Below are positions 1-64,000 of a DNA stretch of 64,000 bases, in pieces. This stretch comes from Taenia hydatigena. Taxonomy: Eukaryota > Platyhelminthes > Cestoda > Cyclophyllidea > Taeniidae. The notes under the pieces were generated by a model, which saw only the letters and a list, made by a program, of their open reading frames with translations, ran no database searches and was not told where the DNA came from. Every line of letters starts with the position of its first letter. Positions within the stretch are counted from its first letter, which is position 1. The stretch spans positions 15,867,556 through 15,931,555 of the forward strand of contig JADWOT020000009.1 in assembly GCA_036345935.2 (NCBI GenBank), read 5' to 3'. The translations under genes were made by a program, and so were the position numbers.

Positions 1-535
1 CAAATTACGGCACTAGCAGGAAATGTACTGACATCCATACGAGAGAGCACCGATTGTAGGGTATTTGCCTGGCTTCCACTGGACGCACATATAATCGAGA
101 TAGAGGCGCAGCTCATTACACAGCTAACGAGCAAAGATAAGACCCATTCGATAGATTTTATTTGCTTTATCAAGAAAAACAAGAAAAAGCCAATGGTGAC
201 TCACTAATTCAGTGCATAAGCAAACTTCGGAAATGATCCACTTTACAGCCAAAAAGTGGAACCACGGGGCGTTGTGAGCAGATGGGCTGTCACGGCACCA
301 AACTCATCAATGAATCATCAGTGAAAGCTGAATCCATGCCATTTGTTAGTTTTTAGCTACAGAAGATGGTTTTTATTGGTAAACTAGAATTCATGTTTTG
401 TAAGAAAAAGTGATTTTGCGCTTCTAAGATTTAAGACGTAAATGGCTTACATAGGGCATTTGTACAGATTTGATTCTCACTCTTAGTACTTCATTTCCGA
501 CACGTTTTTAATGCGAAATTGTATGCAAATTTTAG
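1..535 (+). other. 5' region of the hydroxylase gene; no firm exon
   Basis: No exon is firmly supported here. One frame is open from base 1 to a stop near 205 and could end at a GT-type donor after 195, in phase 0 with the first supported exon at 536. The peptide around 97-180 is only vaguely like the ACT regulatory domain of aromatic amino acid hydroxylases. The true first exons may lie off the left edge. Confidence 0.3.
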
Positions 536-3500
536 GAGATAAAGCACAATATTGACAGCGTTAAGGTCTCGGATACCGATGAAGTTATCATTCATCCAAA
601 ATCTTCTGCTACTTGTGGCGATGACGTGGTTAAGATGCTCAAATTTATTTGTAAAGATGTTGCTGCAAAACCTGCGGATGAATTCAAAATCAATATATCT
701 GTTCCCATTTTTAGGGGTATGTAAGCACTTCTAAGTCTCTAATGGCTCACCTTTTGATTTATTTACTATCTTCCTTCAAGAGTCAAAATTGAAGCTACAC
801 TACCTTTCAGTGGTAGCCTCTTCTTGTAATTACTTCTATGCAACTTGCGGAAAATCTAAATAGCAGAGCGATGAAGTAGACCTTTAAGAACAGACTACCC
901 CTGGTTAATTACATCAGATTAAGCTTTAAGTTCAAAAATGCATAATTTATGTGAGGGATTGGTGAGCAGCTTGTTTGCGAAAACCGAAAAGTTGCCCAAA
1001 CGATTTCCTCAGTAACACTAATTCTAACCATTATTGATTGGCAGACTCCATAATAGTGCCATGGTTTCCTCGACACATTTCCGAACTGGACGTGGTCTCC
1101 AACAACGTCTACATGTATGGAAAGGATTTGGATGCTGACCACCCCAGTTTCAAGGACGAGGCCTATAGGAAACGGCGAATGGAACTAGCGAAAATAGCTT
1201 ACAATTACCGTTGGTAAGCCAAGCGTATCTTCGGAAATATTTGGCTGTAGTGTTTTAGTTTATTGATATGGTGTCGGGTGAGTTCGTCCATGCTTCGGCA
1301 GCAAAAATGGGAAGGCATTCATTTGAAGGATAAAAGTTGTCCACTCATTGCAGCTTCCCAAGGATTCCTTGAAAGTAAAGGGTAGCAGAATACTAGGATA
1401 GAATATATATATTCAACAGGCAGAGGGAAATAAGCTGCTAGCATGGCGCAGAGACCAGCCTAGGCAGCTAGGGCAATATGGCCACAACTGTGACCCTCAC
1501 CGGAACCGGTAGTTCAAACAAGCAAAGTATTACATTGCTCCTCTCATCTTTCGAGCTTCCTGTCCTACGCGCTCCTTGGTAGGCCTCCCGCGTCAGCCAT
1601 CACAACGTAGTCAGTGCTGCAAGAAGCACCCACGAGCTAACTGTGCCAGTCGCCGACATTCGACGCGATTGAGGCGATGCTTGACATTAACGTCAGTGAT
1701 CCCTCTTGGCGATTCGATTGGACTTAGAGTTTCGTTTGGCTTGGGAACAAAGTTCAGAATAAGTGATTCTGCCGACCATCAATATGCCCGTAGGGAGGCG
1801 TTCGCATGCCGATCTCTTTCCAGGTGGTCCATGGCTAGTGTCGCTTCAGTTGTTAATAGCTTTTTTGTAGAACATGGACGTCGTTCTTAGCCCACCCGTA
1901 GCACATGCACTTTTTCGCACAGTTACAACAAACCACAGGCAGTAGAGATCAGGGATAGAAACCCTATTGAGTCGGGTCTGCTTTCCGCTGCTACCAATGT
2001 AGCGTCCCGAGGATCCCTTGAAGGCAAAAGAAGGCAGAATACTAAGGCAGAATATATATATTCAAGGGGCAGAGGAAAATAAGCTGCTGGCATGGCCCGG
2101 AGGCCAGCCCACCTCTGTGACCCTCACTGGAACCGGTAGTTCAAACAAAGTATTACACTCACAGTGGTGAGATTATGGAAATTATTAATTGCTCGACTGA
2201 CGCCTCGCTACTTGAACCGGATTATTAGTCGTTTTGACGCCACTTCACTTACAACACGCATAACCTATGGTGGTCACCCTCCCCCATGACCTAGTCCCAT
2301 TACTCATCAGGATTTTTGGAGAGATAAGAAGTTATTTTATGACCTGTAAACGTGTTCTCCTTCTTTGAGCTCCATGGAGCAAATTTCGCTCCAACAGCCA
2401 TTCAATGAGAAAATCCACGATAAAACCGTCGTTTCATTGAATCATTAATTTTAATACCCGTTTTCCTTCTTAAGTGGAGATGCAATAACTCGTATTGAGT
2501 ACACAAAGGAAGAACGGAAGACGTGGTAAGTTTTTTCTCTACCAGTAAGCTTGATAAACTAGACCACAAGTGATCACTTCCTGTTTTCTTCATTTGTTGT
2601 GCTCACAGGGGTGTAGTTTATCGTGAATTAATGAAGCTGCATCAAACCCACGCCTGTAAGGAGTACTTGGAGAACATTCCCCTCCTACAGGAGCACGCAG
2701 GTTATCGGTATGCCCCGTCAATCCCATTTCTCCTAATCATTATCACCTGGTGTGTCTAGAGAGGAGGATTTGCCTCAGCTGGAGGATGTCTCCAACTTTC
2801 TCAAGAGTAATTCTGCCGACTTTATATTTCCGTTTTTATTTCCTTTCCCCCTTTTGCCTAGAACGATCGGGATTCACATTGCGTCCGGTTGCGGGCTACA
2901 TTTCTGCACGAGACTTTCTTCAAGGCCTGGCCTATCGTGTGTTCTACTGCACTCAGTACATCCGTCATGAAGCAGACCCCTTCTATACGCCTGAACCGTA
3001 AGTAGCTGTGGTATTGCCGCATAAAAGAGGTGGCGTGATTTGACCACTCTCGTTTTGAATCGTGGAAGGCTGCAAAGGTTGCTCTGCCTTCTTTGGACAG
3101 TCGACCTCGGAGCATGGCTTTGGAAACGTCTCAAAAACGGTAGAAAAGAGAACCAAAATTAACCACAAGACAAAAGATGAGATAGGATTTGATGAAAACA
3201 AGAGAAGCCATCTTGGCCACATCTACTTCTATTACAATCATGTCATTGTCCCAAGCATTCTTCACTCTTTATTAATCACCTTACTAGTCCTCGTGCTTGG
3301 TCAAAGTAACATGTCTAGCACCTCTACCAGCAAGATCATTTTGTCCCTTCCGTCTAGAAATTGCCCATTTTTTACTTTTGTGTTAGGGATTGCATTCACG
3401 AGTTGATGGGGCACGTGCCATTGCTAGCGAATCCAGAGTTTGCCCAGTACTCCCAAGAGTTGGGACTCGCCTCTCTGGGTGTGTCTGAAGAAGACGTTCA

Positions 3501-5612
3501 AAACCTAGCTAAGGTAGGTCCAACAAATAACAATGAAGTTGAAAAGGCTTCTTTACCTACTTAAATTTTATAAGTAGGAAGGCCAATGAATGCTCCCTCA
3601 AATCGCCACTTTTCTATGAATGAACTCATTTATATACAAATCGCAAAAGTTGGAGGCCAAATGCCTCGTAAAAATTGTGTCACAAGGTCACGAGATGGGT
3701 TATTGCGCTATCGACTGGGTCGCTACCATTACTTGACCTTAGAAGATCCGACTTGCAAGAGCATGTGGTGAGAAATACAAGCGAAAGGCCAGAGCAGAGA
3801 AGGATGTAAGAGCGCATTTTGGATGGTCATAAAATTATTTGACCTTCCACTCCCGAGTCGAATGCCGAGGATTCTCATTGACAAGAGCGAGGAGCTGCCA
3901 ATGCCGTGTTTTAGTCTTACTTAGATTTAACCTACCATAGTTTTAGGGAAGATATTAACCTGTGGTATGTAGCACACCTTTATCAGGTGGTTTTTAGAGC
4001 CTCCAATTCGGGAGGTAGATTCTCAGGAAACGAATTGTCCCGCATAAATTCTTGGCAATTCTGCCTTTTTAATCGCAGCTCTACTTCTTCTCTGTGGAAT
4101 TTGGAATCTGCAATCAGGATGGAGAATTGCGTGCCTTCGGGGCTGGATTGCTGTCTTCTGCGGCTGAATTAAAAGTGAGATAATTGCGAATTCTGCGAAA
4201 TTGTAGAATACAAGAAGGTCTTAGAAGGCCATCGGAGACTTTTAGGATGTGATTTAAGCTCTTTGTTCATATTGAGTAGATGTTTTTACGGTTTTTACAC
4301 CCTCACCGAAGAGAAACTTCACCACTACATATTGTTTTCTTTTATCATTGACCGAACCTCAACAACACGGTTGCTTATAGGATCTTAAAGAAGTCCAAAA
4401 AAGAATCGTTTTTACTTTCCAAACATCCATTGTACTACTATATTGATTAAAATTTTAATAGCCTGCTTGCGACACATGATTTGGCGCATGAAGAGGTAAA
4501 AATCAGCGTCACATATATGTGACGTCAAAAATAAACATTTCACTAGAAATGTAATTAGACCTAGAGTATTCGACAGAGACTGCTAACTCAGAGGTGCCCC
4601 TTTCCTAGCATGCATTAAGCGACGCAGCGATGAGGGTGCCCTTCATTCCCGAAGAGGTCATCAAGGCGGAATGCATGGTGACAACCTACCAGAAGGCCTA
4701 CTTTACAACTAGTACATTCAAGGAGGCGCAGGAAAAATTAAGGTCGGTAGCATTAATGGACAAAAAAGTTTAGTGTGATGCGCATAAGCGCAAAGTACAG
4801 CTGCATATTACACGCATTTTAGACGCTATGTTCGAAGCCTTCGTAGGCCCTTTGCCCTTCGATACAATGCGTTTTCGGAGACTGTGGAGGTGTTGGACGA
4901 TCCGAGCAAGCTTAGAAGCCTGTTGACTGAAATAAAGGCTCAAATGGCAACTTTGGAGAATGCGTTAGATCAGGTAAGTTTAGCAATCATCTATCTCAGT
5001 TCGATTTATTTAAGAGATCCACTCATCCACAGAGGCGTCCAAGTCAACTGGGGACTTTAGGGGTTTCCCAGAATGGAAAAAGACATAACTTACTTTAATT
5101 GAGTGATCCCCTGTTAAGAGTATTTTAGCGTAGAAGAGTTGCTTTACCTTGTCTGTATAGATGTAGGGATGGTCACTACTAGGGGTTTTTCTACGACTGG
5201 TTGCGTACAAATTGATAGAGTGCCCAGAATCGGACGGACAGGTTGCTCGGGTGATATATCCGTCCATGCCCTGAGCCAATAGACTCTTGAGTGTGGCAAT
5301 GCGCACACTTTGTAAATGGCTAGTTGACCCAGAGAGGCGCCCAGATACTTTCTTTTCGGGCACTTTTCCTCCTTTCCATGATTTGTTCCAAAATGTGCGA
5401 TAATTCGAATCAGTTGGGTTTAGAAGAGTAGGAGAAAACGACTAAGAGAAAACACTCTACTTGTAGATCATATGGAGTTAAACGCTGCGCCATCATGGCT
5501 AACAGACATCGCATGATAACAGCACAAATTTCATTTTCTCTAGTTCTCCGACAGTCAAGTCCTCGGCACCATGACACCATGGAAGATGGCAGCGCCGAAA
5601 ACGTTTACTTAG
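536..5612 (+). CDS. TPH: Tryptophan 5-hydroxylase (aromatic amino acid hydroxylase), 5' partial
   Basis: Biopterin- and iron-dependent hydroxylase making 5-hydroxytryptophan, the first step of serotonin synthesis, in neuronal cytosol. Exons read on +: 536-716, 1045-1213, 2475-2525, 2609-2707, 2760-2806, 2862-2997, 3387-3513, 4079-4174, 4609-4742, 4823-4973 and, tentatively, 5544-5612 ending in TAG. All junctions are GT/AG and keep phase. The catalytic core is complete: [18 protein letters not shown], the iron site IHELMGH and the VEFG glutamate. The segment LYFFSVEFG has Phe where phenylalanine and tyrosine hydroxylases carry Trp (PAH Trp326, TPH1 Phe313); with the C-terminal [11 protein letters not shown] stretch this favours tryptophan hydroxylase over PAH or TH. 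The C-terminal helix ([19 protein letters not shown]) fits the tetramerisation region. The N-terminus and start codon are not identified, and the last exon is the weakest. A TRIM element lies in the intron 1214-2474. Confidence 0.9.
1349..1534 (+). repeat. 5' LTR of the TRIM element
   Basis: Starts TGCAGCTTCCCAAGG and ends AGTATTACA. The internal ATATATATATT run is a likely TATA region. It is 26 bp longer than the 3' LTR because of a block around 1458-1485. Confidence 0.75.
1998..2157 (+). repeat. 3' LTR of the TRIM element
   Basis: Starts TGTAGCGTCCCGAGG and ends AGTATTACA. It is about 80-85% like the 5' LTR by eye over shared sequence, so the insertion is not recent. Confidence 0.75.
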
Positions 5613-7648
5613 GAAGCATCGTGCTACTTGACCTCTAGAAAACATTGCTTCATATTGTGATTGCTTCAATTGTCATCTACTCCATTCTGTTCACTGTTAT
5701 CTTTGATAAATCATTCAGTCGCACAAAGTATAGTACTAACATCCATCAGTAGTACACCGATTGTGGTATTAAAAATATGTTGTCCGAAAAATTCGGCCAG
5801 ATTGAGATTTGTCTCGTCAAATTTTGGAAGGCTAGTGCTAAAGAACATGTGAAATCACGGGATATCTTAACATTAATTATTAATGCAGGCCAAACTACTC
5901 ATGCAGACTGCAATGAGTAGTATGTAACCATTTAGAAGACATTACATTTAAGGCACAAATAATGGCAACCTTCGTTGCCTTACTGCAGTTTACTCCTAAA
6001 AAAAGCAGGGAGTGGCAATGACATTCCACTTTACTCTACGCAGGTCAAATCTTACTTTAATCCCCAAATGGTCTACGTTCCAGCAGATGTAAAGAAGAGA
6101 GCGCAAAAAATGACAGGAACAGAAAGGAGCCTGAAACACATGTTTTGCGTTGTCTCCTTAAACTAACCGACACGCGCCAAATGAATGGATTGCACCTCTG
6201 ATAGGTTGACCTTCGACAAGGAGAGCAGTCCTAGCACATACCACCGTCGATATTACACCGCATTGCACACGGGCTTAATCTTGCATGGATGACCTGACTA
6301 GTACCTCAAAAATTTATTAAACGGAGTCAGCAAGTAAATCCAAGTTCCGCGATGCAAAACCACAAGATAAAGCGGGAAAGTAACAAAGTGAAAATCTTTT
6401 AAGTTCACCGCCATCTGCTTTCTAAACCAGCCAACGGAATCCATCTACTCAGTGGCGACAGATATGACTTTTCCCCCCAAAATGATGTGGGTGTAAGTGA
6501 TGTACCTGCAGGTGACTCTCTATCCCTTATTACAAAGGGCAGAGGCTTCTCTCCCTCTCAGCATGGCGGCAAATCAAATTCGCATTTTTTGGCTCCAGCC
6601 ATTGGACTCTGAGTGAAGCGTTCTGTCGTCATACACGCCGCGACTTTAACGGCAGCCTAAATTACATTAGGTGCGTTTGGTCGGCAAATCATGATCTGAG
6701 GATTTGAAAAGAGAAGCAAACGGTGCACAGTACCGCCGACGTCTATGCTACGTAGGCCATTACAGCGGACTATGGCGGGAACCGGATAAATTTTTTGTCC
6801 ATCCGACGTTTACCAACCAGTGACAACAAAAAGGCGGGCATACCGATCGCGATAATAGACAATAATTTCTGAATTTCAAGAGCATTTAATGAACAAACAT
6901 ACTACTCACGTGCGCATTTAAGTAGTGGTGTGTTGATAACTGACTCTTCACGTCAAACGGCACAACACATTAGATCAGCATATTCTAAGCATATTCAACG
7001 TATAAAAGCAAGAACACCGATTTTGACAGTGGACAACCCCCAAAATTTCAAGAGCATTATATGAGGGAACATACTACTAGTGTGCACTTGTAAGTAGCAG
7101 GTTGTTGCCAATCCGCCCTTTACATCACACACCACATCAAATTATTCTCTCTTTAGGCATGCCAGACATCGAAAGGCAAACAAATCCATTTCGACAGTGA
7201 ACAATCCCTTTAGAGTTCCTAAAACGCCAAATGAACAAATATGCTACTTACGCACGTATTTAAGTAGCGACGCGTTGGCAATTAGCCCATCAACCACATC
7301 GAAAATCATAAATAAGACTTTGATGGCAGAAAAACGGTTTTGTCATCGCATCCTTTTGTGACAGTAAGTGATGCTCTCTGAAACCTTAGAGCATTAAATA
7401 GGCAAAGATATCGCTCATACACGCATTTAAGTAGTGGCGTATTGCCAATTCGTCCATCAATCAAGCTAAGTTATCCTTCTTTCACCGCCATTTAATACCA
7501 AAATGGAAACCACTTTACTGCCCTAATCTTCGAGAGCACACCAAAACCACACAATTCTTTGAGAAGCGCCTTAAGCCCGCCCAAGTGCTTTAAAAACCTT
7601 CCTATGTCAAGTCAAAATCTCCTCCCAACTAAAATATAAAAAAGGATT
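5613..7648. other. Intergenic between TPH and ANAPC11 (convergent 3' ends)
   Basis: No coding exon recognised on either strand. It contains the 3' flank of the hydroxylase and a degenerate tandem array of about 170-bp units near 6830-7540. The open frames here are short and have no domain. Confidence 0.6.
6830..7540 (+). repeat. Degenerate tandem repeat, about 170-bp period, four units
   Basis: The block AGAGCATT(T)AATGAACAAACAT followed by TACTACTCACG..CATTTAAGTAG recurs near 6880, 7052, 7221 and 7389, a period of 168-172 bp. Each unit also has a GACAGTGGACAA-like half and a CCAATTCGCCCATCA-like half. Units differ at many positions, so the array is old. Function unknown. Confidence 0.7.
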
Positions 7649-7942
7649 TTATTCTCGAAATTTCCACTCCTGTCTACACAGTGGACACGGCTGTCCACTT
7701 TGCCGTGTGTTCAACCAATTAATGATACAATGCATATGAAAGCAATGCGAACATTGACCCCACACAAGGGGACAATCATCACCCGGCAGTTTGCAGTCAG
7801 CACAACACGTCTCAAAGGTGTTGCGACAGATTCCACAAGTACTGTCATTGGTGCACCATCGCCATGTCGCAACACCAAACCAATTGTTTATCTACAAGAG
7901 AAGGTGATCAACAGTCGAGTCAGCCTAAAAACCTACCTTCAT
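7649..7942 (-). CDS. ANAPC11: Anaphase-promoting complex subunit 11 (RING-H2)
   Basis: RING-H2 catalytic subunit of the APC/C ubiquitin ligase, which with the APC2 cullin recruits E2 enzymes to ubiquitinate cyclins and securin in the nucleus. Exon 1 is only ATG AAG (7942-7937); intron 7936-7892 is 45 bp with GT/AG ends; exon 2 runs 7891-7649 and ends in TAA. The product is 82 residues against 84 in vertebrates. Visible blocks are GVATWRW, CGICR, the DCPLVWGQCSHCFHMHC core and CPLCRQEWKF at the C-terminus, so all zinc ligands are present. It follows AIFM1 on the same strand with 221 bp between stop and start. A possible acceptor (TGATGTGCAG) lies about 40 bp upstream of the ATG, so it could be a downstream operon member. 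The identification is close to certain. Confidence 0.95.
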
Positions 7943-8163
7943 TTTTAGGGGTTTTTCATTCCCCAAATTCGCCTGGTCCTGCACATCACCAGCGCCACCT
8001 TCCGTTGACGTCTCCTACCAACAGAGGATGTGTCAGAGACGCTACCACGTTATCCAGAACACCCCAATGAGAAGAACTGAAGTGACTTCGGCGTAAAAGC
8101 ATTCTATTCCAGTAAAAAAGTAGTCTATACAGAGATATCGAAGGGAAGGCAATCAGGAATTCT
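7943..8163 (-). other. AIFM1-ANAPC11 intergenic spacer
   Basis: 221 bp between two same-strand genes. It holds a pyrimidine-poor but possible acceptor near 7984. No independent promoter signal recognised. Confidence 0.5.
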
Positions 8164-11100
8164 CTACACAGCGCTACTATTATCAGGTGACGGCACCACA
8201 ACTACGTCGGCTTCGGCCTTGACTGAGGCATGTGAATCAGCCGTCGATGTCTCTGCCTTCTTACTCCCAAGCTCCGCTGCTTCTGTTGCTACCGCCGCCG
8301 CCGCCGCTGCTGCCTCATCTTCAGCTCTCTTCGCCTCAATGAAAGTCTTCAACTCTTCATAGTGCTCTGCAATCTCACCACCTAAATCGAATTGTCTGGC
8401 GCATTCCAACACGTCATCATCTCCACGCAAGATTAATCGATCTGCCACCAAATTCCGTGCCAAATTAAGCCTACTCGGAGCCACGTATTCAGGATCTTTG
8501 AACAACTCGTCAGGTATATTCCATAGCAATACTCCCATCAGTCGATTATCCTCCGGACGAAGGTAGAACACCACGGCGGAGGACTCATCGCCTTCCAGAA
8601 AGACAGTTCGAGTAATGAGATGTTTTGAATCGACCAATCCAACGCAATCGTAGTGAGCACCTTTACCAATGTTAAACCAGAGTGCAGTTTGATGCTTGCG
8701 AGCGAAGGGCAAGGGATCATAAGTTTTTTCGGGGGCGACACACGCTTCTGCCAACTTATCCTTAACTTCATGAGACGGAGATGAAGCACTCCGAGCCATA
8801 TTGAGACCGGCTAGTTCTCCAGTATCCTCCGAAGCGCTGATGTGATCGACACGTCGGCGACAGTCCAACTCAGAGTCCCAGTACGATGCCACGGATCCAG
8901 CAACGTAGATATTGTCTCGAGATTCAAGCTCGCTATTCACCAGTAAGCCTCCGTTTACCGGATCCAGTTCTAGACCAGCTTTAGCGCCCAGTTCCGTCCG
9001 AGGCTCATTTCCAACAGCACAAACAACATGATCGACGATTAAGTCGCCCTCCTCCTTAATAAGCCCTCCTTCCTCCCGTTTGTGGATCGTTAAACGAATG
9101 CGAGACTCAGCAGGGTTGGTTGGATCCACCAGAGAAGCGCGAACAACAGTTGCCGAGGGAGACAACACCACACCCCGCGCAGTTTCGTAGTCAGAAACGG
9201 CTTGAGCAAGAACTGGAGGCAGCACATCCTCCATGGGATGCAAGGCATCGAAACCGAGGAATTGATGAACGTGGAATACTGCAGAGTCTTTTGGGGGGTT
9301 GACTTCCTGCTCCTCCTTGGTAAGACGACGCTCTTCCAGGAAGCTTGTCGCCAATTCACAAGCCAGCTGATTAGATCCAAGAACGGCCACTCGACCGCCA
9401 TTCTTGTGAAGACAATCTGAGACGCTTTGGAGGTGCCTACAAGATCGTTATAGACGTGGCAATATTGCCTAATCACACTGATTTAGTTTAACGCTTCACT
9501 CACCTGTAATCAGCGATGTTGCGGAAGTATGTGACACGTTTACTAGCAACGAGATCAACACCACTGTGTGAGCAGTGACCCAGCTCTGGCACCGTACGGG
9601 GTCGAGCGCCAGTGGCCAGGAGGCAGCACTCATATTGAACCTCCTGACCGTCGGCCAAGGTGATCACGTGACGCTTCGGGTGTAAGGCAACAACAGGGTT
9701 ACCACGAAGGAGGCAGATGCCACCCTCCTCGGCTTCTGCTATTCTAAACGCGATATAAATGGGAAAAGGGAAACCGAGATTGAATAATCAAGCACTAAGC
9801 CCGGTCAGTGAAAAAAATTGGACCATTCTGAGTCATGAAATTCCTTTGACCCTCAGCATTATTGGAAGGCGTGATAGGGAGGTAGTCATCAAGAAATCGA
9901 CAGACAAGCTGAGACCCACGGGAACTTGGTATCTCCATTCAAGGTTCTTAGCAGATGCTTGAATACTCTAGTATGATGGTTTCGCCAGAATCACGCGACA
10001 TCTCCGCCTTCTGCCAGTTCGGAAGCGATCAAAAGGAAACAACAAAGATTCCAAAACTTAATTAAGTCCTTGCTTCTACTTCTAAAACTAGTTTCTGATC
10101 AGCGAAGGACATGGATTTTGAGCTTAAAGGGGAAACATTTGTAGTAGAAAAAACATTCCAACTCAATTAGGATAGAAAATGGGAAAAAACTCCAGTCGCA
10201 GATGGAGGAAAAAAACCCCTTAGAGGATGGCAGACATCAGACTTACTCATGAGGCTCAATGAAGAAACTAAGCGGTTCATAGTAGAACCAGGAGTGGCTG
10301 CGAATATCTCCTAGTGGATCTAGCATAACTTGGCGTCTCTCTGGCGTACGCCACCACAGCCCACCACTGAGAACAGGGCGAATGTATGGAGGAGGGTAGG
10401 TCTTCCCTTCCTCTGTCTCTACCTCCTCCTCTCCACAGTTCGTGTCGCCGGCGATGAGGAGGACCAGAGCGAGGGGATCCACCGACCGAATGGCTCGGGC
10501 GGCATTGATACCCGCGGCACCTGCACCAATGATTACGTGCTTCACACGTGGAGGTAGTTGAACGGATTTCGTTGACGAAGGAACATCTGTGGGAGCTGTG
10601 AATTAAAGAAAAACGAGCCAATATGCAAAAGATTACTTCCCCTAGAGGTACATCAAATTCAATGGAGTCAATGTGACTCAATAAAACATATTATCCTCCT
10701 ATTAAACATGTTCATACCAGCATCACGTACATGTGACGCCACAAACATATTAATACAAAGATACGAGGACTAGCTTTGCCAACTAAAGAGAAACACTCAG
10801 CCAATTGTGCGACTATAACTTTGCATGTACTTAAATTCCAACACGGACACCATTCCAAAAACTCACATTCTGCCGATTTTGAATCAGACTTTTTGGGCGT
10901 GGTCGGAGGCCTCCTAACGGAGCAAAATGCTCTATTAATATGGGCTTAATAAGAAAACTGAGTAGTGAGAGGGAATTGTCTCACTTTTCATACACAGGAT
11001 GGCTGCTAGAGTCGGCATAACGATTTGACCTCCAATTGAGGAAGAGATTTAAGCCGCACGTAGTGCCAAGAACACCTGCTCCAAAAAGAATGGAAAAAAT

Positions 11101-11280
11101 AGACTCTCTGGAGAGAGGTTTTGAAAACAGTCTCCTTTTGAAAGTGAAATTCTGGCTCCTTTGCTTTCCATTGGATTCTGTAGAGAAAGGGTTCAATGGA
11201 CTCATATTAGCCGAAGCCATGTAACGGACTCTCGGGGAAGATAAAACACTCCTAATGCTCTTTGCTAGTAAATGCGCCAT
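8164..11280 (-). CDS. AIFM1: Apoptosis-inducing factor 1-like mitochondrial flavoprotein
   Basis: Five exons on -: 11,280-10,985, 10,913-10,867, 10,595-10,247, 9743-9504 and 9436-8164 (TAG). They sum to 2,205 nt (734 aa) with every phase matching. The family is an FAD/NADH oxidoreductase of the mitochondrial intermembrane space that supports respiratory-complex assembly and can act in cell death. Seen here: an Arg-rich N-terminus from MAHLL, a membrane span about residues 70-90, a first Rossmann motif GAGAAG (138-143), the LATGARP motif, the CAVGNEP motif and the AIF C-terminal domain (GLVDS, VVFYLR, GVLLWNI). Odd points: the second nucleotide motif reads GSNQLA (331-336) where human AIF has GGGFLG, and the usual GD near the FAD is GS (491-492). 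The C-terminus is extended by an acidic, Ala-rich tail. Length is 734 against 613 in human. A splice acceptor lies 2 nt before the ATG. Confidence 0.92.
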
Positions 11281-11296
11281 ATCTGAAAGGAAATCG
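11281..11296 (-). promoter_or_regulatory. Candidate trans-splice acceptor before AIFM1
   Basis: Read on -, a pyrimidine run ending TTTCCTTTCAG is followed by AT and then the AIFM1 ATG. Such a minimal leader suggests spliced-leader trans-splicing, known in cestodes; a 5'UTR intron is the alternative. Confidence 0.5.
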
Positions 11297-11356
11297 CTTA
11301 TCAAATTAACGAGTGCGAAGAGAACAGACAAAGAGAAGAACAAGGAAGCAAAAAGG

Positions 11357-11362
11357 TTTATT
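11357..11362 (-). terminator. Poly(A) signal AATAAA of the 68-aa gene
   Basis: AATAAA on -, 33 bp after the stop codon of the upstream small gene and 76 bp before the AIFM1 start. The order stop, poly(A) signal, acceptor, ATG is that of a flatworm or nematode operon junction. Confidence 0.6.
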
Positions 11363-11395
11363 TAACTAAAAAGTGAACTATGGGTGCAGGGAAAG

Positions 11396-11602
11396 CTACT
11401 TGGGCTCTATATCTTTGTCAGTTTCGAAGGCGATATCATAAGCCATCCAAGCTATAGGCACGGTAACAAGAAGAAAACCAGTAATAACAATGGGGTCGAA
11501 CTCAGGCCGGTAAGACTCGCGGTATGGATCCGGCATTTTGTACGAACGGCGTGCGGAGCGAAGCACTTGACCAAAGGACTTGGTGAGAAGTTTAGAAAAC
11601 AT
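11396..11602 (-). CDS. Small single-span, probably mitochondrial protein (68 aa)
   Basis: A 68-residue frame starting MFSKLLTKSFGQVLRSARRS, Arg/Lys-rich without acidic residues as in mitochondrial presequences. After MPDPYRESYRPEFDP comes one hydrophobic span (IVITGFLLVTVPIAWMAY, about residues 39-56) and a short acidic tail. Size and shape resemble accessory subunits of respiratory complexes, but I do not recognise the family. A pyrimidine-rich acceptor (AACTTCTTTTAG) sits 6 nt before the ATG, again consistent with trans-splicing. It is directly upstream of AIFM1, 115 bp stop-to-start, which suits a shared mitochondrial role and co-transcription. Confidence 0.7.
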   Translation of the reverse strand: MFSKLLTKSFGQVLRSARRSYKMPDPYRESYRPEFDPIVITGFLLVTVPIAWMAYDIAFETDKDIEPK

Positions 11603-13287
11603 AGAGCGCTAAAAGAAGTTAATAGGACCTAGTAACTCTAAACAATGGCGCATAATTTTAAAAGCAGAAATTACTAAACGAGGTTTTATTTTCTAGGGAA
11701 AAATTCAGCTGTTAACAAGAATGAGGAGAGCCAAGAAAATGCAACAAATCGCAACATAGGGACTTTTGCGTTCCCCTATTCTGGCGCATTTCCAAAATGT
11801 CCCGGTAAATCTATATGAACTTGTAAGTGTGTATTGCTGACATACCCAGTCTTGTGACGATCAAGAAAATCTGGCATTAGGGCACGTACGTATGTACAAG
11901 TGCAAATAAGAAGAACTATAACCGTAAGAAGACTTTGAAAATTGAATATTGCGGACTAGACTAAATAGTAGAACGAAGTCCGTACATACCATCACGCAGA
12001 CCCTTGTTGGACGCGGTCCAGTAAAGACTCACTTAAACACAGAGATAAGGTCACAATATCATAAATATTCTTCCAAAATCTTGTAAAATAAGCCGCAAAA
12101 ATTATTTTTTAAGTTGGTGCGTGCTTTTTTTTGTGCAAATTTAGTCTTCTTTTTATAAGGAGAATATTTTGCGCTTGATGTATGTACTCGAGATTTATTC
12201 ATTTGAGCATGGGTTTTATGTCGTGGTTAAAAACTCTGCCACTCTGAGATAAACCTTGCTAATGCAGGGTAGTACATTGCCATGATGGCGCTCAAAATTT
12301 TCTTCTGACCATTTAATCGAGATCACTTAGCTGTAGTACTTTATTTGTTGTAACTACCGGTTACGGTCAAAGTCACAGAGGTGCCGTACTGCCCCAGCTG
12401 CGTGGGCTGGCCTCCGAGCCATGCCAGCAGCCTATTTTCTTCTGTCTGTTGAATATATATATATATTCTACCCTAGCATTCTGCCTTCTTTTGCCTTCGA
12501 GGGAGCCTCGGGACGCTACACAGCAGCCTAACGAGCTACGTATAGCAAATTAGAAGATCAATCCTGCTCCTATGTATTTAACGTTTTCAAACAAGATTCA
12601 CTGCACGAATAACATCGTTATTGATATGTCATTCTACTTTTTCTGGGGATTCGGGGCAGTTTAATCTCTGCCACACTAGCAATTTAAACGGTCAATTATT
12701 GTGCACTGTCGGTATAGCACTGGGGTTCACCCACGTTTACTAAAATCTGCATATTTACCTAATCCTCATGACAAAGCAGTTCCGGCTACCCTTTGAACAC
12801 GAGGAGAAAACAAACTCCGATCAATTCTAAATAGTAACCACTGGTAAATCTCCACACTACGGCTTCAATGCGATGTTTGCTTTTCTGATGCACTATTCTT
12901 AATCGAAGGATGAGATAGAGAAGTGATTAGTATGCTTTACGTTAATAGAGCTGCACTGTGATGACTTTTGCTTCGACTGGTTTAAGGATATATTCTTTCT
13001 TTTGAATGAGGAGGAGCCCATAATTTACGTAAATGTAGGATATTGTCCTCCTGTTTTATGCTTTCACAGACGTTGGGAGCGATGATTGAGAAAGATCGCT
13101 GCACCCACCTTTGCAGTGAGCAACAAAGCATTATTCACCTTAATAAAATTGTTAAATAAAAATGAATTGAGATTGCCCATACAGAGGAATGAATCGTCGA
13201 ATGTGTTGCTGATAACTAATAATTAGAAATGAGATCTACCGGTAGTGGTAACTGGCCAGCGCCTTGACCCTCCTGTCACTCCTATAG
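11603..13287. other. Intergenic, AT-rich, with one solo LTR
   Basis: Apart from the LTR at 12,332-12,520 I see no exon, RNA gene or clear repeat. Confidence 0.5.
12332..12520 (-). mobile_element. Solo LTR of the same TRIM family
   Basis: On - it reads TGTAGCGTCCCGAGG to AAGTACTACA, 189 bp, with the same ATATATAT stretch and the CGTAACCGGTAGTT block as the LTRs at 1349 and 1998. No partner LTR lies nearby, so it is a solo LTR left by recombination. No clear target duplication flanks it. Confidence 0.75.
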
Positions 13288-14503
13288 GGAAGATGGGAGT
13301 GAAATCCACCGAGGCTCAAGGGGGAGAACCACTGACAGCATAGTCTTCCTCTACTTTGAACGCCGTTTGCGGCTTCATCCGTAGCAACTTTTCTACCTCG
13401 GTCTCTTAGATTAAGAATGCCACCACTTTGTGATGGTAAATGACCGACCGAATCAGTGAACCAAATTTTGTATGACTGCCAGATTCGGCACCGTTGCACT
13501 CTCAGAAGCTAAGACATTCAACTCGTTTGTATTTATAAGCTGTTTAATAAGAACGTAAGCATAATAAGGACCAGGTTTCGGTACCTACACAAACCTTAAA
13601 AGTAAGCGATCGAAATTTATTTCAATTTGGCAGTTGGAATTTAGCCCGTGCGTAAAAAACGGACTTGACGAAGAGATCAGTTGCATCCCCTCATGCGAGT
13701 TGTTCCGTGACTGGCGTTGATAGTCCGTTGGCGGTTTTCAAAGCACCGACTACATTGTGGTGGGTGACGCAGGTGTCTGACCAAAGAAGACGCTTTGGAC
13801 GACACCCGGGTGACAAAAGTCGGTTTGGTGCACTGTTGAAATGTAGGTTGACACATGCAGACAATTCAATCTGGGTGTGTTGAGTCTCTTTTGGGCGCCT
13901 CAAAGAAATCTTGATCGAATTACCCTTTTGACTACTTGTAAGTAGACATTTCTTAACGTTTCCTCCTCTTTTTCCTGGGCTTCGTACCCTCAGATCAAGG
14001 AGACTGGTTCATAGAAAGCATCACGAGTTTAGAGGGCGGGAAAATGACTGAAGCCTGTCCCGAAGGAAAGAAGATCCGACTGTATTCCGTCCTCCCTTCC
14101 ATATCGCCGGAAGAGGACCGATGGAGCCTCGCCAATCAAGAGACTGATTCACTTTTACCGCTTATCATTAAAAATGGTGCATTCGAACGAACATTTGCCT
14201 CCAGGGGTATAGTGAATGCGTAATTACATTTCACACCACTGTTTGATGGAGAAAAGGCTCAAAAGGTGGTAACTTTGCCCAAAAAATGAGGAAAAATTAA
14301 CATCAACATCATCATTTAAGTCACAGTAGCATTCTACCTATAAGGCATTCCAGACCATGCCAAAATGTGGTTTTGGCAGTAGTTTGTCAGCTACAATGTC
14401 GACAAACAAAATCCACAATTGACAGTCCACATACCAAGTTATCCGAACCAACGTGCTCTTGACAGAGGAAGGTCGTTACATAAGAGATCGCGATGGGTTG
14501 TCT
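13288..14503 (+). CDS. Candidate multi-exon gene with a PLAT-like domain
   Basis: Pieces of coding-like sequence lie in order on +. 13,288-13,380 (acceptor TCCTATAG, donor CCGTAG) includes TTDSIVFLYF. About 13,775-13,880 includes RRFGRHPGDKSRFG and LLKCRLTHADNS. 13,994-14,206 (acceptor CCCTCAG) includes QGDWFIESITSLEGG. 14,426-14,503 ends at a consensus GTAAGT. In this order they resemble PLAT/LH2 signatures (TDAxVFITLFG, the KIRIGHDNSG strand, DWFLESV), a domain of polycystins, LOXHD1 and lipoxygenases. Splice phases between the second and third pieces are not clean and the ends are not found. It may be a partial or decaying gene. Confidence 0.35.
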
Positions 14504-16629
14504 GTAAGTGAAGAAGAAGGGAGGGTCAGTAGCTTCCAGGGCGTATTAAAACGCAACTACTTTTCCTAATTTGTTGAGCTTAGCCAACATCACAGACAAT
14601 ACCGCTCTATATTACCCTGTATCAAGTCGTCTCCTCGTCAAAACCAACTACGAGTCTAGCAGAAAAGATGTAATGTAACCAATAAGAAGAATAAAAAGCT
14701 GACTAAAATATCATCAGCTAAGTTTCTTCTTCGCAATTATTGTTTTCTTTTTTTGCTTGCAAAAGTTCTAGTGACTTTAGAATGTTCCTTGTAATAAGGA
14801 CGCAACTTACAACAGTTTACGCCTAACTGAATGCTCTGGACACCCTTCTTCCAATTCCATCGCAAGACTGTGCGATACACCCTTCTTTAAGCCACCCGGC
14901 ATCTGAGATTCTGGTTGCTTCCATTGTCACTTCTAGGAGGTCAATTGTTCTACTGCCATGTTTTACGGTTCATCCTCAGGGAAGATTAGGGACCTAATGC
15001 AGACGAGATTAGACAGGTGTCACTAAACTACTTATTAAAACCCCACTAACGTACTCTTGGTGATCAAAAATGTTCACTCTCTAAACGTGTCTATGGAAAG
15101 ATTAATTGAATTCCCCTCCACACAATATTAACCCAACTCGAGCCCTTTTGTGCTTAACTCTGAGACCATTACCATCGACTTCTTTGTCACGATCCAAATT
15201 GCTTCATTCCTCTTGCTTCTGAGAGCACTGCGTACTTTAACCCCAGCAAATGCCTCAATGGAAAGCAAGATAATTTCAATTATAGTTAAAAATCTACATA
15301 GAAGTTCAGGTCATAAGTGCAGAATAGAAGTTAGCACGAATCGAGCTAATGAACAAGAATGTGAAGTCCAATCTACCTTATCCACTTCTATTTGGGTTCA
15401 TATGGACGTACTTTCCATCTGGCCTTAATGACACAAATGATTTGGGTATGAACGTATTAACTCAAGAACCCTTAACAGCACTGAAAAGAACAAGTTAACT
15501 GCTGCCTCTTGAAGGCAAAGAAATTAAAGTACTCGTAGATGCTGCCACTACTAATGCCTTGAAAAAAAACAGTGGAAACTGTACGCACTTCCATAGCAAG
15601 GTGAAGAATACCATGAACAGCATGCTTAATGAAATAATGCCTCACTCACATTCTTTTTGAAGACAACAACGACAGTGGAGTCAATGACAGAAGAGACACA
15701 GCTATTACTGCTCGTCAAACTAAAAATTATGCCAATTTCCATGCCGTCCAGTGGAAATGGCATTTATGAGGCATTGCCGAACTCAAACCAGACCTTGTTA
15801 CACTAACTGCAGTGGTTTTGTAGATGCAATTCAACAGTCCCTCCTCTTCTGCCAGCGATATGAAATAAAACGAACATAGCATCAAACATAACATATACTT
15901 TCTTTGTTTACTTGCTCTCTTTGTTCCCAATCCAAAGCTTGCTATGATGTGCGGATGTGAATTTTTCGGTGTAAAAAATTCAACAAAAGAAGGGCAACTT
16001 TAAATAGGTCAACCAAGACTTAATGAACACACGTTTGACTAGTGAATATTTTAAATGATAATTACACAAATGGTGTCTACCTGAGTCCTTCCATCTCCCC
16101 ATATCTAGATCCCATCTTACCAGCCTTCCTAATAGTATCAGGCGGTGAGAACCAAACGTCTACAGAATTGCAGAGCGTACCATACTGAGGTGGAGATAAT
16201 GGTACAGTGGACATACCGACTACACCTTCCCTTTACGTAAAATACTAAACTACTCTTCGTCAATTATGAACCATGGAGCTAGATAAAATTTTAATGAGTC
16301 GACTCTCATCCACTCATTCCTTTCCTTACTAAAATACCGCAAATTACATACCCATTGATCACGAGAGCTGGGTGGTGGGGTAAGTAGGTAAGCGTTAGTC
16401 TAACTAGTGGAAAATTATAAAGCTGCCAACATAGTCGCCCAATTCATCCCAAGAGAGAGAATGCCTTCCCAATCTGCTCCATTCATCAACGAATAAATGT
16501 GCCAAACTCGTGTTTATCAAGAATAAATGGGGACTGGATCAATCCCGACACCATAAATATCTGTGAGAGAGAAGAAAGTGGTTTGAAAACGAAAGCTATG
16601 AGTCATGACATTGGATGAAGATGGATGAT
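14504..16629 (-). repeat. Decayed 3' flank and unit fragments of the antigen array (-)
   Basis: This is the left border of the array. 15,140-15,240 matches the minus-orientation unit fragment seen near 36,780. 15,640-15,940 matches, in opposite orientation, the 3' flank of gene B (28,780-28,960) and, in the same family, 41,930-42,120. The block ACACGTTTGACTAGTGAAT near 16,028 is the reverse of the 3' flank near 21,625. No gene recognised. Confidence 0.55.
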
Positions 16630-17397
16630 TGGAAGAATAGCACTGACCGATGCAGGTGAAGAGGACCCCAAAGATTGCTAGTCGTTACAACTTTTCCTGC
16701 CATTCAGTGTCATGCAAAGCATGTATTTCTCTCACCGTGAAGAGATTGGTAATGAAGGCCGAGAATAGGTGCCTATTGAAGGGCTCAAACAGTACTATTG
16801 GGCAATCGAGGCAGTCACTGCCCCTTCCAATACACGTCGAAAAACAATGCACTTGGATTGGCTTACCAGTGTCGTGTGTTTTAATGTATTTGCGGAATTT
16901 CAGACGCTGTCGTCCACCTTTCATTCCCGTCACTGTCATAGCATATAATGAGTTGGCCTCCAGTCCGTCAACAGTGGCCTCTTGTTTATCGGAGAACGCA
17001 GAAGCAGACTTTTCGGATTTGGGTTTGGAAGTCAACTGTGCCGTCAAAGTGATTATCAATTCGTTTGGTTTATCCAGTTTAGGTAGACCACTTAATTCTA
17101 GCAATTTTCCAACTTAAAGTGTTTTCGTAGTGGGTTCCCTATTGCAATTATCACTTTAGCAAAGTGGGAAAAGAGTTAACAAGCCATAATGACTACTCAT
17201 TGGTGCCCAATACATTCGCCTTCGACCTGAAAGTATAAAGGGGTCAAAATGAGTGAACGCACTAGAATGCAACTGCTTATGATTGGTTTTGGAGCTAAAG
17301 GTATCACTTAGCAAGTGCTTTTACACCCATGCTGATAAGATCAAAATGCAAATTAACAACTTAATGCCAAAAGAAAGAGGCCCAACTGGAACGCCAT
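16630..17397 (-). pseudogene. Oncosphere antigen (FnIII) pseudogene psi-1
   Basis: All three exons of the antigen plan can be traced on -. Exon 1 starts ATG at 17,397 (MAFQLGLFLLAL) but its end is deleted together with the donor, joining straight into intron sequence at about 17,361. Exon 2 is 17,153-16,867; it keeps PLRKHF, the EKSASAF stretch and VDGLEANSLYAMTVTG, but a deletion and in-frame stops disrupt the first strands. Exon 3 (from 16,696) keeps VVTTS and then loses about 30 bp before the hydrophobic tail, shifting the frame. The promoter box and TATA are still present upstream. Clearly a broken member of the family. Confidence 0.85.
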
Positions 17398-17436
17398 ATT
17401 CACACCACTAATGTTTTACCTTCGCAACACATGGAG

Positions 17437-17478
17437 TATTTATATGAAAGCCGCACCCGCATATCAGCCTATGGGCTC
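17437..17478 (-). promoter_or_regulatory. Conserved antigen-type promoter of psi-1
   Basis: On - the box GAGCCCATAGGC (17,478-17,467) lies 34 bp upstream of TATAAATA (17,444-17,437), which is 47 bp from the exon 1 ATG: the same spacing as in genes B and C. Confidence 0.6.
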
Positions 17479-17479
17479 A

Positions 17480-18150
17480 CTTCGTATTGATCTTCAAGGC
17501 GACTTCTACGTCTTGAGACGCGTTGGATTGCGCTAGTCCTCCCACATCCAACCTCCATGCTTGCTATCATTAGAGGTGAACGTGTGCCAAATTAAAGGGA
17601 ACATGCATTGTACACTTGCGTCACTCATTGTCGATTGGGATAGTTAAGCCAATGCTATTGTAAACATGGGGGACATTTGCAAAATCAACATCATATTAGA
17701 AGCAATCCTGCACTGCTCATGAACTTACCACTATCGAGTAAAGAATGCTGTTCCCTGACTCCGTTCTCCAAGGATTCCCTATTGGAAACAAGCAACAATG
17801 CAGTTTTAGTGGAAGGCAAAAAGGAATTCGCTACTTGAATGCTCAAGAGGGTACAGTTCTAACCTTGTAAATAAATGCATACGCTCTCGCTAATATCCGG
17901 CACAATTTTCATTAAATTTTGAAGTAAATTTGGTGGTAAGATTAGCAGTTTGAATGTCGTTTATAGAAGCACACTCATAAAAAAAGTCTTATAAAAATAA
18001 AGTAAATTATGTCTTGTAATAATATGATTCGAGACTGGAAAGTGAAGTTTGTGGAGTGGATTGGGGTAAGGCGATGCCTTACTAACCTATCTTGTACAAA
18101 AATTATAAGGACTCCACTAGAGACACAATTTCAGCCTATTCATCCCAAAT
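17480..18150. other. 5' flank of psi-1 and unassigned spacer
   Basis: The first 150 bp continue the conserved antigen 5' flank on - (GTGGGAGGACT, CGCCTTGAAG). The rest holds nothing I recognise. Confidence 0.4.
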
Positions 18151-18970
18151 GCAAGAACATCATCAAAGCCGATTCCATTCAATCAAAAACAAATGCGCCA
18201 AATGCGTGTATTTGCCAGTAAGGGGCTATTCATCATAAGAATTCAAATTATTGTCAAAAAAAATCAAGAGAGAAACGGTAGTGCGGCATTCTCGACACAT
18301 GGGTGTCGTCAAGGCAGAAAGAGGTGGTGGAATAAGACAAGTTGTGACCCGATTGCTTACATACTTCTGCTCAGTTAAGATAGACATGACCGAGGTCTGC
18401 TTCCTTTCATCCATCTATAATTTTCGCGACAAAGCCGGATTAAATGGAGTGGAAGAACGGTCTAGCCTTCAGCGTTGGCGCATTAGTATTATTGTTGAGG
18501 GTGCAGAAAAGAAGAGACAGAACAAAAACTTGATCATAAAGGAACGGTGCACGCGACTGTAGTGAAACTCACTTTATTATCAGCGCAACCATCGCTATGC
18601 TTGACTTCACTCCTGCATGAAGACGGTGATCTCATGCGCAAAATGAGAGGAGGTCAATGTGAACCACATACACCGTTTTTAATGTGATTAGACACAACCA
18701 CACATGCGCAAGCATACTTATCCAACGTATACTGGAAGGTTTTACTCAATTCACATTAAGGTACAGCACAAAAGGCAACCAAAGAGGGAAAGGCATTGTC
18801 AGTGTGGTTTCAGAGTTGAGCACGAAAGGGGGTCCAAAATGAGTGAATGTAGGGAGTGAGAGGAAAGCTACAAAACACCAGACAATGGCGACTTGATGGA
18901 GTGTGAGTGGCGTTGATGGCGCCACAGGTGATGGTCTCGTTTTGTGAATGCCAAGGTGGCTACACCGACT

Positions 18971-19582
18971 TCACCTCGTCTGGATCACCATGGCAGACGG
19001 ATTGCACAAAGCATGTGTAAAACACGGTCTGTGTGCAATGTGGTCCAGCAGACTCGTGTTGTCTAAAGAAGAGAAAAGGAAATGTGGTAGGTTTAACTGA
19101 CTTTCTACGTGTTGCATCCTGACAGTGGTGTTTAGGATGCTACGGCATTCCTGTTGGTAAAGTTGAACACCGCTTTCTCTTGTGTTAGCGATGCGAAAGA
19201 AGAGGTGACTACCACACCAGACAGGTGGGATATTTGTTCGTGTATCCAGTTCGCCCCTTCCTCTCACATCCACATTCGTGCAGTTCCGATGTGTTGATTT
19301 GAATAGTGTCCTGGCCTCCCTCATCATCATGAGATGGATCGGAGTCGCCCCAACTCTGAGGACATTCCAAAATAGATCGGCTAAATGCAAGCAGTGCGAC
19401 AGGATGTAGGCTGGCATTGTTGGTTGATTGAATCCAGTGTCTGCCTGAAGTGGCTTGCCTTCAACATCAACTGTGCTGTTTAGAGTGGGGGCGGTCCACT
19501 TCTGCAAGACATCATAGATGCATGTGTGGCAGCATTGAGAAGCGGCAAACAATGCCATTAGTTGCATTAGAGACAAACACAC
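18971..19582 (-). other. 203-codon open frame in the unit 5' flank
   Basis: A frame of 203 codons on -, starting MCLSLMQLMALFAASQCCH, which could pass for a signal peptide. I recognise no domain. Its copy in unit 2 (26,565-25,954) keeps the frame except for a Trp to stop change near 26,350. The same DNA belongs to a repeat family whose other copies have no such frame, so it is probably fortuitous; lineage-specific coding cannot be excluded. Confidence 0.25.
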
Positions 19583-20065
19583 GTACGGTTAGTCGCACAA
19601 CCAAATTCACATAAATACTGATGAGAATTAAACCAAACATTGGCGAGGGAGTATACGCTGGTCTACACAGTTGGAACTATATCCTCTTACACACTAAACA
19701 ACGATTTCTGTGGTGCCCTACACCAAAACGACATGTTTTGCTTGCGCTGAAATAGAAAGCCTCAGAGACGATGGTAACGAGACCATAACTGTAGTCGCAT
19801 CCTACAATCGGTGGTGGTGAGTTCCCGCAGACCACAAACATACTTCTGAGATGTTGTGGATTTTTAAATGCTCCCCATGTTCACAATAGATTTCGTCCAA
19901 TCAACTCGAAGGAGAATGCGTGATGTGAGTGTTTACTGCATGATTTTATCCAATAAAGTTGGTGTTAACTTCGATGATAAGAAGCGTGAGAGTTAGACGT
20001 GGGAGGGCTCATGTAATGTAACACGTCTCATGCCGTAGGAATCGCCTTGAAGTTTAAAGCGGGAA

Positions 20066-20103
20066 GAGCCCATAGGCTGGTGTGTGCAGCAGCAGTATAA
20101 ATA
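20066..20103 (+). promoter_or_regulatory. Promoter of gene A: GAGCCCATAGGC box and TATAAATA
   Basis: Box at 20,066-20,077, TATAAATA at 20,096-20,103 (30 bp apart), ATG 47 bp from the TATA start. The arrangement recurs at genes B and C and at several pseudogenes. Confidence 0.65.
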
Positions 20104-20142
20104 CGCCATGATTTGTGAGGGCAAATCATTGGTGGTGTGAAG

Positions 20143-21049
20143 ATGGCGTTTCACCTGTGTCTCATTCTGTTCGCGACTTTCGGTTTTGCTGATAAACAGA
20201 ACGAAAAAATCAGTAAGTATTCGATTAGCATTTGGATCTAATCAGGAGTAGTGTGGAAGCATTTGTTGGATGATAAGATTTGTTTCAGTGCAGATTATAA
20301 GCAGTTGCATTCCAGTGGTTTCACTCAATTTAAAGCCATCATTAATTCAGGTTATGGATAAATATGAGTAGTCATTTTGACCGGTTAACTCTTGTTCTAT
20401 TTAGTCAAAGGGACGAACATAACGGGGAACCAACTAAAAGAATACTTTGAGTGGGGTCCTGTGACTACACACTCCATTAGCCTAACTTGGAACAAGACGA
20501 AATTGCAAAGTGTGCCCCATGGAGATGTCACATTGGTAGCAGAGTTGCCTTCTGATCCGGATTCAGAAAAATATGCGCATGCGTCCCTCGAGGAGGGAAT
20601 AGTTATTCTTGATGGACTGAAGTCCAACACATGGTATTCTGCGACTGCGATCATAGTGTTTGATTCAGAACCAGTTTTGGAATTCAGTAAGGATATTAAA
20701 ACAGAGGCCACCGGTAAGCCAGTACATGTGATTATACTCTAAATGCCAAATAAAAAGACACCATTCGCCGACACTTATCAGGAGAGGCATCTGCTACCAT
20801 TATTACGTAGGAACATCGCTTAAATTTACTACTGGGCGCCCCTTACTTAGTGCTCATTTGCAAACATTTTACCGTTGAATGTTAAAATGACCGGAATGCC
20901 TTTTTTACGCAGGCCATGAGGCAGAAATCGCAACGCCAAGCGAAGGCACCGCAACGACTAGCGAAGTTGCTACAACATCTAGCGGATCTGGTAAAACACT
21001 TGCAGTCGCTGAACTCATCTTCACTTGCACGGCGATAGTCCTTGCTTGA
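20143..21049 (+). CDS. Oncosphere host-protective antigen family gene A (EG95/45W type)
   Basis: Exons 20,143-20,212 (70 nt), 20,405-20,713 (309 nt) and 20,913-21,049 (137 nt), all GT/AG with phase 1 at both introns, give 171 aa. Residues 1-16 (MAFHLCLILFATFGFA) are a signal peptide. About 26-127 is a single fibronectin type III domain (EYFEW, SISLTWN, ILDGLKSNTWYSATAI). A Ser/Thr-rich linker made of three related units follows, then a C-terminal hydrophobic segment (LAVAELIFTCTAIVLA) ending in TGA. Sequons: NIT in the linker to the domain and NKT in the domain. The family is expressed in oncospheres, is secreted or surface-bound, and includes vaccine antigens; its molecular role is unsettled. 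The frame is intact and the promoter well formed, so it is probably active. Genus-level orthology (EG95, 45W, TSOL45 type) cannot be settled by eye. Confidence 0.9.
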
Positions 21050-21640
21050 AAGCCCGTGTGGTTCAATGCCAATTCTCCATAATTCGCGTTTTTCACCACC
21101 CCTTTCTACCTTCCAGATTTTGATTATATCAGGAATGTCCCGTTTGCCTATTTCATTCGTGCTAAATCAACACTAATTTTTCATCAATTTTATAAATAAC
21201 CCCTGATAGTCAATGAAACACAGTAAGAAGGCCTTCTCTCCTTTGTAGTGAAATGAGCGAATATATTGACAGCCTCATAATTATCAAAAGGTAGACTGAT
21301 ACCTAATTATTAACCTCACCACCCAGCTTACGTGTGCAGCAATTTGATTTGGGGCATTTCAGTAGAGGAAAGAATGGGTATTATTGCCACTTTTATTTTG
21401 CAGATTGGCTTCAAATAGGCGAAGAGTAGTTACGGAATTTACGCAATAAAGAAAGTGTAGTCGGTAAGTCCGCTGCTCCGTCGTTATCGGTCTTTTCCAA
21501 TTCTTCAGAAGTGTAATTCCCACTGCCGTGTTGTGATTAGGAAAGCTGATAGGATGGGATGAAGATAAGGGGTGATGGAGGGACTGAGGTAGGCAACAAA
21601 AATGCAATCACAACCTCAAAAATTACTAGTCAAACGTGTG

Positions 21641-22914
21641 CCACCATCCTCTTCTTGTTCTACAAGATCGTCCGCCATGTGAGGCCACGTGATTTGTTAT
21701 GATCAACCCAATGTCTTGTGTTCCTTCCAGTGACGTCGTGACAAATGTCGTGACATGATGCTATGACACCCAGATAGCCTCCCTCCTCAGCTTTGCTCTC
21801 TCCAATGTGTCAGCTTCGGTTAAGTTTCCATCTCCGAGCTCAATGGTAATGACCACTACAACGGTAATATGACTTGAAGAGTTGGATGCTGTGGTCCAAG
21901 TCACTTGGCAGGACATTGTGCGAACAAGTAGCATTCAGAGCTCCGTCTGAAGAGGATCGCATGAGGCTCACCTGAAACCACAATGATGTGGTCATAAGAA
22001 GACAAATAAATGAATAAATTAAAACAAAACTTTCCAAAGTGGAGAATAAACATGTTTTAGTGGGATAGAGATCCAGTGCCATAAAAACCGCCATTTGCAT
22101 ATTTTAATCGTTGCAATGCATTGGAGGTTATATTTTAGTTGTAAATTTAGAATAGGGAGTGAGCTGCTGATGAGTGCCCTAAAAGTGCCTTAAAGGTTAG
22201 TAGCAAAAGGTGAAAGAAATTCTAGTTAGTAGGAGCAAAATTGAGCAAGCAACCAGGGCTTCATTGACACCCTTCACTAGTGATTTTGAAATAATGTTTG
22301 CATAAATGATGACTTGCATAGTCCTCACATCACTGCATATCATGATCTCATCTTACCAGCATTCCTAATAGCAATGGGGCAGCGGGTATCACACATCTAC
22401 AGCAGTGAAGAGCGTGTCATACCGAGATGGGGGTGAACGATGTGGAATAGGTGGACATACCGACTAAACCCTTCCTATTACATAAATAGCTAAATCAATC
22501 TTTAGTCAATAGTAAGTTACGGAGCATAAAAAGGGATAATAATGAGATGGCTTGCATTCACTCATCAATTCCTCCACTAAACTACCACAAATTACATGCC
22601 TGGCGAGCACGAGAGGAGGGTATTAAGGTCGGTAAGGAGGCGCTAGCCTACATTGTGTTTAGCATGAGGCTATCATTATATTTGCCCACTTTGCCTTCAA
22701 CAAATTCACTCAACTCACTGCGAAGGATAGAACGCCTTGCCAGACTGCTTCACCAAACCACAAACAAATGTGCCAGGCATGTGCATTCGTCACGCAGTGG
22801 TTACCCATCATGGAAGGTTAAATCAATGCTAAGAAGTCAAGAATGAATAGGGATTACCACATTCCCAACACTATAGATGCCTGCAATGGAGAAGGAGGTG
22901 GTTGAAAACGCAAT
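21641..22914 (+). repeat. Duplicated spacer, first copy (matches 33,213-34,250)
   Basis: 21,645-22,640 is collinear with 33,213-34,200 on the same strand, about 85-90% alike by eye (shared start CATCCTCTTCTTGTTCTAC). Its right part holds the reversed 3' flank of a minus-strand antigen unit leading into the pseudogene at 22,915. No coding gene recognised. Confidence 0.7.
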
Positions 22915-23850
22915 TTAAACATGGACTGCCACCATGCAGGTGAAGAGGAGTCCAACGCTTGCGGAGCTTCTACCAGATCCGCTGGTCGTTACGACTCGCC
23001 CTTTCTCATGGCCTGCGTAAACAGCGCATTTTACTTATTATGTCGCACAAAGAATGCACGCCTCTCAACGGTGAAGTGTTTGGAAACGGGTGCCGAGAAC
23101 AAGCACTGAGTGGTGAACTCGAACGATGCTCTTGTGTGAGGAAGGCAGTCCGTGCCTCCACTTCTAACTCTCAATGAATAACCTCTTTCGATGTGACATT
23201 CTACAGCATGGCAAAACACGTGCAGCACCTTACCTGCACTCAGTGTTTGAAAATATTTGCTGAAATTCAAAATTGTGTGTGCACCATGTTTTGCCATTGC
23301 AGTCGCAGTGTATGCTGTTTTGGGTGGGTCAGTTTATCGAGAGTGACCTCCTTCGCTAATGTACGCAGATGTTGACTTGTCAAACTCATGGTCAGAAGCC
23401 AAGACTGCCGTCATTGCACCTTGCGATGCACCTTTATTCCAACTTGGGCGAATGGAGTAAAAACCTACTGGACTCCACTGAAAGTGCCTGTGTAGTGCGT
23501 GAGGCCGTGGCGTTGTTCTTTAGCAAAACAAAGAAAGCGTAGGAATTACGCGATTGTGCCGATTGCGACTGTTTAGATCGTTGTAATTAGGAGAGGAAGA
23601 GAGTATACTACAACAGTTAATCATCATTGAAACGCTCCTACCAATCTGCTGCATGCGAATAAGGTAAAATAGAATGTGTGTGAAAGCGCTAGAAAAGAGC
23701 TGCGTGTAACCAGCCTTAGCAAAATTAATGATGCTTTCCCATAAATGCTGATTAGACATAAACGTAAAACTACAACTCACCGGCTGTTGCTTCGTACTCC
23801 TCAGCCAAAACGCATATAGCCAACAGAATGAGACGTAGTTGAGGCGTCAT
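22915..23850 (-). pseudogene. Antigen pseudogene psi-E with intact outer exons
   Basis: On -: exon 1 is 23,850-23,781, exactly 70 nt with a good signal peptide (MTPQLRLILLAICVLAEEYE) and GTGAGT donor. Exon 3 is 23,012-22,915, 98 nt, open, with VVTTSGSG and the tail VGLLFTCMVAVHV then TAA. Exon 2 (23,517-23,234, 284 nt against 303) is broken: one base is lost before LHRHFQW, and a 2-bp loss at the EVTLDGL position brings a stop (near 23,340). The TATA region is degraded (CTTATGATTAC). The damage is confined to the FnIII exon. Confidence 0.85.
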
Positions 23851-25150
23851 CTCCACACCAGTAATATTTTGCCTTCACAACGCATGACGTAATCATAAGA
23901 ATGCTGCGCACTGGCATCAGCCCAGGCGACTTCTGTCCTGTACAACGTGGGGAATAGGAACATATCTGTCACAGTGGAGTAGCCTCTCCCCATCGGTGTA
24001 TGTGGCTCACCTTGGCATCCTCCCCTCTTGTGCGCGAGAACCTGCGTTGATGAGAGAGAGCTTTGAAGCATAACGGTACTCATGCTGATGATAAAGAAGG
24101 TCCATTTGAAAGTGTGTGTACACTTCAGTTAAGATGGAAGCATCTCTCCCATTTGCTTTTTCCTTTAGCTTGCAAATGCGTCGATTATTTCCGTAGATTT
24201 TGATGGCATCAGTTCTATTGCTGGGTAAAGATAAGGGATATGCATGATTTGACCATCACACTTGGTGTGATCAACGCCGCTCACACGCCATCTCGTCTCT
24301 GTCACTAAGTGTCTCACAAATCCTCCACTGCCCACAGCATCCACCCAAATCAAACTCTTTTGCGCTCATCTTGGCGAGCATCACCATCCCCTTCTTTATC
24401 GCCACTTATACTGCCTCATTGTTGTTTAGTTTGACACGAGCGCAAATTCCCATTGTTGGCTGCCTCTTGTGCTGTCGACCGACCTAACTCCGACTAACCC
24501 TTTCATTAAACGTTGGAGAAGCACAAGTGAGTAGATGCGGATGCCTGCATTTTACACGTAAAACAGCGTGTGCTGATGATGTTGATCTCCTCTCTTCTTG
24601 TCACATTTCATTACCTAGTCATGAAAATACGCATACAAAATTAGTTAGCGAAATCCTTCTCAAAATTGTGAATAAACATGCTGCAGTGGAATAGAGATGT
24701 AGGAACATAGAATCTGTCATTTGCATACTTTATCCGCAGCATTGGATTGGATGGGAAGTATTATTATCGAATTATACACATGGACGAAACTCTCAATGGG
24801 TGCCTCAAAATCCAGTTGCAAATTCAACATTGAGCACTCAGCTAAACCTTCAATAACACACGTTTGACTAGTGATTGGAGGAGTGGTAATTGCATAGATG
24901 GTGACTGCCTGAGCCCCCCTGAAGTCGCCTAACTTGGTCTCATCTTTCCAGCTTTCCAAATGCCACTAGAGTAGTGTGGACCACACTTCTACAGGATTGG
25001 GAAGTGTGGAGATTAGATGCTTGTTGCTCACAAGAGCTGGGTAATGGGGCAAGTAAGCAGGTGTTATTCCAACTTGTGGAGAATTATGAAGCTGACAACA
25101 TATTCTCGCATCTTACTTTAAACATTTGCACCCAACTTCACCACAATAGA
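23851..25150 (-). repeat. 5' flank of psi-E and unit fragments
   Basis: 23,880-24,000 resembles the conserved antigen 5' flank. 24,240-24,330 is a minus-orientation copy of the dispersed 5'-flank core (CACTTGGTGTGATCAACGCC). 24,840-25,220 is the reversed 3' flank of another unit, without a gene. No exon seen. Confidence 0.5.
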
Positions 25151-25953
25151 GCGAATGCCTTCCCAGTCTGTTCCATTCAAGCACAAGTAAGTGTGTTGAA
25201 TTCATGCATTTGTCATTGAGGGATTAAATTAACATTGATGAAGCGAGAATGAATAGTGAATGGGACAAATCCGACACCACGGATGTCTGGGAGGCAGAGA
25301 GAGTTAGTGAAATGAGGCAATTTGTGGCTCGATCGCTTACATACTTCTGCTCAGCTAAGATAGACATGACCGAGGTCTGCTTCCTTCCATCCACTTGTGA
25401 GTTTCGCTGCAAAGACGGATTAGGTGAAGTGGAAGAACGGTCTAGTCTTCAGCGTTGGCGCATTATTATTATTTTTGAGAACATGGAAAAAGAAAAGAGA
25501 CAGAAACACAACTTTATCATGAAGGAACGATGCACGCGACAGTAATGAAACTCACTTTATTGTCAACATGAACATCGTTATGCTTGACGTTACTCCTGTA
25601 TGAAGACGGTGATCTCATGCGCAAAATGAGAGGAGGTCAATGTGAACCACATACACCGTTTTTACAGGTGTTTAGACACGACCACACATGCGCAAACATG
25701 CTTTTCTAACGTATACTGGAAGGTTTTACTCAATTCACATTAAGGTACAGCACAAAAGACAACCAAAGAGGGAAAGGCATTGTCAGTGTGCTTTGAAAGA
25801 TGAGCACGAAAGGGGACCAAGTTGAGTGAATGAAGGGAGTGAGAGAGGAGCTGCGAAACACCAGACGATGGCGACTGGATGGAGTGTGGGTGACGTCGAT
25901 GGCGCCACGGGTGATGGTTTTGTTTTGTGAATGCCAACGTGGCTGCACCGACT

Positions 25954-26565
25954 TCACCTCGTCTGGATCACCATGGCAGACGGATTGCACAAAGCATGTG
26001 TAAAACACGGTCTGTGTGCAATGTGGTCCAGCAGACTCGTGTTGTCTAAAGAAGAGAAAAGGAAATGTGGTAGGTTTAACTGACTTTCTACGTGTTGCAT
26101 CCTGACAGTGGTGTTTAGGATGCTACGGCATTTCTGTTGGTGCAGTTCAACACTACTTTCTCTTGTGTTAGCGATGCGAAAGAAGAGGTGACTACCACAC
26201 CAGACAGGTGGGATAGTTGTTCGTGTATCCAGTTCACTTCTTCCTCTCACATCCACATTCGTGCAGTTTCGATGTGATAATTTAAATAGTGTCCTGGCTT
26301 CCCTCATCAGCATGAAATGGATCGGAGTCGCCCCAACTCTGAGCACATTTTAAAGTGGATCGACTAAATGCAAGTAGTACGACAGGATATAGGCTGGCAT
26401 TATTGGTTGGCTGAATCCAATGTCTGCCTGAAGCGGTCTGACTTTAACATCAACTGTGCTATTCACAGTGGAGGCGGTCCACTTCCGCAAGACATCGTAG
26501 ATGCATGTGTGGCAGCATTGTGAAGCGGCAAACAATGCCATTAGTTGCATTAGAGACAAGCACAC
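25954..26565 (-). pseudogene. Interrupted copy of the 203-codon frame
   Basis: Same reading frame as 19,582-18,971, but with an in-frame stop (TTTTGG against TTTAAA context) about codon 72, leaving 71- and 131-codon parts. Probably non-coding repeat sequence in both places. Confidence 0.25.
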
Positions 26566-27048
26566 GTACAGTTAATCGCACATTCAACTTCACATAAATA
26601 TTGATGAGAACTAAGCCATCCATTGGCGAGGGAGTATACGCTGGTCTACACAGTTGGAAATATATTCTCTTACACACCAAACAACGATTTCTGTGGTGCC
26701 CTACACCAAAACGACATGTTTTGCTTGCTCTGAAATAGAAAGCCTTAGAGAAGATGGTAACGAGACCATAACTGTAGTCGCATCCCAAAATCGGTGGTGA
26801 TGAGTTCACGAAGAGCGCAAAAATACTTCTGAGATGTTGTGGATTTACAAATGCTTCCAATGTTTACAATAGATTTGGTCCAATCAACTCGAAGGAGAAT
26901 GTGTGACGTGAGTGTTCACTACATGATTTCATCCAATGAAGTTGGTGTTAACCTCGATGATAAGAAGCGTAAGAGTTAGACGCGGGAGGGCTCATGTAAT
27001 GCAACAGACCTAATGGCGTAGGAGTCACCTTGAAGGTCAGAGAGGGGA

Positions 27049-27090
27049 GAGCTTATAGGCTGATAAGTGTGTGCAGCATGCATATAAATA
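27049..27090 (+). promoter_or_regulatory. Promoter of gene B
   Basis: GAGCTTATAGGC (two changes from the family box) at 27,049-27,060, TATAAATA at 27,083-27,090 (34 bp apart), ATG 47 bp from the TATA start. Confidence 0.65.
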
Positions 27091-27129
27091 CGTCATGAGT
27101 TGTGAGGGCAAATTATTGGTGGTGTGAAG

Positions 27130-27967
27130 ATGGCGTTTCACCTATGTCTCATTCTGTTTGCGGGCTTCGTTTTGGCTGAGAGACAGAATGAAACAATGAG
27201 TAAGTAGCTGATTAGCATTTGGATCTTATCAGCAATGGTGTGAAAGCATTTGTTGGATGATAACATTTGCTTCAGTGCAGATTATAAGCAGTTGCATTCT
27301 AGAAATTTTACTCTTTTTAAAGCTAACATTCTTTTAGGTTATGGATTAAGATGAGTAGTCATTTTGACCGGTTAACGCTTGTTCTTCTTTGCCAAAGAGA
27401 CAATCATACCAGTGGACCAACTGAAAGAATACTTTGAGTGGCGTCCAGTGACTACACACTCCATTGGCCTAACTTGGAACAAGGCGAAATTGCATGGTTG
27501 GCTCGATGGAGAAGTCACACTATTGGCAGCGTTGCTTTCGGAACCCGGTACAGAAAAATTTGCATTTGCGCTCCTCGAGGAAGGAAAAGTCATTGTTGAA
27601 GGACTAAAGTCCAACACATGGTATAATGCGACTGCGATCGTAGAGCTTCATTCAATGACACGTTTGGAATTCAGCAAAGTTATTAAAACAGCGGCCACCG
27701 GTAAGCCAGTACATATGATCATACTCTAAATGCCACATTAAAAGACACCATTCATTCATTTTCTAAAGTTTACCACTAGGCGCCTGTTATTAAAGATTAT
27801 GTGTAGCACTTCACCGTTGAGAGAGATGCATGTTTTGCATGTTATAATGACCAGAATGCCTTGTTTACACAGGAAATGAGGAAGAAATTGTAACGACCAG
27901 CGGATCTGGTAAAACACTTGCAATCGCTGGACTTCTCTTCACTTGCGCGGCGATAATCCTTGCTTGA
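27130..27967 (+). CDS. Oncosphere host-protective antigen family gene B
   Basis: Exons 27,130-27,199 (70 nt), 27,398-27,700 (303 nt) and 27,873-27,967 (95 nt) give 155 aa ending in TGA. Signal peptide MAFHLCLILFAGFVLA; FnIII domain with EYFEW, SIGLTWN, VEGLKSNTWYNATAI; then TTSGSGKTLAIAGLLFTCA and a hydrophobic end. Gene A has TTTAG directly before exon 2; here that site reads TTTGC, so the ancestral acceptor is lost. An AG six bases further in (CCAAAG) restores splicing in the same phase and costs two residues. The gene is therefore a full frame if this site is used. It is the tandem partner of gene A and has the same promoter; AATAAA lies at 28,105. Expression depends on the shifted acceptor. 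Confidence 0.82.
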
Positions 27968-28104
27968 ACGCTCGTGTACCTCAATGTCAATTTCCCATCA
28001 TTTGCGTTTTCACCACCCCTTTCTGCCTCGCAGGTATCCATGGTGCCGGGAATATCCCACTTCCTAGTCTTTCCTTCCTTATTAACACTAATTTACCCTC
28101 TCCT

Positions 28105-28110
28105 AATAAA
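28105..28110 (+). terminator. Poly(A) signal of gene B
   Basis: AATAAA 138 bp after the gene B stop. The matching site in gene A reads ATAAAT, a weaker form. Confidence 0.5.
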
Positions 28111-28612
28111 GAAGCCCTGAATGACAAAGAAACGTATCTGGAACATTTATGTGTGGTTGAATGAAAGAGAGTGGGAAGGTGTTCTCTCCTTTGGGTTGCA
28201 ATGGGCGAATATGTTGACAGCCTCATAATTATCACAGGGTAGACCAACACCTAATTAATAACGTGGCTACGCAGCTTCGGTGTGCAACAGGCATGTGTTT
28301 TGGGGTATTTCAGGCGAAGAAGGAATCAGTATTATTATTATTATGATTTTGGTTAATGGCTTACAATGGGCGAGGAGTGATTGAGGAATCCACGTGATGG
28401 GAAGAGTGCAGTCGTTATGTCCGCTGCTCCGTCTTCATCGGTCATTTCCACCTTGGAATGTTACGCTGTCCAATTCTTTAGAAGTGTAATTCCAACTGCC
28501 GTGTTGTGATTAGGAAAGCTGATAGGATGATGTGAAGATAAGGGGTGATAGAGGGACTCAGGTAGGCAACAGAAATGCAATCACCACCTCAGAAATTACT
28601 AGTCAAACGTGT

Positions 28613-31600
28613 GTCAGTGGAGGGTTGGTTGATATCGCAGCATTGCTTCCCTCTTGTTAAATGCCATTGGCCCTTTGCAAATGAAATGCACACGCGCACT
28701 TCACAGTAAGGCTTGGTGCAAGGACGGATATAGGAAGTGGAGGGAGAACGTGCAATTCTGGTGGGATCTTATGCTGGTTTCCTTTGATGTCACAAGCAGA
28801 AGAGGAGGGAGTGATGGACTGCACACACAAAACCACTGCAGTCGGTGTAATGTGGTCTGGTTTGAGTTCAGCGATGCCTTGCAAATGCAATTTCTACTCG
28901 ATGGCATGGAAATGAGTGTAAAGTTAGTTGAGGTGGGGTAATAGCCGCTGTCGTTGTTGCCTTTAAAATGTGGACAAGACATTGCTGAACAAGTATGTTG
29001 CACATTTGTCATGACATTGGTAGCAGCAGCTAGGAACACATCGCTGCGATTTTCCTGAAGAGGCAGTACTTAAATTGTTCGTTTCACTACAGTTAGAAGT
29101 TCTTGAGTTAAAACACTCAGACGTAAATAATTCGTGCTATTGAGGATAGTTTGAAGGTACGACCATATAAACCAAATAGAAGTGGATAAAATGGATTGGG
29201 ATTCACATTCCTGTTCATCTTGACGAACGGATGTAGTCGTGCTAACTTTTAACCGCACTTGGATGTAGATGTTTAACTTTAATGGATGCTGCCATACATT
29301 CCGTTGAGACAGTTACTAAGGCGCTTTTGGAAATGGATTTAAAGTACACAGTGTTCTCACATGCGTAAATGGATGAGGTGAGGTTGAACCCTCCACACTC
29401 TCACGTTTGTTCACATGTGACTCTGTTACTACTAACGTACACATTTCAGTTATATGTGGCATACCGGAGTTAGATCGTTCTGTAGCATGCAACACCATGA
29501 AGGAGAGGATTGCATTGGCAGTGTTATACCAAGGATTAACGCTATAATTTGGGTTGTGATGAAAAAGTAGATAGCGATGCTTCTAAAGTTGGGTGAATGT
29601 TGTGCAGAGGGGTATCTGGAAACACTTTTCTATGGTGACGAAAAAGCGAGAGAGCTGTTATGACCTGCATAAAGATGTTGATGGCTTTTTAATAAAATCC
29701 AATGTTGCTACATCCTCTTAGCCTCGTCCTAATTAAATTCCTAAGCCTCCTTTAGGATGAGTGTGAAAGTTGATTCTTGATTAGTGCACGAGACCGTGCT
29801 CAAACATCGTAGTGCATCAAACCAACCGTTGTTGCATTGACCTTCTTTTCGAATTTCGAGCATAAATTTCCTTGTTGCAAGAATCTGTAACGAATGCAAG
29901 TGGCTAGAAAGACTAACAGGAATCAAATTTTTCCTTTTGCGTAGGTCATAGGATGAGAATTGATGAAGGCATAAGTATTAGTAAAAAGTGTGCATCATTG
30001 CAGAAGTGTCGGGTGTAGTGCGCCATGCATTCTGGCATGCTCATTACTAGATGATATTAAATCCATTTCTAACCTCATAATATGGATGTCTTTTTGTCCC
30101 ACTTGACATCATTTACCATGGTCTTTCAACACATTTTACTACTTTTTGAATTGAGTAGATGGCATATCTAAAAACATCAGCAGACGCTATGCTTTGTTGG
30201 AATGGGCATAAACTAACAAGCAGTGCGCGTCGCACATTAGTTACACAGGGTAGAACATAAAGAAATCAGGATACCGCATACGACGCTAACTGAGTGGTGC
30301 GCAATATGCAAATCAATAGAGTTAGTTGACAATAAAGTGACAAGCAAGCATTTTAAATGCAACTAAAGTTAGGAAACAAGCAGAATTCATCGCTGAAGAG
30401 GAGAACGAAGCGGATGGCTGGGGAAAATCCCATCCACCTTCGTGAAATTAAGTCGACTGCAGGCTCACTGTGATGCAAATGGATTACAACACCACATTGA
30501 AGTGCAGTCTTGCATGACATTGGTTAAGCGCACAACCAAAGCTTAGTGCCGAGGTCTACTCACTTTTGCACTGAAAAATAAAGCATATCCAACGTTGTTT
30601 GAAGGGAATGGAGCAGAGGAAGCATCCACAAATTTGTCATGCATAAAGTGGTAATCAATCAGGGGGCAGATGGTGCTAGTGAAGGCAAGAATGGAATTGC
30701 GATAGCCTGCAATGGAAGCACCACAAGCAATCAAACTCGATTACCTACTCAACGTCAACAATAGCAACGAACGACAGTCCTGCTAATGCAGCGGCTACCA
30801 TTACAATTTGAAACCCAGTAATTTCACGAGGACAGCCAGTGTAGAATGAGGAAACAATAATAATGCACTAATACTAACTCGCCATGACGAATCGCAAGCT
30901 TGCACATCTTTATGCCGAAACCATCACATTGGACACTATGTACTAAGGTTTCTTCCTGATTGAACCCCTGAATTGTGCATTGCATTTGATGGTAAAGTTT
31001 GAGTTCAGCACAAACAAACATACGCGCACACGCACAAACACACAGGCTCGCGTGTCAATGCCATTGTCATTTGATGAGACCCTGTGTTGAAGAAGCAGTG
31101 CTCTCATCCTTCTCAACAACCCTCCTCATCAATAAGCTGACAGAGTCACCTGTCCATGTGTCCCCAATCTACATCTCCTATGCAGATGTTGGGTTTGAGG
31201 TTAGCTGATGGAATTGCTCCTGATGCAATCAATTTCGCTCTATTCGCCTGCCCTGTCAAACGTTCTTCTCCATTATGTCATCTGTGGAGGGGTAGGAGGA
31301 TCTCATGTAGACTATGCTGCTTTAGCATTCTCATTGCTCCTAACGCGTTCGCATGTTGAGGTAGTTCTTCCATAACTAAGGGCACTTAACCACCTCAACC
31401 TCACGTGGTGTTATATTTATGAGGAAATGGTGTCGCAGTGATGATCTCTGTTTCCTAGATGTGTTTGAGTGAGTACATGATAGCAAGTGGTGATGGCTGA
31501 ACGGACGCAAGTTGGGATGTGAGAGTTGGATGCAATGCGGGAGGAGGAAGAATGTAGTAGAGGGCACATGGGAGGAATAAGATGAGGGCTGATGATGAGT

Positions 31601-32345
31601 TTTGGGTGTGATGGGTGCAAGGTGAGAGCGTCTTCGTGTGGGTCGCACTGCACTTAGGTCTTGTTTATTTCTTGCCTGTTTCCAGCACAAGCCAGTTGTC
31701 TGGGAAGAGTGAAGAGGTGTGGATTCCAGGGTGATCGACAAAGAAGGGAGTCGGTGATGTGACCACGATTGTGTGGCGACGCATGGCTGCATGTCGTAAT
31801 TTTTGTTGAGTAGCACAAATATCATTGTTAGCAGTCGAGTCCTTACTGGTCTAACAGGGAGTTGATTGCTCACAGTTAATTTAGATCATTGAAAATGCGG
31901 AACTGACTGACATTTGGTCAGGCTTGGTGGTCGCGAGTGACGACCACAGAGTGCATCTTGGTGAATCATACTTAAATTGAATTACGACTGACAGTTGTTG
32001 TACAAATCATGGAAAGATGATTCCTTGTCGATACAATGTAATCAGTTGCTTTATTGAGAGGTGGATAGGTCATCGGCTTTGGAGACAGTAGAAATGCATT
32101 CAAAGTATGTGCGATAATGCTTGTGCTGGTCCGTATAAAAATTAACAAGCGCAAATGCTGTTGCTACTGAATTCGCTTAATGCGCTTTTATTTGTTAATT
32201 TGTTGAGGGCTGAATGCGCCATGGGCTTTGGAGACTGTCAGAATGCACTAGAAGTGTGTGCAATAATTCTCATGTAGGTCCGTGAGTAAACTGAAATTTT
32301 AAATACTGTGACTACTTATTTCTACAAAGTGAGTGATTATGTTAG
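28613..32345. repeat. Gene-poor spacer with 3'-flank and 5'-flank relics
   Basis: 28,640-29,060 is the downstream flank of gene B, repeated reversed at 15,640-15,940 and directly at 41,930-42,120. 29,150-29,260 is inverted relative to 15,310-15,420. 29,340-29,470 matches 50,220-50,350. 31,010-31,200 matches 52,110-52,270. A short (ATT) microsatellite lies in unit 2 near 28,330. No supported gene. Confidence 0.5.
32072..32290 (+). repeat. Two-copy tandem repeat, about 148-bp period
   Basis: The block CTTTGGAGACAGTAGAAATG with TATGTGCGATAATGC..GTCCGT recurs as CTTTGGAGACTGTCAGAATG with GTGTGCAATAATTC..GTCCGT. Confidence 0.55.
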
Positions 32346-32782
32346 CATACACTCTCCTCCTGTCAATGCACTCACACTCAGGTTGATTGGTGCATTCATT
32401 TCCAGATCTACGCTGTGCTGATGTGCTGCATCGGTAAGTTAAACAGTGTTAAATCGATGGCGATAGGGATGCGAAAACTCTGAGTAGACTGCCGCATCGA
32501 AATCGCTACTGTATGGGATTTGGAGAAAGAAAAGACAGTGCATGAAGGCAAATATCTAGCTTGTCTTACACACTGCTGGTAGAAGAGAGCATAATGCTGA
32601 GCTGCGTCCCTGTAACCGTCGCTGCTCTGGAACCACCACCCACACACACTAACTCGTTGCATTTTACTTAGAAATTAACATAGTTTTGCTTTTTAATAGC
32701 AATTTTTGGTGCCATTGTTTGTGCTATTGCCACCGTTTGCGCACGCTTCAGAAAACGCCTAAACCAATATCGCATTGGTTGA
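32346..32782 (+). CDS. Candidate 3' exons of a small membrane protein
   Basis: Two exons join in phase 1 across a 266-bp GT/AG intron: 32,346-32,433 (acceptor ATTATGTTAG, donor GTAAGT) and 32,700-32,782 (acceptor TTTTTAATAG, stop TGA). The joined peptide has a Cys-bearing segment (SSCQCTHTQVDWC) and then an unbroken hydrophobic span across the junction (YAVLMCCIAIFGAIVCAIAT). It finishes with a basic stop-transfer tail, RFRKRLNQYRIG. That the span continues exactly across the splice is the main support. Upstream exons were not found. A degraded relative of the second exon lies near 52,390. I do not recognise the family. Confidence 0.35.
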
Positions 32783-35700
32783 ATGAAGCCCGTGTCTGGC
32801 TTTAATGGAGGCCAGCTTAACTACACTGGCTTGACATTGTCTGGATTGCCATTGCGGACGGATTGTAAAACGCATGCGCAAAATAGCGGCTTAAGTGAAA
32901 TGTAGTCTACGGGATTTGTGCTGCTAAGGGAAGAGGAAGGGTAGTGCGGCAGATTATGCTGGATTGCCACGTGTGGCATCTTGACGGTAACGTTTTCAAT
33001 TCTACAATGTTCACATTGGTTCTGTTTGCAAATTGGGCTTTTATATAAAATATTATGGAAAGCGAATGAATCAGACCGTATAGCTGATGACCTTGGCCGC
33101 AGCGGTTACACACTGACTCAACACTGGCAGTGAGATGTGATGAAGTCACCTTGGCTGTACTAATGTCCCTTCACTGCATTTTCGTAGTCAAAGTATTAAT
33201 TACTTAGGAGAGTGGTCGCCATCCTCTTCTTGTTCTACACGATCGTCTGCTATGTGAGGCCACGTGATCTGTTATGATCACCCCAATGTTTTGTGTCCCT
33301 TCCAATGACGTCGTGACAAATGCCGTGACATGATGTTGTGACGCCCAAATAGCCTCCCTCCTCAGCTTTGCTCTCTGCAATGTGTCAGCGTCGGTTATGT
33401 CTCCACCTCCGAGCTCAGTGGAAGTGACTGCTATAACAGCAATATGACTTGAAGAGTTGGATGCTGTGGTCCAAGTTACTTGGCAGGACAATGTGCGAAC
33501 AAGTAGCATTCAGAGCCCTTTTTGAAGAGGGTTGCATGGGGCACACTTGAACACGAAGATATGGTCATAAGAAGGCAAATAAATGAATAAACTAAAACAA
33601 TTCGTTTCAAGTGGAGAATAAACATGTTGCAGTGGGATGGAGATCCGGTGCCATAAAAACCGCCATTTGCATATTTTATTCGTTGCAATGCATTGGAGGA
33701 TATATTGTAGTTGTAAATTTAGAATATGGAGTGAGCTGCTGATGAGTGTCCTGAAAGTGCCTTAAAGGTTAGTAGCAAAAGGTGAAAGAAATTGTAGGGA
33801 GAAGGAGCAAAATTGAGCAAGTAACCAGCGCTTCATTGACACCTTTGACTAGTGATTTTGAAATGTTGCTTGCATAGTCCTCACATCACCGCATATCATG
33901 ATCTTATCTTACCAGCATTCCTAATAGCAATGGGGCAGCGGGTATCACACATCTACAGCAGTGAAGAGCGTGTCATACCGAGATGAGGATGAACGATGTG
34001 GAATAGGTGGACATACCGACTATACCCTTCCCATTACGTAAGTAGCTAAATCAATCTTTAGCCAATAGTAAATCACCGAGGAAAATAAGCATAATCGAGG
34101 TGGCTTTTAGTACTCATTCCGTCCTTTACTGAACTACCACAAATTACATGCCTTGTGTGTACGAGATGGGGATAGTGAGGTTGGTAGGGTGGCGTCAGTC
34201 AATCTAGTGAAAAATTACAAGACTGTCAACGTAATGGCCCATTTCGCCTTCAACAACTTCAAATTAAACACAGAAGGGTTCTACGTAAATGAGTGTTCTG
34301 AATGGTAGGGAGTTTTAAGACACTTGGCGATAGGGACGAGATGGAGTGTGGGCGGCATTGATCGCACCAAATGCAAAGGTTTCGTTCTAATGAATACTGG
34401 CGTGGCGACACATGCTTGACCTCGCCTGGAATTCCGTCGCAGACCATGCCACGTGTTGCATCTTGACAGTGGTGTTTTCGAGAAGACGAAATTTTCAACG
34501 GTGTTGCTAAAAAATAGCAAAAGCTTGTCGTTTGAAGATTACAGACGAAATGAAGAGAAAACCCTTTTTACTGATGAGTTTGGTCCCAGTGGTTTCAGAC
34601 TGGTACCAAGCTGTCTGCCAAGCAATGGACTGTGATGAAGCCTCTGTATCTGTCTTACTGTCGTTTCACCGCATTTTCTTAGTCAAAACAGAAATGAGCA
34701 AGGTATTGTGCATCAGTATTTCCATGCTCTACTTCGATTGTCTGCTTAGTACTGCTCCATTTATTTTACAAGCTAAAACGAGGGCATATGTGACATTGTG
34801 ATACGTTACGACCACCCAATTGTCTTGTCATACGTCAAATCATGTCACGACAAGTGGAGTCATCCTTGCGACAGGCCGGAAGTCTTCAGACCCTGAGAAG
34901 GGGGAGAAAACGAATGTTAGCTAAGTTTTAAGACTTGAGACACTCTGAACTCCACATCACTGTTCGAACGCGTGCTTTCGCCGCTCACATCCCCCATACC
35001 TTCCAAGAGGAAGAAACCGAATGAGGAGAGCGAAAATGCGTAGTTGGCAGCCGTCTGAAGTGATGGCGTCGGGCTTAATAACTTTTAACTAATTGCTCCT
35101 AAGATGGATTTGTGTGCCTAAAATTCAATGCCAGTAAATGTGTGCCGCCTATTTTAACCAATTCAAAATCTTTATGTTGCAGAGCGTGGAGAGTTATGAA
35201 AACATTTAGCGATAGAGTGGAGACGAAGTTTGGGTGGTGTTGATCACAATCTGGTGCTGGTCCCGTTTCGAAGAATGTCAACATAGCAGCACGTGCTTGA
35301 CACTCTGTGGACTACCACAGTAGAAGGATGCTATAAGGCAGTGGACATTCTGTGGAGACGACATTTTCATTAATGCTGTTAAAAATAACCGCTAAGCTTT
35401 TAGTTAAAGTGATTGGAGGACTGTAGGAAAAGCAGTCTTTTGGTTAATAAGTTTGGCCTCAGTGTATTCAGCCTGAGGGCTGAATATAAATTAGCTAAAA
35501 AATTGTTCACCAACATTTTGATGTTCCACTGCGATCGTCTGCTTTGTAAGGCCCCATCGTTCCACTGGCTAATAGGTGGAGCATTGGACGGAATAAGAAG
35601 GTTTGTCGTAACTGCCTTTTGGCGTGTGATAATTACAATCATGGCACGAAAAATGTCAACGTTCTCCAAGCGACGGATGTAAAGTCTTCAATGTTTGGAA

Positions 35701-35929
35701 AGGAGTACGTTGCGAAATTGGATGAGCTTCAAGACCTGACTGACTACAAAACCCCATATCAATGTTGGAACATTTGCTTTCATCACTTACATTCTCCATT
35801 CCTTCCACAGGAAAGAATCCAGCATCAAAGGCAAAAATATGAAATTAAATTTAAAAAGGAATTTGTGGGTCCTTTTTTTCAAACGAAAGGCTACATTTCA
35901 TAGTGGCATTAGGTGCTGCCCTCCCACTG

Positions 35930-36550
35930 CAAACTTCTACAGCTGTTTTGCGGGTGAGATATACTCCTCCGTCATTAATGACATAGGCTGGGTCTACAGC
36001 TCACAAGGCAACAAAACCGGTGGGATGCATCGCCAATTTGCTACTAAATAATAATAAGGTGGTTTGAACGGTGATAACTAAGGAGATGAAGATGCTTACG
36101 ACGTTAAGCATAAAAGGACTCAAGGTGGGTGAGGGCTGTGGTGAGTGGGAGGGCAGCGTTGGTTACATCAAATGCGATTGTCTAGCTTTAATGAATGCCA
36201 GAGTGGCAACACGTGCTTGACCTCCTCTGAATTACCACGACAGACGGATCTTAACATGCGTGCGTATACTCTGGTCTTGGCGTGGCTTGATCCGCCAGAC
36301 TTCTGCTGCGGAAAGAAGAGAGGGAGCAGTGTGGCAGGCTATATTTATTTGTCAAGTGCTTTATCCTTACAGTAATTTTTTCATGAGGACAACATTTCTA
36401 TCGGTGCTACTAAAGAAAAAAGGAGCATCCTGCTTGGGAAACTATAAAAGAGTAGGAGACATAGGTCTGTTGATTGACGGGTTTTGCTTTAGTGGTTTCA
36501 GACTGACATTTTAGCCGCTTGCAAAGCAATGCATCACGAGGCAATTCAGC
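35930..36550 (+). repeat. Left arm of an imperfect inverted repeat
   Basis: Pairs with 38,090-38,720 reversed: shared blocks include ACTCAAGGTGGGTGAGGG at 36,119 and its complement at about 38,520, and CGTGGCTTGATCC at 36,281 against 38,311. Arms are about 85-90% alike with indels; the spacer is about 1.5 kb. Confidence 0.7.
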
Positions 36551-38089
36551 ATGTCCTGCAGTAATTTCATTTCTAATCTTTTAGCAACACAAGTCTGGTG
36601 GGCTGCATTACACTTAGACCACATTTTACACACGTGTCGCCACGCTGGCATTTATTAAAACGGGATCACCACACTAGGTGTGAGCAACGCCACCCACACA
36701 CTATCTCGTCACTCCAGCCAGATATTTCAAAACACTCCCACTCCCCACAGCGATCGCCCACCGCGTTCCTTTTATGCTCAACTCTGAGAGCATCACCACC
36801 TCCTACTTTGTCACTATTCAAACTGCCCCATCACTATTTGGTGGCACACCGACGATGTCTTTCACAATTTGGTTGCCATGTGTATTGTAGATCAAATTAC
36901 CTTCAATCAAGCCCTTCGTTAAATGCTAGAAAAGCACATGTTAGCACTAACGAAGGCGCATAGTTTATCTGTAAGCAATGCATGCAGCGAAGTATGGGAG
37001 CATTATATCTCCATCACAATGGTTCACATTTCGGCAACATCATCATCACTGGGTCCTTTTTCTATCAAGGCTGCTATTTTTATTTGCGAGATGAAATGTA
37101 TTGCCTTTCATTTAAACCCTTAAGCTACGTCAGGAATTCAGGTGTCGATAAATCCTTAAAACCTGTGCGATTTGGTCCCGTAACAAGTTAATCCCATAAC
37201 GTTTGTTAAAATGCATCTATGAGAATAACGAATCACGCAGGCCGTGTTGTCATTCGAAATGCGACATGTTTCAGATGAGGCACTTGTTGAAAGATTAAAT
37301 AGATCAGCCTGGCTTTCAATGTTTGGTTGAAGACAATTTTAAATGAGAGAAGGGCGGACGCCGCTCCCATGGAATCCAATTTATTATCAGCATGAGCATC
37401 GCTATCGTGAATTTCATCCGGAATCAACACGGCGTTCTCGCATGCAAGAGGAGAGGAGGTCAAGTCGATCCGCATACCTCATTTCACGTGCAAAATAAGC
37501 GCATCCAAAATTACTAACTGGCATTTTTTAAAGTTTCATTCGAAAAGGTTGATTGGGTTTGGGTCGACCCACGGCACAAAAGGTAGTCAACTAGAAGAAT
37601 GCATCACCTGTGTCAGACCAAATACAAATGAGGTGGTTTGAATGGTGATAAAGAAGGAGACGGTTATGCTTCTGAGGATGAACACAAAAGGTTTTGATGT
37701 GGCTGAGCGTTGTGGTGAGTGGAAGAGTTTTGAGGCACTTGGCGATAGAGACGAGATGGAGTGTGGGCGTCGTTGATCACACACAATGTGATGGTCTCCT
37801 TTTTACGGGTGCCAACGTGGCAACACGTGCTTGACCTCCTCTGGATTACTGTGGCAGACGGATTGTAACGCGCATGCACAAAATGAGGCTTATTTGCAAT
37901 GTAGTCTATTGGACTTGTTATAGCGAAAGAAGTGGCAGAGAATTGCGGCATGTTATGCTGAAGTGCCACGTGTTGCACCCTGACAATGGGAGGAATGTGG
38001 TCCCGCAAAGGAGATGATCGCAGTAGGAGACGGTGACCAATCCCCTCGACAACTTATGATTTGAATATGAATATGAGGTGATAGTGGCT

Positions 38090-38720
38090 TCATCACATTT
38101 GATTGCTTTGCAAGCAGCTGAATGCCAGTCTAAAACCACTGAAGCGAAGCCCATTAGTCGACAGTACCGTCTCCTACTCTCATATTCTTTTACAGTTTTC
38201 TTGGCAGGATGCTCTTTGTTCTTCCTTAACAACACCGATAAAAATGTCGTCTTCATGAAATATAACCTGTCGCACTGCTCCTCCTCTTTTTTCCGCAGCA
38301 GAAGTCTGGTGGATCAAGCCACGCCAAGACCAGAGTATACGCACGCATGTTAAGATCCGTCTGTCGTGGTAATTCAGAGGAGGTCAAGCACGTGTTGCCA
38401 TTCTGGCATTCATTAAAGCTAGACCATCGCATTTGGTGTGACCGACGCCGCCCACACTCCGTCTCGTCTCCATCGCCTAATGTTTGAGGCCCTCCCACTC
38501 ACCACAACCCTCACCCACCTTGAGTCCTTTTATGCTTAACGTTGTAAGCATCTTCATCTCCTTAGTTATCACTGTTCAAACCACCTCATTATTATTTAGT
38601 AGCAAGTTGGCGATGCAACCCACCAGTTTGTTGCCTTGTGTGCCGTAAATCAAGCTGACGCCTTCATTACTTTTCTTTAAATATTGAAATATCACATGTT
38701 AGTAATGACGGAGGCGTATA
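38090..38720 (-). repeat. Right arm of an imperfect inverted repeat
   Basis: Reverse partner of 35,930-36,550. Both arms are copies of the antigen 5'-flank element in opposite orientation. Confidence 0.7.
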
Positions 38721-40189
38721 TCTCACCCCCAAAACAGTGCAAACGGAAAAGTACAGGAGCACTCCATCTCCACCATTTTGGTGCACATTACAACGATATC
38801 ATCATCATTGCTATGTTTGAGTGCTATCTTGCGTGTACTCGGTGTCCTCCTAATGCAAGAACAGAGGATACTAAGTTGAGCCACATGCACTGCTTCCTAC
38901 AGGAGTCACACGCAAACACCTGTAAAACAGCGTGGATGGTTTACCTTAACCTCCTCTTTTCCTGTAGGTGGGAACACTGTGTAATTAGACACAAGTTCTA
39001 AAGCGTATCCATTGTTTTTTACAAGTGAAATGATCCGATCTCGTGTGCATAAACATGCGCTTTTTTAAAGCCTAATGAAAGGTTTATCAATGTCGGGCTG
39101 GCCTAAAATGCACAAGACAAACAAACAGTGGAATAAATTGTCAGTGTGCGACCAAAAGTAATGAGTTGCGAAGAAAAAGAGGATGACGATATTCTCAAAG
39201 TCAAGAGAATAAGAGTTTTGTGTGGATGAATGTTTTGGAAGTGTTAAAACACCTGGCAATGGGGTTTAGATAAAGCGTAGGCAGTGTTGATAACACCAAA
39301 TTTGGTGGTCTCGTTTTTATCAATGTCAACGCGAAGCCCCTTGATTCGCCTCGTATGGATTACTACAGCAGACGAATTGAGCAAAGCCTACGCAAAATTC
39401 GGCGTAAGTGGGATGTAACTCACTAATCTTGTGTTGTCTTACGAAGAGAGGTAAATTTCTGGTAGGATTAACTGAATTTTACGTGTTATATGCTGACAGT
39501 GGCATTTTAGATACTACGCCATTTCTGTTGTGCAATTCAACACTGCTTCATCTTCTGTTGGCGATGTGCAAATGAGAAAAAGGAGACGATAGCACCAGAT
39601 GGGTGGGATACTTGTCCATGTACACTGTCACTCTATCTCATAAATCAAAGTCGTGCTTTCTCCGTGTGTAAATGTGAGTGGCGTCTTGCCCTCCTTCACT
39701 ATCGTGAAATAGAGCAGAGTCACCAGCACTCAAATCATTGCAAAGTATACCATCTGAAGATAAGTGCTACGACTGGATTTAGGCTAGGATTTTTGGTTGG
39801 TTCAATCTAGCGTCTGCTTGACTACAAGTGGATTGTCTGCTGCCTTTAATCAAAACCACATACTTTGCTTGCGCTTAATAGGAAAGCCTCACAGAACGAG
39901 ATAGTGAAGGCTTAACAGCAGTCGCCTCATACACTCGGTGTTGGTGAGTTAAATAACGGCACAAGAATGCTTCCAAGATATTGTCATTGCACAAATGTCC
40001 GTGACATTCACAATAGCTTTCGCACAATTTGCCCAAAGGTCAACGCGTGGCGTAAGTCATCACTGTATGTTTTCCCAATTTGGTTGCCCTTTGTCTCTAT
40101 GATAACAAACGTGGGTTTTAATGTGGGAGGACTCACGCAACCCAGCACACTGCATCGCGTAGGTGTGGCGTTGTAGGTCAAGGCGAAGA

Positions 40190-40231
40190 GAGCCCATAGG
40201 CCGATATGCCTGTGCAGCATTCGTATAAATA
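40190..40231 (+). promoter_or_regulatory. Promoter of gene C
   Basis: GAGCCCATAGGC exactly at 40,190-40,201, TATAAATA at 40,224-40,231 (34 bp apart), ATG 47 bp from the TATA start. Confidence 0.68.
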
Positions 40232-40270
40232 CGCCATGTGTTGCAAGTGCGAAACATTGGTGGTCTGGAT

Positions 40271-41127
40271 ATGGCAATTTCAATGTGTTTCATTCTTTTG
40301 GTAGCTTTTGTTTTGGCTCAAGACCACAATATAACAACCAGTAAGTTGTATTATTGCGTTTGTATCGAATCAGTATGGGTGCATAGGCACTTGCCGAATG
40401 ATAACCTTTGCTTCAAAGCAGGCTGCAAGCAGTTGCCTTGTCGTGAATTCTCTCAGTTTAAACTAATCATGCACTCGCGTCTTAGGTGAATGCAATCGAC
40501 ACCACTGAGTTTCCATTTTGGCTGATTAACAATTTTTCATCTTGTGGAAGGGACAGTTCCGAAAGGGAGGTCACTACAAGATCACTTCTATTGGGGTCCC
40601 CTCACTCCATATTCCATCCGCCTAAGTTGGGATCCGCCAGGCCCAAATGATCCAATCGATGCAACAATCAAAGTTGATGCAGTGCTGGCTTCTGACTTTA
40701 ATGCCGAAAAGTCAGCCTCTGCGCTCTTTAGTAGAAGAGAAGTCACTCTTGACGGACTGATGCCCAACTCATCATATATTTTGACCGTGACTGGGATGGC
40801 AGGTGGAAAGACATATTTCAATTTCACTAAAAACATTACAACACTGGCCACTGGTAAGATAGAAGGGATGATTATGCTTTAAAAGCTACATGCAATGCTA
40901 TTATTCTTTGACATTTATCATAGGAGGCATTGACTGCCTTTCTTACACTGCAGCAGCACTAAATGATTCATGCCCGAGAGATGAGCTTGCGTTGAGCGAC
41001 ATGCTTACCAGAATATCTTGTTTACGCAGATCATAAGGAAGGTCGCGTCGCAACGACTAGCGGATCTGGCATAACCTCCGCAGTTGCTGGACTCCTCTTC
41101 ACTTGCATGGGCGTAGTCATTGCTTGA
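40271..41127 (+). CDS. Oncosphere host-protective antigen family gene C
   Basis: Exons 40,271-40,340 (70 nt), 40,551-40,853 (303 nt) and 41,030-41,127 (98 nt), phase 1 at both introns, give 156 aa with TGA. Signal peptide MAISMCFILLVAFVLA. The FnIII domain has DHFYWGPLTPYSIRLSWDPP, the EKSASALF strand and LDGLMPNSSYILTVTG. It is followed by TTSGSGITSAVAGLLFTCMG and the end VVIA. Four N-glycosylation sequons (NIT, NSS, NFT, NIT). It is the closest of the three to the classical family pattern and the best parent for most pseudogenes here, which share its 303/98-nt exon sizes. Nothing in the frame, splice sites or promoter looks damaged. Confidence 0.92.
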
Positions 41128-44100
41128 ACGCTCAAAGTTGGTCAATGCCAATTTTCCAATCATCCATCTTCATCCATTACCCCACCCATAACTCCCGCTT
41201 CCCACCTCATCAGGAATGTCCCACCTTCTGTTTATTACTGATAATTAAAATTAATTCGGCATCCCATTATGAACAGCACCTAAATGACTAATGCACGAAT
41301 TTGGCACTTTAATTGTGATTAAATGGAACAGAATGAGAAGGCGTTCTCTCCTTTGCGGTAATATTGGGTGCAATTGTTAAATTCAAATTGGGCGAATGCG
41401 CTACCAGCCTCACGATCTTTGCAAGGTAGGCTAACACCTACTCGCTAATCTTGCTACCCAGCTCTAGTGTGCAGCAAGCATGAAATTTACGTTGGTTCAG
41501 TGGAGGAAGGAATGAGTAGATGAAAGTCAACTCAATATTATCTTCATCTTGCTCCGGGACTCACATTCAAAGAATAGTTTTCTAGTAGTTTTATGCAATA
41601 AGAAGATTGCAGTCGATGTGTCCATTTATTCCATATCGCTCTCCAGTTCTGCAAAAATGTGGTTCTCGGTGTCGTGCTGATAAGATGCGATCAAGATAAT
41701 GAGCGATTGGGGAACTCAGGTGAGAAGCACTGATGCAAAAACCACTCCAAAACTCGCCAGGCAAGCGTAGATCAATTAAGAGCTGTTGGGTATTCGGTGT
41801 TGCCCTTCTGTTGTCGAATTTTTTTAGGTATTTGCACATTATGACAAGATTGGGCGTAGGGACGAACAGAGCAAGTAGGCAAAGAACCCGCAAGTCTAAT
41901 AGGATGTTGTGTTCTGCTCCTTCTACTTTGCTAACGAAAGAGGAGGGAGTGTTGAGGTGCACCTACAACACCAATGCAATTAATTTATAGTGATCTGGTT
42001 TAAACTCAGTAATGCCTCGTGCACCACATTTCAACCGGATGTCATATAGTGTGGTATGAATCAAAGTGGGCTAATAATTGCGGTCCTCCTGTTGTCAGCT
42101 CTTTGTCGACGTTGCTTCAAAATAGTGAAGAGACATTGGTTAGCAAGTGTGTTGCGAACAGCTCTTTGCTTTTGCCTTTGAAACGCTCAAAGTTCTCACT
42201 GCAATTTTTAAGACATTCTTCGTAACATTATCTGAGAGGACTTTAATCCGCCTGCCTACGAAACGCAGCCCTTAAGTCCTTGTTGCACTAAGTTCAAAGG
42301 CCTTTATTTGGAATTTCAAAGTCAACGCAAGATACAGACTCAGGTTATAAAATCTCGGTCGGACGATCGTGTTGGCTGCATTAAATAGTTCCACTAACCT
42401 ATAAGGTTTACAGCGGAACTAACTCGGAAAAAACGCACCACAGAACTTGATTTCGAGCGCTTTGACAGTGAGTAAGTACATGACTATTCACTTTGTAGAA
42501 TTAAGTAGTCGCAGTGTTTCATTTCCATTCCCCACCAACACCACATTGTGTCGAGAGCTCAGGATACATGGCGTATATGTAGCCACTACTTAATGCAAAC
42601 AAGCTGCACGTGGAGCAACATTGCCGCAAAATGAATTGAGTAGCGAAAATTGGATGCCACCTACACCAAGAAGGTATGTAGCTCTTCACTTTTGGAAGGC
42701 TTTAGTCACGAGTGGACCGATTCAGCTCTTCTCGTGATAGGCGAGGCGCCATCAGTCCCCGTCTGGGTATGCGGAAGGAGAGAGGAGGAAGCGACGACAG
42801 ACAATGGACTCCTTGTTCTCCCAACTGAAATTTGATTATCTGTCGACTCCAGGTATGTCAAATGTCGTCCTCGAACCAGTCCTTCCGACCACAGGGCATA
42901 AAACTGGAGGTAGAACAAGGAAAGACATTGGGAAATAACCGCATGCAAGTACTCAAAAAAGAATCCCATTCAGGTATTCGTTAAATATTTTATCAAATAT
43001 AGGCTCTATCAAAAGAACATTTTAACCAGAGCTTCCATTTGTTTTCAGAGGTGATCCATCATACAAAATAAAATAACGTCTGCGTCTGTGAGTACAACAC
43101 ATCAGCGAGAACTGGAGTTAGTAAACAATTTGTTCGTGCTTATGAGTGCATCAACCCATCTGAAGTTAACCTGTCAAAAACTTCTTCCAACCCTTGCAAA
43201 TTGCCTTCTAGCTAACTAACTGACTCGAGATAAGAAGTGGCGAATGAACACCTAATTGGCTAACTCCATACTATGCCCTGCCAACTATTCACTCCACACT
43301 TCTGAGACAGATGCATTCCTGGATGCAGTAGACAGGGGACACCTATACTGCGTTTTGCTTGGCAATATCTCTCCAAGTGGCCACTGTCACCTTCTCAGCA
43401 TCAGACTGTAGGAAACTTAAGTGCCGTTGGAGCTTTTAATTTGACCTGTTTCTGGGGACAAAGGGGTTCTATGAGAGAGTGTTACCTCTGTGTCGGCACC
43501 ACTCAGGGTAGTACGCATCAGGTGTGTTCCACTACCACATTTGCAGTCTTCAGTGATAGCGTACGCAGCTCTGGCAGATAGACACCCGTTAATCGAGGTG
43601 TCAGATGCAAAGCAATGGCATGCAGAGCAAGCGTTAAATGCATTTGTTAGTAATTAGCGATGTAAATACCACGATTAGGTGAAACTTGTTCAATAGTTAA
43701 AGCCATACGGCTGTACGCCCATCGCTCTCATGGTTTTTAATTATTTGATTCTCTTGATCCGCTGCAAATAGGCAGGTCCAAATATGTTTGCAGCGCCTTC
43801 CGTTCACCGGCTGCAGTATAAATGCAGCCAAGCGTGAACCTTTCAATTTTTCCTCTCCAAGCGTTTGATATTAAGCAAAATAAATATATTAATGCGATGA
43901 CTCCCATACGCGCATTCCTTCCCCCACTGAGATACCCCAAATCATATGCCATTTGCACCCGAAAGTTAGGTGGCGCGATAAGTAAGTAGGTGTTAGTCCA
44001 ACTTATGAGAATTATGAGGCTGACAACATACCCATCCATTTCACTGCAAAGGACATAACGATTTCTTGGTCTGTTCCATTCCACCACAAACAAGTGCGCC

Positions 44101-44310
44101 AAATTCATGCATTTGTCATTCAGGGGTTAACACCATGAGATGTTAAATTAATGTTAATTAGGCGGGGATAAATGGGTAGTGTGGCATCCACGACACCGTG
44201 GGTGCATGCAAGGGGAGAGCGGTGATAGGAAACGCAATTTGTGGGCTGTAATCCTGGATGATGGACGGCTGGGAGCTTATCATTGACCGACACAAGGGTT
44301 CACTCATGGG
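41128..44310. repeat. Gene C 3' flank, unique spacer, and reversed 3' flank of psi-D
   Basis: 41,150-42,230 is the family 3' flank (AGGAATGTCCCACCTTC, GGCGTTCTCTCCTTTGCGG), continuing into the block shared with 28,780-28,960. 42,230-43,700 looks mostly unique. 43,900-44,250 is the reversed 3' flank of the pseudogene that follows. Confidence 0.5.
42644..42835 (+). other. Open coding-like segment, unknown
   Basis: After a TAG that could be an acceptor (GAATTGAGTAG) the frame is open for 63 codons to TGA. The peptide has a balanced composition (WTDSALLVIGEAPSVPVWV, GRREEEATTDNGLL). It lies in non-repeated sequence. No family recognised and no partner exon found. Confidence 0.2.
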
Positions 44311-44828
44311 CTACCACCATGCGGTGAAGAAAAGCCCAACCATTGCGGAAGTTTTACCAGCTCTGCTAGTCGTCACTATTCCTTCTTTCTCATGGTCTGC
44401 TTAAATATAGCATTCGGCTAATTATGTCATGCAAAGCATGCGCGTCATTCTACTTCATAATGCGTGCCGAGTGGTAAACTCAAACCAAGTTCTTGCGTAA
44501 GAGCGGCAGTCGATGCCTCCTCTGAGAAATGTGCATAAATAATTTCATTGAGCATGACATTTAGAGAATATTCACCGATACTAGCCACCTTACTTTCCCG
44601 TCACTGTCATAATGAATATTGAGTTTGGAGCAAGTCCGTTAAGAATGACTTTTCTTCTACTGATGTGCACAGAAGTTGACTTTTCAGACTTAAGGTCAGA
44701 AGCCAACACTGCCTTCATTTCGATCGCTATATCAATTGCATCATCCCAGCCTGTAGAATTCCAACACAGGCGAATGGATTAAGGAGTCACAGGACCTCAA
44801 CGGAAGTGGTTTTGTGGAATGGTTTCGT
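44311..44828 (-). pseudogene. Antigen pseudogene psi-D (FnIII and tail exons only)
   Basis: On -: exon 2 runs from 44,828 (acceptor TTTGCAG) to about 44,570 and still encodes the pattern NHFR-GPVTP-SIRLCWN, KAVLASDLKSEKSTS and LNGLAPNS. A Trp codon has become TGA and a Tyr codon TAA near the start, and the domain end is lost. Exon 3 (44,396-44,311) reads VTTSRAGKTSAMVGLFFTAWW and stops early through a frameshift in the tail. No exon 1 or promoter could be found upstream, so this copy is also truncated. Confidence 0.85.
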
Positions 44829-47575
44829 CTGCAAATGTCCAATTTAGAGGATAAAAAAGCGTTAACAGGCCTAAATGAGTACTCAGTGGTGTCGATTATA
44901 CGTAGTTAGACTGAAGTAACCGACGAAGGGGAGGAAGTGCATTATCACTAGTAATAAATGGTGGTGGGCTCCCACTTCTCCACAATACGATATTATGATG
45001 CGTTTAAAATAAGCGAGAAGGACTACCAAAAAGTGCTGCCTGAACAATGCCTACTCCCCACTTTTGAAGCGAATAGGAGAAAGGATGCAATAGCAGGAGA
45101 GAGAGGGCACGTGAGATCCCATGCCATCCAGTGGCATTGACAAGGTATTGCTGAACTCGAATCAAACCGTGTTGAACTAACTGCGGTGGTTTTGGGATGC
45201 AGCTTAACACTCCATCGCAGTCCGCTAGCAACATTAAGACAAACGAGCACAATGCCCTACCAGACATGCAGGTTCGTTGACAAATTCGTGCGCCTTGAAA
45301 GAGAAAAAGATTACCAAATTTTCGCGCTCAGTATAAAAGAAAAATGTGCGGCATACGTTGTGCCTCAAAGGCGTTACTTTGGAGAGAACAATCACCTGTT
45401 TCAATTTTCCACGCCAAGATTTTTCGTATCGAATCATCTGTGCCACTTTGCTCAAATATTAACGCCGCTGTTCGGTACCAGTCTATCTTCATACCTTCAT
45501 TTATCCATAAGGCAATCTGTTCGGTGGATCGAGGCGCGTGCCACGCCATTCCATTTACCAAAAGCGTATCACGCAACAGACGTTTAAAAAATATCCCTGC
45601 CAGCAAACTTCTTGCTCCAACACAACATCAGAAATTTCGACGCAGTACGTGGTGATGATGACATCTAAAAGAAGGGAATTATATTATCTGATCGCTACAA
45701 AAGAGAGTAAACGCGAGTACTGCGACTTTACCCAATAATAGCACACTTCTTGTCAATGTGCAGAAGATTTAAGATTCTGCTAGCATAGTCCAGGGTGTGA
45801 GGTGTGAAGACTTACAGGTAGGCAATGCACCAAACACAGAAGATCGCGTTAATTTAGTGCACACTTCCAACTGTTCAGAAAAGTAGTTGAGCAAATACAT
45901 CATACCCAGCAAAATCTTATTCATGGCAATGGAGGTCACTTGCTGGGTCACAGACGCAAGTGCCGAACGAGTGCAGAAATATCCCATGTAGAACTCATGT
46001 TTGAAAGGAAACCAAGCAAAAAGTGATTTTTTGTGAAGAACGCTGCAGCATGATGACATTTCCTTCAACAGAGCAGTTAAGCAGTTAATGTTAGCGGCCT
46101 TCAATGTGTTCTTGTTAAAAACAGAATGTCCTACGGCGTCATTGAAGCCAAATGCCACTTGAGAGAAAAAGCAAGAAGTTATAGAGCAGTCCAGTTTACC
46201 ACTGTGACAATGCAAAGCGCATGACTAAGCACTATTCCCCTTTGTCTCCGTCTCACGAATGGAACCTTTGTGGATGGATAAGTGGATAGATGATCGGATA
46301 GATGAGGGCAGCATAAGAGAGGGACTCCTAGTCCCGTCAAACTGCACTTTTGGGTTACTTCCTCACCACCACCTAACAGCACACAAGATGCCCTCATTTA
46401 GGTGTATCAAGTTCCTTTATCATCATAAGCACGGTCCACAAACAGGCCAAATCTGTGAATGCGCGCCAATTACCCCGCAATCAAATACCTCTTCACACAC
46501 AAGAGGTTTTGAAGACTGTAATTGGTGGTCTACGAGAAAAGGGAGAATTGATGACGAGCCTGCCACACTTAAGGAAATTATGTGTTGTGTTGCCGATGAG
46601 GATGCTGGGAGGGAGACCGAAGGAGGCGGTGGTGATGTTGCCTGGATGAAAGGCGGTGACATGCGTGATGGCTTCAATCGTTGATGTTCTGCGCGTTCCT
46701 CTAGAAATGCCTGATACTCAATTCAGAGGCCACATGTTTTCGTTAAAAGCAACGCTGTTGCTTCTGGTGTAAGCCTTTAAGCGCTTTCATTTTGATGTAG
46801 CAAAAGAATTTAAATGTGAGTTTCGTTTTTTGCAAGGAAAGTAAACGGCTTGCATCTGCAATAGATGTGAAATTGAGGGAGGATTTCCTCTAAGAAATGG
46901 GTACACAAAAATACTTTCCATTTTACCAACAGTAACCCTACTAGCTGCACTACCAAACGGACTAAATGAAAATTGATTATCCTTTTAAGGCGTCTTTGGA
47001 ACTCCCAATCTGCTGGATTGACACTGTGCAGCGTGTCAGTGCCCAACTTCATGATGGCGTCCAACTCTAACAGCTGTAAAAGTTATTGCTATTGATGCGA
47101 GTCACTTTGCTTGTGCGCCAAAACAAGCGCTCAAATCTAAATTAATTTTGCGTTCCTCCTCACTTTGCACCAAATACCAATCCTTTGCCCATTTAGTGAT
47201 TGGACAGACCAACAATGGAAATCAGTCAGTTCGGTCCGTTTGCTTAAATGAACAAGCTGGACGAGGACTGGGTTATTAATAAATTGTCTATCCGACAATA
47301 GGCAGCCGAAGTTTTAACTAGCAAATGGGTTAGACTTCACTTAACTATCTGTTTAGCAAATTTTTTAGGTTATTTTGATTGCTCAGGCTATGTAGGCACT
47401 AAATGATAAGCCCTGTTTGAACCAACAATTTATCACCCTATGCAAATTGATGGATTGGAAAGAATTGCGCGAGCAAAGCAGTCGGATTCCAGAAAAGATT
47501 TTGACTTATTTTGCTAATTTCACGGACTAGTCAAGTGCCCAAAGAGGGATTCGTGTTCAGATAATTACACGACAG
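44829..47575 (-). repeat. Second dispersed family, copy at 45,270-46,690
   Basis: 45,270-45,700 and 45,760-46,700 are related, in the same orientation, to 60,880-61,370 and 61,400-62,020, and in opposite orientation to 53,380-54,400. 45,080-45,220 is a reversed antigen 3' flank. The 141-codon frame at 46,259-46,684 lies in this repeat and is not conserved in the other copies. 46,700-47,570 holds nothing recognised. Confidence 0.5.
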
Positions 47576-47756
47576 AGAAGTGGACAGTGTGGATCTGATT
47601 GACTTTCAAAGAATGGGAAAACAAAACAGTGATTACTTCTCCTCCTTGAGTCTCTGTGACTCCCACGCCTCTCTTGGCTATGAGAGTGACAGGAAGGCCT
47701 TTCCAAATGCCAAATTTTTGCCCTTGTTATTGGTGGCAATTCTTATTGCTAATTGA
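47576..47756 (+). other. Candidate terminal exon with hydrophobic C-terminus
   Basis: Open from a possible acceptor (ACACGACAG) to TGA: 59 codons, or 47 from the ATG at 47,613. The peptide is hydrophilic (EVDSVDLIDFQRMGKQNSDY, then SDRKAFPNAK) and ends in FLPLLLVAILIAN, like a GPI-anchor signal or tail anchor. No family recognised; no upstream exon identified. It overlaps no recognised repeat. Confidence 0.3.
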
Positions 47757-50061
47757 GACGAGACCAGGGACGGCGTTGCGCAAATGGTTATTTACTGATT
47801 TTGCCTTCTTTTTACCGCACCAATTTTCGCCAGTAACAGAACACCCAACAGTCTAATTCTTTGCCTTGACAGACAGATACCTTTCTAATCGCCAAGAGGA
47901 TAGAGTAGGTAGAGATCTTGGGTGGAAGAAGATGCTACGCAGGATTGGCTGTAGCAGCTGTAGATGTTTGCAGTGGGAGGGCAGCACCTGATGTCAATAT
48001 GAAATGTAGCCTTCTTTGTGTAAATAAAATTTACCAATCCGTCCCCAAAGCAGTCAACTCGAAAGTTACTAGGCTTGGTGCTAGCACGATGAAAGGAAAG
48101 CCACTTGCGCATCTCTGCCTTCCACCATTGGTTTCTTCTCCTTGGAAGTGGTAAAGAACGTAACAATTAAAAGCACGCTTTTGAAATGTAATGTTAGGGC
48201 TTAAAGTGGGCCAAGTCTTAAAGCTCATTTAAGTTAGCAGCCTACTCCTTTTCAGGGATTAAAGACTTCCGATCCGTTGCGTGGGTGATGTTGACAATTG
48301 TCATGATATGATTAGAATTACCACGTCATAGTCCGTTCATCAGTTCGCCTTTTAGCCTGTGCAAGGATGAGGCCCCACAAGGCAGATGATAGCAGTGAAG
48401 CATCAAAATGACGGCCATTAGTCTCCTTGCCAATTTATGTTAAAATTCTAAAAATGCGCAGGAGGGACATTAAGATAGACAACGTTCCTTCCATACTATT
48501 CATTGCCTTGCAGGCAGCGGGATCTCAGGCTGACAATACTGCGGCTAAACTCATCAGCTAAAGCAACCGTTCCTCCTACTCCCCTCCAATCTTTCAAGCA
48601 GAGAGCTCTTTGACTTCTGTCAACGAAACCAATGAAAATGTCGTCTCCACAAGAACACCACTGCCATGATGTAACACGTGGCACTTCAGCATAACCTGCC
48701 ACACTGCTCTTTCCCTTCGTTTGTCAACACAATTATAGTGGGCTCCCATGCACTTAAACCACACTTTACGCACGCATCATAGACCCGTCTACCATGGTAG
48801 TCCACACAGCGTCAAGCACGTGTCGCCACGCTGGCATTCATTGGAACGAGACCATCACTTTATTATGATCAACGACACCCACGCCCCATCGCTCCTCCTT
48901 TGCTAACTCTTCTAACATTTCCACACTGTTACCAGCATCCACTCACCTCGAACCCTCTTGCACTCAACGCTGAGAGTGCCACCACCAAGTTTTTATTAGG
49001 CCTGCAATCACCGCATTATTCTTTGGTCTGGTATTGTCCTGTGTGCTCCAAAGCGATCTGACTCCAAATGTAGTCATTCATCAAACGTTTGAAAGGCTCA
49101 AGTTGTCATAACAAAGACACAACTTTTGCGCGTAAAATAGTGCATACGTTCTATTTTGACTTCTCTCTTGCAGTGGCAAGACCAAAGAATGATAAGGCGA
49201 TTCTGGTTGTGAAAACAATTTGATGGTGGTGCTCTCAATGTTAAGCACGGAAGTGTTTGAGGTGGGTGTTTGTTGTGAAGAGCGGGGGAGTTTCAAATCA
49301 TCCGGAGCTAGAGAAGATATTGGCCATGGGCGGCATTGATCACAACAAAGGCTCTGGAGGCGTTTCAATGAATATCAGCTTGGCAACACGCTCTTCACCT
49401 CACCTGCATTGCCATGACAGACGGATTGGCTCAAGTGCAGTGATGTCCACCAGGCTTGTGTTGCGGCAGCTTTTACTACACTCTCAAGTGTAGCATCTCC
49501 ACAGTGGTGTTTTTTCAATGTTACAACTTTTCCTTTGGTAGTATTCAGCACTGCTTCCCCTTCTTTTGGCCATGTGCAAGGAGGAGAGAAGAATATCACA
49601 TTAGACAAGTGGGAGCTTCGTCTCGATAAAATGTCTCGTTTTCCTCCACAGCTCACACCGTTGAACGTGTTAAAGGTCTCAGAGAATGAGCTAGGGGAGT
49701 CACAATAGCAGTCGCATTCTTCACTCGGTGGTGTTAAGTATCCAAACAACGCAAGTGCACTCAAAATTGTTGTCCATTTATAACTGTCCACCTTACGCAA
49801 AATAACTTTTGCCTAACTAGTTCGAAGGATGATGCGCAACATGAGTGTTCACTGCATATTTTCTCAAAATCGGTCGCCATTTGCCACGATGATAAGAAGC
49901 GTGAAAGTTGAATGTAAGAGGGCTCACGCATTCTAATACGCCACATTGCGTAGAAGTTGCCTTGCAGGCCATGAGGAGGAGAGCTCATAGACCGATATGC
50001 AAGAGAAGCATTCTTATGAATGCACCATGAGTTGTGAATGGTAGGCAGTTGCGGCGAGAAG
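47757..50061. repeat. Unit 5'-flank relics leading to psi-F
   Basis: 47,930-48,160 is a reversed relative of 35,790-35,990. 48,640-48,860 is a minus copy of the 5'-flank core; 49,200-49,760 is a plus copy, followed by the antigen promoter region at 49,870-50,060, in which TATA has become TTATGAAT. No other gene seen. Confidence 0.55.
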
Positions 50062-50132
50062 ATGGTGTTTCAGTTGTGTCCCATTTTGTCGGGAGGCTTT
50101 CGCTTTGGCTGAAGTCCACAAAACAGCTGTTG
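50062..50132 (+). pseudogene. Solitary antigen exon 1 relic psi-F
   Basis: ATG at 50,062 opens MVFQLCPIL as in the family. The exon is 71 nt instead of 70: one extra base around GTCGGGAGG puts GGC TGA in frame. The donor GTAAGT is intact at 50,133, but no FnIII or tail exon follows; the sequence passes into other repeats near 50,180. Confidence 0.85.
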
Positions 50133-50659
50133 GTAAGTTGGAGCTTATTAGCATGGGCATTAAAGCATTTGGCGTTTCGCGAAACTCCTAAAATTAAATA
50201 AGGCGCCGTCAGAAAAGAAGTTCAAGTCCACAGTGTTCTCGTATGCAAGAAGGGATGAGGTTAAGATGAGCCTTTCACACCATTCCATGGGTGTTCAGAC
50301 GTGATCCTGTTGTTACTAACATACCCTTCTCTAGCAGTTGGTAAGTGGCTTATCGGAGTTGAATCAGTCTACAGCGGACAATGCTATTAAGCAGTGAGAT
50401 ACATTGCCAGTGCCAGAACAAGGACTAACGAGGAAAGATGAGTCGTTACAAGAAGTAGGTGGTGGCGCTATGAAAGTTGGGCAAATATTGTAGGGAAGTA
50501 AATTTAGAACTCCTTTCCGTGAAAACGAAACAGGGAGACAGCCATCATGCCCTCTGCTTAGCTTCATCTGCATTAAATCATTAGGCTTCCCTTAGGGTGA
50601 ATGTCAGGGTGAACACTGGATTTAGCGTGCCTTCTCAGAGATTGTAATGAACAATATAC

Positions 50660-51330
50660 AAATTCCAAAAACGTCATGGGTTGGAAATAAGGTGGACGCG
50701 GTATTTGAAATTCGCAGTGGCGAATATCATTTGATCGAAAATGCTCTAAATTTTGCGGCTGTTCCAACAGACTGCTTCGGATGGAGCGGTGGCTGGATTA
50801 AGGACTGAGGTAGATAAACCTATTGATTTGGCACAGAAAATAGGTAGAGAGGGAAAAGGGAACGGGATTCGCCTTTTGACGAAATCAAAGACGAGGGAGC
50901 TTTTATTCTTGCAAATGAGCGCAACATAAGGTGAAGATTCAGTCTCGCTGCTCACAGGGTGTAATTGAATTAAAAAGGCAGACAATAAGTTGAATGGATG
51001 TCCTGGAAGAATTTCACAAATCAGAACATTATGACTATTACCACCTCACTTTGATCCAAGTGTACTGACTTAGTAGAGTGAATTGCAGTAACACATGGCA
51101 GCGCAGCGGCCGCTGTCACGAGTTGAGCCCTACAGACTCCAAGGCTAAGGAGGCGATTATAGACGTGCAGTAGCAATAAGGCCTACTCGCGGTGGCGAAT
51201 CGCACCGTGCCCAAGTCACCTCCTTCGGGAACTTGTACGAAGGTTCCTACTCGAATGAATTCGTTGGTACCACAACGGCATCTGATGGGCCACAACTTGT
51301 CGGCAAACATGGGCATGACTTTCGAGTGGC
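50660..51330 (+). repeat. Direct duplication, first copy
   Basis: Matches 54,530-55,260 on the same strand; shared landmarks are GCACAGAAAATAGGTAGAG, CGCCTTTTGACGAAATCA, GCAGCGGCCGCTGTC and ACCTCCTTCGGGAA. Confidence 0.7.
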
Positions 51331-54300
51331 ACACTAGCAAGGCGACGAGGACAGCTCTAGGCAAAATAACGCACAAACTAGTTTGTTGTTACGCTTTTCC
51401 TCGAGTTAAAACAACATCAGACATAGCAACATTTCTGCGCATAAAATGGCTGCCAAACGGCAATAATGAAGGAAAGGCATGCGATACGGCACATGAATTT
51501 TGCTCTTCATTGTCATTTTTCGCAAAATATATTACAACGTGTGAGAAGTGGGTCATGGGATCAGCCACACAACGCTCCTTCTTGGCTTAAAGACAAGCAA
51601 CACAGAAATCAACTGTTTAAAATATCATCTCAAATTCAGTTTACATATTTGTACCATACGTTTTTGAGTCGTGCCATATGCCATCAAGTAAATTGAGACT
51701 AAACATGTGACATAAGCAGATTGTACACAATGGACTGATTTGTCATCGACTCTTATCAAGGTACCCTTCTTCACGGGTGAGTCGACGCAGAATGGGAACT
51801 TAACGCAGATTGATACATGAGGCGTGGACACTATATTAAGGTTCCGTTTGACCATATGACACTTTCTGTGCTTTGTGTGCTCTGATTTGCCTTAAGTGAA
51901 GCTTAGCAAATCCACTGTCGGCTGGGTGTCTGATTAAGCAAAAGCTTATGCTCGACGAGCACAACATGTCAAAAGTGAGGTAAAGCAGCAATGAGTGGTG
52001 CGAAATTGCGCCGAGGTAGTTTCGTGCAGACTGAAGTGAAATCTCCATGACAGACCACGGTGATTCAGCTGCTTCTCACCGGCTCACATGATACGTGCAT
52101 TTGAAGTGGAAGTTCGGCTCAAACACACTCACGCACTTACACAAGCTCTCGTGTCAATTCCATTGATATAAATTGAATCGCTGTAGTGAGGAAGTAGTGC
52201 TACCATCCTTCTCAGCAATCCGCCTTATCAATGAGTTGTCAGCGTTTACTCGCCGTGTCCCCACTCGGTGGCAGAAGAGGGGACAATGACCTGCCACATC
52301 AGTGGGAACATAGTACAACTGGAACCGCCACCCACACATACTAACACGTTGTATTTCACTCAAAAATTTACCACAGTTTTATTTCCATCCTTTCTACTGG
52401 CAGTGTTTCATTAAAGTGGTTTGTGCCTAAGCCACCATTCGCGCATGGCTCACAAGACGCCTCGATTATCATCGTATTGATGAGGTCAAGCACGTGTCTT
52501 GTTCTAAGTGCAATTGGGTCCTCAAAAATTGCATCTACCAAAAAGTGGGAAAAATTACAGCAGGTGCTTCCGATTGTACAATATTTTTATTAATGCTGTT
52601 AAAAGAAATGAAAATGCCTCTTCTTTGCAATTTATAAGACAGCAAGAGAAACAGATATTTTAGTTTTTTGAGTTCAGTCTCAGCGGTTACACACTGGCAT
52701 GTCTGTTTGCACTGCTTTTCTATCCTTTAGAAAGCCGGTTGCAGGTCCACTCGTGTTCTCATCTGAACGAGAACTTCCGTCTGAGCATTTGGCAAGTCTC
52801 TAACACTTGCCGTAATCTTTTTGAATTGGAGCCGCTTTGTTCTCATACTTTATTCCATCACACCAATCATCGCTATTAAAGGTAGATAAAATGTTGGATC
52901 AACCAAGTAACAACATTTTGCTTCTACAAAGCTTGAGCAATCAAAGCAAACGAAAAAATTGTTGGAAGTGTGTTCCACTGGAGTGTAACCCACCCGCAAT
53001 CAAAACATTTGCGCCGTCTATTGTCGGATGGGCAATTTATGAACAATATGGCTCGCATTCAATTCGTTCGATAAAGCAAACACACAGCATCGGAGTGTGG
53101 GCTCGTCCAAGTAACAGATAGGCATAGGATCGGTGTTCTGTGAAAAGGCGAGGCTAAACTAGGATTAATTCATATATGGTGTTGGTTTCGCTGAACATGC
53201 GAGTTGACTACTGCTAGGCTCTCATCAGTGGCAATAATTTCAGCACCAGTTAGATTTGAGTAGTCATTGAGTAGTGGAGCACTGCATCTACTTAAGTGTA
53301 TCCTACTTCCACATACGTCGTCATTTTCAATAAAGGTGATCCAAATTGCCTTGTGATTTCTAAAGTAGAGCTAGGCCACAGCAACATGGCAGAACATACA
53401 TTCGTGCAGAACATCAACGATTCAATCCACGACATATATTTTCACCTTTCCTCCGGACGGCATCATCACCGTCTTCCCCTACCCTCAACCCAACACAGGG
53501 CATTCCTCGGCGTTGATGGCTCGTCATCAATTCGCCCTCTCCTCGTGGACCACCAATTACAGTCCTTGAAACATCTTATATGTGAGAAAGTATTTGATTG
53601 CTACATGATTGATGCATCACGGCTAGCCAAGCGAATCCACGAATTTGGCCTACTTGTTGACTGTGTGTGGGATGATAAAGGAAATTGATGCCACATAAAG
53701 ACGACGGCCTCTCGCGTGTTATTTGGTAGCGGTGAGGAAGCAAGCCGAAAGTGTACTTTGACGGGATTAGGCGTCTCTCTCATATGCTGCTCTCATCTAT
53801 TCACTCATTCATCCATCTATCCATCCACAAAGGTTTTATTAATGTGATGGAGTTTTGGGGAAAGAGCATTTACCTACGCGCTCCGCGTCGCCACCGTTGT
53901 CAACTGGACAGTTTCATAGCTCACTACTTAAGTGATGTGGCAGAACATTTTGCTTATTAACAAAAGATGCTTGGAAGGTCAATAACATTGGTGGTATGAT
54001 TGCCTGTTTAATAAAATGTCATCAGTATGCAGCATCATTCGAAAATGAAACACAATTTCGCGTTGTCTCCCTAGAAATATGGATTGCGCATGCGACTTTT
54101 CCGCACTTATTTAACATTTAAGTTTGACACAGCAATACTCCCCATCATCATTAAGGAGACTTTGTCAGAGTCTGGTGACTTCGCTTAACTACTATTTTGT
54201 GCAGTTGGAAGTGTGCACCAGGTTAACGCAATGCTCTGCATTTGGTGCTTTGCTTACCCATAGGTCCTCACAGCTCACAACTCCCAGATCTTCTCCACTT

Positions 54301-54529
54301 TGCAAAGTAGTTCACTACAATTGGACTAATTCACTGAACTCTAAATTGGTAGCTTTGGCAGTGATCGGGAAATAAATACCCTCTGATATATGTTGTCAGC
54401 ATCACGTGCTGGATCACAATTCCTCTTGTTGTGTTAGGACAAAGAATTTGCCTGTGTGGACGCATTTAAGGCTCTGTTGGGCGATACGATTTGGGTGAAT
54501 GGGATGGTTGGGCACACGTCTCGATTTGC

Positions 54530-55260
54530 TGAATGAATCGCCTGTGAGCGTGGCATTTGATATTCGCAGTGGAGCATGTCATTTGATTGGAATATGCGCC
54601 ATTTTCTATCGTTGTATCGACTAACCGATTTGGATAGAACAGTGGCTAGACTAATGACAGCGGTGGATGGACAAGTAGCCACCTAAGTATGGGCACCCGG
54701 AAACCCATTACTTTGGCACCGAAAATAGGTGAGGAGGGATAGGGGTACGGCATTTGCCTTTTGACGAAATCATCGAAGAGGAGGATTTTATCCTTGCAAA
54801 TAAAAGCAACACGAAAGTGAAAATCCAGAGCTCTGCTGCTCACTGAACCTGCTTAAGTTAAAAAGGCGGACAATAAGTGGAGTGGATAGCTGAGCAACAG
54901 AGGAAATAGATGCACAGAAAAATTCCATAAATCATGAAGCTATGACGACCGCCACCTCACTTTGATGCGAGTTTACTATATTAGTAGAGTGCATTGCAGT
55001 AGCATGTGACAGGACAGCGGCCGCTATCGCTCCAATAATAAGGTGATAATCATCGACGTGGAGTAGCAATAGTGCCTATCCGTGGTAAGGAATCACAAGC
55101 ATTTATATCTTCGTACCCAAAGCATCTCCTTCGGGAATCTATACGAAGATTCCTACTCGAGTGAATTCGTCGATACATCAGGGGTATTTGAAGGGCCACA
55201 GCATGCTGACGAACGTAAGCGTGAATTTAGAGTGACACATTAGCAAGGCAAGAAGGACAG
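54530..55260 (+). repeat. Direct duplication, second copy
   Basis: Copy of 50,660-51,330, about 80-85% alike by eye with small indels. Confidence 0.7.
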
Positions 55261-55577
55261 CCAATGGGTTTGGCCTCAGCAGTTACACGCTAGCATCTGT
55301 CCGCAAAGCAAAAAGTGGTAAAGGCACCTTATTTATCTTGCCGTAGATGCTATGTAACCTTTTGGAAATCATAAGGCTACTAGCACATTCATCTGCCTCA
55401 TTTCGAGCATTTTACCACTTTTCACCGAAAAGGACAGAACGCCTTCCCTCTCCGTTCCATTCAGCCGTGTAGAAATATGCCACATTCGTCTATTTCTCAT
55501 TAAAAATTTGTTCCCACTGGAGTGTTAACTTAATGTCAACGAGGCAAGAACGAATAGAGAGTGGATTATTTCCGACA

Positions 55578-56510
55578 CTATATATGCTGGGTAAGTAGGA
55601 AGAGGTGAAGGGAAACACAAGTCATGCTTTGTGTAATTAGATAGAGAAGAGTGATCGGAAAATTGGCATTGATGGGCGCCAGCGTTTGTGCAAGAGCTAC
55701 TGTCATGCAAGTGAAGAGGACACCAGCTATCGCAGAGATCATACCAGATCCGCTAGTCGTTTCAGCACCTCCTTCCTCATTACCTATGCAACGCAGATAT
55801 TTTGCTTTTTACATCGTGCAAAGCATGCGCATCTCTCAATGCGGAAGCATTTAGTAATGGTGGTCAGTGTATGCCAAAATAAAGCTCATTTGCAAGATGG
55901 GCATAATCACGTAGACTAGCTTACCAATGCCCTGTGTCTGAATTTCCTTGGTTAATGTCAAAATTCGTCTTCCATTGTGCATTGTCAGCACATTTATAGT
56001 GTATGATGTGTTGGGCATGAGATCCTAGAGAGTGACTTCTCCTTCGCTGAGGCTCGCAAATGCTGACTTTGGGAATGTAGAGGGAGAAGCCGACACTGCC
56101 GTCACTGCGATTTCTGCATCAAGCACATCCTTTAATTCCTTTACGTCCCAGCTTAAGCGAACATAATTGGAACCCACAGAACCCCAATGGAAGTGTTTTG
56201 CCAGTGGTTGTTCTCCTGGCACTGTCCCTTCAGCAAAATAGGAAAAGTCCTAATCAGCCAGCATGACTACCTTGTGGTGTGGATTGCATTTTCCACGACC
56301 TGACAGCATGACAGGTTTAAAGTGAGTTGATGCAGATAAATGGAAATGCTTTATACAAGGTTTGACGACAAAAATGTCTTGATGTGTTAGACACATGTAT
56401 GCTTATGCTGATGAGATTGAAATGTAAAAATACAACTTACCGACGGATTTTCCATGCTTCATGGCCAAAATGAAAGACACTAACGGAAAAAGACACAAGT
56501 AGAGCATCAT
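55578..56510 (-). pseudogene. Antigen pseudogene psi-G in the left inverted-repeat arm
   Basis: On -: exon 1 56,510-56,441 (70 nt, MMLYLCLFPLVSFILAMKHG), exon 2 56,227-55,925 (303 nt), exon 3 55,783-55,578. Splice sites and promoter (box 56,570-56,559, TATAAAT 56,536-56,530) look sound. In exon 2 the codons after GEVTL read TAG GAT where gene C has GAC GGA, so translation stops halfway through the FnIII domain. In exon 3 the family stop after the hydrophobic tail has become CAA, so the frame would run on to TAG at 55,578. It is identical in coding sequence to the copy at 63,104. Confidence 0.88.
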
Positions 56511-56679
56511 GATCTCGCCACAGCTGCGCATTTATAAGAATGCCTCATTCGCAAATCAGCCTATGGGCTCTCCTCGCTTTGACCCACAAGGCGACTCCTA
56601 CTCAATGCATCGTGATGGAATACGTGAGTTCGCCCACACCCAACTCCCACGCCTGTTATCATAGAGGTGAACGGCGACT
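55614..56679 (-). repeat. Left arm of a near-identical inverted repeat
   Basis: Position x pairs with 119,614 minus x. Over 1,066 bp no indel was found and only two mismatches by eye (56,306 and 56,342, both in intron 1, G here where the other arm has the equivalent of A). Identity breaks abruptly at 56,679. Confidence 0.95.
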
Positions 56680-57827
56680 AACTTTGAGAAAATGTGCACT
56701 GTACACTCTCATCACGCGCTGTTCTTCGGCTTAGTAAGGCACAAGTTGTTTTGGGTGGGGTTGCCAGTCATGAATCCACAGCAATTACAAAGTGTGCTTG
56801 CATGTTTGGAAACTTACCACCACCAAATGAAGGATGCAACCGCATTTCTGGGTTCGCTTGCCCATTCTGTGAGACTACTTACGCGCTCAATGATGCAAGT
56901 TGTGGAAGATAACGAGACATTGTATAGAGACGAAGCTTCCACCTCTCTGATGCTCTATTCTTCTCTTCTCCTTGCACATGGCTAGCAGAAGAGGAAGCAG
57001 TGTTGAAGTGCACCAAAGCAAAAGTCTTGGCGTCAAAGACACCACCGAGAGGGCGCTACATGCAGGAATGCTGCATAAACTTTTACGCCACATCTTCTCC
57101 TTTACTGGCAACACAAGTCTTGCGCACTACAGTAAACTCAGCCCACACTTTATGCACCCTTCGCGCAATCCGACCGTCATGGTAATGCTAGCGATGTTAA
57201 GCACGTTTTGGCACGTCAGCACTCATTGTTTCGCCTCTGAAACCTCTCTTGTTATCAGCGCTGCTCACGGCCAATCTCGTCTCCCTGCAATGTGTATTTG
57301 AGACCCTTCCACTACCCACAAATGCACCTACCTCAAACCCATTTGTGCTCAACTTTGAGGGCACCACCATCGACGTGTTTTCATGCCTAATATCACCCAA
57401 TTATTACTTGGTTTGCCACTAGCAATGCAAGGAAAGCAGTCAAAATTCGACACATGTACTGTTTTACGAGTAAAATATGCACCTTTGTTATATCAAAAGG
57501 AGCTTTTCAAACATTACTCAGGGCAATGCCGGACCAAAGAATAATGTGGTAATATAAGGCCTGACAAAGAATTCAGTGGTGGTGCTCTTAAAGTAGAGCG
57601 CAGAATGGTTCGAGGTTAGTGAATGTTGTAAAGTGTGGAGAAATATGAAAGCATTTAGTGATAGAGAGGACACGGACTGTGGGTGGTGTTGATCACAACA
57701 AATGCCAACGTGGCAACACGTGCTTGACCCTGTGTAGACTGCAATGGTAGATGGATTCTATAAGGCTTGTGCAAAATATGGTCTAAGTGCATGGGAAACC
57801 GCCACAATTGTGTTGAAATGGAAGAGA
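56680..57827 (-). repeat. 5'-flank element copies between psi-G and psi-H
   Basis: 57,100-57,300 is a minus copy of the 5'-flank element, belonging to psi-G; 57,640-57,790 is a plus copy, belonging to psi-H. No exon recognised. Confidence 0.5.
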
Positions 57828-58271
57828 ATTAGCAGGCATGGAGAAGTCACACATGGCGGGCTGATACCCAACTCATTATGGGCTCTGACTGCGTTCGAAG
57901 TGCAGAATTCAAACCCATTTTTGGTATTTGCAGCTAATATTCAAAAATTGGGGACCTGTAAATTATAAAAGGTGACTAGACCCTATACACCACATCAAAA
58001 TACATTATTTACTAACCAATCGTCAGAAGAAAAGTCGACTACCTCTATGCACGAAAGCATTGCTTGGGTCCATCACTGGACGCCTACCCATGGCGTTCAT
58101 TCCCAAATGTTCTACGATCGACGGATGTGCATGTTTTGCATGACATAATAATCGGAATGTTTTGTTTGTTAAGACTATGAAAAAGGGATAATCTAAACGA
58201 CCAGCGGATCTGGTATATCTTCAGCGACCGTCGGACCCCGCTTCACTTGCATGGCAGTAGCCCTTGCTTGA
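57828..58271 (+). pseudogene. Antigen pseudogene psi-H, 5' truncated
   Basis: Only the second half of the FnIII exon survives (57,828 to about 57,954; GEVTHGGLIPNS, then FAANIQKLGT), fused directly to a 5'-flank element, so exon 1, promoter and the first strands are deleted. The tail exon near 58,190-58,271 ends well (TSGSGISSATVGPRFTCMAV, then ALA and TGA) but has a stop just before it. The FnIII donor is also lost. Confidence 0.8.
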
Positions 58272-61200
58272 ACGCTCGCGTGCGTCAATGCCAAGTTCAT
58301 AGTCACCCATCCCCATCCAATATCACGAGCCATGACTTGCATCTTTCACCAAACCTTTTACTTTTGCAGGCATTCATAGTGTCTCAAACGCCACATTGTC
58401 TATTCATTATTGCTTATTTGACATTAATTCAACATCTCATAGCAGATACATCCTGAACGGCATACACACTTAGCACATCTATTCGTGTTTGAATGGAACA
58501 GAGTGGGGAGAGGTTCTCTCCTTCGGGGTTAAATAGGAGGAGGTGTTCAATTTGAAGCCATGGATGTGCTCGCAGCCACATATATTCCACGAGTCATTCT
58601 AGCACCTACTCTAATACTTATGTTCCTTAAATGAGCTTGGTAGGCCAGAGGCGGGAGGACAATTTGAACCTCGTCGTAGAGCAGTGTAGTCGCTCTGCAG
58701 AGTGCGACACATCCCCGATTTGAACTCTCCTACAATATCACTCTGCACCTTCACCCTGACCTTCAATAAAGACGTCAAGAGGTGCTCAGCCTTCTAATAG
58801 TAAGGGCGGAAGGAGGGAAGAGGAGGAATCGCTATACCAACAGTAAGATAGGTAAGGTAACTTCGTCACTTTTACTGCTTTGCAAGCAGACGAATGCCAG
58901 AATGTAACCGCTGAGGCCAAACTCATTGGCTACAGTGTCTGCTTCTCCTATTCACCTACAAATTTTAAAGAGGAAGCTTTGTCCTCTCTTTTAACAGCAC
59001 CGATGAAATCATTGCACAGCCGACAACACCACTGTCAACACGCAGCACGTGACACTTCAGCATCACCTGCCGCACTCTTCTCTCTTCTTTTAACAACTCA
59101 GTTCTATGGAACACATTCCAATGGGGCATTATATTTTGCATGCATTTTATAATCCATCTACTTGTTTTCTCGCCTTGATCACTACATTATTTGCTTGGAC
59201 TGGTGATGTTCATGCAAGAACTAAGTCAAATTAAGGCACATGCACTGTTTTACGAGTAGAATGTACGTTTTCTTTATGACAAAATGAGCTTTTAAACGCT
59301 TAAGGGAAGGATACGTTGCAGTTAGATTGGCCTACATTACTCAGGGCGGCCGAAAATGTGGAACCGGTGTCAGTGTTAGACCAAGTAATAATCGGTGATG
59401 TAAGCCTTTTAAACAAGTCAGTGGTGGTGCTTTTAAAGTTGAGTAGAAAGGGGTTTGAGGTGATTGAATGTCGCAGTGCATGAAGAAACATGAGAACATT
59501 TGACGACAGAGTGGAGATGGATTGTGGGCGTTGTTGATCACAATTCAGTGATAGTCTCGTTTCGATGATTGTCAACGTGGCAACACATGCTTGACCCCCA
59601 GCATCCTACTCAACGCGTCGCCTCCCTAAGCGTGGTTAGCTCGTCATCAATTGGCCCTCGCCTTGTAGGCCACCTGTTACAATGCTCGAAAACTCTCGTA
59701 TGCGAAGAGGTGTATGGTTTTCACTTGATTAGATTGCAGTGAAATGCGTATGGCAGGCATGATTTAAGATCGGTTAAACTTCACCTCCTACCAGGTTAAA
59801 AGATGGTGCAAAGTGAACGCTAGTAGACAAGTTTAACGAATTCCTAAACAACCTCTACCTTGGAGTTGACAGAAGAAGTTTGACTGGGCTGAATCCTACA
59901 AACCTTCTTGCTACATTGAAGCAGGAGATAGGTGGTGTAGCAGCACCATACTTCTTTCGGTGCTCCCTTCCACGCCCTGTCTACTCTAAACTCACCAGAC
60001 TCGATTCACATGTAGTGAGAGGAGAGCTGCTTTGGAACGGTTTGTCAAGTTGACAGTTGTGTCAAAGATTGCTCGAAGCTATTCACAGGAAATATGACTC
60101 AAGCACTTTGATTGCAGTAAAGGTCAGACTAGAGCAAAGTGCGACCCGAGTGGTGAGGAGATGTGAAGATTGTTTAAGGATCAGAGCCTTACGGCTGTAC
60201 GCATTTACTCTCATGGACTCAAACTGTGTTTTACCCATCATTTAGCGCAAATAAGCAGCTCCAGGCCTATTTGCTGCACTTCCTTTTCGCCGACAGAAGT
60301 GGAATGGCCGTCAAGTATTTATAGTTGGTCGGACTTCAATATGAATGCCCGGTTTGGGCGAGAGGATAGCAATTGCATGTGTTACACGATCTGCTTTATT
60401 TGGCAATGAATGTCTGGCCCATTTTAAGCGTTGGATGTCTAACCGAACATTCAACTTACTAGAGTAAGCAAAGTTAGCCTTTGCCTAGGACGAAAAGGCG
60501 GTGAACTGAAAATGGCCGAGAATATGGCCTGTCTAACTTACAGCCTTTGCTTATAAGTGCAAAAAATTCAAACAAAGTATGTTCTGGCTTTCATTCAATG
60601 CCCTTGTTAGTAGTACTGAGTAACATAACCTGTAAAAGTATGTAAAATCAAAGAGCATAGGTATCACACCACGAAGCTCTTCAAAATACCTTAGCGTTTT
60701 GTTCTCACTCTAGCAGGAGATTATCTTTGTCAGGTGAAAGACATTCATGCTTTACCAACTGCCATGCAGTAGCAATTGTCTGGCCTGCGAGATGGACTAT
60801 TTTTATCAGAACTACCTCCTAGACAGCGACCGATGCAAATTGCCATGGAAAATCATTGAATAGCCTTACTTTAAGGCATTTAGCAAGCTATGAGGTCAAA
60901 CTCGTGCACGTTGAAAGGAAGGAGGATGGGCCAATTTTGGAGTCCGTTATAATGAAATGTATGCGATACCTTTTGTGCTGTAAGGACGTCGATTTGGAGG
61001 TGATTCCCATCCTTCCCAATATCCCACGCCAGGATGTTTCGCGTCGAATCCTCTGTGTCACTTGGTTCACATATCAATATCGCCATCACGTACTCGTCCG
61101 TTCATTCCCTCTTCATCCCTTCATTCACCCACAGATGTTCCGTTCATTGAACTGAGACGTGTGCTTGACTATCCCGCTCACCGAAATTGCGTCATGCAAC

Positions 61201-62934
61201 AGAATTTTAGACAGCATTTCTGCAAGCAAATTCTCTGCCCTAACACAGCAGCAGAATGCTCGACCCAGCACGTGATGCTGGTGATATCTTACAGAGGGCA
61301 ATTATCTCCCCTGGTCACTGCAAAAGGGATTAAGCGAGAGCCCAGTGACCTTGCCCAATTATAGCAAAATACTTAGCTAAGTGGAGAAAAGCTGGGAGAC
61401 TGCTAGCGTAGCCAGAGTTGTGAGGCGTGAAGACCTTTAGACAAGGAATGCATCGAGCGCAAAAATGAGTTAACTAGGTACACGCTCCCAGCTGTCGCGA
61501 AAAGTAGTTTGGCAAAGTTACCAGACCCTGGCAAAGTCACTTTTATGGTGATGGAGAGCACTTGCTGGGTCACATATGCAAATGATAAATGAGCGTGGAG
61601 AAGTGGCATGCAGAAATCATTTTTCTGACCAAACGCAGCAAAAATGCAATTTATTTTAGAATGACGCTGCAGTGTGCTGCTGGTTTTTGAGGGAGTATTT
61701 AAGAGACCGAACAATTCGGCTACCGCTGGTTGCATCCCGTGCCACTCTAGTGGCCTCCCAAGCATTCCGCTTGTACTAGGCAGAATGCTCTGCCACATCA
61801 CTTCAGTCTATTAGCTCTCGAGAAAAGACGTAGATGGCAATGAATCTGTTTGTTTTGCACCTGTGATGGCGCAAAGCGCGTAATGAGGTAGGTGAGAGCA
61901 AGATTCGGCCATCCTCCTCGCCACTACTAAACAGCACAAGACATGCCTTCCTTTTAGTGCGTCATTTAGTCTCGAGTACACCGTTACCCAGCATCACCAC
62001 TTAAGTGCCCAATTTCACTCTTCACGTTCGCTACTCCATCCATGGGGAAAAAACCAGAAGTGGGGCACAGATATGTGTAATTCGCTTCTCTTTCAGTGAG
62101 GCATCATCAGGCTCAGTAAATCATAGGTTTAATGCTTTGAAGATGAATTTGCACTTTTCTGTACAGAATGAAGCCATATTTTACATTGACATGGGACTCT
62201 GTCCTCCTGTTGAGGACTTTGCAATTGCTGAGTGATATAAGTTGGCCAGTTTGCTGCACCCGACTCTGTGGAATCTCTACTGCCCTCTTTGATAAACACC
62301 AAATCATCATCTCCTCCCACCTCATTAAAGGGTAGGGAAGGAAGTCAGATTGCTTGAGCAGAGAAATAGAAAGAAAAGTCCCTATAAAAACAGATAAAAC
62401 TTGCACAAGAGTGCTCTTAGCCAAGTTGCCAGATTCACATTTGTGTTTCAGAATTCATTCCATTTTAGTCAGTGTCAGTTAGTTAATTAGACTACCCAAA
62501 CATTAGCTTTCAGCTCCAACAAAACTAGAACCATAGTAAGTAATCAAAATTTGTTAATAAGAAATTCAAGTGTAGTTTAATCCATGCGCATGAAACAACT
62601 TGGGCACTCGGCTGTTGCATAAATGATTTATAAGATAACCAGCGCACACTCAACTTGTTCTCTTAAATCCACGCGCCAAGCTGGCTGCATTCGTTGTGAG
62701 TTTTCTTGGTTATTATTGGGCACAGGATTCATGTTTTGTAGTAAAGTATGACCAATCTCAAATTTAAGCCAGATGTGGTGCATATTTTTGTGAATAAAAT
62801 CTGTGGCCACTGTTGGAATTTTGTAGCCTTGGAGCTCTGAGGCAGATTTAATTTCGTACTGCAGAAGTACTTGAATCACTTATTATGTTCTTCAGCACAT
62901 CTCAATCCTCCAAATAATTGGCTTTGTAAAGTAA
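58272..62934. repeat. psi-H 3' flank and dispersed-family copies
   Basis: 58,280-58,560 is the antigen 3' flank. 58,860-59,160 is a minus 5'-flank element and 59,520-59,600 a plus one. 59,600-59,750 and 60,880-62,020 belong to the family also at 45,270-46,690 and 53,380-54,400. 62,010-62,230 is related to 35,790-35,990 and 48,160-47,930. 62,400-62,930 holds nothing recognised. No supported gene. Confidence 0.5.
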
Positions 62935-63043
62935 AGTCGCCGTTCACCTCTATGATAACAGGCGTGGGAGTTGGGTGTGGGCGAACTCACGTATTCCATC
63001 ACGATGCATTGAGTAGGAGTCGCCTTGTGGGTCAAAGCGAGGA

Positions 63044-63084
63044 GAGCCCATAGGCTGATTTGCGAATGAGGCATTCTTATAAAT
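63044..63084 (+). promoter_or_regulatory. Antigen-type promoter in the right arm
   Basis: GAGCCCATAGGC at 63,044-63,055 and TATAAAT at 63,078-63,084, 34 bp apart. The TATA-to-ATG distance is 26 bp instead of 47. Confidence 0.6.
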
Positions 63085-63103
63085 GCGCAGCTGTGGTGAG
63101 ATC

Positions 63104-64000
63104 ATGATGCTCTACTTGTGTCTTTTTCCGTTAGTGTCTTTCATTTTGGCCATGAAGCATGGAAAATCCGTCGGTAAGTTGTATTTTTACATTTCAATCT
63201 CATCAGCATAAGCATACATGTGTCTAACACATCAAGACATTTTTGTCGTCAAACCTTGTATAAAGCATTTCTATTTATCTGCATCAACTCACTTTAAACC
63301 TGTCATGTTGTCAGGTCGTGGAAAATGCAATCCACACCACAAGGTAGTCATGCTGGCTGATTAGGACTTTTCCTATTTTGCTGAAGGGACAGTGCCAGGA
63401 GAACAACCACTGGCAAAACACTTCCATTGGGGTTCTGTGGGTTCCAATTATGTGCGCTTAAGCTGGGACGTAAAGGAATTAAAGGATGTGCTTGATGCAG
63501 AAATCGCAGTGACGGCAGTGTCGGCTTCTCCCTCTACATTCCCAAAGTCAGCATTTGCGAGCCTCAGCGAAGGAGAAGTCACTCTCTAGGATCTCATGCC
63601 CAACACATCATACACTATAAATGTGCTGACAATGCACAATGGAAGACGAATTTTGACATTAACCAAGGAAATTCAGACACAGGGCATTGGTAAGCTAGTC
63701 TACGTGATTATGCCCATCTTGCAAATGAGCTTTATTTTGGCATACACTGACCACCATTACTAAATGCTTCCGCATTGAGAGATGCGCATGCTTTGCACGA
63801 TGTAAAAAGCAAAATATCTGCGTTGCATAGGTAATGAGGAAGGAGGTGCTGAAACGACTAGCGGATCTGGTATGATCTCTGCGATAGCTGGTGTCCTCTT
63901 CACTTGCATGACAGTAGCTCTTGCACAAACGCTGGCGCCCATCAATGCCAATTTTCCGATCACTCTTCTCTATCTAATTACACAAAGCATGACTTGTGTT
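63104..64000 (+). pseudogene. Antigen pseudogene psi-G', right-arm copy
   Basis: Exon 1 63,104-63,173 (70 nt), exon 2 63,387-63,689 (303 nt), exon 3 from 63,831 to beyond the window edge. The premature TAG is at 63,587-63,589. The tail exon (GNEEGGAETTSGSGMISAIA and VLFTCMTVALA) lacks the family TGA and reads on through AQTLAPINANFPIT. Coding sequence is the same as in the left arm, including both defects, so the damage predates the inversion-duplication or was spread by gene conversion. Confidence 0.88.

Follow-up and report, generated by a model that had tools for sequence, protein, structure and literature searches.

The 64 000-nucleotide stretch of Taenia hydatigena DNA analysed here (the window) is the left edge of an antigen-gene stretch of at least 1.16 Mb on contig C9; AIF-like and APC11 genes lie to the left of it. 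We consider it likely that an ampliconic region of that minimum size has its left boundary here, and that this region encodes antigens of the EG95/45W type, was copied in blocks, palindromes included, and then decayed; the gene structures, the FnIII fold, the copy map, the palindromes and the shared lesions on which this reading is built were all observed. A preliminary description had placed a simple local array at 15000-64000. Ten loci are present there, but position 64000 is the window edge and not the end of the array, since tail exons on C9 span 15.89-17.05 Mb.

Loci were searched for first by tblastn, the queries being the three open exons together with a stop-free piece of the broken locus G17, and then with DNA profiles. 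Ten antigen loci were found within about 15.2-64 kb of the window, three of them open and seven broken. The profiles matched 9 FnIII exons, whole or fragmentary (nhmmer E 1e-94 to 4e-15; next match 0.28), 8 signal-exon regions (E 4e-56 to 8e-30; next match 3.1) and 8 tail exons (E 6e-45 to 6e-11; next match 0.096). Among these, 7 of the 9 FnIII, 5 of the 8 signal and 2 of the 8 tail rows were sources of the profiles and match by construction; the matches independent of profile building are I58 and J63 (FnIII), G17, H50 and J63 (signal) and six tails. In their order along the window, the loci are:

16845-17498, minus strand: G17, broken; promoter and part of the signal exon at 17364-17498, FnIII at 16845-17168, tail traces only
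20143-21049, plus strand: gene B (B20), open; exons 20143-20212, 20411-20713 and 20913-21049 (70/303/137 nt), 169 aa
22914-23947, minus strand: E23, broken; signal exon 23781-23850 open, FnIII 23211-23531, tail 22914-22996
27130-27967, plus strand: gene C (C27), open; exons 27130-27199, 27398-27700 and 27873-27967 (70/303/95 nt), 155 aa
40271-41127, plus strand: gene A (A40), open; exons 40271-40340, 40551-40853 and 41030-41127 (70/303/98 nt), 156 aa
44299-44840, minus strand: F44, broken; FnIII 44559-44840, tail 44299-44375
49961-50146, plus strand: H50, broken; only a promoter and an indel-bearing signal exon
55688-56590, minus strand: D56, broken; signal exon 56441-56510 open, FnIII 55901-56243, tail 55688-55772
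57838-58272, plus strand: I58, broken; last 144 nt of the FnIII exon region and tail 58193-58272
63024-63926, plus strand: J63, broken; inverted copy of D56

The shared plan that had been proposed for these loci was confirmed: in genes A, B and C a signal exon of 70 nt is followed by an FnIII exon of 303 nt (phase 1-1) and then by a tail exon of 95-137 nt. The division into three open and seven broken loci also held, with GT-AG at all junctions (phases 1-1) and open frames in A, B and C, and lesions in the others. G17 has a deletion in FnIII and an interrupted signal exon, and the FnIII exon of E23 carries a deletion, small indels and one stop. F44 contains five stops (2 TGA, 1 TAG and 2 TAA) and has lost its 3' end; no signal exon was found for it in the profile search of the window. 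In I58 the FnIII exon is missing its 5' part. D56 and J63 have in common one nonsense mutation, at codon 67 of the FnIII frame, and their tails are without a stop at the usual place. The preliminary description had all seven broken in different ways. Lesions do differ among six of them, but D56 and J63 (99.6% identity over 1,066 nt) are one pseudogene; since J63 is the mirror copy of D56, no more than six decay histories lie behind the seven broken loci. Between copies, identity is mostly 63-76% where they match, and both orientations are present (near-colinear matches only).

The array genes belong to the taeniid oncosphere-antigen family (EG95/45W/16K/18K type), as had been supposed; this follows from the FnIII fold together with kinship to printed EG95 residues. 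Pfam fn3 matched gene A over its cut-off (E 5e-7); the cut-off was not reached by C (E 0.18) or the G17 piece (E 0.07), and B and the E23 piece gave no match. The structure was modelled for the FnIII domain of A only (pLDDT 85.5), with B and C entering as rows in the alignment of A, and had 111 PDB matches at E<=0.001 and 1,772 at E<=10. The EG95 comparison used the 46 residues printed in two papers rather than the full sequence. These residues align in register with all three genes, scoring 65 with A and 60 with C (0 of 2000 shuffles as good in either case) and 50 with B (1 of 2000). A protein search of a large public set with spliced A returned 70 candidates, none at E<=10.

Dispersed fn3 matches were also considered as members. 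Thirty such loci were fetched (L001-L008, L015-L028 and L041-L048), and they were rejected on the basis of the ten read by translation, which are FnIII exons of another type; L015, L016 and L042 have three such exons in a row. DNA profiles found no FnIII or tail match in the 14 loci L015-L028. Weak matches to the signal exon were present in L016 (6e-9), L020 (6e-5), L022 (8e-4) and L024 (1e-3), and weak six-frame FnIII matches in L028 (0.004), L019 (0.04) and L022 (0.4); on these grounds the dispersed loci may be distantly akin to the array genes.

In the genome as a whole (306.0 Mb, 1,354 contigs) we found 71 tail-exon matches, 44 of which lie on C9 at 15.89-17.05 Mb; for 51 of the 71, the 1 kb upstream contains an FnIII match on the same strand. 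Two genome searches for FnIII exons were made, in which the best 150 of 663 and the best 150 of 624 candidates were scored and 150 of 150 matched each time. Their union holds at least 195 distinct FnIII exons, and among the matches listed at least 66 are on C9 at 15.87-17.05 Mb; these counts are lower bounds, and the scored sets include 6 of the 9 FnIII exons of the window. A stop lies inside the match in 50 of the 195. The same array contains a gene with two FnIII exons (K85, at 83.3-85.5 kb in window-based coordinates), and two further copies identical to the FnIII exon of gene C were found on C9.

The copy map, in which palindromes were listed only from matches of at least 700 nt at 85% identity or more, places the following duplicated segments in the window:

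18293-20766, plus strand: direct duplication carrying gene B, with its copy at 25272-27753
25272-27753, plus strand: direct duplication carrying gene C, 87.9% identity over 2,484 columns
45281-56685: left arm of palindrome P1, 11.4 kb, inverted 98.8-99.1% identity to 62928-74393
56686-62927: P1 spacer, 6.2 kb, parts homologous to the P3 spacer
62928-64000: start of the P1 right arm, which runs on to window-based 74393

The B and C pair, 7 kb apart, occurs at three places. D56 and J63 sit on opposite arms of P1, and the homologous exon is open in one arm of P3. H50 has a mirror copy beyond the window (window-based 69528-69713), and a homologous palindrome includes, at window-based 129287, a fragment whose truncation point is nearly that of I58. 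This homologous palindrome is situated 70 kb from P1. At two-against-two sites across the four arms, 224 pair within a palindrome and 0 pair otherwise; in the common part the arms are 99.5% identical in P1 and 92.7% in P3, and 89-91% between palindromes. P1 and P3 may stem from two independent inverted duplications, since their inner boundaries differ and most of the P3 spacer is unmatched in P1, some spacer parts being common to both. A further palindrome, P4, was sampled at two mirror stretches, one of which matched (98.75%).

The birth-and-death array of the preliminary description stood insofar as copies duplicate and decay. As an ordinary local array, however, in which independent tandem duplicates each live or die alone, it appears unlikely to us. 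The two orientations and the 63-76% identities would fit old, separate copies, as would the differing lesions of six loci, but direct and inverted blocks have been copied together with their dead genes: one lesion is common to D56 and J63, identical or near-identical damage is seen in counterparts of H50 and I58 outside the window, the B/C pair recurs with its 7-kb spacing, and arms of 11 kb are mirrored. The pairing of the arms of each palindrome (224 against 0) likewise argues against single copies with separate fates. Slightly less credible still, in our judgement, is an assembly artefact, in which haplotype copies or fold-back reads would have made the palindromes and inflated the copy number. 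The assembly may indeed hold uncollapsed haplotypes: it is in 1,354 contigs, near copies are carried by the small contigs C475, C476 and C1249, and the roughly 99% identity of the P1 arms is within haplotype range. However, no gap interrupts the stretch that contains P1, P2 and P3 (the 214 kb has a single run of N, at window-based 185380-185479), their spacers of 4.7-6.2 kb are unlike hairpins, and the P3 arms, which have the same layout, diverge by some 7-12% according to the part that is compared, seemingly too much for haplotypes.

A third alternative is that the cluster consists mostly of neutral, decaying copies, A, B and C being open by chance. Purifying selection among these three genes had been proposed as a check and was not seen, with pairwise dN/dS of 0.76-0.99. 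For A it was seen only in comparisons with its close A-type relatives at other genomic sites (here, as for the relatives of B and C, the pairs covered have dS <0.45): dN/dS was 0.37 against the nearest copy and 0.45-0.79 against seven A-like exons. For B and C against their relatives it was about 0.5 to 1.2. D56 compared with an open relative gave dN 0.143 and dS 0.148, so that this measure does not set open copies apart from broken ones, and 15 of 24 FnIII matches in the 214-kb stretch are broken or partial. In a neutral simulation, 5-12% of the runs of random substitution ended with no stop in the FnIII exon (P 0.05-0.12, weak evidence of constraint); given this and dN/dS near 1, constraint on B and C is not proven. 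Against wholesale neutrality, exons 1 and 2 of B and C align without a gap and exon 3 with a single in-frame gap of 42 nt (B tail versus C), whereas among the noncoding parts intron 2 and the upstream part have four gap events each, the downstream part five and intron 1 none. Moreover, 18 of the 21 pairs among the seven A-like exons have dN/dS <0.9 (two exceed 1, at 1.26 and 1.31, and one has no synonymous change), and no stop was found inside the match in 145 of the 195 best-scored exons. We therefore regard chance survival as very improbable. Gene-wide positive selection behind the divergence of B and C was not supported (dN/dS 0.76); their identity is 81% in exon 2, 81% in intron 2, 85% in intron 1 and 90% in the upstream part.

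Variation was also compared between the two loop faces of the FnIII domain by a site permutation that was set up after a variable stretch had been seen and that ignores relatedness. It covered 22 of 30 aligned exons, leaving out K85b, L068 and L069 (no group) and L052, L053, L054, L057 and L063 (identical or nearly so to kept rows). The BC, C'E and FG loops, which form the face used by engineered FnIII binders, vary more than the opposite loops in A-type (8 exons, P = 0.0002) and N105-type exons (5 exons, P = 0.0016); no excess was found in the B-type (6 exons, P = 0.145) or K85-type (3 exons, P = 0.83). Selection on these loops in all groups was therefore rejected, the effect being seen in 2 of 4. 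An antigen-diversifying amplicon, in which arm conversion spreads new and dead alleles alike while selection focuses change in the BC, C'E and FG loops, is a tentative possibility.

In the block-copied, decaying region that we favour, copying would proceed by direct and inverted segmental duplication of blocks with live and dead genes together, after which single copies would decay through stops, indels and truncation. The palindrome arms were either newly formed or have been kept alike, probably through arm-to-arm gene conversion. Intact copies would encode small, presumably secreted proteins made up of a signal peptide, a single FnIII domain and a short tail; at least one neighbour has two FnIII domains. 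The tails of A, B and C have, by eye, a hydrophobic end after SGSG that looks like a GPI-anchor signal, and anchoring is predicted on that likeness. By analogy with EG95, the proteins may be expressed in the oncosphere and released by it or displayed on it during host invasion.

The eg95 family of Echinococcus granulosus, as described in the parts of the sources covered, has three coding exons, with the signal peptide in exon 1 and most of the FnIII domain in exon 2, a stated GPI anchor and a pseudogene in the family (PMC2671473, PMC8894454). The genes here resemble it in exon plan, pseudogenes, repeat-rich surroundings and a fast-changing exon 2. The same parts locate four eg95 genes on two chromosomes, with eg95-5 and -6 close together, in contrast to C9, where 1.2 Mb holds at least 66 FnIII exons, a good many of them broken, as well as palindromes. 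The Taenia 16K/18K antigens Tm16 and Tm18, in the part of the report covered (PMC2706984), likewise have three coding exons, a signal peptide and a single FnIII domain, at 133 and 131 aa versus 156, 169 and 155 aa for A, B and C. TSOL45/45W of Taenia are FnIII-bearing oncosphere proteins too (PMC3383989, in the portion covered), and the array contains K85 with its two FnIII exons; A, B and C have a single FnIII exon each, unlike full TSOL45/45W genes with their two FnIII domains. Of the primers printed in that portion, the TSOL45-1 3' primer has a site immediately downstream of gene A (3 mismatches; 0.04 such sites expected); none was found for the second, even when up to 3 mismatches were allowed (PMC3383989). 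For T. hydatigena, the parts covered of the genome paper give 308.5 Mb and 43% GC, report oncosphere family expansion with TSOL16B and Tsol15 among the highly duplicated families, state that local segmental duplications make up 0.63% of the genome, and credit genome growth at least partly to retroelements, both of which count against our reading; no family map, copy count, pseudogene tally or palindromes were found in those parts (PMC8384839). No earlier account of a palindromic, megabase layout of the array was found in the literature searched. Palindromes of the mammalian Y and of willow sex chromosomes similarly carry genes on large inverted repeats with arms alike, kept so by gene conversion, according to the parts covered (PMC6790999, PMC7023750). 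Those lie on sex chromosomes, whereas the genes here are antigen genes of a worm. The worm family to which this species belongs is hermaphroditic.

The antigen family is the source of veterinary vaccines against taeniid larvae. If one chromosome of a single species holds scores of relatives, open and broken, copied in blocks and palindromes, PCR surveys of single genes could overlook a large share of the repertoire and mistake pseudogenes for genes. With this array it becomes possible to test how host-protective antigens diversify, be it by conversion between arms or by selection on exposed FnIII loops.

DNA profiles detected 9 FnIII exons or fragments, 8 signal-exon regions and 8 tail exons in the window. 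In all three sets these matches stood clearly apart from the next-best one; part of the matched window rows had trained the profiles. These exons group into ten loci, placed by the profiles as follows (A40, B20 and C27 are the open genes A, B and C; the others are broken):

Minus strand: G17, E23, F44, D56
Plus strand: B20, C27, A40, H50, I58, J63

In A, B and C alike, exon 1 is 70 nt and exon 2 is 303 nt long, exon 3 measuring 98 nt (A), 137 nt (B) or 95 nt (C), and all three are open with GT-AG junctions and phases 1-1. The exon-2 acceptor of the accepted gene models is common to the three; one further upstream was rejected, its AG being present only in B and not in A or C. Together with the lesions found locus by locus, the profiles and the splice and frame reading uphold the preliminary description of ten loci on one plan, three open and seven broken.

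Membership of the oncosphere-antigen family, also proposed there, is supported by the FnIII fold and by likeness to EG95 residues. A reached the curated Pfam fn3 cut-off (30.2 bits against 25), C missed it (E 0.18) and B had no match. A structure predicted for the FnIII exon of A from a four-row alignment shows seven strands, with a mean pLDDT of 85.5; it gave 1772 PDB matches at E ≤ 10, 111 of them at E ≤ 0.001, and the 50 titles listed were mostly FnIII domains, fibronectin and engineered FnIII scaffolds, with a few unspecific ones. Finally, 46 EG95 residues, assembled from overlapping stretches in excerpts of PMC2670974 and PMC11876539, were in register with A, B and C (equally good shuffles: 0/2000 for A and for C, 1/2000 for B). 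A published primer directed at the 3′ portion of TSOL45-1 (excerpt of PMC3383989) matched at 41139–41156, just past gene A, with 3 mismatches (0.04 matches expected); the 5′ primer from the same excerpt gave no match at up to 3 mismatches. The eg95 plan is described in part of PMC2671473 as a signal exon, an FnIII exon, a third exon and a GPI anchor, with one pseudogene. By analogy with the family, these genes would be expressed, secreted, GPI-anchored and involved in invasion.

Pairwise dN/dS among A, B and C was 0.76–0.99, and the broken D56 against an open relative gave 0.97 (dN 0.143, dS 0.148); dN/dS alone therefore fails to tell open from broken copies here. The purifying selection anticipated at A, B and C was thus not apparent among the three, but A did give lower values against its nearest copy (0.37) and against seven A-like exons (0.45–0.79): A-type copies are constrained. 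Where A and its A-like relatives differ, the change was concentrated in codons 26–66 (pN/pS 0.82 versus 0.20 and 0.54 in the flanks; 14 non-independent pairs) and, on the predicted model, in the BC, C′E and FG loops; this loop concentration was also seen in one further group of the four tested. B-type tail exons contain, by eye, a Ser/Thr stretch of varying length, and one 42-nt gap separates those of B and C. Also by eye, 21-nt units coding a Thr/Ser-rich stalk vary in number among the tail exons of B-type genes, being fewest in C and most numerous in N105, a locus right of the window:

20913–21049 (window), tail exon with 21-nt units, by eye
105574–105800 (window-based), tail exon with 21-nt units, by eye
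177174–177316 (window-based), tail exon with 21-nt units, by eye

The array does not end at 64000: the next 150 kb hold 15 further FnIII exons or fragments, making 24 over 214 kb, 9 of which have a domain open throughout or nearly so. Of the loci beyond the window's right edge, O127, Q177 and K85, a gene with two FnIII exons, are apparently intact (by eye); for its second FnIII exon K85 requires an acceptor that lies 12 nt downstream. N105 is without the usual stop, and M165 has an open first FnIII exon but a signal exon without start codon and donor. The 30 kb left of the window contained no family match. Useful synteny anchors lie in the unique left flank inside the window (7649–11361, minus strand): a multi-exon apoptosis-inducing-factor-like oxidoreductase and an APC11 RING-H2 gene that matches Pfam zf-ANAPC11 at E 2.5e-31.

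The genome comprises 306 030 797 bases in 1354 contigs, the window being C9:15867556–15931555. Searches with A and B exons (union of the best 150 of 663 and the best 150 of 624 candidates scored) gave at least 195 distinct FnIII exons, 50 with stops within the match: at least 69 on C9 (at least 66 at 15.87–17.05 Mb), at least 61 on C2, at least 19 on C7 and the remainder on 18 other contigs. Copy counts are minimum values, and some of the copies counted on small contigs may be haplotype copies. Same-strand neighbours 1.1–1.5 kb apart, as in K85, formed at least 32 pairs. The tail-exon search (best 150 of 152 candidates) yielded 71 matches at E ≤ 0.01, of which 44 lie at 15.89–17.05 Mb of C9 and 9 on C7. 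C2 had none, so the tail of the C2 relatives is different or undetected. Between 1.0 and 12.5 Mb of C2 lie 61 of the 195 best-scored FnIII exons, including 18 two-exon pairs; these relatives are probably a separate two-FnIII subfamily. A second, dispersed FnIII exon group is repeated on several contigs (e.g. loci L015, L016 and L042; contigs C7 and C8), with three FnIII exons in succession at ~600 bp spacing in three of the loci read. Against 14 of its loci the antigen FnIII and tail profiles found no match and the signal-exon profile four weak ones.

Earlier papers place four E. granulosus Eg95 genes on two chromosomes (PMC8894454), mention five relatives in E. multilocularis (PMC4836691), name TSOL16B and Tsol15 as belonging to highly duplicated families in the 308.5-Mb genome of T. 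hydatigena (PMC8384839) and report that T. crassiceps larvae express such genes (PMC9128525). Among the open-licence papers listed, a scope mostly excluding subscription 45W/eg95 papers, no title or abstract opening described this layout; the topics covered were palindromes, inverted repeats and gene conversion in Taenia/oncosphere genes, TSOL45/TSOL16 copies, oncosphere pseudogene clusters, the 45W family and its pseudogenes, Taenia assemblies with fibronectin expansions, and gene duplication with TSOL18.

Copies have arisen in both orientations. A direct duplication carries B and C (87.9% identity over 2.5 kb), and the B–C pair occurs twice more, at ~16.23 and ~16.25 Mb of C9, 17.5 kb apart, with the C FnIII exon unchanged and that of B 86% identical in protein. 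A near copy of A lies at C9 16289175 with an F44 copy 4.0 kb beyond, as arranged in the window. An 86% copy (21644–22708 and 33219–34261) starts one base past the end of the B/C block 20981–21643, so that between these blocks one side differs from the other by ~4.6 kb. Three palindromes, all within gap-free sequence, were found (window-based coordinates):

45281–56685 and 62928–74393, inverted repeat P1, 98.8–99.1% identity
98487–101812 and 106544–109868, inverted repeat P2, 99.2% identity
119584–128988 and 133804–143156, inverted repeat P3, 88–91% identity

A fourth, P4 (16.72–16.74 Mb), was sampled at two mirror stretches; the outer gave a 98.75% inverted match and the inner none between the arms. 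Equal-score copy pairs within 100 kb on one contig (C9, C7, C2, C1249; best-scored candidates listed) were inverted in 10 of 12 cases by eye, both direct pairs stemming from one duplication, hinting that palindromes are frequent in this family.

P1 and P3 are homologous (85–88% in one comparison, 89–91% over the part used for the four arms) and share parts of their spacers, including the truncated FnIII fragment I58. The four arms were compared over 3949 columns free of gaps: 224 sites pair arms within a palindrome and 0 across, and differences between the P1 arms are unevenly spread, from 0 to 18 per kb. The site pattern fits arm-to-arm gene conversion. The data would also suit two separate inverted duplications, since P1 and P3 have different inner boundaries and a large part of their spacers has no match.

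D56 and J63, broken loci on opposite arms of P1, carry an identical nonsense codon, and their FnIII frames differ by a single base. Their homologue is open in one P3 arm and only partly open in the other. Given the common nonsense codon and the open homologue, the dead allele would either be older than the inverted copying of its block or, alternatively, have been transferred from one palindrome arm to the other.
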